Of a stretch of 64,000 bases of DNA, positions 1-64,000 are shown in pieces. The position numbers were made by a program, and so were the translations under genes. A model generated the notes under the pieces. The model was not told where the DNA came from. It did no database searches and was given only the letters and a program-made list of their open reading frames with translations. Each line of letters opens with the position of its first letter. Within the stretch, counting starts at the first letter, position 1. Source of the DNA: Physcomitrium patens (Eukaryota > Streptophyta > Bryopsida > Funariales > Funariaceae); NCBI RefSeq assembly GCF_000002425.4, contig NC_037273.1, forward strand, positions 5,950,521 through 6,014,520. Direction: 5' to 3'.

Positions 1-346
1 AAATCCTATCTAAAAAGGAGAATAGAGGAGTATGGAAAAAGTCCTAAGGTAAAAAGAGAGATGAAAATAAAAGCATTGAGGCTTTCCTAAATTACTTGAT
101 TTAATTATTATTTTATCCTATTAATATATTTTTTATCAAATTATTTTATTCTTTATTTTAATTATTTTAATATACTTCTATTTAATATTTTATCTATTAT
201 TTTATTATTAAAACTGGTCTAGATTTGAATTTTTCTCTTTTGTTACATCTAACTTTGCTACTAATTTAGTCATTCTTCTATAAATTATTTATTGATTATT
301 TCTATGATCTTCAAATTCAAAGCCTCTTTATCTTTTTTCCTTTTTT

Positions 347-377
<31 letters not shown>

Positions 378-578
378 CCCCCCTTCAAACCAACTTTATA
401 TTATTCTAGAAATAGTCTTCATTATATAAAGAACAAAAATAGTCATAAATTACTAATGTTGTATACCTGTGCATATGATATACTAAACATTACACACATG
501 ATTATTTAGTTGGTCCTTTACACGGTTCAACAGCATTCATATCAAGATTCTACTAAATTTCATTTAATAGGTCCACAA

Positions 579-613
<35 letters not shown>

Positions 614-3411
614 CTGAATATTGAAATCTACTTTGTGTAAATAAAAGAATGATGAACAGGAGAAACATGTGTTGTGTAGTGATCAAAGATCTTCTATGTG
701 CCTTCTAGTGTAAAGTGAAATTCTAATCAAACAGGGTATTTCATTTTAGGTTTTTTTCATTCTACTCTATTCTTATTTTTACAAAAGTTAATACTTTTCT
801 GTTTGAAAAAGAGCGATGTGACTTGAAACACGAGATTTTTTTTAAAAAGTTTATTGATAAATCATTTATATATTATGAGCTTAATTTTAACTCTACGGCA
901 GAATTTTTTTCAAATAAAAAATGTATCTATATATATATATATATATATATATACATACTAGTATGGCCTGTGTACCCTGTTACACCCACCTGCCCTCAAA
1001 GAAAATTCTGTTTTCTTTGTTTTATTTAAATCCAACAAAAACCATAACATTGAGTTGGTAATTTTGAATCTATCAAACTCATATTTTGTTCAATATACAG
1101 AGTAAGGGAAACCAACATGTTATTTTTTTTCTAATTTTATGGTAGAGATGGTTGTTTGATTATTTTTTTGTTTTTTTTGTGGGAACTGTTTCAGTATGTA
1201 GGATGACACATTATGTTATGATCTATTATTTATGAAACTATATGTAATCAATTAGTATCTATTGGATTGATAGATTATAGAACACAGCATTATTACACAG
1301 AAGCATATAAATTTTATGTGTTGAAAATTATCAAATTTCTGATTGATATCTGTTAACTGGTGCAAAGTTTTAATTAAAATGTATACGATGTATTTATTTT
1401 TTGATGTATTCCAACTTCTTCAGTGATTGAGGATTGCTTCAAAGTTGGATTGAAAACTGTTCAGTACTAAAGTTCAATTAAACAATAATTAAATGAAATA
1501 CGTTTTAAAGTTTGTTCATGCATTTCGTATTGATATCTGCAAATTTATACAAATTATCATTAAAAATAAATAATTCCTGTTAAATCTTATTCAAAAAATT
1601 AGAATATATATATATATATATACACACATACATATTAAAATTTTATTGAAAATTTTAATATTCTTTGATATTTAGCAAATATAGAGACAAACAATGTAGT
1701 TTGATTTGATGAAGTGAGGACAGTGCACATTTAGCTCACATACTATTTACAAAGTGTTAAAAGAAAAACAAAAGCTTTACTTGGATAACGTGTTGACATG
1801 TTTTCAAATCTAAACAATTGTGTGGCCCCAGATTTAAAGTTAACTTGTCTAAGTTAAGTATCTAGTGTACACCCAGACAAGAGATCACAACACACAACAA
1901 CATTTTAGAGATTATGTGTAGAAGTTACAGATGGTTAAGCCTTCATGCACAAGCATGCAACCACACACCCCAAAATGTCTTTATTCAAACAATTTAATGT
2001 TAATACTACAAAAACACGCACTTGCACAAAAAGCAAAGAAAATTTTAATTTCACTTAATTTTTTTTTTTTCCCTTTTTCTTTAATATGGAGGTTTAAGAA
2101 AACCCACATAAGCTCCATGCAACACAAGAGAGTGGCTGGGTGGAGGAAGAAAGCACCTGACAAAAGCAAAGTCCAGTGATGTGATTGCACAGGATCTCCC
2201 TGCCACCAAAAACTGAAAAATGGGCAAAAAAATGGGGCACAACCTGGTGGGTGGCTATAGTGAATTCATCAGGCATTGAATGGGTGTGACATGGCAGCTG
2301 GTGATGTGGCACTCACACCAAGTTCCCATTAATTTGCTTACGTGGCAACGCCAATGCCAAGCGTGTCTTGAAAAGGGAGAGAGAGGCCGAGGAAAGAAAG
2401 AAAGGTTGCGGCGGGCATGGGAGTTTTCTTTTTTTTGCTTGGGGAGCATATCAATATGGTGGCCCTGAGGCTTTTCTGGTTTATTGGTGTGGAACAATGA
2501 CCCCCCCCCCTTTTTTTGTTTGCATATTTGCAACCATTCATATTGGTATTTTTTTTTGCTTATTTAATTCTTGGTTCTACCAAAATTTTATCTGTGTTTT
2601 TGCTTCCCTACAACCAATTTTCATGGTTGGTGTTATGAGTTCAACAATGAGTTTTGACAGGGTCATGTAATGAATATGACGTATATGGCAATTTATTTAT
2701 TTATGTTTCTTCTTGCTTGTTTGTGATGCTGTTTTCGGCTTGTTTATCTGTTTTGATCCAGTAATTTCTTGTTATGTGCTTTGTAATTTTTTTGAATCAT
2801 GTCACTAATCTTGTGTGGATGAAGTGGCCTTGATTTGGTTTTGTCCATAACTCCAATCAGTCTATGTTCTAACTCATTGGAATGATAGAGTTCTTTAGTA
2901 TCACAAATTGCCAAGAATCATGGATTTGAGCAACTTTGAAAAATTATTCTCATTTTCTCATTATTTCTATTTTTAGTTTCAAACTTGCAAAATTTAAAGA
3001 CCATTAAAATAATGTTGTTTGTACTAAAACATAGCATTTTAAAACATTTTTTTAATTTTATTTTTAATTACATTGAAGAAATAAAAAAAATACTCCTTCT
3101 ATAATGCAAAACTAATTATTAGATAGCAATAACAACACAGCAACAACAATCACAAATTTATTTCATCTGTTTAGATACACTTAAAAATCCAACACTTTAA
3201 AAGACACTCAAACATAAAATGTAGTAACGATAACTCACAGTCAAACTGCAACTCATATGAAATTAATTGTTTTTTTGAAGTTTGCAAACTTTCATTAAAA
3301 AAAAACTCTTTTTAAATTAGTTACTTAACACCGCATGTTTACCTACAAGAGCATGTTAAAATGACAACAATCACACACACATATGTATATATATATATAT
3401 ATATATATATT
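1..3411. other. AT-rich intergenic spacer
   Basis: I see no gene here. The stretch holds poly-T runs (about 348-377 and 582-610), (TA)n tracts near 928-953 and 1604-1621, and a longer (TA)n at about 3387-3411 that ends just where the base composition changes. A slightly more GC-rich patch at 1930-2540 has short overlapping open frames on both strands, but they share no recognisable motif and have low-complexity translations. Confidence 0.7.
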
Positions 3412-4766
3412 ATGTAGCTGTAGAACTGAACTTTGTCAGAAAGAAAACACATTCAAACAGTAAAAACATAGTCAGAATTGGGTGATAGTTCTCTCTCTCA
3501 CGTTGAGCCGGCCGCGACGGATGCGAAGATCGGCTCTTAGATTGCGAGCTTTGGTGGGGAGGCGCCGCCGCGACGCATCTAAACTCGCTAGATCCGCATA
3601 TGCCACCCCTCCACGAGCCCAATTTCCTTCCCGACATGCGAAGTTGATCGCACTTTCTGATAGATTTTTTTCTATATTTGTCTTCAGGCGCAGCTCACGC
3701 ATCCATCGCACACAACAGCGCGCGACGCAATGCCACGAGCTGGCCATGGCATTGCAGCACCCGCTCTCCCCTCTCACATCATCATCCCCTGTGAGGTTTG
3801 GAGATTGCTCGTGACTTCACGCGGAGATTTTCTCTCACTCACCCATGCTGATGCTCACGAATTGTCTACCAAGTATTGTAGCAGAGATGAGAACGTCGCG
3901 ATTGGGTGGCAGGCATGGGATGTTGTACGAGCTTGGATAACCAGCGTGGGACAGCGGAAGCTCATGAGGAGCTCACTCGGACGGTGTGCATGTAGCCTAG
4001 CCGTGGTGCGTTTGGTGATGCTTTAGCGCTTGCTGGGTTTAGACTTAAATTGTGGGCTGTGCGAGGGAGTGAGTGGTGTGTGCTGGAAGGTTTGGGAAGT
4101 TGGGTCCCACCGGATTCCGGCAAGGGATGCCACGAGTTGGAGGTGAATGGGATGAGGTGGAGTACTGTGCGTTGAAATTTGGTTCGTGGGGGATTTTGCT
4201 TGTGGACTTGGCTGGATCGGATGCTCTCTTCCATGGCTACGCCGCATGAATGTCGGAGGCGGGTGGAATCCCCCCTTTCTTTTACACATGGGATCCTTGT
4301 CATGTCGTAATCCAATTGTTGTTTATCTGGCTGAAGCAAGTTGATCTTAGATAAAGCTCTCCCTGGTCTTCTCAATAAACCATGGGCGATGGTGTGCGCT
4401 AGACGGCGGTAAAGATTGAATCAATACGAGGGGAGTATTCAACGCCATGTTTGTGAATTCCGCCCATGTCAGAAGGATTTCGGACATGGTTGAACTCAGG
4501 TCATGCACGCTGCAAAGAATAATCGTCAAAAGCCAAGGGCAAAGTGGATGTCAGCACTCGTGAACTGTGTCCTGCACCAGCCTCGTGAGGGCCTGGAACG
4601 TCGGGTTATTTGCGTGTCAGGATTTAAGCTGGTCCTGCCCGCCTTGGATTCTTAAAATTTCCCCCAACAGTGCTGATCTGTGATGCATTCCTCAAGTCGT
4701 TACGTGTGCCGTCACTTAACGGAGATTCTATGTTCGTGAGGCGTCCCTAGGGAGGATATTAGAACA
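3412..4766 (+). promoter_or_regulatory. Promoter and 5' leader region of PHO1
   Basis: GC content rises sharply just after the (TA)n tract at 3411 and stays high up to the PHO1 start codon. Several open frames overlap here on both strands, but none resembles a known protein. The simplest reading is promoter plus a long 5' untranslated leader, possibly with a leader intron. Upstream ATGs are present, so the transcription start cannot be set from sequence alone. A perfect P1BS-type site lies at 3596. Confidence 0.5.
3596..3603. promoter_or_regulatory. P1BS-like site (GCATATGC)
   Basis: GCATATGC fits the palindromic consensus GNATATNC bound by PHR1-type MYB-CC factors in the plant phosphate-starvation response. 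It lies about 1.17 kb upstream of the PHO1 start codon in the GC-rich leader or promoter. The short motif is expected every few kb by chance, so this is suggestive only. Confidence 0.35.
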
Positions 4767-7700
4767 ATGGTGAAGTTTTCGAAGCAGCTGGAAGGCTCTC
4801 TGGTTCCGGAATGGAAGGATGCCTACTGCAACTACAAAGAACTCAAGCGAGATGTGAATCGTATCAAGGAAGATCGTCTGCAGCAGATCAGCTCGCTTCC
4901 TTCTAACAGCTCTTGTGGCAGCCTCAGGAGATTGGGATCCATGTCGCAGTTGCACAGCCTTAGCACCCATATCATGCGAACAGCTCATGGATTGAACCCT
5001 CTGAGCCGTGACAGTGACCAGTTCCGCGTGGTGTGTGTGTGTATACTTCTTCCCGAGTTCTTGAATCATTAATTCAATCGTCCCTGGATTCATCATAATT
5101 TTGCCCCGCATCGAAAATTTCGTCAGAACACTGAATTCTCCCAAATGAGGTTCTTACTTCTTTGATTCTCTTGAGGTGTTTGGTGTCTATTCTGAAGTTC
5201 TTTTGATACAGGGACACAAGCACAAGAACTCGACAGATTGGAACGAGGATGCAGCGTCTATGCTCGACGACAACGAATTGCTTGAACCACTTGGCCAGAC
5301 ACAGCAAGACGAAATTTTCTTCAACCGGTTGGACGCAGAGTTGGAGAAAATCAATCACTTCTACAGAACCAAAGAGGCAGAGTATGTTGCCCGCGCAATG
5401 CGCCTGGAGAAGCAACTCCTTGCTTTATTTGAGGTTCGAGAAGCTCTCGCACGCCAAAGCCTCAAGATGCGCACCTTCTCCTTCACCAAATCTCAGGATC
5501 GCAATACAGAACCCCATTCCGGTGAGTGGATAGCATATCTTTGGAAGAATGTCTCTAGAAACGTCACGCCACAACCTTTCCTTCTGTAAATTTGCCGCGA
5601 TTCTCAACAATGATCCTTCTGGTTCTTCTAGTAGACATGTAGAACTGGGGCTTGTCATCTTGAGATTTGCTTGCACAAGACTCCTAGGCTATCTGGTTTT
5701 GATGTGACCTCGGACTTCGGCAGCAAGGAGATACGAAAGTCCACTTCTCGAAGTCATCACCGTGCGACCTGAAGAGCAGCCGTACAAATGTAGCGACAGC
5801 ATAAAGGAGAAGGAGAAGCCATTTCGGGCTCATTCGGAGGAATCAACTTCTGGCAACACCTCATCCGATGAGGAGATGGAAATCATAGCAAATTTTATTG
5901 AGAATGTTGAAGTGACATCTGAGGCTCCGGATATGGAAACTGAAGAGTATTGTGTCGGTGTATCGCCAGTTGACCTTTACGACCGTAGCCTACAGAGTCT
6001 CCCCTGGTCTACTCGGAGCAACTCTCCCTCACCATGTGAAAAAAATTCTCAATACGGGTTCGGCACCCCTGACACTAACCAACTCCATACCGTGCTTGAA
6101 AGGAAAGGTGACTTCCAAGCTAGGACGTGGGATTGTAAAGACATAGTGGAACATCAGGGAGTCCGTAAGCCGAAGCGAAATCGGCCAAAAAGCATCATCC
6201 AAGATATGATCGACATGAGCCTTGGCAAGAAAAAAGTTCAGAGCTCTGAGAAGATGCTGCGCACTGCATTTGTTGAGTTCTATCGGGGTCTCGGCCTGCT
6301 CAAAAGCTACAGGTACTGGTTTTAACTTGGAAGATTTGTCATGATCCACATATCATTCTATCTGTACCTGGTATCTGTGGTCACACATTCAAGGTCGTAG
6401 CCAGTTGTTATTTTTGAGTTTAACCTGAGAGTGAGACAGGTCTGGAAAAACTGATGTATTCATGCTGACGCTCAAGTTTTGATGGATGCATGCAGCTCTT
6501 TGAATTTGGTGGCATTCGCGAAAATCATGAAAAAGTATGACAAAGTGGGGAGACACAGATTTTCACCGTTGTACATCAAAGAAGTGGAGAGCTCCTATTT
6601 TGCAACTTCAGATAAGGTACTTGAAGTTGGATTGAACAGTCCACTTGTATTTTTGGTTTGCTGCGAGTAGATTTTCATTCCTGCACATTACTCCGATGTT
6701 GAAAGGCACCTTTCACTGGCATCCTCAGCAACATCACACCAAAAAAAAAACATCCAAACCTATTAGCTGGTGATGAGCAGCCATTTATCCTTGTAATCGT
6801 TAGCCATTCTGTAATTTAGATCATGTGACGCATATGTCATCTGATTTAGATCATGTGACACATGATCTAAATTACAATATACGCGTCATCTACTTGTATA
6901 TGTCGCAGGTGACAAAGTTGATGACCAAGGTGGAGGAAATCTTCACCAAGCATTTTGCCGACCATGATCGACGAAAAGCTATGGCACAGCTCAGACCCAT
7001 ACAGCAACGTGGGGGTCATAGCATAACTTTCTTGCTAGGTACGACGAATTAATCTATCATGTACACTTCGACTCTAGATGGTCATATTGGCTGCATATGT
7101 TGCCTTTCATACCTCCATAACAATGATGTGATTCATCATTCCATTTGCTTTGAAGCATTTTTTCAACCTAGATCATTTTCATCTAGTAAACCGGTGTGGC
7201 CTCCTCCCATCAAGTGATCGTAGTCTGATGGGTAGTCGGCAGTTCCTGAAAACAAGTGGCACTGAAGTTCAATACATATCTGACGCTGTTGTACTCATCA
7301 CAGGTATTTTTTCAGGTGTTTCAATGGCACTGCTAGTAGGATTTCTAGTGTTATTGTCTTCGACGGTACAGTATAGAATGTTGGGAGGTCGCAAGTACAT
7401 GGACACAGTTTTCCATGTGTTCAGCACTTTGGGTTTAATACTTCTACATATGTATATGTATGGATGGAACGTCTACGCATGGCAGCGAGCACGAATCAAC
7501 TACCCTTTCATCTTTGAGTTCTCACCGGGTACAGAGCTCCGATACCGTGAGGTCTTTCTGGTCTGTACAGCATTGACAAGCTTGTTACTGGGCACCATGA
7601 TTGCGCACATCATTGCGAGCACCAGAGAGGCCACGCACTTCGGCACCTCAGAATTTGCTCCTCTAGGGATTACTCTGGTAATCAATTACTCACACATCTA

Positions 7701-9446
7701 AAACTTACGCTGTCATCACACATTTTTGTTTGAGATGATTGGTACATGTTATCATGCTAAATACTGAATTTTATATTTGATATATCCATGTATGTGGCTG
7801 CGTCTTGTGCAGTTTTTTCTGATGGCGCTTTTTACGCCAGTGAACGTACTTTATAGATCCTCGCGAATGTCCTTTCTTCGTTGCACGCGACGCGTTGTTT
7901 GTGCCCCTTTTTTTAAGGTATAAACCATTCCCAATTCTGATATAAATGGTTACCTTCGCATGAGCACAACTCTAAGATTCATCATCTTCTCACTGGCGTA
8001 GAGGAGCAAGTTCCTCAACCCAGCAATGAATAACATAGAAGCAAGAAATCTGGTGAAGCATGATTCAAGAAACTTATCTTTTTTATGTTTGTGGTTCTTG
8101 AAACTTCCAGGTAGTTCTGGCTGATTTTTTTCTCGGTGATCAACTGACAAGCCAAGTAGCTTCGTTTCGAAATGTTGAATTCATGTTATGTTACTTCTCT
8201 GGTGGGTATTTCCAAGACCGAAACCCAGACGCATGTACTCATAATGCGGCTTTCAGAGTGATGATGTATGTCTTCTCCTTGCTGCCGTATTGGTTTCGTT
8301 TCATGCAGGTAATACACATCTTTCTTCCCTCATGATCAATTGAGTCCTTATTCTTGCATTACTGCTGTCTCCAAGTCAATCGATCTGTCGTCGAAGAGCT
8401 AATCATCCTCAATTTCCAAATCATGGTTTACATGGAACTGAGGCACATCAAAATGTCGAATTATGCAGTGCTCGAGGAGATGGCGAGACGAAGGTGACAA
8501 GATGCAGCTTTATAATGCTGGGAAGTATGCGTCTGCAATGTTCGCTGTGGCGACTAAACTCACTTACATGATTAAAGGAGACAAAATTTGGCTGGCTCTT
8601 TTCATTATGATCTCTTGTTTTGCAACTCTTTACCAGCTTTACTGGGATCTTGTTGTCGATTGGGGCCTGCTTCAACGCAACTCAAGGAACCGGTGGCTCC
8701 GAGACAATCTCGTTCTGAAGAAGAAATACCTTTATTTTGTTTCTATGGTAAGAACGATGTCCTCACCTGGTACTTTATCCAGTTATTTTTATTTTATTTT
8801 ATTTTAATTCGTTTAATTCTTTTGCAGTGTGCAACATTGGCACTTAGAAAATTTCATTCATTGCTAGAGTCCTGGTTTACCGTAAACCAAGGAAGCCTTT
8901 TTCTTTACATATAAAGAGTACCCCGTTTCGTAAAAACCTAACGGCCTGTTATGATGTGGGATTAACTTGAGCAGGGCGTGAACGTTGTCTTAAGACTAGC
9001 TTGGGTGTCATCTATACAGCATGTGAATATGATTCCAGGATTCACTCAAGCAGGATGGGATATCATCTTTGCATCTTTGGAAGTGATTCGTCGGGGGCAT
9101 TGGAACTTTTACAGGTACTTTTGATCTCCTGTACACTGCATTGAGCAGAACAGCCGCTAATAATCTTTGCGCAACTTTGGGTTGTGAATGGCAAAAACCA
9201 ATTAACTATACAATAGTTTGCAAATCACTGCAGAAAAACTTTGTAATGTGGTTTTTTTCCCGTAATGTGGCCTCTCAGTTCTTTCACCCCTCCAATGAAC
9301 CGTTGGAGGATTAATCTCACCGACTTTAGTTCGTTGTGATTGATGTGTGCAGACTGGAGAATGAGCATATTAACAATGTGGGTAAATTTAGAGCAGTGAA
9401 AACAGTCCCCCTACCATTTAAGGAATTTGAGGGGACGTGCGTGTAG
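4767..9446 (+). CDS. PHO1: PHO1-family phosphate exporter (SPX-EXS), 11 coding exons
   Basis: Coding exons read 4767-5030, 5212-5521, 5724-6312, 6496-6616, 6909-7038, 7304-7677, 7813-7917, 8111-8308, 8469-8747, 8975-9114 and 9353-9446. All junctions are GT-AG and join in phase to 867 residues; Arabidopsis PHO1 is about 780. The N-terminus ([20 protein letters not shown]) opens the SPX domain, residues 1 to about 425, with Tyr23 and Lys27 in the inositol-pyrophosphate-binding helix and the conserved stretch [17 protein letters not shown] near 380. An acidic, serine-rich loop at about 195-340 splits SPX. Membrane segments begin near residue 471 ([16 protein letters not shown]). The EXS domain follows from about 630 ([13 protein letters not shown]) to 825, ending in the family signature [25 protein letters not shown]1 proteins export phosphate from cells at Golgi, endosomal or plasma membranes, gated by SPX. 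The gene looks intact. Confidence 0.95.
6812..6874. repeat. Palindrome with direct repeat in PHO1 intron 4
   Basis: ATTTAGATCATGTG at 6844-6857 is followed, after a single A, by its exact reverse complement at 6859-6872. This makes a near-perfect 29-bp palindrome. An upstream direct copy, TAATTTAGATCATGTG at 6812-6827, pairs equally well with 6859-6874 over 16 bp. In RNA these give two mutually exclusive hairpins, ending about 34 nt before the intron acceptor at 6907-6908. Confidence 0.85.
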
Positions 9447-10494
9447 CCTCAGCCACAATAGTAAACAACATTTTGTAGAATATCCGGCAGTCTGAAGAGA
9501 CATTTGAGACACAATAGGCATGTACAGATTCAATTCTTGCCGAACTTGTCAACTTACCAAAGTTAGATTTACGTGGAGGTGATCCCTCCTGTAGCAATTT
9601 TTGCTAAGACCAGATAATACTGTATTGCAAGCTGCCTAACTGGGTAGTCGTTAATTGTCATTGAGACCAGAATGTTGGTGCTTTTCACATACTTCAGCTT
9701 GCAGGCATTTAGACATTTTGTTCACTACCCTAAAATTGATTAAATGTTGAATCTGTTCATTGAAGTCCAGAAATTTTTCATTTTCCTTTCCAGAACTGGG
9801 GTGGACTATATCCCTTCGCTTTAATGGATTTCTAAAAGTCTGCCTCAATTCAATAGTAAAAAGATTGTTTTTTTAAAAAAATGCATAGAGGACAATTTCT
9901 CACCATTCTTTTTTTTTGTGCTGATATGGATAGAAGAATAATATACATACATATGTATAGAGAGATTAAAATAATTGGTTTTGATTCTCTTGATCATTTT
10001 CCCTTCTACTAGGACTTGATGTCAAAACTCATGATTCAACTTTAAGTTACAATTACTAGTGTGTGTGAATATATATATATATATATATATATATGCATAC
10101 ATGCAACATCAAAATAGTTTTTACTTTATACCATATATTTAAAATATTTCATTTTACTTCAAAATATTTTAAAATAATAGATGGTATTATAAATTTGTAT
10201 ATAAATAAGTAAATCTAGTTTAAATTATTTTTAAAAATTATTTATAAATACATTGTTTTTTTGTATTGAATTCAATATGCCACAAAGATACAAAGAGTGT
10301 AATTATTATTTAAAAGAAATTATTTAAAATAATTACATAAAAATCATATAATAGACATTCTATCTAAGAATACTTTAAAGAATTAAGATTTTCTTAGTAA
10401 TTGATTATGCTAGATACTTTTTAATACATATCATCTAAGTATTAACTTACCTAAATTTTTAATATTACATAAATTTTATATTAATATTGATGTA

Positions 10495-10498
<4 letters not shown>

Positions 10499-10543
<45 letters not shown>
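10499..10543. repeat. Compound microsatellite (TA)n(TG)n
   Basis: About 27 bp of alternating TA run directly into about 18 bp of alternating TG. The tract is a likely length-variable site. Confidence 0.9.
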
Positions 10544-10924
10544 ATTGCTATAAATAAATCAATTATTAAAATTGGTACTAATAAAAATAATAGAATCAAA
10601 AAAGTCTTATAATTAAATAAAAAACTTAGTGCAAATATGCAAAAAATAATTTCTAAATTTTAATATACATTAGAAAAAATTATCTTTATTTTTTAGTAAT
10701 TTTAAAATAATTATTTTTATTTTTTTGTTATATTTTTTTGTTTACATTTGTATGGTGAATAGGCTCAAGTTCTTATTTACTTGATTCTTATTTATTGTAG
10801 TTTTTTATTTATCAACTACTTAGTTTAATTTATAATTAATCAAAAACATGTATAATAAAAATTAAAGTTTAATTCTTTTTATAATTTTAACCATGAGCAA
10901 TAAATCATTAAATTTTTATATTCT

Positions 10925-10955
<31 letters not shown>

Positions 10956-11628
10956 ATGTATGTATATTTATACCATTTGATTAATAACAATCTTTAATTG
11001 CAATAACAAGTCATATAGTGTAATAACAAAGAATTTAAAGTTTGACTACTTTAGAAAAGAAATTCGACATATTAATATTACATATGATATGTCAAATTTA
11101 AAGTATCAAAAAGTCAAAATATTTAGCTAGATTTTATACCTTAAATTTATTCCTTAGTTTAAGATATAGGCTTGCATTTAAAAAAATATTTTAATAGCCA
11201 AATTGCCATTCTTGTTTATATTCTCTTCTTATTATTTTGTTATTTTATTATAATTAGATTTTATACTTAGAAATAATATAAAAATTTAATATTTTTTTTA
11301 AAAATATGAATTGATATACATTAATATTAAATATATTATTAAAATAATTAAATATTTTTTGTATTGTAAAATTAAAACCTTTAGAATTTAGATTAATTTT
11401 TTATAGCATAATAATAGCTTTAATCTATCTTAAGGACAAGAATTTAAAGAATGTAAATAAACAAGTAAAACATTTTTCAAAAAAAGATGAGAAAAAAAAA
11501 GAAGTAAATATGTAAATTGTAGAAGAAATTAGAATGACTATTGCCAAAGAATAAGAAACTATAAATTCTTGAAACTAATTTAGAAGCAAGAAATGAGTTA
11601 ACAAGAGTGAAGAAGGCCTCAATCTTGA

Positions 11629-11706
11629 TTTTATATATATTATCTACTCAAGTGTTAGGTGGCAACATTTTATATATATTATCTACTCAAGTGTTATGTG
11701 GCAACA
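11629..11706. repeat. 39-bp direct tandem duplication
   Basis: Two adjacent 39-bp copies (11629-11667 and 11668-11706) differ at one base (TTAGG against TTATG). No gene is nearby. Confidence 0.85.
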
Positions 11707-13601
11707 TTTTATAGGACCTCCAACACATGTCAAATTTGCAAGACAAGCTTCTTATATGTGCACCACATGTCCAACTTGTTGACTTAATTTTTAACCTACC
11801 AATCACCTCCAAATACATATAATAGCAAAGCTGCATCTATAAAACTTTTAAGTAGCTTCTCTACAATATATTATCAAATTTATCTGCTTTTACGTACTTC
11901 TACATATTCATATTATTTATGTATTTATTAGAATAAATATATATGTCCAAATAATATTTTTGTTTTCTTACACAATCTAACAAATATTTGAATAATATAC
12001 TAGTATTTTTATTGAATAATAATAATAATAATAATAATAAATATAAAAAAGATTATATGCAAGATAAAAGAAGCCATACTAATATGCAATACAAGTAGAA
12101 TGTTATATTTTCTAAACTTGTGCTACAATAATATTATGTAGATGATTGTTTTTAAAGGACATCTATCTACAAGAAGATTTAAGGCTTTGCTCTAAATCTT
12201 CTATCTTGTCCACACAAATTTGTCAATGTCCACAAGTAGTACCTTATGCTTAAACTACAATCTTTTGAAATTTAACAATCTATACTTTGTAGTTCTTCAT
12301 TATTCTATTAGCTTGGTTAATAATGTAAGTAAAATAGAAGTGACAAGTCTTGAAGTAGAACTTTATAAAAATATACTTACTTATAACTTTCACACAAAAA
12401 GAAGTAAAGAAGTTACAAAAAAATATTTGAGTTCATTTTTATCAATAAACAACAATAAAAAATAATATATATATAGCTTATATTAAATTATACTTCAAAA
12501 TAATAAATAAATTCTATATTATAATAATCATAAATTCTTAAATTGAAACCTCATTTCTACATCGATAATTCTAAATCTCAAGTATATTCAAATGTTTGTT
12601 AATTTAAGTATATATACACTAAGAATATATAAAAAACCACATTTACATCAAACAACCATGGTTAATATAGGTTTAATTTCTTAGTTTCTTCATGAATGAG
12701 GATGTAGAATCCAATTGCAATATTGTGTCTAATAATGGGTAGAAAACAAAAAGATTTTTGTCGAAAATAGATGAATGTTTGTCTACAGCCCCTTCATAGT
12801 AAAAATTCAGGACTGTGCTACTATAACGAAATATGAGAACATCAAAATACACTATGTTGTATTTGAGATAAACTTAGCCTATTCTAGTAACAAGGCTGGA
12901 GTTGAGATAAATTTAGATGCTTCTAGGTTAGAAAAGAGTGGGAAAAAGTAGAAAAATTGAGGGAACTCTAGATTGTTGAATAATATTGCATCACTGGCCA
13001 AACCTTTCAAAAAGATGGACGTTCTCCAAACTCGGTAGGGGCAGTTCAGAGAGGAGTAAGAGTGAGTACATACGCTTAAATCCAATCTGCAAAGGAGTAT
13101 TTTGGAAGGCCATCTAATGGTGGATTCTTGCAAAAGTTAGTGCTATAAAAGGACCTCCGAAACTCCAACCAACTAGAAAGCTCTGCATTTGTTGAGTTAT
13201 GGCGTTGTCTCGGCATACTCAGGTTCACTTACAATTGTCAAGATTTAAATCACATTATGTTCCAGTCAAATTTTCTTCAGGAATCTGGAATCTGAAGTAG
13301 AGTTTCAGGCCAGTGAAGTAGGTGTATAGAAACTAAATTGCAGCCGCACATGAGTATTCCAGAAGCAATGACATTTATTCAGATCAATAAAATTGCGTCA
13401 GGTTGGAAAATAAGGAAAATTCTCAATTACCACTAAAGAGTACGTTTTCAAGAGGGCCAAAACAAAAGGACGCAATTTCATACTCCGTTTATACTCCATA
13501 AACTGCACTGATAAAAAGTACAAGACTGACTTCTGCGTAACAAAATGAACAGTATATTGACACTATAATATTAGTACACACAATTCTCGTTAGGTTTCAC
13601 T

Positions 13602-15250
13602 TTAGTTTTTACTGGGCGTCTGCGACGCATGTAGTTGCTGCAACACATAGAGCGAGGCAGCGGATAAGAAAATGGCCACAGAATACAATAGTAGGTCCAC
13701 CGAGCTTACGATACGTACCGTCTTGCTCTTCTCGAACAGTTTGACAGTAAAAATCATCACGATACAGTGCCCGAGCTTCGTCTTCAATGTATCCAAGGAA
13801 GTGATCTGCATCCATCGCGGCCGTGTCTGTTTCATAGAAACAATATTAGAAATTTGTTTGCTTGGAGAATAAAGTGAATTCCTTACCAAACCTAGTGTAT
13901 GCTTCACAGGCAGCTTCATCACCTTAACGATCATGGTGTACACGTCTAAGGCAAGTAGATTTGCATGAACATTAAGCACGTCCTTACATAGTCCGCAATC
14001 GTGGAGTTCGAGAGTATTCATCCGAAATTATTGCTTACCGTTAGTGAGAACATGCCGAAGAGGTTGGTATTTTGCAATGCACGGTCATATTGTGCGTCGT
14101 GAGAGTTGCTGCTGATGAATAGTCCAAAGAGACCCATCCCAAATATCAGCATCACAGTTCCCACCAAGTATACTTCTGGTTCCCCACCAATCCTCACACA
14201 AGTCTCCGTTAGTCATGAAAGAACGTAAGACCATAGAGGAACATCTTCAATACCGCAGAACTGTTGCAAGATGGTCTCCAATCATGATACAATCTTCACA
14301 TGTTGAAGGTTAAAGCTTGACGTGATGGTTAAGTGCTTACCGACCGCTTCGACAAGTCGAAGAATCACCTTTCCGGTGTGTAAGCCACTCAGACACATTC
14401 CGAGGTACGCAATATAAGAATCACATATAAACCCACATCCCTGCGTTTTAGCACTGCATTTTCAAAACGAGTATGAAGGACATTGCTCAGATTTTCAAAT
14501 AAAGTCCTAGATTCGTTTCAATTTGGACTTCAATGGCAAACTTAATGCGGCTCACAAAAATGCCAGTCATGTAAGGTTATAATACCCTAGAAACTAAGTT
14601 AGCATGAAGATGATACATAGAGACAAGTGCATCTAGACCCAAATCATCGGAATCATCACAGTTGTAAATGGAGAAAAGGGAAAAGAAGTATGGTTTGCAT
14701 GTGACCTTGAGGAAGCAAAGCAAAGAGCCCACGAGAGAGCCGCCGATCGCCATGAGGGTAAGGAACCGGAAATCAAAGATGGCCTGCCAAAATAATTATC
14801 TCATCAACTGTAGCGAAAGCCGCCCCCCTACAACTCTGCAATCTGCACTTATCGTGCAAACCTCGTCAAACACAAGTTCAGTCATACCTTCTGGATCTTG
14901 GTCTCGGTAAGAGCGATCCATGGCTTCGGTCTGGTCGTTCGTTCTTCTCGCCCTTCGGACGCAAAATCGGAAGGATTCACCGTTGAGGTCACTTGCGCGG
15001 CTCCATTCTGATCAGAAGCAGGGGAATTCTTCAACTCCCGAGTCATAAAGCCAGAACTATCATCACCTGATCCCTCGAACTCTCCAATGCCTACACTAAG
15101 AGCGCAGCACTGGAACATGCTGCGATGATGGACGGGCTTCCAGGTGGGTGCCAATTGTGAGCTAGAGATGGAGCTGCGTTGAACTCGCAGCAGCGACAAG
15201 TGGTGACTCGGGGTTGATATGATCTGCGTGCGCGCGAGTAAGAGCGCCAT
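13602..15250 (-). CDS. UPF0114-family membrane protein, probably plastid-targeted
   Basis: Five coding exons on the minus strand (15250-14888, 14783-14706, 14440-14341, 14175-14039, 13826-13602) join in phase through GT-AG introns to 300 residues. I chose the ATG at 15250 because it opens a Ser/Arg-rich, acid-poor leader (MALLLARTQIISTPSHHLSL) like a chloroplast transit peptide; an in-frame ATG at 15352 gives 34 extra residues without that look. Conserved UPF0114 stretches follow: FDFRFLTLMAIGGSLVGSLL (residues 123-142), LHTGKVILRLVEAVEVYLVG, the membrane segment MLIFGMGLFGLFI, PRWMQITSLDTLKTKLGH, and a C-terminal segment ending SAASLYVLQQLH. Four membrane helices are likely. The family is widespread in bacteria and plastid-bearing plants and has no established function. 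It looks intact and sits head to head with the eIF4A-III copy. Confidence 0.92.
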
Positions 15251-16393
15251 CCCTTGGTTTCCAATTAGTAACCTTACTTGTCCAGCTACAAAATCAGACA
15301 AATTCAAGCAACTGGTAATGAAAGGTTCGTTTTGTAATTTCAAATTCCACACGGTCTGTGAGAAAAAGCCCCAAATCGATTAAGCGACGCAGCGAAACCA
15401 AGTGCTCAAATCGACAACGCGGAGACCCCAAGTGGCGATCGACTCGATTGGAGTGTGAGGTCATTGGAATCGCAACAAGCAGACTGCGGTGCGAAGTTTC
15501 GAAAATGGGTCCTCAGGAATGGAAGGAAGGTGCAGAGGGGATTCTTATCCACCCGCGACGAACCACCACATCAGCTTGAGATTGTAAGGTTGGAATCAAC
15601 GCGTCGCAAAACGGCGCTTGGAGGACACCAGCGTCCCTCGTAGACATAAAATCCGGCCATGGTTGTGGAACCCAAACGCATCTGCGGGAACCAAATCGTG
15701 CGCATAAGGGGGAAAATTTTGCAACACTTTTCCTACAACATTGCGCTAAAAAGCAACTCAATTCTTAGATGCCATCGTTGGTTGTGCTTCCTCCGAATGA
15801 CAGAGGTAACACATTAGTAAATTGTAACCGTAACACACAACGGATTCAAAATTTTAACTGAAATCTCCCGTGTATCGAAAATTATAAAAACTTGGATTGA
15901 TTTATTACACACCCAATCATGAAATTAAATACCCGCCTGCCAAACCTCCACAATGTAAGTGCGGGTATCATGGCGGATAGTGGGACTAAGTTGGGGAACG
16001 TGAGGGTCCAGTGGACTAGGATTGCGCATGAGCGACACGTGCTGTGGAATTTCCAGCTGAATGCTTTGAAATTCTGCCTTCCCTCCATTTCGCGCTCTTC
16101 AGAATTTTTCGTAATTTTCGGCGCCTGGTTTGTGTCTCTAGAGACTGTGTGGAGGTTGAGGTTCAAGGCCTCCCTCGGTAATCTGTGTAGAGATGGGGCG
16201 GGTGGTTCATTGGGTTCTTGCGACGTGAGTGTTTGAGGGCAGGTTTCATGCGCCACAATCGGACTGGGTTTAGACAGTGGTGTGTGTTTTCTCTCAAAAT
16301 GGTGGTGGTGTGGCCAGGTTTGATCAATAATTGCGAGTGTTTCTTCTTGTTTAGTTAATGTAGTAGCAATAGGATTGAAACTTCTGATATTCA
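15251..16393. promoter_or_regulatory. Divergent intergenic region between UPF0114 gene and eIF4A-III copy
   Basis: This 1.14-kb stretch separates two start codons that point away from each other, so it should hold both 5' leaders and either two promoters or one bidirectional promoter. It is GC-richer than the spacers. Open frames on both strands (for example 15882-16475 minus) have no recognisable domains. I read them as chance frames in GC-rich DNA. No clear TATA pair is visible. Confidence 0.5.
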
Positions 16394-19190
16394 ATGGCTG
16401 CCACCGCGGAGGGCCGGAGGATTCGAATGGGGCGAGAAGAGCTGGTGGACGGGGAGAACGTCGTCTTCGAGACAAGCGCAGGCGTGGAGGTCATTTCCAG
16501 CTTCGACCGGATGGGTATTCGGGAGGACCTGCTACGAGGCATTTACGCTTATGGCTTTGAAAAGCCATCCGCCATTCAGCAGAGAGCAGTGACGCCAATT
16601 ATTAGTGGACGGGATGCTATTGCCCTGGCGCAGTCTGGTACAGAAAAACCTCCATGATTGCTCTGGCCGTTTGCCAAATGATCGACACTGCAACCCGTGA
16701 GTGAGTGTGTTTTATTTTATTTTATTTTAATTTTAATTTTTTTCTTGTCCTCACTGCATCCTCACTAATTTTTCCATGTGTACCAGTGTTCACTTAACGA
16801 GCCTGGATTTTTCATTTTTTCAATCTTCCCCGCGACAGAGGTCATGTGAATGTTAAATTCTGCAACGCCAAATTATTTTCCCTCTGTATTTCTGCAATCT
16901 TTCTCATGAGATATGTTATCATGATTTTATAACAACGAAGATGGTAATGTATCTGCAATAAGAGCATGAATTCATCTGTATTTAAAGGAGTGCGACTCTA
17001 TTAATTTAGTGACTCCTCAAGAATTTCGTAAACACTATCATGGGTAAAGCACAGTACATCTCTATGCCACTAATTAACTAAGATGTCAACAGGGTGCAGG
17101 CCCTCATTCTGTCACCCACCAGAGAGCTTGCTGCTCAAACGGAGAAGGTGATTCTTGCAATCGGTGATTTCATGAATGTCCAATCTCATGCTTGCATTGG
17201 AGGCAAGAGCATTGGTGAAGATATTCGGAAGCTTGAATATGGTACACATGTGGTATCTGGAACACCTGGACGTGTTTATGATATGATAAAGAGAAGAACA
17301 CTGAGGACACGGTCAATCAAGCTGCTCATATTGGTATGTGTATGCTTATAGATTCTTCAGTGATGTGCTTTGATGTGAACCCATAATTTCTGCGAGATGG
17401 TCTGTAAAGAATGTAGGAAATGAGATATCATGTAATTCTTGCGACGACAGCAGGATTTGCAACTTCCAGTGAACTTCTGTACAACCCAATTGACTATAAG
17501 GGCTTGACATCAGTTGTAACTACTCGGTTGAAAACGAACAGAAATAAATTAAACTTAAGTGGTTTATGTTGTGGTGACGGTTGTAGCTTTGTATAGATCA
17601 AAGCCTGCAGGTATTGATGCTTTTTGTTCTTGGTTTGTGCTTCAGGTTGAATCAGTTGAAATGCTCAGCAGCGGATTCAAAGACCAAATTTACGATGTTT
17701 ATCGTTATCTGCCTCCTGAACTACACGTGATTGCAATGATCAGCTTATTGAATTTGTGCAAAGTGGGGGTCACCTAAGATTGTCTGGAGGTGTCAGAATT
17801 TGAATACAATAGAAGCATCATATGCATACATATACACACACACACACACACAAATGTACCGCCTTGCCGATTCTGGTTTTACTACGTCAGATTGTTGGTT
17901 TTGTCGTAAATATTTTCTGATCTATCATTTCCCCTACCATTATCCTGTTTTTGTGTAGTCCATAGTTGCATGATTAAGTTTTTTTGTTTGTTAACTCATT
18001 GCAGGTTGTGTTAGTTTCAGCAACTCTGCCTCATGAGATCCTGAAAATGACAAACAAGTTCATGACTGACCCTGTGCGAATTCTGGTGAAACGTGATGAG
18101 TTGACGTTGGAGGTTGGTTATTTCCTGTTGACTTAAACCTTAATAGAATGATATCATATTTTTGACTGTTGTCTCACATAGGACGTTGTTTAGATGCTTT
18201 GTCTCTTTAATATTGACGTAGGAAATTGTACTTACATATTCTTAAACACCGACAGATTTGGTGGGATCACTCTATGATAGGGAATTAAACAATTTTTTGT
18301 GGCCGTTGAGAGAGAAGAGTGGAAGTTTGATACTCTATGTGATCTTTATGATTCACTCACAATAAGTCAGGCTGTTATCCTCTGCAACACCAAGCGGAAG
18401 GTAGGGAGCTTTTGACAAATTTATGGCCGCTTATATTACTTTTGTTCCATCTGTAAATCAAGTCGTTGTCTTTTATTTGGATTTGTATTTCTTGCTGGTA
18501 GATGGCAACAACTGTCTGTTTCGGCGTTGCTGATGTTTTACAGTATTTTTAGTTCTTGATTAAGGGGTAGTGTTCACAGTTCGGATTCAGAGTTACCTAT
18601 GCGATAAATCTTTTCTGCGCAGGTCGATTGGAAACGGAGAAAGTGAGAACTAACAAATTTACCGTCTCTGCTATGCACGGAAACATGCCTCAAAAGGAAA
18701 GTGATGCAATCATGGCTGAGTTTCGATCCGGCACTACCCGAGTGCTTATTACTACAGATGTTTGGGCTCGTGGTTTGGATGTTCAACAGGTGGGTGGTCG
18801 TCAAGTTTTATGCACTCTGGTCATTTTGGTGATGATTGGAAAGCTTGTAGTTGCCCGCTAGATTGTCACCACATTGTTTTTTGTTTGATGAATACCATCA
18901 AAATGTCGATATCTTAGCTTGGTTCAATTGTGTGTTCGCAAATTTCATATATTACTTCGTAATACGTTTTTCTGGTCATGTAATTGGTTTCACAAATCTA
19001 ATAACTTTTCAATCAGGTTTTGTCTTTGCAATCGGTTTAGATTTTTCGGGTTGAGAGTTTTCTCTTTTGTGAACGTCTTCGACTGAGAGCTTGTAAATGT
19101 CATCTAAGTTTTTAGAAAACCTTGACAGGTATCTTTGGTAATCAATTACGATCTTCCAATTAATCGCGAGCTCAGACATTCATCGTATTT
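16394..19190 (+). pseudogene. EIF4A3: Unprocessed pseudogene of eIF4A-III (DEAD-box helicase, exon junction complex)
   Basis: Seven exon remnants (16394-16700, 17093-17333, 17646-17726, 18005-18112, 18281-18400, 18623-18789, 19129 to about 19190) match eIF4A-III in order and keep the introns, so this is a duplicated gene and not a retrocopy. Still readable are the start, [13 protein letters not shown] (Q motif), SPTRELAAQ (Ia), SATLPHE (III), and [20 protein letters not shown] (V). The damage is clear. One base is missing in the Walker A codons near 16643, giving AQSGTEK then a stop. Motif II reads VESV in place of a D-E-x-D box (GTT codons at 17646 and 17655). Another base is missing near 18631. 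One base is gained near 19172, just before the HRIGR motif. The last part of the helicase is absent beyond a C13T27 tract. The family clamps RNA in the exon junction complex; this copy could not bind or hydrolyse ATP. Confidence 0.9.
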
Positions 19191-19199
19191 GTCTTTTTG

Positions 19200-19204
19200 C
19201 CCCC

Positions 19205-19236
<32 letters not shown>

Positions 19237-19239
19237 TTT
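19200..19239. repeat. C13-T27 homopolymer tract at the eIF4A-III break
   Basis: Thirteen C followed by 27 T lie just after the last recognisable helicase codons. No further helicase exon could be found downstream, so the tract marks the point where similarity to eIF4A-III ends. Confidence 0.85.
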
Positions 19240-21960
19240 CATTGTATTTTTGGCCTACAGCCATTTACCTGTTATTGTAAATATGACTTTTAGGAAGCTT
19301 TTTCTTCGAGAACAGCTGAGAACTCTGTTTTGGAGGTGCTCATTACAATGTATTTCAGTTTTCTTTGGTTCGTGGGAGACACTTATTTGCAAGTCACTGA
19401 AATTATCAGCAATGTTCCTTCCTCACAAGCAGATGTCCGTGTCACCTTAATTGGTACAGCTGAGACAAGTCTCTGTGGAGCATCTCGTATCATGATCTTG
19501 TGGGAGGTCAGAAATTTAGATGCATCGCTTGGCTATGAATGTTTTTATTTCGAGTTTCTCTTGCGTTGAATTCTTTTTTTTTTTCCTTGATTTTGTGCGT
19601 CTTATTGCTCAAATTGTTATGAAATCTGTGTTTCCCTCGTCGAAGTCCTCTCCCACGTCATGTAACGACTGCCTTCATTTTTGAAACATCTTGTGTCTCG
19701 TCGAATCCGTGGTTTCTTATTGAACCTTGGTCAAAAAGGAGACTCACGTTTTACTAGTAGCATTCTTGCCGACTAATAATCCCAAACACAATAATATTAA
19801 CATTAGTATTATTTTAATCCCTTAGTTTTATTTTGCGCACAATGACAAGCCTATATATTGGAATATGGCCCACATTCCATGGCCTCATGATATAGTTTAC
19901 ACAGTTAGCGAGGGAGGCAGATTGACTATGTCATGTACCAGCTCGTGAACCTCCTTTTTCTTTTCTCTACGTCGCCATTACACTTCTGCATCCTTCTCAT
20001 GACTTTCTGAAATGCAATTGACTTGCCGGTGAATACTTTCATGTTTCATCGTCAGGGTTCATTACTATCGTAATGTAATGCTACCAATCACCTTTTCGAA
20101 CGGACGTGCTTGTTCTTGCCTTTGCAGCCCGCCCTGTATTAAGCCATGTTCTATCTCGAAAGTTCTGTTGGCCCTTATACTTGGTCACGATGCAATTCTA
20201 CCATCACTAAGTTTTGCTGTGGGGATTCGTTGCATAATGCCGGCATTGCATGTCCTGATAATACGGAGAGCCCCAGCACTATTATTGGGCAGCGTTACTG
20301 TATTAAAGGGGTGGCCTCGCCTGTCAAATGGTGGTAATATGGCTCGAATGTGAGTCGACGAGACTTTTGTGGCACAAGCAGCATGATCCTGAAAATGTGT
20401 CTGTATTCAATCATTGTCTCTTTCCTCATGGAAATTCACGTCGAAGTCAGTCGGTAGGTCTAATCCAGAATTTACTCTCTTGGGATGCAGATCACTTTTT
20501 AAGGGTCACGCATACAGTATTAGAACGAGGCTCTACAGACAATCTTGGAAGGATAATCTTGTTTGTCTGCCTCGCTTATGTGCCTGACTAAGTCATTCTG
20601 GTGGTACTACATTCTTCTCAGTTAAGTTTGGTGTTCACCTATTAGCTAAGTTCAATTTATGTAGTTATAGTTCTGCCCTGGGCAAAGCAGTCTGCACTGA
20701 TGTGTGTTACTTCGCCCCTGATCTATTGAACTCTATTTCTAATAATAAAACCATCTCTGTTTGAATGATGAATGCAAATCTTGACGTTGATGGTCCATTT
20801 TCGAAGAGTGAAGAAACTGTTAGGTCTGACTGTTCAGAGTAACTGACGAACAATACTCCTCAATGCTTTATTCCCAAGCAATACTTTTACTGGTGATAAG
20901 CTCTCTTACAGACACTGAACTTCGAGCCTCGCTAAAAAAACACTGTGCTGAGTGTGCCAGCCGACAAACTTTCATGAAATTGCATGTTGACGCAAGATAC
21001 ATAGATTTGAAGAATTTCAGAAAGGCAAATCCAGGTCAGAACCGTCCTCATGTACCAAACTAGTCTGTGGAGGCTCTGCATAAATACTACTTCAAGGAGG
21101 TTGTCATCCTGGTCGTCTGTAATCGCCTCTTAAGCCTTGCTGCAGCTAATTGCTAGTTCTTCTGACCACGATAAGATCTCTTAACACGTTCATTCCTGTA
21201 GATCAGAGTCGCTTAGTTCGTTGTGGCCAAGTTATTTGGAGGGACACTCTATTCATTTCACGTGATCCATCATGGCCCTGGAGCTTCTTTCCCTTGCACC
21301 AACATCTGCATCGGCTCCTGCACTTCAAAGAAACAATTGTGAATTAATGCAACGAACCAGCAAACACCATTACGTCGAAGGCACTAAGTTCTCCTCAGTG
21401 ATTTCTTCAACATTTAACAACCATATCGACATCCAAGTGTTAGATCACATGCTACAGATACTGATCAACAGCCAGGTCATTCAGCAATTCTCATACATCC
21501 TGTCAAAGAGCCCAGAGGCCGCCATTCAGATTCCCTTTCAGACATGCGAGGATGACGGAGGCTGCACAATGGCCTGTTTCCCTAACCAACTTTATCATCA
21601 CACGGGAGGTATCATCACCCACACTGGAATCCATCTCGATGACGGCTCCCACAGTGGTTTCAACCCCCACGGACTCAGACATCGATCTGGACACACGATC
21701 AGTCTCAAACATCATGCTGAGGAGCATCTGCACTGCCGACGAAGCAGAAGCAGCAGAGGAGCAGAGCTTACAGGCGATGGCGATGGAGGACACAAGTGCC
21801 CTGGATTTCCCTGCCCACACTGCCATCGCACACGGCGCATTCTCATCGAAAGCATCGATCATCACGTGGGTTCCCATTCGGATTCAATCTGATCTTTTTG
21901 CTACTATCATGCTCAGTGTCATTGCAGGTTCATTAGCTTCTCAGGCGTAGTTCTTGTGAA
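19240..21960. other. Unassigned, moderately GC-rich region downstream of the pseudogene
   Basis: Composition here is closer to genes than to spacer. Short open frames occur, the longest at 21272-21892 (+, 206 codons) and 21552-21950 (+), with an opposing one at 21503-21877 (-). They overlap on the same DNA, none shows a known domain, and they cannot all be coding. One short frame around 20911-21063 follows a possible acceptor. This could be a decayed gene, a lineage-specific gene or a non-coding RNA locus. I do not recognise it. Confidence 0.3.
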
Positions 21961-22228
21961 GGTTTAGTTTTAGCTCCCTCACATTAATAATTCTTCGTTG
22001 TAAATTTTATTCAATTTGCTCATTCATCTACTCTTGTTGCAAACGGCGATCATGGTGCTATGTTCGCCACCACTTATTTCTACTTCATTCAATCTCTTCA
22101 TGATCCTCTACAATGTTGTTTCATGATCTCCAACACTTGTGTTTGATGTTTAAGTCTTTACTTTGATACTTTGACATGATGGTGTGTCAAGGGTTGTAAT
22201 GTACACTTCGATCTTCTCATTCCACTTC

Positions 22229-22452
22229 TCTTAGATTATCTACAATGGAGTTACAAAGTTGTCTCTAATTATTCTTGTGATAGTGTCTGTAGTGAATGTG
22301 TATTTATGTATCTAATTGCATTTATAGTAATTTAAGAAAGTCTTAGATTATCTACAATGGAGTTACAATGTTGTCTCTAATTATTCTTGTGATAGTGTCT
22401 GTACAGAATGGGTATTTATGTATCTAATTGCATTTATAGTAATTTAAGAAAG
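22229..22452. repeat. 112-bp direct tandem duplication
   Basis: Copy one spans 22229-22340 and copy two 22341-22452. By eye they differ at about four positions, so they are roughly 96% identical. They contain no coding frame. Confidence 0.9.
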
Positions 22453-24156
22453 AATTATAAAATTAGACCAAACATATAATAAATGTATCAAATGCATACA
22501 TCTTTTGTTGCAATTAGAAGTTGTTTATAAAGATTATAATTATTTTTATATTAATCACAAACATTATAAATTTTGAATATTAATATTTAAAAAGATAAAG
22601 TTCTTTTTTTGAGATAAAAGATAAAATTTGGATATATATATATATATATATATATATAAACATATTGTATTATTTGAATAAACATGATTTCTTGGGTGGA
22701 ATAGATATTGGTATTATAAAGTCTATAATTTTTTTTCTCAAATACCATAACCTTGAGCTAGCTTTGACAAACAACATGATCTTCTTGAAATTCAATTAAA
22801 AAGAATATTCAAAATTTATCTATTAACCAACAATTCAAATCTAAAAACAACCATCTTCATGTAACAATCTGCAAAATATAAAATCACAAAAAATAATATT
22901 GAAATTCTTAAATAAAATAAGTCTATTTTTTTTAATTTTATTTTTTGATTTAATTCATTTTGCAGTTAGAATTGTAATTAAAATTATAATCCTTATTGTT
23001 AATTTTACAAAACAGTTTTATTACTAGTAGTTCAAGAGCATTTTGTTTTATCAAAAGATTTTATGAAGCAAATAATGTATATATTTATCAATTAAAATTT
23101 GAAAACATATATAATTAATAATATATGTAATAAATAATTATACTTATTTTATAATGCCTCTTTCAAGATCATCCTAATACATAATGTATCAATTGTTTCT
23201 ATTCTTACATCTTTTAAATATTTTAAACAAATTCCAACTTTATAAAATAATTTGTACAATAAATACCATTAATGTTTTTGTTCACAAATTAATATTATTA
23301 TATTGATTTTTATTTTATTTATTTATTTTTATTTTTTAAGAATAAACTAAAGTAACTATAAGGTTGTAAATAATTTATCAAAAAATAAAAAATAAAAAAT
23401 AATATTAATTATTTTAGAAGAAAAAATATCAATTATATTTTATTTTTAGAAATTTAAGAAATCTATAAGATAATTGACAAATTTTGATGTTATGATTTTT
23501 TTAAAAGATTGGTTCATTTGACAATTGCAAGATTATTAAAAAATTAATAAAAATTCAAGTTAATTTAAAAAAAGAAAAAAAAACCATTTTTTTCAAGTTA
23601 GATCGTTAAAAGTATATCTTTATGTGAAGAATTATTTTTTAATAAATAAAATAAATAACTAATAAATAAAATTGCAAAAAATTAGAATAATTTAAATACC
23701 TATTTTAAAATACACCTAATATAAAATACGTATCTGTAATAAAGAAGTAAAAAAAATATGGTAAGAATAACAATGCAAAATTTTGAAAAACTAAGAAGAG
23801 GATTTTTCTTTTATTTAACAATAAAGAATAAAAATAAAATTCTTGTCATAAATGTTGACTATTAAGGAATTAGTTTATTAAATATTAATTTTTATTTTTA
23901 ATTAATACAATTTATCAATTATGTAAGGATTTAAAATATTCAGAAATGACCAAAAAATTAAAATTCTTTAGTATTGAATTAAAAGATAAATCAAGAAAGG
24001 TATAAAGTTATGTATTGGTATGTAAGGTAAAAAATATCCAAATAAAAATATATAAATTTTTAAATCATCTAAGTCATTTCAGCTCATGTTATTGATAATT
24101 AACATAAGGTCAAATTCTTCTTTTATTTCTATTACAATAATAGTTTTATTAAACAT
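22453..24156. other. AT-rich spacer
   Basis: This is very AT-rich, with (TA)n at 22632-22658 and many A- and T-runs. I find no gene and no clear mobile element. Confidence 0.65.
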
Positions 24157-24225
24157 CCAACGAACGAAGTGATCACCGACCAACGAACGAAGTGAGCACG
24201 AACCAACGAACGAATTGCCATTCCA
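24157..24225. repeat. Three 23-bp tandem repeats upstream of the B3 gene
   Basis: Units start at 24157, 24180 and 24203, each opening with CCAACGAACGAA. The first two are nearly identical and the third drifts. A fourth partial CCAACGAG follows at 24226. They mark the abrupt change from AT-rich spacer to the GC-richer 5' region of the B3 locus. Confidence 0.85.
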
Positions 24226-24627
24226 CCAACGAGTCAGTGGCAACGAGTCGAGGCGCGTGGACGGGTTTACGTGAACAGTTTTCGTGTGATGATGGTAAGG
24301 ACCTCTGGCGTGGTCTGGCTCCCCGTTGAATTCGCACAATCCTCGCCCCGACTCCCTTTCTGACTGCAATTTCGAGCGGCTCTTCATGGAAATTGGTTGC
24401 GAATCTGTGAATGGAATCAAAGTTGCCGACATAGGAATAGCAAGGCGTGGTCGTGATTACGTCGTGAGCGTCGGGGATTCTCTCGCGATTCCTCGGAGCT
24501 CCGTCTTCTTCCTTAAATTGGCGATGAGGCAGTGAAGTCGGTGTCGAAGGGTCGCGCTTCTGTTCGGAACATTCACCAAAGTGGGTTCCTCTCCGTCCGT
24601 TTTGGTGATCAATTGCTGAATTGAGTA
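24226..24627 (+). promoter_or_regulatory. 5' region of the B3 gene
   Basis: This GC-rich stretch follows the 23-bp repeats and precedes the first plausible B3 start codons. Open frames on both strands carry no recognisable domain. Promoter plus leader is the simplest reading. Confidence 0.35.
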
Positions 24628-26247
24628 ATGGCGTGCATTCCCAGGCCACAGCATGGATGCCCTGTGCAAAGGAGATAGTTTTCCGTTTTTCCTTGGAACA
24701 AGGTATGGCCTTTTTTTTAAATTAATGTCGTGAAGTTTACTTTCGAGTGAAACAGTCGATGGCGTCGGATCTTAGAGTAAATTATGAACGAGCAAAGGAT
24801 AAATCGGACCGGCAAAATTTGTCGTATATGTGAAAAGAGTCGGAATGCCGGTCCCGACAATTTCCAATCTCATAGGTCTAAACATCGTGCTTAGTTTACT
24901 CATGTACGCGTTTCCCACGCGCAAGCTAATTTGCTGGTCGATGACTCTGCCTTGGTGAAAGAGTTTTGCTGGACGTGAGGGGGTGCTTCTTAGTGAGGGC
25001 GAACGTCTACAATGTCCCGATGCCCTTTGATGAAACGATGGATGACTGAATTGGTGTCGAATCAATAACGTGTTGGAAGGATAGAATTTCGACGCATCAC
25101 TGTTATAAACCTTAAGCATTCCTCTGAAACAAAAATTCTGAAATTAAGCTTTTCCCTTGCATTTCACAGTTGAATTGTGAAGTTGATTATCTTCTTAATT
25201 CCCCACAGGTTTTAACCCTTCTAATGGAGGAAAAGATTAGGATTAGTAAACCATTGGCTAGCTGCTTCCGTTGGGATAGGTTCGTGACATGCAATAATTT
25301 TCTGGGGAGACATGAAAGTCAATTATGCAGAGACTTCAAGCTGGACCAGCAAAGGTGTAGTCCGCTTATGAACATACTCTTTATACTGCAACCTGCAAGA
25401 ATTCTTTGCAATTAATCTAGAAGAGGATAAGTTTAATACTATTGTTTCTGAGCTTCATTTCCTAGGGGAGGAGCTATTGCTGATGATGACACGATTTAAC
25501 AGATGTTTAGACCGATTTATTTGTAAATTTTATGAAGTGATGTTTCGACTGCAGCTCTGAGCTTACCAAGATTCAAGAATGGATCTAATTTGATTGGCAC
25601 CTCGCAAGGGTCACTCTTGGTGAGATTTGAATGACGATTCTACTCATTGGTTAATCTGGTGCTAACTAGGGCGACGTAGTTTGTTTTGGTCAATTTCTTC
25701 ATTTTTAATCGGCTGCTGAGCTTCTCTCGTCAAGTTTAATCGAATCAATCTTCACTATGACACATTGTATGGATTTTGTGACGGTTGGGAACAATTTAGG
25801 CTTTACAACAATATAGAAGAAGGTGACTACTTGGCGTGTACCCTGGTTGCTGAGTCGATATTTTTTGTCAAGATTACAACAAACAAGGCTGTGAAAAGTC
25901 TGTTTCCTTACTCGATTCGAATGCTGAAGTGTCTTTACTGGCTGCCAAAACTCAATATGATGATGGATTGTATTACAAATTATCTCTTTGGAGCTCCTCG
26001 GACAAGGCTGATGAAGTCCTTATTTCAAAAGGAGGGGAAAAACGTAGAATGAAGCAGTACAAGAGTAATACTCTTTTTGCTTTCAAAATACTTCCCTATA
26101 TTCATCAGCAGGAACCAAAGACCTCGGATGCTGGGATTAAAGAGATAGACATGAATATTCACCATCTTGTGGGTCTCGACAAATCTATAACAAAAGTTCA
26201 AGCCAGCGTCTGTCACTTAGGAGAAGAACGTTGTTCTAAAGAATTAA
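24628..26247 (+). pseudogene. 5' half of a split multi-B3 (REM-like) gene
   Basis: B3 proteins are plant DNA-binding transcription factors. The start is uncertain (ATG at 24628 or 24653). After an intron, an exon at 25210 reads VLTLLMEEKIRISKPLASCF, the first strand and helix of a B3 domain. The domain's end is at 25765-25880: GFCDGWEQFRLYNNIEEGD followed by SIFFVKI, matching the family pattern GW..F...N.LEEGD....L....F.V.I. A linker follows in a shifted frame (from about 25890: EKSVSLLDSNAEVSLLAAK). It is rich in Ser, Lys and acidic residues and runs until an LTR element interrupts it at 26248. The frame change near 25890 and the lack of any ending mark a broken gene. The matching second half appears to be at 54190-56403. 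Two unrelated B3 fragments remain possible. Confidence 0.65.
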
Positions 26248-26503
26248 TTGAAAGAATAATCCAATAGGGAATGCCATTAATTCTTGAGCCTGCCGAATGT
26301 AGTGTATCTGATATATCTTACCCTCATGTATTTTACAGTAATAAACTAGTACATATACATATTCTAGTTCTTGTGGTAGCACACAATCAATGTTACAAAA
26401 TGGACATTCATTTATGTTGCAAATACAAATGTGCCAAACACTTTGTGGAACTTCTGTTATTTGTTGAATAAGTCTCAACTTGTCATACAATACTATTCAA
26501 TAT
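26248..26503 (-). repeat. Copia LTR, left copy
   Basis: About 256 bp. The stretch around 26390-26500 aligns with 54050-54184, sharing GTTACAAAATG/GTTATAAAATG and CACAAATG. On the minus strand it follows a purine-rich tract at about 26504-26524. The outer edge is set by the AATTAA shared with the right junction. Confidence 0.55.
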
Positions 26504-27424
26504 TCCTCCTCTAGAAGTGGGGCTTAATTCTCTACTAAAACAAGATTAAACATATCTTTGAAAGCTAGAAATTTATCTCTAGAAAGAGATTTTGTGAAGT
26601 TATTTGTTGCCATGTGCTTTATAAAACAATATTCTAACCTAATCTATTTTTTTTCTACACATTGCCTAATAAAATGATATTATATATCTCAATGATTTAT
26701 ACAACAATGATATGTTGGATTCTTAGCAATAGCAATAGCAATAGCATTATGATTATTCTTATAAATAATGAGTTTTTCTAGTTTGAAAATGTCATAATCC
26801 CTAAGTACTTTATGAAGCTACAAAGTTTTTCTTATTGTAGTGGTCAAAGTTACATACTTTGCCTCTATTAATGAAACAAAAACTAATGATTTTTTCTTGC
26901 TTGATTAAGTGATAATTGCGTTGCTTAGTATATTTGTATAATTACCTACTGAATGGTGTATCTTTGTACAACTTGCTCTATCTGCATTATTATAATCTAC
27001 AAGTTGAAAACTTACTTTTTTGCTTCCATACTATAATACCAAATTTTTATTTGTTGTAAGTAATAAAATATTAGTTTGATTTGTTACCAATGCAAGATAC
27101 ATAGATATACCATGTATTAAGCAAAGTGCTGACAAGCAAATGCAATGTTGTACCTTATATCATTTGCAAGATACAACAATAAACCTAAAGCTTTTTGATA
27201 AAGCTTTATATCTTTTGCATCAAAAAGATTATTATTCTCATGCTTAGTGAGATGACCTTATATTATTGGTGTTGGAATTATCTTTATATATTTTATTTCA
27301 AATTCCTTCAAATTTCAACAAATGTAATTAATTTAACTCAAACTAATAGTACTATTTTTCTAATCTTACAAGAAATTAATGTAAAAAAAATGATTAGGTT
27401 CACTAAGGCCTTTTATTTTAAAAT

Positions 27425-27896
27425 TGTCACGGACACAAAATACAGACTTGAAATCTAACAAGAAGTTTAAGAAGAAGTGGCAGAACTAGATTAAACAGAT
27501 GAGTACAAGAACAACACCAGAAATGTGAGCTAGAACTCCAAGAGATGTGTTGTCGAGACTGAAGAACTCTTCAGCCTCGACTCCTATATATACTACTGGC
27601 CTATGGTTCTAAGGAAGCGCATCAAGAAGCTTCTCAAGAACTATGAATCTTCTCGAGCAACTATCCAAGAGCTAGGAAGCTTCTCAAGTAACTTCCTAGA
27701 ATCTACTAGAATATTCTAAGAATCTTCTAGAGCCTTCTAAGAGAATCTTTAGGGAATCTTCAAAGAATCTTTAGAGAATATTTGAAGAATATTCTAAGAA
27801 AATATTCAAGGAATCTTCTGGAAGTTTCTAGAGACTTCTTTCTAGGAGGTTCTAGAAACTTGTCTCTAGAAAGGACTAAGGACTATGTCCCTAACA
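27425..27896 (-). repeat. 3' LTR of the young gypsy
   Basis: Reads TGTTAGGGACAT to CGTGACA on the minus strand. It contains a TATA box at about 27585-27594 (minus) and, just upstream of it, a dense set of heat-shock-element motifs described separately. Confidence 0.93.
27626..27857. promoter_or_regulatory. Array of heat-shock-element motifs in gypsy U3
   Basis: GAATCTTCTGGAAGTTTC at 27811-27828 is four perfectly spaced alternating nGAAn/nTTCn units. Eight more GAAnnTTC or TTCnnGAA cores start at 27626, 27645, 27676, 27709, 27720, 27754, 27787 and 27850. The array begins about 30 bp upstream of the TATA box in the element's own direction. The sister LTR has the same array with one changed base in the four-unit core (33872-33889). 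Heat-shock-factor binding is inference from the motif. Confidence 0.7.
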
Positions 27897-30800
27897 TCAC
27901 CTCCTCTTTTAGCTTCGAGGTCTCCGAGAAGCAATGTTATCGTCAGTCAATACCAACGCAAGAAAATGAAGATCTGTCGCATAACCTCTGCTATGAACTC
28001 CAATTGTTGTTCACGAGGCAAGTGATTCAATGGTCCTTGAAGCCAACGGTAGTGGCCCACGCCTTCAACTTCTGACCAAGCATGAACCTCTGTGTCTTCA
28101 TTGTGAAATTGTCCTACAAACACTCCTTCTAGCTGACCATTGTAGGCAGGCTCGACCTCAAATACAATCACCAGCGATCTGTTGCTTGGAATCCTTCGAC
28201 GTCATCGTGGTACAAGCGGTTCTTCATCTTGCGGTCGTCTTTGTGAGCTAGTTGCTTGAGATGACATGACAAGTGTAGTATCTTGGCTATCCATATTCAA
28301 AGGCTAAAACAATAAGAACAAACTTGGGCTACTAACAAAGTTCTACGCTATCTTGGAGAGAATGACTACATCAACTATGGATTTTGGTGGTGCTCTCTCC
28401 TCTTTTCTGTTTTCTGGATGAGCAAGCTTCAGTAAGAAGCTATCGTCGAACCGGCTTGGGTTTCTCAGGATATCGTCGATGAAACTCCTGTACCTTTTGC
28501 GGCGCATTCGTGAGATTTTCGGCCGGCTCCCATGTTCGTTCATTAATATCGTAACCGCTCCAATGCACAAAGTATTCTAATTTACCCCGTCTTTGCCGTG
28601 AATCCAGGACCTTTTCCACCTCGTATTCTTCATGGTTCTCTATTTCTATGCTAGGTGGTGGACATTGTACTCTTCCAGGAAAAGACGATTCTCGATAAGG
28701 CTCCAACAAAGAAACATGAAAGACAGGATGTACCTTCATAGTAGCTGGTAACTCCAGACGATACGCTACAGGATTGATCTGCTTCTGGATAACAAATGGT
28801 CCCAACCTCCGATAGTCCAATTTGTCACATGGCCGCTTGGTCTTAATATTTCGTCGAAGCAGCCAAACTTTGTCTCCAATCGTGAATTTAGGTGCCTGAT
28901 TCCGAAATTTATCCGCGGACGCCTTGCAAGATTCTTGGGCAGTTTGCAATTGAAGCTTCAATGTAGTTTGAAGCTGCGAAAGCTCCTTCACCAATCCTTC
29001 AGCTGCCGGATTGTTAATCGTTGACGAACTCCATAAGTCAAGCTTCGGATGGTATCCATAATTGGAAAAGAATGGCGTTTGTTGAGTTGACGCATGAAGG
29101 ATGTTGTTATATGCGAACTCGGCTAGCGGTAGATATGCGACCCAATCATCTTGTTGATAGTTGATGGTGCAACGTAAATATTGCTCTAAAACTTGATTCA
29201 CCCGTTCTGTTTGGCCGTCCGTTTGAGGATGAAATGCCAAAGAAAGCTTGATATCCACCTTCAATATTTCAAAAAGAGATTTCCAAAACTTTGACACAAA
29301 CTAGGTTCCTCGATCTGATACGATATCATCTGGTAGACCATGATATCGATACACATTATCAAGAAAGAGTCTTGCTGTATCTTCGCTTGACGATGTCTTC
29401 TTGCAAGGGACAAAATGCGCCATCTTTGTAAGCCGGTCTACGACAACAAAAATGCTGTCAAATGAATTCGATGGTGGTAGATCCATAATAAAGTCCATGG
29501 AAACCGAAGACCATGGTCGGCGCGGAATAGGCAATGGCTGTAGAAGTCCATAAGGCCGATGTCGAGGGTTTTTGGATCTTGAACAAATGTCACAAGATAC
29601 AACAAAATCTTTCACATCCTTCCACATTTGAGGCCACCAGAAATCGCAGGAAATAAGTTCCAAGGTCTTATTGAATCCAAAATGTCCCGCAGCTGGAAAG
29701 TCATGACGAGATTGAAGAACTCGGAGTCGTGTTGGCCCTTTTGGGATATACAACCGCTCTTCGAAATATACTAGATCTCCTTCCATCTTGAATTTATCAT
29801 TACTAGCATGTTGCTTGATATCAAGGGCTAGAGAATCTTCAATGGTTGCGGCCCGTACCTGGTTGAGGAAGTCAGCATCAATTGGTACAATAGCTGTGTT
29901 GAGCCGAAATTTCTCTGGCTTCAACAATGTCATGCACTGTTGATCAAATGCTGTATCTCCAGCCTTTGGCACGAGATATGATCTCCTTGATAATGCATCG
30001 GACAACCCTTGTTGCTTCCCAGGCCGATAAGTAATAATAAAGTCGAACCTGGATAGCGACATACTCCACCGAGCTTGATGCCGATTCAAAATCCGAGCCG
30101 ACATAAAATATTCCAAATTCTTGTGATCCGTATATACGGTCACTGGATGTGCAGTTCCTTCGAGAAAGTGTCGCCACTCTTGGAAAGAATCTACTATAGC
30201 AAGGAGTTCCTTATCGTGGATCTCATAGTTGATCTCAGCAGCAGAGAATTTTCGAGAATAGAACGCAACTGGATGGAGCTTCTCATCTACGCCCATCTGT
30301 GAAAGTACAGCTCCCAAAGCAAAATCCGAAGCATCTGTCTCCAAATAAAAGGCCTTTGTAAAGTCCGGATGTACCAAGATTGGAGCTGTAGTAAATACCA
30401 TCTTCAAATCTTGAAATACTTTTTCTGCGATAGGTCCCCATTCGAGCTTGTCCTTACACATTAACCGAGTGAGGGGGGTAGCAACTTGAGAATAATTCTT
30501 GATGAAGATCCGATAGTAGTTAGCAAATCCAAGAAAACATTATACGTCCCTAACCGTCTTCGAAACTTTCCAAGACATGATTGCTTCCACCTTCTTTGGA
30601 TCCATCTTCAAGCCTTCCATAGTCGCGATGAATCCCAAAAACTCCATCTCAGTTTGGTGAAATAAGCACTTCTCCAATTTGGCATAGAGTCCTCGCTCCC
30701 GTAGTTTTTTGAGTACCAGACGAACGTGCTTCTCATATTCTTCCTCGTTCTTAGAAAATATCAAAATATCATCTAGATAGATGACAACAAAATCGTCTAG

Positions 30801-33100
30801 ATGCTCTCGAAAGATGTCATTCATCATGTGTTGAAAGACCGCTAGAGCATTAGTAAGACCAAATGGCATGACATTGTATTTGAAATGGCCATACTTTATT
30901 TGGAATGCTGTCTTCCATTCATCTCCTTCCTTAATTCGCACAAGGTTGTAAGCTCTCCTTAGGTCAATCTTTGTAAAGATCCTTGTATGCCCAAGTTGTT
31001 CTAGAAGACTAGAGATCAAAGGCAGTGGGTAGCGATTCTTTTTTGTCACCTTGTTGAGACCTCGATAGTCCACGCACATCCGTAGTGAGCCATCCTTCTT
31101 CTTCACAAATAAGATTGGTGCCCCAGTTGGCGACTTCGAATGACGGATGAAGTTCTTGGCTAGATTCTCGTCAATGTACTTTCGCAACTCAGTCAACTCC
31201 ATCTGCGATAAATTGTAGATTGGTCCAAAAGGTGGTTGTGCTCCTTCTTGCAATTCAATGGCACAGTCATAGGGTCGATGCTCTGGCAGCATATCAGCAT
31301 TCTTCTTTTCAAAGACATCTTTGAATTCTTCATACTGCTTTGGAATAACCAAAGTCGGAGTTGCATCTTCTCGAGTCGGAGTTGCGAAGATGACAAGAGG
31401 TGTATTTTACTTGGCTTCCTTCATGAAAGCCCTTGCACCTATAAACAAGGATTTATTTCTAGACATTGTCTTGGCAGATTCCACCTTCAAGGAGTTTGTT
31501 GGAAATGTCACTTTCTGCAACTTCCAATCTATCAATGGATTATATCTATCAAGCCAAGATAGTCCCAAAATGATAGGACATGAAGGGGTCTTGATAACAT
31601 TAAACACAATATTGCTCTCATGGTTTTCAAGATGTACCTTCAATAGTTTAGTTTCATGGATAACATTGCCCGAAGACAATGGTCGTCCGTCTATGACTTC
31701 TACATGGACAGGCTTAAGTTTCTTTGCAAGAGAAATATTGTGAAGCTTGGCAAACTCTTCATCTATAAAGCAAGCGGATGCACCCGAGTCTAATAAAGCA
31801 TCGACTTGTAGTTCTTGAATACCCAGATGTAAAGGTACCATAAAACAATCTGAAGGTTGAGCTGAGAGAAAGGGACCTTGATTAATTTTGGATGTTGAGA
31901 TGTCCAGCCGCACGGTCCCTATTGTGGCTGGGCGTCCTTATTTTTCTGCATGCTTATACTCCTGAGTCTTGTTGTTTGAGGCTTCTGTTTCTTTCGACAA
32001 TCTACAGCTTTATGGCCCGCTTCTCTATAATATAAACACAAGTTTTGTTCAAACCGTCGCTTCCTTTCCTCAGCTGTGAGGGGTTTGAAACGTACCGCAT
32101 CAATTTACATGGGTTCAGGATCTGTGGAGTGATTCTCTGGACCTTTTGAAAATGTAGCAAATGCTCCATCATTTCTCCAGCCTGATCGTCTTTCTTGTCG
32201 TAATTCAAAGAGGCGGTTGTCACAAATAATTGCCTGAGATATAAGTTCTTCTAAAGTGTCCGCCTTAGGCATGGTGATCAATAAGTTCTTGACATCATCT
32301 CTCAGTCCATATCGAAATTGTGTCATGAACGCCTTATCATTCCACTCAAGATCACATGTAAGCTGTTGAAATTCTGCAGCATAGATTGCAGCAGAACGTG
32401 ATCCTTGTCGCAGATTTTGTATCTTTCTTTCAGCCACTCTTTCTCGATCGCTATCTCCAAACGCAGCAATAAGTCTCTCTATGAAAGCCTCTAAGTCGTA
32501 CAATATTGGAGAATCCTTCTCCAATAATGGAGCAAACTAAGAGCGAGCATTTCCTGATAGAAGAGTACCTATGAAAGCAACCTGGGTAAATCCATTCGGA
32601 TAACGAGAAGGATATAGGCGTAGGTAAAGCCGTACTTGTTGCACAAAACCTCGAAAGTTGGGTCTTGTTCCGTCAAACTTGTCTGGCATACTCGCTTTTG
32701 GTTCTTTCGTACTAAACCTTGAAGTATCTATAGGGATCGTATGTGACACATGTCTTGCTTCTCTCAGTCGAATAATCTCTTGTTGTAGGCTATGAATTTT
32801 GCGTCTAGCTTCTTCAGTCACTAGATCAATTTGAGGTTCTTTACTTGGATTGCGAAGAAATGCAATCTCCTTTCGTACACTATTCATAAGAGCTTGAAGA
32901 TCTGCAAGAGTTGCCACTCTATTTTCTACTTGTGGAGATGCATTGTCTATGACCTGGTCTACTTCCATATTTAGAGAATAGATGGATTAAAATTTTGAGA
33001 GAAGAAGAAATTGCTAAGTCTCTTGGAGAAAATTGTAGCACTACATGTCACTAAAATCTACTCGGAGAAAAGAAAAAAAACACTAAACGATTTCAGTTTT

Positions 33101-33460
33101 AGAAGAGGGTAATCCGCAACCTCTAAAAATGTCTCAATGCTTTCGAGAAGAGGGGTAATCCGCACTCTATCAAGAAGGCAAAGCTCTGCAATCGATGTTA
33201 ACAGTCTTTTTTACTAGCTATGCTAAACAAAAAGAAGGAATTAATATCAGTCCAAGAGAGGGTAATCCGCAACCCTTAGAACGCTCAAGTATCTCCAAGG
33301 AAAGGGGTAGTCCACTCTCTGCCTCAAAGAACTAAGCTCTGATATTGTGATTGAGAAAATATCAGTTTAGAGGAAGGTAATCCGCAACCCCTAAAGCGCT
33401 AGAATACCCTCAAGAAGAGGGGTAATCCGCTCTCAAACAAGAAGGATTCAGCTCTGATAT
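33101..33460 (-). repeat. Three leader repeats with primer-site-like ends in the young gypsy
   Basis: Units near 33101-33200, 33252-33345 and 33361-33460 each carry two copies of a GGTAATCCGC-type motif (one reads GGTAGTCCAC), and each ends in GCTCTGATAT or, in the first, GCTCTGCAAT. On the element's strand the latter reads ATATCAGAGC, close to the end of the usual plant LTR primer-binding sequence TGGTATCAGAGC. Units two and three begin with ATATCAG and end with CTGATAT, so each could fold on itself. The unit nearest the LTR is about 25 bp from it. Confidence 0.75.
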
Positions 33461-33485
33461 TAAGATAAAGGTAGTCTCGACAAAC

Positions 33486-33957
33486 TGTCACGGACACAAA
33501 ATACAGACTTGAAATCTAACAAGAAGTTTAAAAAGAAGTGGCAGAACTAGATTAAACAGATGAGTACAAGAACAACACCAGAAAGGTGAGCTAGAACTCC
33601 AAGAGATGTATTGTCGAGACTGAAGAACTCTTCAGCCTCGACTCCTATATATACTACTGGCCTATGGTTCTAAGGAAGCGCATCAAGAAGCTTCCCAAGA
33701 ACTATGAATCTTCTCGAGCAACTACCCAAGAGGTAGGAAGCTTCTCAAGTAACTTCCTAGAATCTACTAGAATATTCTAAGAATCTTCTAGAACCTTCTA
33801 AGGGAATCTTTAGGGAATCTTCAAAGAATCTTTAGGGAATATTTGAAGAATATTCTAAGAGAATATTCAAGGAATCTTATAGAAGTTTCTAGAGACTTCT
33901 TTCTAGAAGGTTCTAGAAACTCGTCTCTAGAAAGGTCTAAGGACTATGTCCCTAACA
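33486..33957 (-). repeat. 5' LTR of the young gypsy
   Basis: Same length as the left LTR (472 bp) and about 97% identical. The element's transcript should start in this copy and run leftward. The TATA box and motif array are conserved. Confidence 0.93.
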
Positions 33958-34061
33958 ATAATGCTTTTGCTATTTATCCTTGTATTTCAAAAGGCTCTCA
34001 AACTTCTTGCTATTAATTACTACATTATTGATATAAATAATCAGTATAAAAATTAATCTCT

Positions 34062-34176
34062 CAACTAAGATTTTATTAAAGAAGGATCTAACTCTAAGCA
34101 CTTTCAACTAAGATTTTATTAAAGAAGGATCTAACTCTAAGCACTTTCAACTAAGATTTTATTAAAGATCTATCTA
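34062..34176. repeat. 43-bp tandem repeat, about 2.6 copies, in copia remnant
   Basis: Units start at 34062, 34105 and 34148 with CAACTAAGATTTTATTAAAG. The first two are essentially identical, and the third runs out after about 28 bp. The array lies in the copia reverse-transcriptase remnant. Confidence 0.85.
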
Positions 34177-34666
34177 AATTCTTATTCCATATAAGTCTAG
34201 ATTTCTTTAAGGTATACAAAGTATTTAGTAAATTCAACACTTTACTTTTGTGATCAAGTATAACTTCTAATCCTTTTTAAATCTTTATATAAATTTCTTC
34301 TTTTTTAAGTGCATTATTTAAATAGGCTAAAATAATATCAATTTGTAACATATTTCAATCAAAGATGGTAGGAATTATAAAAAATATATAAATTATTACA
34401 TAATAAGTAATTGATGCAAAAGTCTCTTTGTAATTAAGATCCTTTACTTTAATAAGATCTTTTGCAATCAATTGTGCTTTAAAACATTTAATAAAACCAT
34501 TGCTATTAAGCTTTTTTTTAAAAATCCATTTTGAATCCATAGCTTTTTTACCATTTGATAAAAATTAAAATTGTCATATACCATGATCTTTCAAATAATC
34601 ATATTCTTCTTTTATAGAATGACTCTATTCCTTACAAAGAGATGAGCTAATGACTTGCTCAACAAT

Positions 34667-35903
34667 GTTGTATTTTGTGAAGTTTGTTTGAGAATGCATG
34701 AGATACTTGGTTGTAGAAGGTAAAATAAAATTTATAATAAGAAAGTCCTAAAAATTCTAATAGAATCCTAAAAAAAATCTAATTAAATCTTAATAATGCT
34801 AATCAATCTTTAATCTCATTTTAAATAAATCTAAAAGTATTCAAAATAAATTATAACCAATTCCTATAGCTATTTTAAAATCTCAATAAATACTAATCAA
34901 ATCATTGATTTCAACTCAAATTTTATCCATTTTAATCTAAAAGTAGCTAATAAGTATACAAAATTTGAAAAAAAATCAAACTCACTGATTAAAAAAAAAA
35001 AGCTCCAAAATCTCTTTGATGTTGGCCACCTTCTTTCTCCAAATTAGATGTTGATCTTTTAGTAATAATTTTTTCTTAGTAAAATATTTAATAACTTCAA
35101 AATTTTTTTAATGTATAGATTTTTAAGTCTAGATTACTTTCATCAATTTTTGCTTCAATCAATCTTATAGATTTTTTAGGATTGCAAAAATCTTCACTAA
35201 TCTTAAATTTCAAATATTTGAGTTTTTAACCTATTAAAACTTTCTATCTTTCAATCTAACTATTTTATTAATATTAAAATTTTCAAACATATTATAAACA
35301 AGGATAATAAAAAATTTATAAAATTTTATCTATAAATGTGCTATAGCACACATACAATTTTAAAATTTTTAAAGTTCTTTTTATCTTTTAAAATCCAAAT
35401 CCACTGAGTATATCTCTTACTTTGAAAAGCCCTCAAAAACTCAATATGCCTTCAAATCACATAAAATTAATTTTTTAAAAACCTTTCATAAGTTTGCTCT
35501 CAAATTCCACTCTTTGATTAATTAAAGAATCCTAGAATTGCCGTAGGTGCATGATTTTGTACCTTGGGACTTGATTTTGATTTTAGTTTACAATTGATTC
35601 TTTTTAGATATCAATTTTTAGTATTTTCAAATAATTTTTGCTAAAACCTATTCTTAACTCTCTCTTAAAGATGTATATATGATTTTTTTTCTTAATGTAT
35701 TTTGTTTTTCTTTATTTATGGCCTTATAAAATAAGTAGAAGTCTCTTTTTTTAAAAGACAATATTAACACTTATTAATTTTTATTGTCTTTTCATCTATT
35801 ATCTATATTTTTAAGATAATTTATTAAAATATTTTTATTTAAGCTCCTTGATAATGCAATTTTTTCTTTTTTCTTTCACCTAATGGCTTTCTTATAATAC
35901 AGT
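34667..35903 (+). mobile_element. Solo-LTR-like insertion, family E
   Basis: Starts TGTTGTATTTTGTGAAG within the copia remnant. Its 5' end matches 48139 on, and its last 400 bp (about 35520-35900) align well with 49520-49850, including a shared stretch AAGATAATTTATT. No internal coding part is present, which fits a solo LTR. It is old and AT-rich. The right edge is approximate. Confidence 0.6.
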
Positions 35904-36540
35904 AATAATTTTTAGTTTTATATGTTCATCAACTTGAAAAATATCCACTATTTCAATTGACATGTCATAATCTCCTTAAAAAAAATTATTCTCATTTTTT
36001 CAAGGCATGTGATGCATCTTACTGCTACTTATCATATTTATTGGATTAATCCTATTTATATAAAAATATATTAGTGGTAGAGCTTGAATAATTGCCTCTA
36101 CTTTAGATTAATGGAATTATACTACTTTTATTGGTATGGAGTTTGCTTCCTTATCAATTATGTTTCTACAAAATCCATTGTATAGATGTAATGCCAAGCC
36201 TTAAAATTTGGATATTTTTAATTTACTTAGATATTGAAAATCAAGCAAATCAAGCTTGTTACCATAATTTCTATCTTCTCCACTCTTCTCTTAAAGAGTT
36301 GATGGCTTACTAAAAAAATCATCATTGTTATCAAAGAAAATTATATCTTGAGTAAGAATTATCTTTTTTTTTTTTAGAAAAATATAATATTTTTTCCTAT
36401 ATCTAAATATCTAACAAGAATTTCTTTCTTAGCCTTTGCATCAAACTTGTGATGCCTTTTTTTTTTCGCATATAATACCAAGCAAAATAACCAAAATAAT
36501 GAGCGTATTGAAAAAAAGATTTTTTACCATAAAAATCTTT

Positions 36541-37690
36541 ATGTAATATCTTACTACTAAGTCTTGTAAGTAGAAGATAATTTTAAGTCTAATAGAATTT
36601 AGAAGTATTTATAAGTATAAAAGTTTTATTAGAAGAAAAGTTACAAAAATGGAGTCTTAGTAAGTCTTGGAGGCAATTATCTTAGTTGGTTTAGTATTTT
36701 CACTCATTATTGAGTATTAATGATTAGTAATGTAGAATAATTTCTATATTGGTCTCATATCTACATTTATTAATTAAAAAAATCCTATCAATGATTAGTT
36801 AATAGTTAAAAGAAGCATACAAAAGAACTTCATGTCTTTTAAGTTATGTATGTAGAAAATAGATTTTTTAGTGGATTTAAATTGATTTTATTACTATTGC
36901 CTTTTATGGATATTAGTATTATAGAAATATTATTGGATGTTTTTAGAATTCATCTAGAATTTATTTAGGATTTTTTATGAATTTTAGAAAAAATTTCAAG
37001 ACCTTGGTAAAATTGAGTTTTACCACCTTGAGAGCTACTATGAAGAAATAAAACAAGTTTTTAAGACTATGCAAGGTTTTTAGGCTAAATGGGTGTTTTT
37101 AAACACCATGGTGAAGTTAAAAATGCAAAAAAAGTAGTTTTACTTGTAGAAAATAGGAGGACCAGCAGCTAGTGTAGTCCTTGTAGGAAGAGAGGTGCAT
37201 AATTTCCATATGGGTTGTAGCACCTTGAGTATAGGTAGGAAGATAAGACTAATGCTTGAAGGCCTCTTTAGAAAACCAATATATACTACTTGTGAGCCTT
37301 GGTGAGGTTCGAACTCCTGATTTCTTAAGCAAGTTACCCTTGAGGTAAAAATTATTCATTTAACTTTTTTATTATTTATATTCTATCATTAATATATCAT
37401 AACTTACTCATAGTTACTTGGAATTACATGATTTTTAAGACATTGGAAAGATAAAAAATTATCTATCTAAAAATATATTTTTTAGTTTTTAATTTTATCT
37501 TTTACTGGATGAAAATCCAGTGAACAAACTATGACTAGTTTTGTAGGATATAATTGCTTGATTGCACTTATTTCACTAGTTTGGTGTTGTCCTTCTTTTA
37601 TTCTTGTTTATTGTTACTTCTACTTCTCAATACCAATACCAAGCAATTCTTAATTGAGGCCATCTTGTAATTTGGGATGAGGGAGAAATT
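36541..37690. other. Unclassified AT-rich stretch between copia and gypsy remnants
   Basis: It follows the copia integrase end (about 36.36-36.54 kb, minus) and precedes readable gypsy integrase at 37.69 kb. I find no coding similarity and no matching copy elsewhere in the window. It may be another LTR or decayed element sequence. Confidence 0.35.
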
Positions 37691-38119
37691 TACCCTTACA
37701 ATAGATAGAATACATAAACCAAGTTTTGAAGCAATATTTGATATGTACCATCAACTACCAATAAGATGATTAGAGAACTCTTGTATTATTGGCAAAGTTT
37801 GCTATAATAACACAATACATTCTTCTATATAACAAATATCTTTCTTAATTAATTATGATTATCATCCATAACTTTATGTTTACGACTCTTAAAGGTTGAT
37901 AATCTTGTAACAAAAGATTTAACAAATTTTTTATCTAAGCTATATACAATGATAAAAGTATAACTTAAAGAAATTAAAGAATAATAAAAGATTAATGCAA
38001 ATGCCTATTGCAAAGAACAATCTCAATTTCATATTGGTAATAAGGTATGATTATTTTATTGTAATATTAAGATTAGTTGCCTTTGTAACAAATTAGATTA
38101 TTATAAGTGAAATTATTAT

Positions 38120-38990
38120 TTGCTTACTCTTGACTAATCTAATCAAAATAAACGTGTATAGGAGGATTCAAACATAGAAAAAGACTATCTGTATGAATTT
38201 TCATATTAGGATCATAGAATTAATTGTCTCTTGATCAACTAAAATAATCAAGAAAGCTACAATGCCTCCCACATTCTATCAAATAAAATATTACAATCTA
38301 TAATTCTATATTATATACTCACTATCCCTTCTCCTCTCTTAACTTATGATAATTATAGATAATACTACACTATCTTAAAAGACTATATAAAACATTCTCT
38401 ACTCAATCACTAAAATTCTCCAAAACTATCTGTTATTTCTAGTAATTCGCTTCATACAATTTCAGATTCCACAGTCTTTTTCTTGGTATGCTTTCAACTC
38501 TCAAAAATCAATGCATTATAATTCTCCTAGTCATATCCATACTTCATAACTATCTTCCATTATCAACTTTTCAATCCTCCATTTATAATTTAGTACACAA
38601 TAATTTCAATTTCTCATTTGATATCATCTAAATCAAATCTTTCTTTCATTTCAAAATTTTACTTCACATTATTCAAATTCTATACATTACTATTTTTCTA
38701 CAAAAATAACAAAGAAACAAAGAAATAGCACCAAGTTTATCTTAACTTATGACTATCATAGTCTAGCCTTGTCTACTTCTTCTTCAAACTACTTATGCTT
38801 TTTTCGAAATGCAACCTACTATACAACCGATGATAACTACTTTTTTTGACTACATCATTCTTCTTGCCTTCTAAACTATCCATTCATCAGTTTACTAGCT
38901 TCTCTTAATCCTACATACTATATATTGTAAAAAAAAAAATATCCTACCTATTCTATAATAAGCTTGTTTATTTTTTATTTATAAATCCAG
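38120..38990. other. Unclassified insertion inside gypsy remnant A
   Basis: Remnant B carries no such sequence at this point, and integrase similarity resumes after it at about 38.99 kb. It is C-rich on the plus strand compared with its surroundings. No family was recognised. Confidence 0.4.
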
Positions 38991-39678
38991 CTACTTATTG
39001 ATTATATCTATTAAAGTCTATAAAGATCCATCTTATATTTTACATGTTTCTTTCTGAGCTATATAAGACAATGAATATCTCAAAATAAAGGAAATTGCAA
39101 CATCCTCTTATAAAAGTAGATAATATATAAGAGTTTGAAAGAAAAGGAATCTAAAACTCAAGGTGGCACTGAAATAGGTTGAAATATCTTCTTGATTAGT
39201 ATAGATGTGATGTTAATAAATATATATAAGAATCAACTAAGAATCTTATAAATGTAATAAAAAATATTCATACTTTTTATTAATAATATTGATCAAAATC
39301 AAAATAAAAAATAGTAAATATTTTCTATAAAAGAAATATAATTTAAAAAAGATTATATTTTATCTTTTATCTTTTTTTATAATTTATATTTATTTATAGC
39401 CCTAAAGAGATAGAAAAATATTAACTAATACATTTAATTCAAGAGCTATTATTTGCTGACTTATCAAATACAACATTGTAATTGTTGAAATGAAAGCCTT
39501 CAAAAACATCAAGTTTTTTTTGAATAGATGGTAAGATACAATGCATTTGGTATCATGATCTTAGAAGTGATTTCTAATATTTGGTGATTTTATTGGATGT
39601 AAGAACAAATATTGATGGTCTTACAAATATTTTGTTTGAAAGAAGTTACAAAGGCATCAACCACAATCAAATAATAGG

Positions 39679-40366
39679 ATGTCACGAATATATATTTATT
39701 ATAATTATTACCTTGATAATATAAATAGGTAGAAATAGATAAAAATAGATAAATTTTATAATAACTTTTAAAAAACTTCTTAAAAGCTTCATATATGCTA
39801 CTTTGATTTTATATGTATTTATAAGTTAGAAACTTGGTCAATAAGTTAACCATATATCATATGTATTGATAGCTTGTAAAATAAGCTAATTATATGGTAT
39901 ATATATAAAAAACTTGCTTTCTAAGTTAAAATATATATTATATAAAGTAACACGTTTTAAAGATTTTATAGAATATTGTCACATAGCTCCGAAGTAGATA
40001 GTATATATAGAAAAAAATGAAGCCTTATTCACTTTTCTAAACTCTTTTCTTGCTTCTAATCTAGTTTCAAGAATCTTTAGTTTTCTTATCTTTTGAAAAT
40101 AGCTATTTCAATTTCTTTTTAATATATATATATATTTTTTATTTCTATTTTTTTATATTTCTTTAAAAAAGTTTCATTTATTTATTTTCTTTTATTAAAT
40201 CCTTGTTATTAATAAATTGATAAAAGTACACTTATAATATTAAAACTTTTACTTTTCTTAATTAAGAGTAGATTATTCCATTCTATTGATAAGACAATAG
40301 TTGATTAGAAGTTGTGGATTATCCTCTTTTAAATTGATATTATTTTTAATATTTTCTTTGCTCTAA

Positions 40367-40398
<32 letters not shown>

Positions 40399-40425
40399 CT
40401 TAAGCAATATTAAACATTTCTTTTC
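39679..40425 (+). repeat. Old gypsy LTR, first copy
   Basis: Starts TGTCACGAATATATA and aligns along its length with 52612-53153 and with about 53328-53860. It carries a T-run at about 40371-40398. The sequence just after it (around 40431-40449, GTTATAATAGCAGAGC) looks like a worn primer-binding site (TGGTATCAGAGC), so it acts as a 5' LTR for the element to its right. Confidence 0.65.
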
Positions 40426-41319
40426 TACTAGGTGTTATAATAGCAGAGCTTATCAAATGAAGAGTGCAATGGCACAAATATAAAAACAATTGAAGAAGTT
40501 AATACTTACAATGAATTAATGTAATTGACCACCATAAAGAGAAAAAAGAATGATAAAAAGTGAAGATATAGAGATGATTGGAGGTACTTCAACATGTCTC
40601 CTTTCTTATGGTCAAACATCATTTAAGTGCTAGAGAACTAAGAATTGCCTTATTTGAGAAGTTTTATAACATAAGATCAAAATCTTGAAAATTCATCAAT
40701 CAAATACAATTAGTAATTGAACTTTAATTCTAAAGCTATTCAACTCTAGGATCACAAGTTAGGTTTATTAGAACACTACTTTTAGGTTCAATATTATCAT
40801 GGTTTCATTTTTTTTTTTTAATGACGAGATTCAATATAAGATAATTTGGAAGTTTTTTTAGTAGAGTTTCAATCTATATATAGATAATATGATACAATTC
40901 ATATTATAACAAATAAGATCCATATTTTGTAATAAGAAAATTAATTTTTAATATTATATACTTCATAATTTTGACAACTTATAATTAATATCAAGTTGGA
41001 TGATGTTGCACCCATTAGTCAATATTTTTATAGATTATAGTATAAGATAAAGAAATTGATGTTTAATTTATTTTATCCTCAAATATTAAGTCAAACAATT
41101 GATTTTGCTATAAAGTGTGATAATTGACTTTTTGAATTTTGATCTCAAAATTACATAAGTAGGCTTCAATGCTATTACAATTCAATGGCAACATCAATGT
41201 ATTCTCAACATACACCTTTGAAAGTAAAGGATATAAAAATTAATGCAATATATTTCAAACTTCTTACTAAGTAAAAAAGTCTCATTTTTATCAAAAAGAA
41301 ATATATTTATATTTTAGAG

Positions 41320-42690
41320 AATTACAGCACACTTCTCAATCTTCTTCAAAGAAGTGACACTGTCGTATAGCGTGATTTGCTATCTGGAAATACTTTGGGT
41401 ATCTAGCTATAGAGAGTTTAGCTTAAAATTTTATATGAATCTTGTCTTAGCTTCCAAAAACTCCTCTAATTTGCATAAAACTGAATATAACAAAATTCCT
41501 TCAAAACATATTTTTTCCGTGAAGGGTTTTCTCTTTTCAAACTTTAGAAATTCATAACTCTTGATCTAACCATTAAATTTTTTTCAAATTTATAGGATAG
41601 GTAGAATTCATCCTTAAGTTTTATTACAAAAAAAATTGACTACAAATTCACTCCCAATCTTTTGATATTTAAGAAACCCTAGCAAATGCTCTAAAGCCTA
41701 ATTTACAAGCACTTGAGCACTATTTTCTTAATATCTCAAGAATCCAATACTCAAATGTCATCAAACTTATGTACAAAGTTTACTTACATGAATTTACACT
41801 TTCTTTAAAATTTTGAACCAAAACCTTGTCAAATTGCTCAAGATATAGCTCAAGACACAACCACTAGTAAATCGGGTCACTTACTACCTTTAGATTGCAT
41901 GTGCTGACTTCAAAATCCAATATCACCTTCATTCCAACTTGGAATCCAGCAAGCAATATGAAAAAAGTGTAGCCACAAAAGTGCTCTCTTTAGTCAAGAT
42001 TTCCAAGCTCAATTGCCCTCCGTACACATGCGTTATGCCAAAAAGAGTGACAATAACTCACAAATCAATACCTTAACTTTGAGCGCCTATATCTCTTTCA
42101 TATAAACTCCAAATCATACAAGATTTGTACCAAAACCATAGCTAAAATCCTAAACTTGTTGATCCTAGCCTTCAAAGCTCAAATGGCCTCGAAAAACTAA
42201 CCCTAATCTCTAATATAGCCTCGGGCAGCCTCCTCAAAGCCTATTGGTCATGATTTTTGACCAATAGGAATGGAGATTTTCATCATCCATCTCCATTCAT
42301 CTATATAGATTCCCTAAACTCTCTTTGCTACTAAAATTCTTCTTCAACCCTTTTTCTTATAGGATTTACATAATTTATGCTCTAAACACCAAATAAGAGA
42401 ACCAAAATAAGTTTTCAAAGGTCACCAATGTCTAACACAGGTGACTCTAAATATTTAGAAGTTACTATCAATCAAAACCAATCTTAAAAACCACTACTAA
42501 AAGAAATTAAAGTTATATAAATTCTATATTAATATTTTTAAACAACCTCTTTTTAAGGTAATAATCAAATTATATTCTATAATCAACTAAAATCTACTTA
42601 TATGGCTCTCACCATGTTACTTAGTAAATTATATACTAAGTACATAATTATATTATTTTCATATAGTAGCCAAACCATAACACGACAATG
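41320..42690 (+). mobile_element. Solo-LTR-like insertion, family F, copy 1
   Basis: Non-coding sequence between gag-like and protease parts of remnant B. It aligns with 44107-45405, sharing the stretch GGGCAGCCTCCTCAAAGCC followed by a paired ATTGG/CCAAT motif. Its end near 42685 (ACGACAATGC) resembles that of copy 2 (GCGACAACGC). The left edge is approximate. Confidence 0.55.
42240..42268. promoter_or_regulatory. Inverted CCAAT pair upstream of a TATA-like site in LTR family F
   Basis: CCTATTGGTCA (42240-42250) and its exact reverse complement (42258-42268) are separated by 7 bp, giving two opposed CCAAT boxes in a hairpin. CTATATAGA follows at 42301. Copy 2 keeps the pair at 45030-45059. 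The layout fits a U3 promoter. Confidence 0.6.
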
Positions 42691-44106
42691 CAATTATAAA
42701 ATAAAAAGTACAACTATCAAAGAAGATAATATGTTAAAAAATGAGTATGTTTAACTACAATAAGAATCCTACAATTAGAACCTTACACAAACCTAATAAA
42801 GATCCTATTCTCTCCTCAAAATCCTCTCCTTGTTTTATAATAGATGTTAGTTTAGCACCTAAACATTAAAAAGCCTTTGCTCTACTAGATTCAAGTAGCT
42901 TAGTTTGTTTTTTAGTTAAAAAATTTGTTAAAAGGTATAACATACTTTTAATAAAGAAAACAAAATATATTCTTATAGAAGCCATAGATGGTCATCTATT
43001 ATCCTCTAAAAACTTTATTCATAAAATATTTCTTCTAAAAGTAGTAATTAAATATCATAGTAGCTTTATGGTATTTAATATCATTAGATCTCATCTTAAT
43101 CTACTTATTTTAGATTTATCATAGTTAAAAAAATATAATCCTTAAATAGATTGGATTATTTATAGTCTTAATTTTTTTAAAAGTATAATTAAGAGTGTAG
43201 TTAATCAAGTAGAAAGTCATAATTCTACTACAACCAAATCTATATTTGTAAGTATAAGAATTTTTTTTACATGGTGCCAAAGAAAGATCACCTTATGTCA
43301 TTTATGCCATACTTGTTTCTATTGGTAGAAAGACTTCAAATAGCATTTTCAACCAATATCAAGGTTTTTAAGATATATTTGAGAAGAAAAATACAAATAC
43401 TCTTCTAGAACATTGTCTCCTAGAATTACTCAATTGACCCTTAAAAAAAAACTCAATTGCCATTTAGACTAATATATAGTTTATTTTAAAATGAATTAGT
43501 TGAAATCAAAGGATATAGTAAAAAAAATTTGGTTGAGAACTTCATTCACTATTCCAAATCTCTTGCAAGAGCTCTAATTTTATTTATGAAGAAAAAAAAT
43601 GGATCATTGTAGATGTGTATCAATTATTGAAGACTCAACAAGATCACCATAAAAAATAGATATCCACTATTTTTGATATTTTGACTTCTTAATTAATTGA
43701 ATCAAGCTAAGATCTATAAAAAAATAGATCTACAAGAGACATACAATCTAATATGCATCAAAAAAGGAGATCAATAAAAGATTGTGTTTCAAACTAGGTA
43801 TAGACATTTTGAATATAATATCATGCTTTTTGGACTTAAAAATTTAATAATAGCTTTTTAACATCTAATTAATAAATTTTTTTGAAAGTTTTTGGATAAT
43901 TTTATTATTTTTTATTTAAATGATATCTTAATTTATTTTTAAAATATAAAAGAATATAAATTTTATATTTATTATATGTTGTAAAAATTAAGAGATGAAA
44001 GAATCTATGCCTAAATAAAAAAGTGTATATTTTACACTACTCAATGTAACTTCTTAAAATATATCATTTCAAATGATGGATTTATGATGGATCATAAAAA
44101 AGTTCA

Positions 44107-45190
44107 CACTGTTGGAGTAGAGAGAGTTTGCCTCAAGAAAACATTGGGCTTCTGGCTGTCATTAATTATTCAATCAAGCTTGAAAATAAGAGAAGCCCTA
44201 AGTTTATATATAATTTTTTCCCTTTTGAGTAATTACACCAAATAGACAATCCTCAAGTAACTCACAACTTCCAAAATATGATAAAATCTTCTAAAACCTT
44301 GTTTATTCTTATGTGGAGATTTTTCCGAACTTCAACACCTCATATCTCCTAATCCAACCGTCCAAACAAATTCAAATTTTACATAAGGTACTGATGTATT
44401 CTTATTAACTTCTACAACAATTTTCAACTGCAAATTCGTTGCAGATCTTGAGATATCTTGAAAATCCTAACAGTCGCTTTAAACCCTTGTCTTTATACAT
44501 CCGTGTGAAATTTTCTTCATATCTCACAAAATATAAGCTCAAATTCTACGAAGTTTGTATGTATAGCTTCTTAATACAAAATTTTATATTTTCCAAAAAG
44601 TTTGAGCCAAAAATTTGTCCGAAAACTCAAGTTATGGCTCCAATCATTACTACAAACAAACCTGCTTACTTACTGCTTTTGATTTGGAAGCGCCGCCTTC
44701 AACTCCTTACAACTCCTTCATATAAACTCCAAAAGCAATAAATATTTTATGAAAGATGTAGACCTTAAAATCTTCGTTCTAGTCGCACCTTCCAATCTTC
44801 AAAAGCTGTTGTAAAAGTCCTCGTACCCTCAAAAGAGTAACAATATGTCTTAAATTAACACCTTAATTTCAAACGGCTATAATGTTTTCATTCTAACTCC
44901 AAATCCTCTAATTTTTGTACAAAAATTGTACCTCAAATCCTAAATTTTACAACCATAGCTTCTAATCTCCGAATGCTTTCTTTGAAGTCGCCGAAACCCT
45001 TCTTAAGATTGCGGGCAGCCTCCTCAAAGCCCATTGGACATGGTATTCGACCAATAGGGATGAAGTTCTCCATTCCTTGCCTTCATCCAACCATGCCTTA
45101 CTTTCATCCCTCCCAATAAGCCTCCTACTAGTTTAGATTTTTATCCTTAGGCTTCTACTTCTCCCAAGGCTTCATACTGAACATTTAGGT

Positions 45191-45229
<39 letters not shown>

Positions 45230-45405
45230 ATTTAATGTCAAAATCAAAACAAGTAAAGAAAAAAAGTAAAGTTTCTTATGTCAACTCTTTTTAATTTAAT
45301 CTACTAGCCACTCTAACACACATCTAGATTTATCAACATATAATATGTTTTAACTAATTTTTACATACTGTAAGCATTTACAGTGCGACAACGCTATTAT
45401 ATATT
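44107..45405 (+). mobile_element. Solo-LTR-like insertion, family F, copy 2
   Basis: Begins TGTTGGAGTAGAG directly after reverse-transcriptase sequence of remnant B, and ends about GCGACA before that similarity resumes at 45405. It contains (TA)n at 45193-45229. The target duplication is not clean. It is a solo LTR by structure. Confidence 0.65.
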
Positions 45406-45649
45406 AGAAGATTCAAAAAGTAATAAGAGATGTCCAATTCTTTTTGAGATTTTTTAATTATTATTAGATCTTCATTAAAGATTTTTCTTAAGTTGAAGCT
45501 CTATTTATACATTTGGCTTATAAAGAAAAATTTCAATAGAATCAAGAAACACAAATAATATTTGAAGCTTTAAAGACAATCTTTATTTCTACACTAATAT
45601 TGTATCGTGTCAACTCTATTAAGCTATTTTTTTTTTAATAAAAATAGAA

Positions 45650-47060
45650 ATATCTGTGTCATATTATAACATGATTATATGGTGAAAGATAATAATAAGG
45701 ATCTTATTATAAAAGAACCAAGTTAAATGATAAAGTAAAAAAATATAAATAAAAGATAGGAAGGTAATAAAACTTTTATTAGTAATATTACTTTATTAGA
45801 AAAGAGGCTTCTATCTACTTTGTAAGGCTGTAAATAAGATAAAATAAGATAGATTAGAAAAATAAAAGATATAGACATATGTAGAAGAGAATTAGGAGTT
45901 TATTTTAGTAGAATTTACCTCAAATGGAACAAAAATTTATACCTGAAGAAGAATAGTTATTAACTAGGATCAAAATCAGATCCCAAAGCATAAAACTAAG
46001 CCTTGACAACAATTCTGGAATTGTTTGATTGATCAAAGAGTGGGATTGGAGACCAAACTTGATAAGATTTCTATTGGCATTGATTTTAAGGGTTTTGAAT
46101 AGATAATGAATTTGTAAGAGCTTTGCAAAGTTGATATTGTTTTTAGTGACTCTAATTTTTGAAAAATAAAATAGGATTGATGTTTTTAGGTATTTTTAGG
46201 AATTTGGTAATAAATATATAAGTAATTTTTTAAAAATTTATAGATATAGTTGTGCTTAATTTGTTCTATGAATTTAGATTTGATCAAATAATTAGATTGA
46301 AAAGCATGAAGGTTTTTGTAGATTATAGTCTTGGAATTCAAGATTTTACAGACTAGTCAGTTTTTCTTAGATATTTATCAATTTTCCATTTAAATTGAAG
46401 CAAACCTTTTTTCTTAAAGATAGTTGGCTTGATTTCCAACAAGTTTTTAAAATTTGGAAGCAAAGTAATAGTTAAATCAAGAGTAATTGGCTCTAAGAGA
46501 TTAGCATCAAGGTCAGAGAAGAAGGTTGGGTGATACTCAAGCATATTTTTGAGATTATTGTCTATTTAGTAATTTTGATCTTATTCAAATTTTTTGTGCT
46601 TATTTTCAATTTAATTGTTAAGAAGTATGTAAAATTTGAGTTAAAAATAATAATTTATTTATTAATTATTGAGGTTTAAATCTACTATAAGAATTACTTG
46701 GGATTGATTAGGATTTGATTTAGGATTTGATTTAGAATCAAGATTAGGATTTTGGATTGATTTAGGATTTGATTAGCATTAGGATTTGATTTAGGATTTG
46801 ATTTAGATTTCTTTAGGATTTTTTTAGGTTTCCTTAGGATTTTCTTGTATTTTTTTGTAATTTATTTAAAAAATAAATAAAATAAATAAAATAAATAAAA
46901 TAAAATAATAATAATTGGACTTAATTGATGCTTGATTATGGTTGTTAAGCTTCTATAGCAATTTATATACGGCTTTATTTGAATACTTAAGACTTCTTAT
47001 TATAAATTCTTTTTATCTTCAATAGGCAAGTGTCAAGCACATTTTCAAGTAAGATTTCAC
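45650..47060 (-). mobile_element. Solo-LTR-like insertion, family E, opposite orientation
   Basis: The reverse complement of about 45.95-46.05 kb aligns with 49.50-49.60 kb. The block at 46690-46850 is the reverse complement of the AAATCCTAATC-type minisatellite at 48.45-48.87 kb. An (AAAT)n run lies at 46864-46905. It falls between two RNase H pieces of remnant B. Confidence 0.6.
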
Positions 47061-48138
47061 ATAATACGACATCGGACTTTGCTTTGAATGCCATATTATT
47101 ACAAATAAAAATAGATGATAAACCTTACTTAATAACTTTGTATTCTAAAAAAATTTCAATAGCCGAAATTAACTATAAGATCTACAACAAAGAACTTCTT
47201 ACAATCATGGATTGATTTCAAGAATGGTGCTATTAATTAAAAGGTGCTCTCAATCTAATCACCATATATACAAATCACAAGAACCTTGAGTATTTTATGT
47301 CAATATATATTTTGAATTGTTGCTAAGTTTGTTAGAGCATGTCTTTGTTAAGATTTGAATTCAAGATCACTTATTGATTATAAAATGAATAAGATTTGTC
47401 AAATTTATTTTCTAAATAACCTTACTTTGTATTAAAGAAAAAAAATTCTATTTTTCATCAATAACAAATAATTCTCTTGAAGCTAGAGTATCTATATCTT
47501 CAACCAATGAAATCAATATTAATTTTTGATTCAACTTTGATTAAACAAGTTCAATCAAGTATGTCTTTTGATTCTATTATTTGTGATATTAAAAAAAATC
47601 CTTCAAATGTTTAATGATACTTCTAAGTTTGAATTTAAGAAAAATCTATTATATTTCAAAGAACACTTATATATTCTAAAAGGTAAAACTCAATTATGTA
47701 TTCTTCAAACTCATCACAATTTTTCAATAATAGGATATTTTGGGTATAATAAGACATCAGAGCTAATATTCAAGGATTTTTGGTAGCTCCAAATGTAGAA
47801 GGCGGTCAAAAATTTTATATAATCCTATGATATTTACTCAAGTTTAAAAACTCCTCATCATCAACTTTACAGACTTCTTCTGCTATTATTTATTCTAAAA
47901 AAACCATGGTTTTCTATTTCTATGGATTTTATCACGGATCTTTTAGTCTCAAGTTCTTATGATTTTATATTTGTGATGGTAAATTATTTTATCAAGATGG
48001 TATATTTTGTACCATATACAAAATCTATCACAAATGAAGAAACAACTAAGTTTTTCCTTAATAACATCTATATCTATCATGGATTGACTAAATTTAATAT
48101 TAGATAGGAAAGTTCAATTTGTATTAAGATTTTGAAGA

Positions 48139-49895
48139 ATGTTGTCTTAATACGTGAAGTGTTGCTTGAGAAAATACCATGTACCTAGCTATGGAAGGTA
48201 GAATAAAAATATAATAATAAAATATTAATTCTAATATAATACTAAATAAAATCTAATTAAATCTTAAAAATACTAAATAAGCTTTAATCAAATTAAAAAA
48301 TAAACCTTAAAATTTTTTTAAAAAAAACAATAAAAAATCTTAAAAGAATTGAAAGATAATCCACAATAAAACTTAAAAGAATCCTTAAAAAGCCTTAAAA
48401 AAATATTAAAATAATCATAATATATCTTAAATAAATCTCAATTAAATTCTAATTTAATCCTAGTTGAAACCCTAATAGAATTCAATTAAATCCTAGATAA
48501 ATCTTACATCCTTAAATCAAATCTTAATCAAACTCTTAATCCTAAATTATATCCTAATCAAATTCTAAATCCTAAACTAATTCCTTATCAATCCTAAATT
48601 CTAAACCAAATCCTAAACAAATCCTAATCAAATCTTAAATCTTAACCAAATCCTAATCAAATCCTAAATCCTAAATCAAATCCTAATCAAATCCTAAATC
48701 CTAAATCAAATCCTAACCAAATCCTAATTAAATCTTAGATCTTAAATCAAACTTAAATAAAATCTTAACCAAATCCTAAATTCTAAATCAAATTCTAACA
48801 AAATCCTAAATCCTAAATTCAACCCTAACCAAACTCTAACCAAATCCTAAACTTAAAATCAAATCCTGATTTCAATATCTTTTGATTAAATAGTTGAACT
48901 TGTTTAAAATTTTACAAATCTCTCAATTTCTTAATTATAAAAAAGCACAACAAATTTGAAGACAATTTCACTTATCAAATGGAAGAAAAATCCTAAAATC
49001 TACTTCAATGTTGACCAACATCCTTCTCCAATCTTGATCATGATCTTCCAATGCTAGTATTTTTTCTTTGCATCATTAAATTGATCTCAAATTTTTCATA
49101 TATATAGAAAAATAAGTCTACTACCTACATACTTAATTTTCACTCCAATTCAACTAGTAGATTGTAATAAATCTTAGAAATCCTTGCTAAATCTAAAATT
49201 CAATTTTTTGAGATCCTAATCCTATTTAACCTCAATAATCTTCAATTCAACCATTAGATCAAGCTAAAATTCTCAATACATATTAAACATAATTATAAAC
49301 ATTGACCTACAAATTTTTATCCATATATCTGCTACAAAACTCTTGAAACTGCCTAAAATGTCAATCCTCTTTTATTTCACAAAAATTCAAGTCATCCAAA
49401 ATAATCTTGATTTTATAAGGCTCTTACAAAGTCATTACAAATTCAAATCATACAAAATCAATGTTTATAGAAACCTTATTAAGTTTTCTATCAAACCCCA
49501 TTTTTTGATCTCTTAAAGAACCTCAAAGTCATCATAGGTGTCTAATTTTGTACCTTAGGATCTGATTTCAATCCAAGTTGATAACTGGTCTTTTTTTGGA
49601 TATCAATTTTTGATTCTTGAGGTAGATTTTGCTAAAATCTACTCTTAATTCCTTCTTATACATACCTATATCATTTAATTTTCTAATTTACTTTGTTTTG
49701 CTTTATTTATGGTCCTACAAAGTAAATAGAAGCCTATTTTGTAAAAGGCAATATTAGTACTTTTAGTTTCACTACCCTTTTGACTATTATCTATATTTTT
49801 AAGATAATTTATTGTAATATTTTGAACTAAGCTCTTTTATAATATAATAATTTCTACACTCTATTATCTATTAGTGATGCTATATCACAACAATA
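48139..49895 (+). mobile_element. Solo-LTR-like insertion, family E, longest copy
   Basis: Starts TGTTGTCTTAATACG and ends ATCACAACA, a matching TGTTG/CAACA pair. It lies inside the integrase remnant of B, whose similarity continues directly at about 49896. It holds the long minisatellite at 48450-48870, which explains its extra length over 34667-35903. Confidence 0.65.
48450..48870. repeat. Degenerate AAATCCTAATC minisatellite
   Basis: About 420 bp of imperfect 10-18-bp units built on AATCCTAA, such as AAATCCTAATCAAATCCTAA. It lies within LTR family E. The reversed copy at 46690-46850 has only about 160 bp of it. Confidence 0.8.
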
Positions 49896-50410
49896 TTTTT
49901 TAAGATTCTAAAGATAGATATAAAACAATCTTCAACTTTCTATCGTCAAACTAATAGACAAACCAAGTATATAAATTAAGTTTTGAAGTAATATTTAAAG
50001 TGTACCATCAACTACCAACAAGATAATTAGACAATTTTTTTGCTATTGGCAAAGTTTGCTTATAATAACATAGTATATTCTTTTATGTAATAAATATCTT
50101 TTTTTTTCTAATTATGCTTATCATCTATAATTTGATGCTTTTGATTTTTCAAAAGTTGATAATCCTATGGCAAAAGATTTGGCAAATCATTTATTTGAGC
50201 TACATACAACAATAAAGGTGCAACTAAAAAAAACTCATGAAATACAAATGCCTATTGCAAGGAACAACCTCATTTTTATAATGATAATAAGATATGATTA
50301 CTTTGTCATATTATTAAAATTATTTTCTTTTGTAACAAGTTGGATTATTGTAAACTTAGACCATTTTTTATTTATAAATAAATAAATCTAATTGCTTATT
50401 GGTTACATTT

Positions 50411-51740
50411 ATTAGTGTAATATTATGTGTTATCTTGTTTGAGAGTGCATTAGGTATTTAGTTGTGAAAGATAAAATTGTGCTTTATAAGTATTCAAAAA
50501 ATCCTAATAAGTTTCATCCAAATAAGGAGAATATTATTTGAATTTTAATTCAAAAGTACTTGAAGTTAATACAAAGTACTCAAAAATATCCTTCTAAGTA
50601 ACCTCAATCCTATACAAATTCCAATTGCCTTATTACTTTCATAATTAGGTAATTTTGATTTCTCTTTGCAAGTCCTAATCATAGTCAGTGAGCTTCAATA
50701 AGCTGTAACTTCTAATTTGACTATTTATTTCATACAAAAATTTTCATATAAATGCCACTATAAGTCTTTTACATGCTTAAAAAAATTAATTCTAATTCAA
50801 CTCACAGATTGTGAAAAAATGTCCAAAAACCACACTAATATCACTCAGCTACTAATTCAAAAGTTGATGAACATGTTCCAATAGCAATTTTTCCTGCTTC
50901 AACCATTAACTTTAAGTCAAAATTAGTATGTAGCTTGATCTTTAAGTTTTCTAGTACCATGCCAAATTTCACCTATTTTAACTCATAGATCTTTAGATAT
51001 CATAAAAATCCTATTTAATTCCAAACCGATAACTTCTAATATCTTCTTGTATCAAAAACCAAATATTTCTTAACCACACTATTAGATTAATACAAAATTT
51101 TATTTACATTTAACACATTTAACACATTTAATCAATCGAGCATTATCAAATTTTAAATTATAGATATAGTACCATTTGTATGATCTAGCCAAAAGTACTA
51201 GTCCTAATTGTATTATATAAATTTATAGTCATCAATACAAACCCTAATTTTGAACAACAATTTCAAAGTCATTACAAATTCTATAAAAATAAAACTTATA
51301 CTTTTGAAATAAGCTTAAATCTCTCTAATCTTGGTTGCTAATCTCCAAAATTTTCCATAATTTTTCCTAAGTAGCCGTTTTAGTAGCTAGAGGTTTAATT
51401 TTAATCTTGTCCTACAAATGATCGATTCTTAAGTATTAATCCAACTTATTTTAGGAATTTTTTAGCCTAATTCTATCCTCAATTTAATCTTAGTTTCAAC
51501 CATATTAATTATTATTATTATTATTATTATTAATTATCAATTTATAGCCTTTTTAAGATAGTAAAAAAAAATACAACCTAAAAGGTAAAATTACTAACCA
51601 ACCTTTAATCTACTAGCTATTAAGACAAGAAAATAAATTGAGAGGCTTTTATAAAAGCCATGTATAAATATCATAAATTATCATTAAATTAAGATCATCA
51701 GATAATTATTTTTTATTATATTTTTATCATATATTCATAT
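50411..51740 (+). mobile_element. LTR-like insertion related to family E
   Basis: Gypsy integrase similarity stops at about 50410 and resumes at about 51745. The first 100 bp (TGTTTGAGAGTGCATTAGGTA near 50428) resemble the start of the copy at 34667, while the rest is too diverged to align by eye. (ATT)n lies at about 51504-51530. Confidence 0.5.
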
Positions 51741-52435
51741 TATAATACGACATTGGAGTCTATAAAAATCCATCCCGTATTTCACGTGTTTTTTTTGGAG
51801 CCATATAAGATAGTGAGTATTTCAAAAAGAAGATAAATACCATTGTCTATTATAGAAGTAGATAATAATCAAGAATTTGAAGTAGAAGAAGTCTCAGACT
51901 TGAGGTGGCACTCACTTAAGTTAAAATATCTTATTCATTGGTTTGAATAATATATTATTGAATACATATAGGAGCTAACAAAAAATCTTACAAATGCAGC
52001 AAAGAAGGTCAAAGCTTTTCATCGATGACATCTATCGAAACCAAGATGAAGGATAATAAATCTTTGCTATAAAAGATATATAATTTATAAAAGATTATAT
52101 TTTACCTTCTATCTTTGTTTTTAATTTTAGTATAATTGTAACATTAAAGAGATGGAGAATCAATAGCTATTAGATTCAACTCAAGAGCTATCATTTATTA
52201 ATTTATCAAATAAAACATTACAATTATCACAATCTTAAAGATAAAATAGGAATGAAGACCTTCAAAAATGACATATTTTTCTTCAAATAAATGACAAGAT
52301 ATAATGCATTTGGTATCACGACCTAAGAAAAAAGTCTCAATATTTGGTGATTTTATTAGAAGTAGGAACAATTCTTGATGGTATTACAAATATTTTGTTT
52401 GAAAGAAGTTATAAAGATCTCAATAATGATCAAAT

Positions 52436-53860
52436 AACATGGTAGTCTTCTCACCTTCAAATGAGACATTACCAATGATTGAGAAGATTTAACAATTATC
52501 TTTAAAGAGAATAAAGATTAGAGTACATATCAAATACAACTTACTACATCTTGGACTTCTTCAATATATAATCATCACTCCTTGTGGAACTTGTCCCTAG
52601 AAGGAAGAATAATGTCATACACATATATTTATTATAATTATTACCTAAATATTATGAATAGATAGAAATAAGTATAATTAGATTAATTTCATAATATCTT
52701 TTAGAAAAGCTTCTTAAAAGCTTTATAGATGTTGCTTTGACTTTACATATGTTTGTATATTAGAAACTTGGTCTAAAAATTAACCATGTGTAACAAATGT
52801 TGGTAGCTTACAAAATAAGCTAACTATATGGCACACATATAAAAAACTTGCCTTATAAGTTAAGATACATGTTATGCAAAGTCAATATATTTTGGAGGTC
52901 CTATAGAATAGCACCATGTAGCTCTTAAGTAGATAATATATATAAAGGTAAGAATGAAGCTTTCTTCATTCTTGTTAATTCTTTTCTTATTTCTAGTATG
53001 ATTTCAAGAATTTATAGTTTTCTTGTCCTTTGGAAATAAACATTCCGATTTTTTTTTTAATATACATACTTATTTATATTTAATTTGTCATATTTCTTTA
53101 AGAAAGTTTCATTTATTTATTTGCTTTCATCGAGTTCTTGTTCTTGATACAAGATAGTCTTTTCACCTTAGAATGGAATATTATCAATGGTTGAGAGGAT
53201 CTATCAACCACCTTAAAAAAGGAACAACAATCAAAGTATGTGATAAATACAATTCATAGGATCTTGGACTTTTTCAACATATAATGATTGTTTCTTGTAA
53301 AACTTGTCCTTAGAAAGAAAGATAATATCACAGACATACATATTCAATTAGATAAGAAATATTAGATAGAAAATAAATATAGATAGATTTAATATTATCT
53401 TGTGGCATAGCTTTTTAGAAGCTTAATAGATATATATTTGATTTTATACATGTTCATAGCTGATCGGTAGGTTAGAAACTTAGCTAACAAGTTAGTCATA
53501 TGTTGCGTGTGTGGATAGTTTTAGTACAAGCTTACAATGTGGTGCACATATAAAAAACTAATCTTACAAGTTAAGACATATGTCTTGAAAATTGAACATG
53601 TGTTGGAAATCTTATAAGATGTTGCTACATAGCTCCTAATTGAATAGTATATATGAAAACAAAGATGAAGCATTCTTCATTCTTGTCGTTGCCTTTCCAA
53701 TCCTTAGTCTTCTTTTAAGACTTTTTAATCTTCTTATCTTTGGCACTAGCCACTTTAGTTCAATATATTACCATCTTTGAATAGTTGTCTAGTCTTTTTG
53801 AGTGACATAAGAGTGTATTGAGATTTTTTTTCTTTGAAATTCATGTCTTTGACATTATGA
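52436..53860 (+). repeat. Tandem duplication: gypsy 3' end plus LTR, twice
   Basis: The 175 bp before the LTR at 52612 (52436-52611) recur at 53154-53327, each followed by an LTR copy (52612-53153 and 53328 to about 53860). This could come from local duplication or from LTR recombination between tandem elements. The copies are well diverged, so the event is old. Confidence 0.65.
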
Positions 53861-54189
53861 TGAAACAAAACAACACTTCTTCAAAATCAGTAGTAGCAAG
53901 AGATCAGCTCCATTAGAAATCAAAACTAATAGTAGTAATTTGATGTTTTATCTTTTTGAGTGATATAATTATCTTTTACATAAGTTTTTCATCTAAAAAG
54001 TCATCTAAATTTTCCATTCAATAATTTTCATCCATAAATTTAATACTATGTTATAAAATGAACATTTATTCATATTGCAAACACAAATGAGCCAAAACAA
54101 GGGAAAGATATTTCTATGTAGAACTTCCCTAATTTGCTGCACAAGTCCCAATTTATAGTATAAACCATAAGGTACTATTTGACAATTAA

Positions 54190-56403
54190 GCCACACCTCT
54201 TCAAATAAGCAAAATTTTGATATTGATAAATAAGATCATTTGTCAAACCAATATAGGAGCTATGTGTAAAGAATTATACCTCCTAATTTGTTTGGGAAAA
54301 TAGAATAATCATTTTACTATGAACAAGTTTCTATGCCACATGACAAGAGCAAACAAATTATCAAATAGCAAGACAAATGGGAAATTCAACATTGCCTACC
54401 TCGGTTGCCATTAAAGGTTGAGTTTTGGACTCCAAACCCACATGTTATAGATCCTCTCAAACCTTTTCAAGTGTTCAATGGATTCTCAATTACAAGTAAA
54501 ATTCTGGTCATTTTGGATCTTTCTGGGATATCATGTCTTGAAATTTTACTGAAAACACATTGAGTTTTGTATTCTCCTTTTTGAAACACTTCTTCTTTGA
54601 GAGTTGAATTAGATGATATTGTCAGGGTACAACCAATGGAAATGCATAGTAGATACTGCATTTACCTCACTGCTATTCAGTAGTAATGTCATTCTCTTTA
54701 TCTGGTACAGCTCAGCACAAAAGTGATTATTCTTCTGTTGCTGCTTTATGCTAAATTTAATGGCAAATTTATGGTGTGGAGCTGCTATGACGAAGAAATA
54801 GCGCCAGGATTCAGATGTGTCTTAGACTACTGGATAGGATTTCTTAGATACCAACATAATTACGAAGCTTCAAGAGTATTGTATAGGAAGAGTTATACAT
54901 ATTCAGATATGCAATCTCTACGATCTCGACGACGTCCTGTAAGTATGGAAGAGAGGAAGAATGCTGAACTGGCTGCAGCGGCTCTGAATGCAACAAATCC
55001 CAGTGTAGTGGTGGTTTTTAACGAAGTCAAGTGTGTACGCTCACTTCACTGTGGTAAGTCTTAGGTTCTCAACCTTCATCCCTTGTCATCAGTCAGCTGT
55101 GCATGCATTTAAGGTGCATTTTAGTGTGCATTACAGTACTATTCTTGTTTGAGGTGTCCTTCAGGTTTATTCACTTATTTATTGCCGATCGTGCGATGAT
55201 CAACCATGCAGTCGGAGATGGTTGAATTGTAGCTTTTAGTAACTTTGCGAAGCGAAGTACTAAATCAATATTGTAAGTTACAGTGGAGATACTAAGAGCT
55301 TTAACTACCAATCAATACATTCCTGACATCCTAATGCTGATAAGAACTAATTCAGTGAAATGCTAAATCTTGAAATCCTATTTTTGCAGTCAATTCCGAG
55401 TGCATTTTCCAGGAAAAAGCTTCCGAAAAATCTTGTTCGGGTGACTATGGGATTCTGCAGGCCAGAAAGCATCAGCTCGTTGGGCTGGGAACCGAAAGAA
55501 GAGTGCATGCTTGAAAGGATTTAGAGCATTTTTGCAGTCTCATCATTTCGAAGAGGGAGACGCTTTGGTATTTGAGCTTATGGACCCGAACCCGAACAAT
55601 CCTGTCTTCTTTATACATATTAACAATGTTGTTGAAGTTTAAAGAAACAGTGGTCGCAGACACACCTGTTCAGAATTCTGTTCAAGATGCTTCTCAATCA
55701 CTGAGTGACCCTGAGGTGAGAAGTAATTCACCTACGACTGTCTCGGATCTGCCACCCACGATGGCACAGGGTGCAGCAGCAAAAATGAAAAATAAAAGCC
55801 CTGTTGTGGAACGGCGCCCTGGAACTCATGATATGTTCCAAGGATCTCAGAAAGATATATTTGATATGTCCGTTACTTTGTAAATATGGGGACATATTTC
55901 GAACCATATAAGAACGTCTCTTCCTTAGTAACGTCTCAACTCTAGATACAACCATGAAAAGTCCTCATGAAAATGCAACACTGGAGGAGTTAGAGAAGCA
56001 GTATCAGGAGGTTGTTAACACAAACAATCCAACATTGCTTCTGATAAAGGCCCACATCTATTTACAAATCTCCCTTACAGCGGACGAGCTGGCGAGTGCC
56101 CTCGTATTCAGGAGAAGTTAAAAGCTTCATTGTTGCACAGGAAGGTGTCTTGGAAGACGGTGTCGAGGTCACCTTGACAAAGCCAGAAACGTCTTTTGAT
56201 CGGGGACGAGGGTGTGTCCAGATTCTTGGTGCTGCTGTTGGGCATGGAGGGACTCAAGAAGTTGCCAGTTTCAATAAAATGGATTTTTTTTTGTGCTGGC
56301 GTAGTGCCACTGGCTGCAAGAATGACGATGATTGGCATAGGGAGTTGCAACTAAGTGATACGGAAAGAGTACCTAGTAACCAGGATGCCGAAGACGGTGT
56401 CTG
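54190..56403 (+). pseudogene. 3' half of the split multi-B3 (REM-like) gene
   Basis: After about 500 bp of unassigned sequence, an exon ends at 55053 with RRPVSMEERKNAELAAAALN and then PSVVVVF, the usual lead into a REM-type B3 domain. The domain continues as SSVYAHFTV, then from 55390 SIPSAFSRKKLPKNLVRVTM, KGFRAFLQSHHFEEGDALVF and PVFFIHINNVVEV. Single extra bases shift the frame near 55020 (TTTTTA), near 55450 (ATGGGATT) and near 55640 (GTTTAAAG), each next to a short homopolymer. A Ser/Thr-rich tail follows (DASQSLSDPEVRSNS). Then NATLEELEKQYQEVV and PTLLLIKAHIYLQISLTADE at about 55970-56090 resemble the opening of a further, worn B3 domain. The length and domain order fit the missing part of the fragment at 24628-26247. 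The gene is not translatable as it stands. Confidence 0.7.
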
Positions 56404-58080
56404 AAGTCAGTGTGTTGGCCATAGTTTTGATTCCTATTACAGATGAGTCGACTTTAGTGCTTAGGGTGACGATTAAGGGAGGAGATTTACGGTAGTCAGT
56501 AATCAGTTTGAGCTGTCTTGAACTGTTGGAGAGAGAACTTGTACATTGCCACGTAGTTCTTTATATCCTTTGGTCAAGGCGATAAACTTGGACTTGGGTG
56601 CTTATTTACAGGCACTGTCCTTCGGCCCTTCCAACTCCGTGCCCGGATGACACCCTCTTCTGCGGTATAGAATCAAAGTATCCTGACCCTAAACTTGCAA
56701 GGAATCCTCCACGAGTAAGTGAACTGTACCCCGTAATGTGATCAATTAGGCCTAAATGAATGTTTAATTTTTAGGCCACTTACAAGTGGCTTTCTAATTT
56801 ATAATGTTGAGCATGCTGAGATGATTCTGGTCTCAGCATGTTGCTTCTCATTTGGTCAGACCAAATCACATTTGAGAACTATCCGCCCACTTATCTTTTA
56901 TTGCCCTTTTTTCTTCTTCCGATCTTTTTCCTGTTCATTCTGTTTGAAATTCATGTGGTATTCACCAAGGACTTCTTGTACAGCAGTTTCAGTGCCTTGG
57001 CATTGCCTCAGGGTCTCTAGTGTGCTGTTATATTCACACTGGCGTGGATCCAACTGACGCACCGATGTACTTGACCAGCGTTGCGCACCGGGAAGATTTG
57101 GATGGTTTCATTTTCAAGGATAGAGGAAATCTAGCCACACGCACAAGAATGGTGAAGGGCAAGAATGTCAATCCTCATCAGAGGAATCATTGTATGTAGA
57201 GCGTCCGTATTGACCCAAGAAAAAAGGATAGGGCCATTGTCTTTCTGTTCATGACAGAATTGAATCGCGATGGATGTGTTCGATTCGTCCATAGAAATCC
57301 AGGCTCTTATCGAGTTTAACAGCTCCTTGATTATCCAGAGAAAGGAGCCTAGGTGAACTTGAGAGATGCCTAGCTCTGCGAAGTGTTGCAAGTGACATCT
57401 TCCGATTCCAATTCAGTTGTATTAGTGCTGGTGCAGGAATCAATGGCTGTTCAAATCACTATCAAATTTTTAGTCACACCCTACAAAACAGAAGGGTCAT
57501 TTGTCAAGTAGTTAAGGTTGTGATACCTTGTTCCATGAAGAAAATATTTGTTGAATAGTAGTTTAGTGGGTGTAAAGTGACTGGTCTTAGAACCTAGTAA
57601 TGAAGCTAAATGAGTGAGCGATATCTAGCATGGTCAAGGTAGATGCATATATGAGATAGCTTTTTTGTAAGGAACAAAAATGCATGGAGCATCAGCAGCT
57701 TCTGTCACAAGTTGAATGTAGGCATCAGCAGAAGTGCAGATACAGCAACACTCCCGCGTTCCAAAATGCTAGAATATCTCCGCAATCCGGCTTCCTTGAT
57801 GCAAGAAAGTGAACAAAGAAGGCAGAGAGTTACCAGATGAAACGCAATGTATTAATCTGTTTTGTCCCCCACAACTCGATGGCACCTTGGAGGTGGTGAG
57901 GGATTGGTGCAAGCTGGAGAGGATTAGTACAACAAAAGAAATAAGAATAATAATAATAATATAAACTATCATGTTTCAAAAAACGTAAGAAATTTGATAG
58001 GTTGGGAGCTCAAACTTGGTTGCTAAGATTTATGCCATCTCCAAGGAACCACAAGACTAAAAAAAACGTGCATAAAATCC
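56404..58080. other. Region downstream of the B3 remnant
   Basis: Composition is intermediate. Short frames occur (for example 56821-57057 + and 57131-57391 -), without domains. I find no assignable gene. The first few hundred bases may be the 3' end of the old B3 gene. Confidence 0.4.
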
Positions 58081-59200
58081 AGATTGGCAACAATAATTCT
58101 GAAACATACTTGTCCCATCAACTATTTCGACGTCGATCCAATGAAATGTAATTTCAAAAAAAAAAACAACTCCTCAATTCCTTCTCTCAGATTCTCCCCT
58201 GATCTATTTTCTAGCCAAAATATCCACACCTTCGGCTCAAATTTAGAATCGTCCTTTGTTTCACAACAAAACACGTAAAGCTCCCCTTCCTGAGAAATGC
58301 ATGGCAAACTGCTGCCTCTCTTCAAAGAAAAAATCACAAGGACGGCCGGTGCACTCCAAGCAGCCGTGGTGACGACGGAGCATTGCCATTCAAGCAAGAG
58401 CCTTATTACCCGCACGTCAAGGCGGCAACAAGAGCGAGGTGGGCAAAGGGACGCGTCACATACCTTCCATGATGATAAGTATCTCGAATTTTCAATTCGC
58501 AGAGATAGCCTTGAGTTGCCATGTGTGACCAACAGGAAAGGTTTCCAAGTTCTCCTCTCAGCAGATGGTCAATGCGGAATCACCGCTGCGCACACAAGCC
58601 GTGACACTAGAGCCAACCTACACAGTCTAAGTCTCTCAGTCAGGAGTACACCCACACAAAACTTGACACTGGGCGCTGAGAGAAAACCCCTCCACATACA
58701 TAGGAACTGAAAGAGCTCGATGGCTTGCACACACCTCACTCAGCTCCACGCGAAACAGAAGTCCCGCACAAACCTTGTGCAGGAGTCATGTCTTGGTTGG
58801 ATGATGGGTTTTGGTTTTCACGAAGCTGGGTTTTCAAGTATGATTTCACTTCTGCTTCTTCTTCAACCTCATCATCGTCTTCGTCGCAATCTTCAATCCG
58901 TGGCGTGCATTTAAGATGCCGGAGAAAGCAGCAAATAATGCATGAGCGTGAGGAGGATGATAGTGGTGCTGAAGAGTACGAGAAAATTGGTGCATGGAGG
59001 CATCAAACTCGGATTGTGTTTGAGATTTTCCACGTACAAGAGGAGAGAAGGCATTAATTCCGGCATCAATCATCATCGAAGCCTGGGCCTGCGCTCTAGG
59101 CAAAGTTGTGCTTGCCATTAAGGCCTCTTTCCATGCTGAAAAGGTGGGCAATGTTAGTGCTTCCTGCACCAGCACTAATGTTGGTGCTTCCCTCCCTCTC
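58081..59200. other. GC-richer, gene-like patch of unknown content
   Basis: Overlapping frames exist on both strands: 58297-58710 and 58725-59057 on plus, 58122-58532 and 58846-59175 on minus. The 58725 frame contains MSWLDDGFWFSRSW and a Ser run. The 58846-59175 minus frame reads FSAWKEALMASTTLPRAQAQ and has a balanced composition. I recognise neither, and only one strand can be coding at most points. A short lineage-specific gene is possible. Confidence 0.3.
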
Positions 59201-59459
59201 TAAGAAAAGTGGTTTCTACCAACTACCCCATCATATGGCTGATAGAAGCTGGGCCCAGCAACACCTACCTACTCCATAGTAGCTTTGCTGAGGCTCCACT
59301 CCAAGCCCCAGTTCCTTTAGGATAAAGTTGTTTCTATAATATGCTATCAAGCAAATGGTCCATTCTACCAAGGCAAATGATTGAGACACAGTGGAACTTG
59401 TACTGAGACCAAGACAGCCCAGTAGGCCGTTGGACCTACTGTTGGCAACACCTAAGACC

Positions 59460-59989
59460 ATACTTTAAGTCATTGCTTGCGATCACCCATGCTTGATTGT
59501 GAGCATTGGTCTCTTGAGGATGCATGGTTTCTTAATGTTTCTTCAATACTTGGTTGGATGTAAAGATAGTAAAATCCATGAAATGGCTAAATATTTGAAA
59601 TTTTGATTGTATTGACTATTTAACTAATATCAACTTCTTTGTATAGATTTATGTATGTGTGTACATGTACATATACACAAACAAACATATACACTTAAAA
59701 ATTGAATAAATTAAATCCAAATTTTAACAAATATTTATTATATAGGTCATAATTGAAATGAATATCAAAAGAAATAAAAAAGCCTTTCTATCGGTATATG
59801 CACATTAAGTATTCAATATTTAAAATACTTAATGACCTATTTTGATTGTATTTCTACATGCACATTAAGTATTTTTTTTTAAATGATCCTTGTTGTTGAT
59901 GAACTTAATTAGGCAAAATAAGTGAAGCCAATAGAAAATTTTCTAAATTTTCTTAGCATTATGAAAGTAGTTGTATATTTTTGTAGAAT

Positions 59990-60026
<37 letters not shown>

Positions 60027-61560
60027 ATATTTATTTATAATATTTTAAGATCTATTTGAGCTAATTTAGAAGGTATGTAAGTAAGAAAAGTAATCATTAA
60101 TATTACTAAGATAAACTACAAGAAATGAGTAGAGACAATGACAAATTTGGTGAATTTGTTAGATATTCAAAGACAAGATTGTGAATTTTTGAATAATTGG
60201 GAGTATAGAATTACAATAAATAATATTTAAAATAAACAAGTTTTTTTTGAGATATTCTTTAAGTATTAGAAAAGATAAACTATTAAAAGAAGTGAATATT
60301 ATAATTATAGATTTTAGATTTTTCAAATTAAATCTAAATTTTTTAAAAAATGATTAATTATTCTATATAAAAAAATAAATTATAAAATAAAAAGTAAAAA
60401 TATTTTATTTTTTTATTTACTTTTTCATTATACTTAGATGATATTCTCCATGGTATATTGTTTATATTACTAAAGAAGCGTAAAGGTTTTTTTTCATGAT
60501 CTATGAGAGAAGCATATTGATTTTTTCAACAATATTATATCTATCATTAAATTTTTTTGTATTATTTTTAATACTATGAAATATTATTTTATATACATAT
60601 ATTTTATATATTTTTGAATGAATATTTTTAAATAAATAAATATATATATATAGTCTTTATTTTATTTGACATATTATTTCATATATAAGCTTTAAAGAAT
60701 ATTTTATTTAAAAATAATTCATTATAAATTGTTAAAAAAATATTTAAATATATTATTAATTCCTATTAGATATTGTGTAGATAATTGATAATTAGCCATA
60801 TATTATGAATATTAATTAACAAACCATTGATTCTCTATTAAAAGTATCATAGCCTACTAAGCTATCATATGGCTTAACAAATCAAATATCCACATGCCAA
60901 TATTTGGATTAAGTTTTAGTATATTTAAACTAAAAAGTCTTTATTATTAGATCATAGATTTATTCTATATAGAACTCAAGAGAAATATCTATTTTAAGAA
61001 ATTAATTTTTTAAAATCCTCTGTGATTAGGCAATAAATTTATTTGAACTTGTTTTATCAAATTTCTATTTTACTAATATTCTTTGTAATAATTTATTACA
61101 TGGTTACAAAGCATGGTACTCTTGAGTTGTTTTTTGAAAGTTCAATGTATGTATGAAATTGTTATATAAAATATGGTCTTTTTATCACCTTTAAAAAAAA
61201 AAAATTGTGAATTTAGCCTTTTGAGGAGTTGAATCTCTTATGGGCTTAACTTAAGTAATTTCTTTTCTTTTGATATTTCTTATTAGCAGCAACATTAGAA
61301 ATTAAGAAGAATAACAAGAGGACCTTCAAGCTTTAAGAAACTATATCTATAATTCTTACTCTACTTGCAACCTACCTATAATTAGCATAAGACTATAATG
61401 CTATTAAAAATGCTTTGTTGGAATATATTGCTAGAAATATGTTGTCAAATTGGTATCATAGATATATATATTCATATTGAAAAAAGAGATGTTAGAAACT
61501 ACAACATTTAGCATCAGCAAGGTTGCACAAAAAGTGTAGCATGGAGTAAGATAACTTTCA
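59460..61560. other. AT-rich spacer
   Basis: No gene is visible. (TA)n lies at 59992-60023. The short motif CACATTAAGTATT occurs twice, at about 59801 and 59860. A TGGTATCATAGAT stretch near 61452 resembles a worn LTR primer site but has no LTR beside it that I can define. Confidence 0.55.
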
Positions 61561-61599
61561 CTTCCAACACTCTTTTTTTATAGTTAGAGTTTACATTGA

Positions 61600-64000
61600 T
61601 TGTAGATGAACTTCATCAACAATTATTTTTATCTTTCTTTTCTACATCCAACTAAATACCAGATTCTTCTTAACCTAGCGGCCATCTAAAATCTTTTGAT
61701 AATCTTTTTGGTATATTAGCCTACATACCTTAGTACCTTCACAATATCCTAAGAAAATACACTTTGTGCCTTTTTTTATCAAGTTTGGACCTCATACAAT
61801 CTAATGTCTTTGTATATGCAATATATTGAAAGGTCTTTGTGTATAAAATACAAGGTTGTCTTCTACTCCAAGCTTCTTATGGTGTCATTGATGCAAGAGC
61901 ATTTATTGAACATCTATTCCTTGTATATACTATATTCACTATAGCTTTTTTCCAGAACTCATAACCAAGATTTTGAGCATGAAATATACTTCTTGCCATC
62001 TCTACAATAGTATCATTTATCCTTTCAGCAACATCATTTTATTGTAGAGTATATGGATTTGTTGTTTGTCTAAAAATTCCTTCATTCTTCAAATAAACAT
62101 CAAATTGCTTAAACATATGCTCACTTCTATTGTCTGTATATAACATCTTAATCTTGCACTCACTTTGTTTCTCAATAAATACTTTAAACTCCTTAAATTT
62201 CTAAAAGCATTCACTCTTTACTTTAAGTATGTAAATCCAAATCTTTTTTGAAAAATCATCAATGAAAATGAGAAAATACCTTGCTCTTTTAATACTTGTG
62301 TTCTTCATAGTTCCACATATATCAAAATGGACAATTCTCAATGACTTTGTAGTATGTGTTGTTACACCACTTAGAAATGAGGCCCTTTATTATTTGCCTT
62401 ATATGCATCCTTTATATGTAAGTTGTATTGTATTTTGGCTTTTTTGCTAAGGTCTAAGTTACTTACCATAGACTTAAGCTCTGTCATACTCTTCACATTC
62501 AAATTAAAAAAATAATGATGCCATATATTAAACTTGTCTTAGTTTGATGTAAATTCAAGAAATACAGCTACTTCCACTTTGTTGACCTTCTTATATTTAA
62601 GATAGTATAAATTTCCCTCAAGAGCCTTTAGCAACCATATTTCTACACAATATTTTAAAAAAACATCCATTCATGTTGAATTGAACCATAAAACCTTTTA
62701 TTATAAGTTTACTTACTGAAAATAGGTTTTGCTTCTTCTAAGATATATAGAAGACGTTTTTAAATTTAATCCTATTAATTTATCCATTCACAACTACCTC
62801 TACTATAATAAATCAATTCCAATAGCTTTACATCTGCCACTATATGCCAAAATCACATTTGATGCTGATATAGCATCATAAATATCAAATAAATACTTAT
62901 AAGATGTCATATACTTGGAACAACCTAAATCTACAATTTATCTTCATATGGAAGCCATAAAAGTCTTGTTTGTTGCTATGAATGCATAATCTTATCTTCC
63001 AAATCCATCTTGCATACTATTTGCATTCTCATTTTCTATCTTTTTGCTTTGGTAGTAATTTCAAGCAGAATGTCCTACTTTACCACAAATGAAGGAAGTT
63101 TTGATATTACCTCATTGGTTTCAATAGTTGCCTTTGCCTTGTCATGAGTAGAGTATTGAATCTTCACTTTGAGGCTCTTTTTCTTTCTCCTTGGTTATTT
63201 TATGGCTAAATCTTGTTGTCACATAGTCCATTGTGAGTTCTTTCATCTTGATGGATTTCAAAGCCACAATGAGATAGTTGTAGGATTTCGACAAGCTCAT
63301 GAATAGAGTTATGACAATATTTGTCTTTTCTAAGGGCTTGTCAACAATTGCGAGTTGATTTGCAAGTACCTTCACTTTGTTGATGTTTGCCATGAGGTCT
63401 TTACCTTCTTCCATTTAACATATGAAGAACTTCTTCTTTATATAAATGATGTTGAATAAATTCTTGTTATTATAAATATTACAGTCTTCTATGCTTCTAT
63501 TGGTCTTTTGTAAGAGATAATGTGGGAGAAGTTGACTTCATCAATATTATATGCATTCAATTCAAAGGCCTTCTTTTCATGATGTTTGAAGTCCTTCTTC
63601 TCTTTTGTATCAGCATACATGCTTGGAGGCTCTTCACTTTCATCTATAATATCTCATAAGTCCAAAGAAGCCAACAAAAGCTCCATTTAGACCTTCCAAT
63701 GGTAGAAATTTTCACCTCTAAATTTTTTAATTATTCTCAAGCCTTCATTCTTATTTAAAGCCATATCTAAAGGAGAGATGTATCTAAAAAGATCAAGAGA
63801 AATAGTCCTAAAGCTCTCAAAATTAGTAAGAAGGTATTTCTGCCTTAAAATCTCAAAATGCCTTTTTTGTGAATAAACTAGTGTTTTCACTCTCAAACAC
63901 TCTCAACTTCACTTCTAGAACTTTCTACAAGTTCAATGAATTATTGAAGCATCTCAAACCAGATTTGCAACTCTTATATCACTTTTATGCTCACAATTTG
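61600..64000 (-). mobile_element. Ty1-copia fossil, 5' part, runs off the window
   Basis: Minus-strand gag begins near 63.9 kb (FRGENFYHWKV, the copia gag opening). It continues with a stretch starting MEEGKDLMANINKVKVLANQ near 63.4 kb, a nucleocapsid-like area, and integrase at about 62.4-61.7 kb (HFDICGTM, FIDDFSKKIWIYILK, VAERINDTIVEMARS). Reverse transcriptase and RNase H are absent, so the 3' half is lost. The 5' LTR must lie beyond position 64000. It is broken in many places and AT-biased, and is a separate copy from the copia at 26-54 kb. Confidence 0.8.

Follow-up and report, generated by a model that had tools for sequence, protein, structure and literature searches.

Remnants of a multi-B3 gene flank a 27.8-kb retroelement nest with a copia-type outer element in Physcomitrium patens

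Nested LTR retrotransposons of plants, as described in PMC6911290, comprise an LTR element lying within an older LTR element. The same arrangement is found in the window analysed here (the whole stretch of 64,000 nucleotides), where, compared with the cases described there, the oldest layer sits in a gene. Two sequences in the searched genome (470 Mb) are closest to the parts of this locus. The first is a gene on C7 with four B3 domains (B3 span C7:17736816-17741163, locus L010), which shares its domain order and linker motifs with the window copy, the protein identity being 54-76% where the two match. It has long open exons without an insert, whereas the window copy, without domain 2 and with domains 1 and 3 incomplete, carries two frameshifts and a 27.8-kb insert. 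The second is a short-LTR copia element on C22 (L044), with LTRs of about 120 bases, which has the same LTR, pol pieces and LTR order as the outer element, or shell, of the nest. Elements of this type show 69-74% DNA identity to the window pieces, and the C22 copy, of about 2.0 kb, is without the extra insertions of the window shell.

We consider it highly probable that one multi-B3 gene, related to the C7 gene as a diverged duplicate, was split by a minus-strand copia insert that later grew. The remnants of the gene on the two sides of the nest are as follows.

25759-25875, plus strand: C-terminal half of B3 domain 1 (54% amino acid identity over 39 residues to L010 2428-2544, tblastx)
25875-26264, plus strand: linker after domain 1; the frame changes at about 25875, with a net one base missing relative to L010
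54378-54497, plus strand: end of a linker and first exon of B3 domain 3, by similarity to L010
54915-55056, plus strand: linker and first exon of B3 domain 4 (65% amino acid identity to L010 6052-6153, tblastx)
55375-55639, plus strand: second exon of B3 domain 4; frameshift near 55447, with a net two bases missing relative to L010

In a tblastx comparison, the window pieces fell on L010 at 2428-2544, 5015-5092, 6052-6153 and 6422-6688, and are thus collinear with it, on one strand and without overlap. The domain 3 exon (54420-54497) matched with 69% amino acid identity, and the second exon of domain 4 matched L010 6422-6496 and 6473-6688 in two frames (60% and 71%). Genome-wide, the best other match of the domain 1 piece was the C7 gene (E 1.5e-7; the next match had E 0.17). 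The C7 gene was also the sole other match at E 1 of the first exon of domain 3 (E 5.9e-5) and the best other match of the second exon of domain 4 (E 1.3e-27, 76% identity; next 6.8e-5). Within this genome, the proposal of an earlier note that one gene lies behind both halves is thus borne out, the C7 gene being the best match of each. B3 genes are common (66 places in the genome), and the fragments have neither domain 2 nor all of domain 3 between them, as would suit two separate degraded B3 fragments, such as the remnants of a tandem pair, flanking a retroelement patch by chance. This alternative is nevertheless improbable, since one gene far outscores all others for both halves, which are ordered, on one strand and without overlap, and since related LTR ends of one element type sit just between them.

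The linkers were compared with L010 against shuffled sequences. The open stretch 25854-26264, which starts with YNKQGCEK where L010 has YNKFGCEK, scored 55 against exon 1 of L010 (none of 300 shuffles was equal, maximum 49), and 54915-55056 scored 113 (shuffle maximum 44). As DNA, one of six alignments of window linkers and ends beat all 100 shuffles (54378-54422, 19 versus 15). The tail 55515-55880 was weakly similar to exon 5 (three of 300 shuffles as high), and the scores of 55912-56118 and 56048-56401 were inside the shuffle range. Used as a DNA query, the left half matched itself alone. Similarity of the linker DNA left of the insertion to L010 was undetectable (100 shuffles), so the insertion point within the gene cannot be placed exactly.

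Pfam also reported B3 on both sides of the nest, at 55445-55639 (E 1.7e-5, 25.1 bits, under the cut-off of 30.1) and 25720-26049 (E 0.15, 12.4 bits), and had no match in 54369-54560. Together with the matches to the paralog, this upholds the earlier reading of B3-like sequence on both sides in the same orientation. The PF02362 cut-off was reached by no window piece, and the C7 paralog passes it in all four of its B3 domains. Stronger evidence of a B3 origin than the Pfam scores is that both halves match this one paralog. By its homology to an intact multi-B3 gene, the window sequence is therefore classed as the remnants of a B3 gene, rather than as a full member of PF02362. A further B3 trace, suspected beyond 55.9 kb, was not confirmed: 55912-56118, 56048-56401, 56948-57196 and 57200-57316 gave no B3 match in Pfam. 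The open stretch 56948-57196 had no second genomic copy at E 1.

The neighbourhoods of the two copies were also compared. Apart from repeats of the nest, the flanks of the C7 gene (L046-L049, 39.6 kb) have a single weak match, of 51 amino acids, in common with the window. For the neighbouring helicase, the nearest copies are on C19 and C22; C7 holds weaker matches, at 2.3, 5.4 and 10.2 Mb, which are far from 17.7 Mb. An origin of the gene pair by whole-genome duplication is hence unsupported by the C7 flanks and the helicase copies.

The interval between the two halves is composed as follows.

26386-26390, plus strand: putative left target-site repeat ATCAA (four of five bases match 54185-54189)
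26391-26502 (end approximate), minus strand: 3′ LTR of the copia shell, from alignment to the right LTR and genome matches
26503-27424, minus strand: shell interior, pol end, left of the gypsy element (72-75% identity to copies L031-L035)
27425-33957, minus strand: gypsy element with chromodomain (LTRs 27425-27896 and 33486-33957; flanks AAAAT and ATAAT)
33963-34662, minus strand: shell interior continued past the gypsy element (L031 and L032 alignment; RVT_2)
34663-35908, no strand assigned: block inserted in the copia pol region (L032 alignment)
35909-36582, minus strand: shell interior, C-terminal part of integrase (73% identity to L045 7090-7739)
36583-54026, no strand assigned: other repeats (self-similarity; matches to L037-L043)
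54049-54184, minus strand: 5′ LTR of the copia shell, from alignment to the left LTR
54185-54189, plus strand: putative right target-site repeat ATTAA, compared with ATCAA

The left and right copia LTRs are equal at 88 of 112 compared bases, with 28 gap columns (K2P 0.26), and their local alignment scored 40 (highest of 300 dinucleotide shuffles, 26), confirming that similar copia LTR ends lie at both edges of the nest. A looser alignment of both LTR regions scored 132, below the maximum of 163 of 200 shuffles, and it was the stricter one that revealed the LTR. The TG and CA ends are intact in the right LTR, and the inner end of the left LTR is ATA, not ACA. A purine tract, read by eye on the minus strand, adjoins the inner side of the left LTR (26503-26512), and a degenerate primer-binding site just inside the right LTR has seven of the 12 bases of the copia primer site (chance 1%). 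Both stand on the sides required by one minus-strand element. The left tract resembles that before the right LTR of the C22 copy.

Copia elements duplicate five bases at their target site. The flanking ATCAA and ATTAA agree at four of five bases, with a chance of 2.6% (composition) or 4.5% (sampling) in this AT-rich DNA. Among the 38 other genome matches listed for 26262-26560, none extends left of query base 129 (window 26390), and this sequence evidence places the left junction at 26390/26391, not at 26247, where the gene had been thought to break. The hexamer AATTAA, formerly taken to mark both junctions, occurs at 26242 and 54184; the right copy overlaps the true junction, and 143 bases separate the left copy from the left edge. 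With 75 occurrences in the window, it was rejected as the target duplication.

Within the shell, SH3_retrovirus was matched in 36377-36523 (E 2.8e-4) and RVT_2 in 34358-34564 (E 1.2e-5) and 34154-34276 (E 0.023), all on the minus strand and below the curated cut-offs; the other five of the eight shell pieces scanned had no Pfam match. The order is that of copia, with the integrase SH3 piece at 36.4 kb followed by the RVT_2 pieces at 34.6-34.2 kb, and this domain order identifies the nest shell as a minus-strand LTR retrotransposon of copia type. The stretch 26503-27424 was read by eye as RNase H-like, and four pieces of it were scanned without a Pfam match.

Two insertions within the shell could be delimited. 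L031 is almost unbroken where the window is split (its position 663 aligns to 27418 and 652 to 33967), which implies that the gypsy element interrupts the copia pol. The gypsy element carries gag, protease, RVT_1, RNase H, integrase pieces and chromo in order between its LTRs, the rve integrase core scoring below its Pfam cut-off. Likewise, L032 521 aligns to 35909 and 525 to 34662 (525-838 covering 34662-34346); as these positions are nearly adjacent, the 1.2 kb between 34662 and 35909 is extra. The expectation of further insertions thus held for the gypsy element and the block 34663-35908, and the proposed count of at least eight is not established.

An assembly artefact, in which scaffolding put a repeat patch into a normal gene, is scarcely credible: nothing was found in its favour, the window contains zero N, the halves themselves carry frameshifts and missing exons, and the arrangement of LTRs, purine tract, primer site and flanking repeats is that of a real insertion.

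The two halves do not overlap, as had been claimed, but they do not make up the whole gene. Compared with L010 by tblastx, the window shows no counterpart of domain 2 (L010 3330-3554), of the domain 3 second exon or of the beginning of domain 1. Relative to the paralog, about 1.7 kb is missing between domains 1 and 3, domain 2 included; from the first exon of domain 3 to that of domain 4, the shortfall is about 0.5 kb. Among the six other matches listed, domain 2 of L010 has at most 42% identity to another B3; it thus seems old and was probably lost in the window copy rather than gained in the C7 copy. Domain 2 may have been gone, or the gene a pseudogene, when the copia element landed, which is quite possible, if somewhat doubtful, and compatible with the splitting of a single gene. 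The age of domain 2 favours this course of events, and the 4/5 flanking repeats speak against deletion by the insertion itself. Against it, differences from L010 fall at 37, 37 and 102 first, second and third codon positions in 182 codons, and this dominance of the third position implies that selection was acting, on one copy or on both, while much of the divergence accumulated; it dates neither the decay nor the frameshifts. The pairwise dS between the copies was saturated and was not used as a date.

Under the preferred reading of one gene split by one insertion, a multi-B3 gene that arose as a diverged duplicate of the C7 gene would have received one minus-strand copia-type LTR retrotransposon between domains 1 and 3. 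The insert would then have expanded to 27.8 kb via further insertions, the gypsy element included, and the host gene would have become a pseudogene with remnants 28 kb apart. Weighing against this reading are the four-of-five target repeats, the seven-of-12 primer site, the inexact insertion point, the absence of domain 2 and of the domain 3 second exon, the scant similarity of the C7 flanks to the window, and the shortness of the domain 1 piece with its Pfam E of 0.15. The host gene is now a pseudogene, and the locus is an ordinary nested insertion and a clear case. We infer that the insertion killed the gene; the element may also have hit a gene already decaying, as the loss of domain 2 and the frameshifts could have come earlier. 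It is very unlikely that transcription of one remnant, most plausibly the domain 4 part as the better preserved one, persists and yields a short B3 protein or small RNAs, in which case this would be a gene split by transposons, not a dead gene. The locus cleanly illustrates, step by step, how a gene-borne LTR retrotransposon turns into a growing nest, and it cautions that gene models flanking such a nest may be one pseudogene, not two genes.

The paralog, the outer element and the inner element together give an order of events with rough dates. At the rate given in PMC7466625 (9e-9 per site per year), the LTR age of the copia shell is 14.5 Myr, and that of the gypsy element, whose LTRs are identical at 457 of 472 bases (K2P 0.033), is about 1.8 Myr. 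As dated with this rate, the shell is older than the gypsy element, and the ages hence agree with the nesting.

Transposons are known to split genes, and the earlier note had proposed that a single B3 gene was torn in two by a retroelement insertion at this locus. By itself, the Pfam evidence for B3 domains on the two sides of the nest was weak (E 1.7e-5 at 55445-55639 in the right half and E 0.15 at 25720-26049 in the left half). When compared with 28 loci retrieved from this genome, both halves had their top match in L010, a locus on contig C7 with a four-B3 gene (the 28 loci, some of which overlap, being 8 + 20 chosen from the 66 places genome-wide with B3 domain matches at E 0.001 or better). 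Three pieces searched against the whole genome pointed to the same gene: the domain 1 piece matched C7 at E 1.5e-7 (next-best 0.17), the domain 4 piece at 1.3e-27 (next-best 6.8e-5), and the domain 3 piece at 5.9e-5, its sole place at E 1. The tblastx matches fall on L010 at 2428-2544, 5015-5092, 6052-6153 and 6422-6688, with no overlap and always on the plus strand; a weaker second match of the domain 4 piece to L010 domain 3 (38%, tblastx) is expected among B3 domains. Hence, the proposed split is borne out, as both halves best-match L010, in order.

The LTRs of the nest's outer shell, 26391-26506 and 54049-54184, are equal at 88 of 112 compared bases (17 transitions, 7 transversions, 28 gap columns; K2P 0.26), and their local alignment score is 40, compared to a maximum of 26 in 300 dinucleotide shuffles. 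When 26262-26560 was used as a query, none of the 38 other genome matches listed reached left of 26390 and five started at query bases 129-133, and these limits mark the left LTR edge at 26390/26391, contrary to the junction at 26247 that had been claimed. The AATTAA noted at both junctions likewise cannot stand as a target duplication: the left one is 143 bases away from the true edge on the outer side, and this hexamer is found 75 times across the window. The bases that do flank the LTR pair are ATCAA and ATTAA (chance likelihood 3-5%). The inner border of the left LTR shows a purine tract (26503-26512), and at that of the right LTR the copia primer site is matched at 7 of 12 bases (chance 1%). 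A copia copy in another locus, L044, has LTRs of the shell's size, 120 bases, the right one preceded by a purine tract; this copia-like element of the same family (L044 6855-8871) is only ~2.0 kb long. Pfam matches to integrase SH3 (36377-36523, E 2.8e-4) and RVT_2 (34358-34564, E 1.2e-5; 34154-34276, E 0.023) support the copia assignment and follow the order of a minus-strand copia element, while five of the eight shell pieces scanned had no Pfam match. Each of these signs is modest singly; in combination, their natural reading is a single minus-strand copia insertion.

Nested LTR retrotransposons are well documented in plants (PMC6911290, PMC11899658). Within the nest, the copia sequence, nearly continuous in locus L031, is split around a gypsy element (27425-33957) with gag, protease, reverse transcriptase, RNase H, integrase and chromodomain matches and LTRs that share 457 of 472 bases. 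At the rate of 9e-9 substitutions per site per year given in PMC7466625, the gypsy element would be ~1.8 Myr old and the copia shell ~14.5 Myr, the latter a rough figure based on 112 bases. A second block of 1.2 kb (34663-35908) also interrupts the copia sequence, and further repeats follow at 36583-54026. One of these, at 53600-53855, comes from a family of very high copy number, with 7317 first-look candidates, of which 40 were scored. As loci L041 and L045 carry pieces of these repeats side by side, pieces that appear separate may belong to one element. Among the titles listed by literature searches for B3 genes of mosses and for insertions of retrotransposons, none dealt with this locus, which is no proof of absence.

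The halves had also been thought to complement each other into a whole gene. L010 has Pfam B3 places at 2317-2550, 3330-3554, 5614-5811 and 6437-6664, and its domains 3 and 4 each have a short first exon, which by eye ends near 5092 and 6190, respectively. However, tblastx (E 0.01) left domain 2, the second exon of domain 3 and the first part of domain 1 of L010 unmatched in the window. From the domain 1 match end to the domain 3 match start there are ~2.5 kb in L010, compared to ~0.75 kb in the window once the nest is removed, and the step from the first exon of domain 3 to that of domain 4 measures 0.96 kb and 0.42 kb, respectively. Since L010 domain 2 shares at most 42% identity with any other B3 among the matches listed, this domain seems old, and the window copy has probably lost it. 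Ten additional pieces scanned with Pfam revealed no third B3 domain. The window copy carries frame shifts near 25875 (net one base) and 55447 (net two bases). Over 182 codons, it differs from L010 at 37, 37 and 102 first, second and third positions, which indicates that protein-level selection in one or both copies is behind much of the divergence, a count that cannot date the onset of decay in the window copy.

The window (C21:5950521-6014520 in a genome of 470 Mb and 101 contigs) has a G+C content of 33% and contains no N. Its other features are as follows:

4740-7698, plus strand: exons with SPX and EXS domains of a PHO1-like gene
13605-14027, minus strand: reading frame of the UPF0114 family
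18571-18858, plus strand: helicase C-terminal exon
22229-22452: tandem duplication of 112 bases, 96% identity
56948-57196, plus strand: open stretch of 83 codons, with no Pfam match and no second genome copy at E 1
63145-63414, minus strand: copia gag fragment

The helicase exon has near copies at C22:2578500 (89%) and C19:13252018 (74%), which are perhaps its whole-genome-duplication partners.
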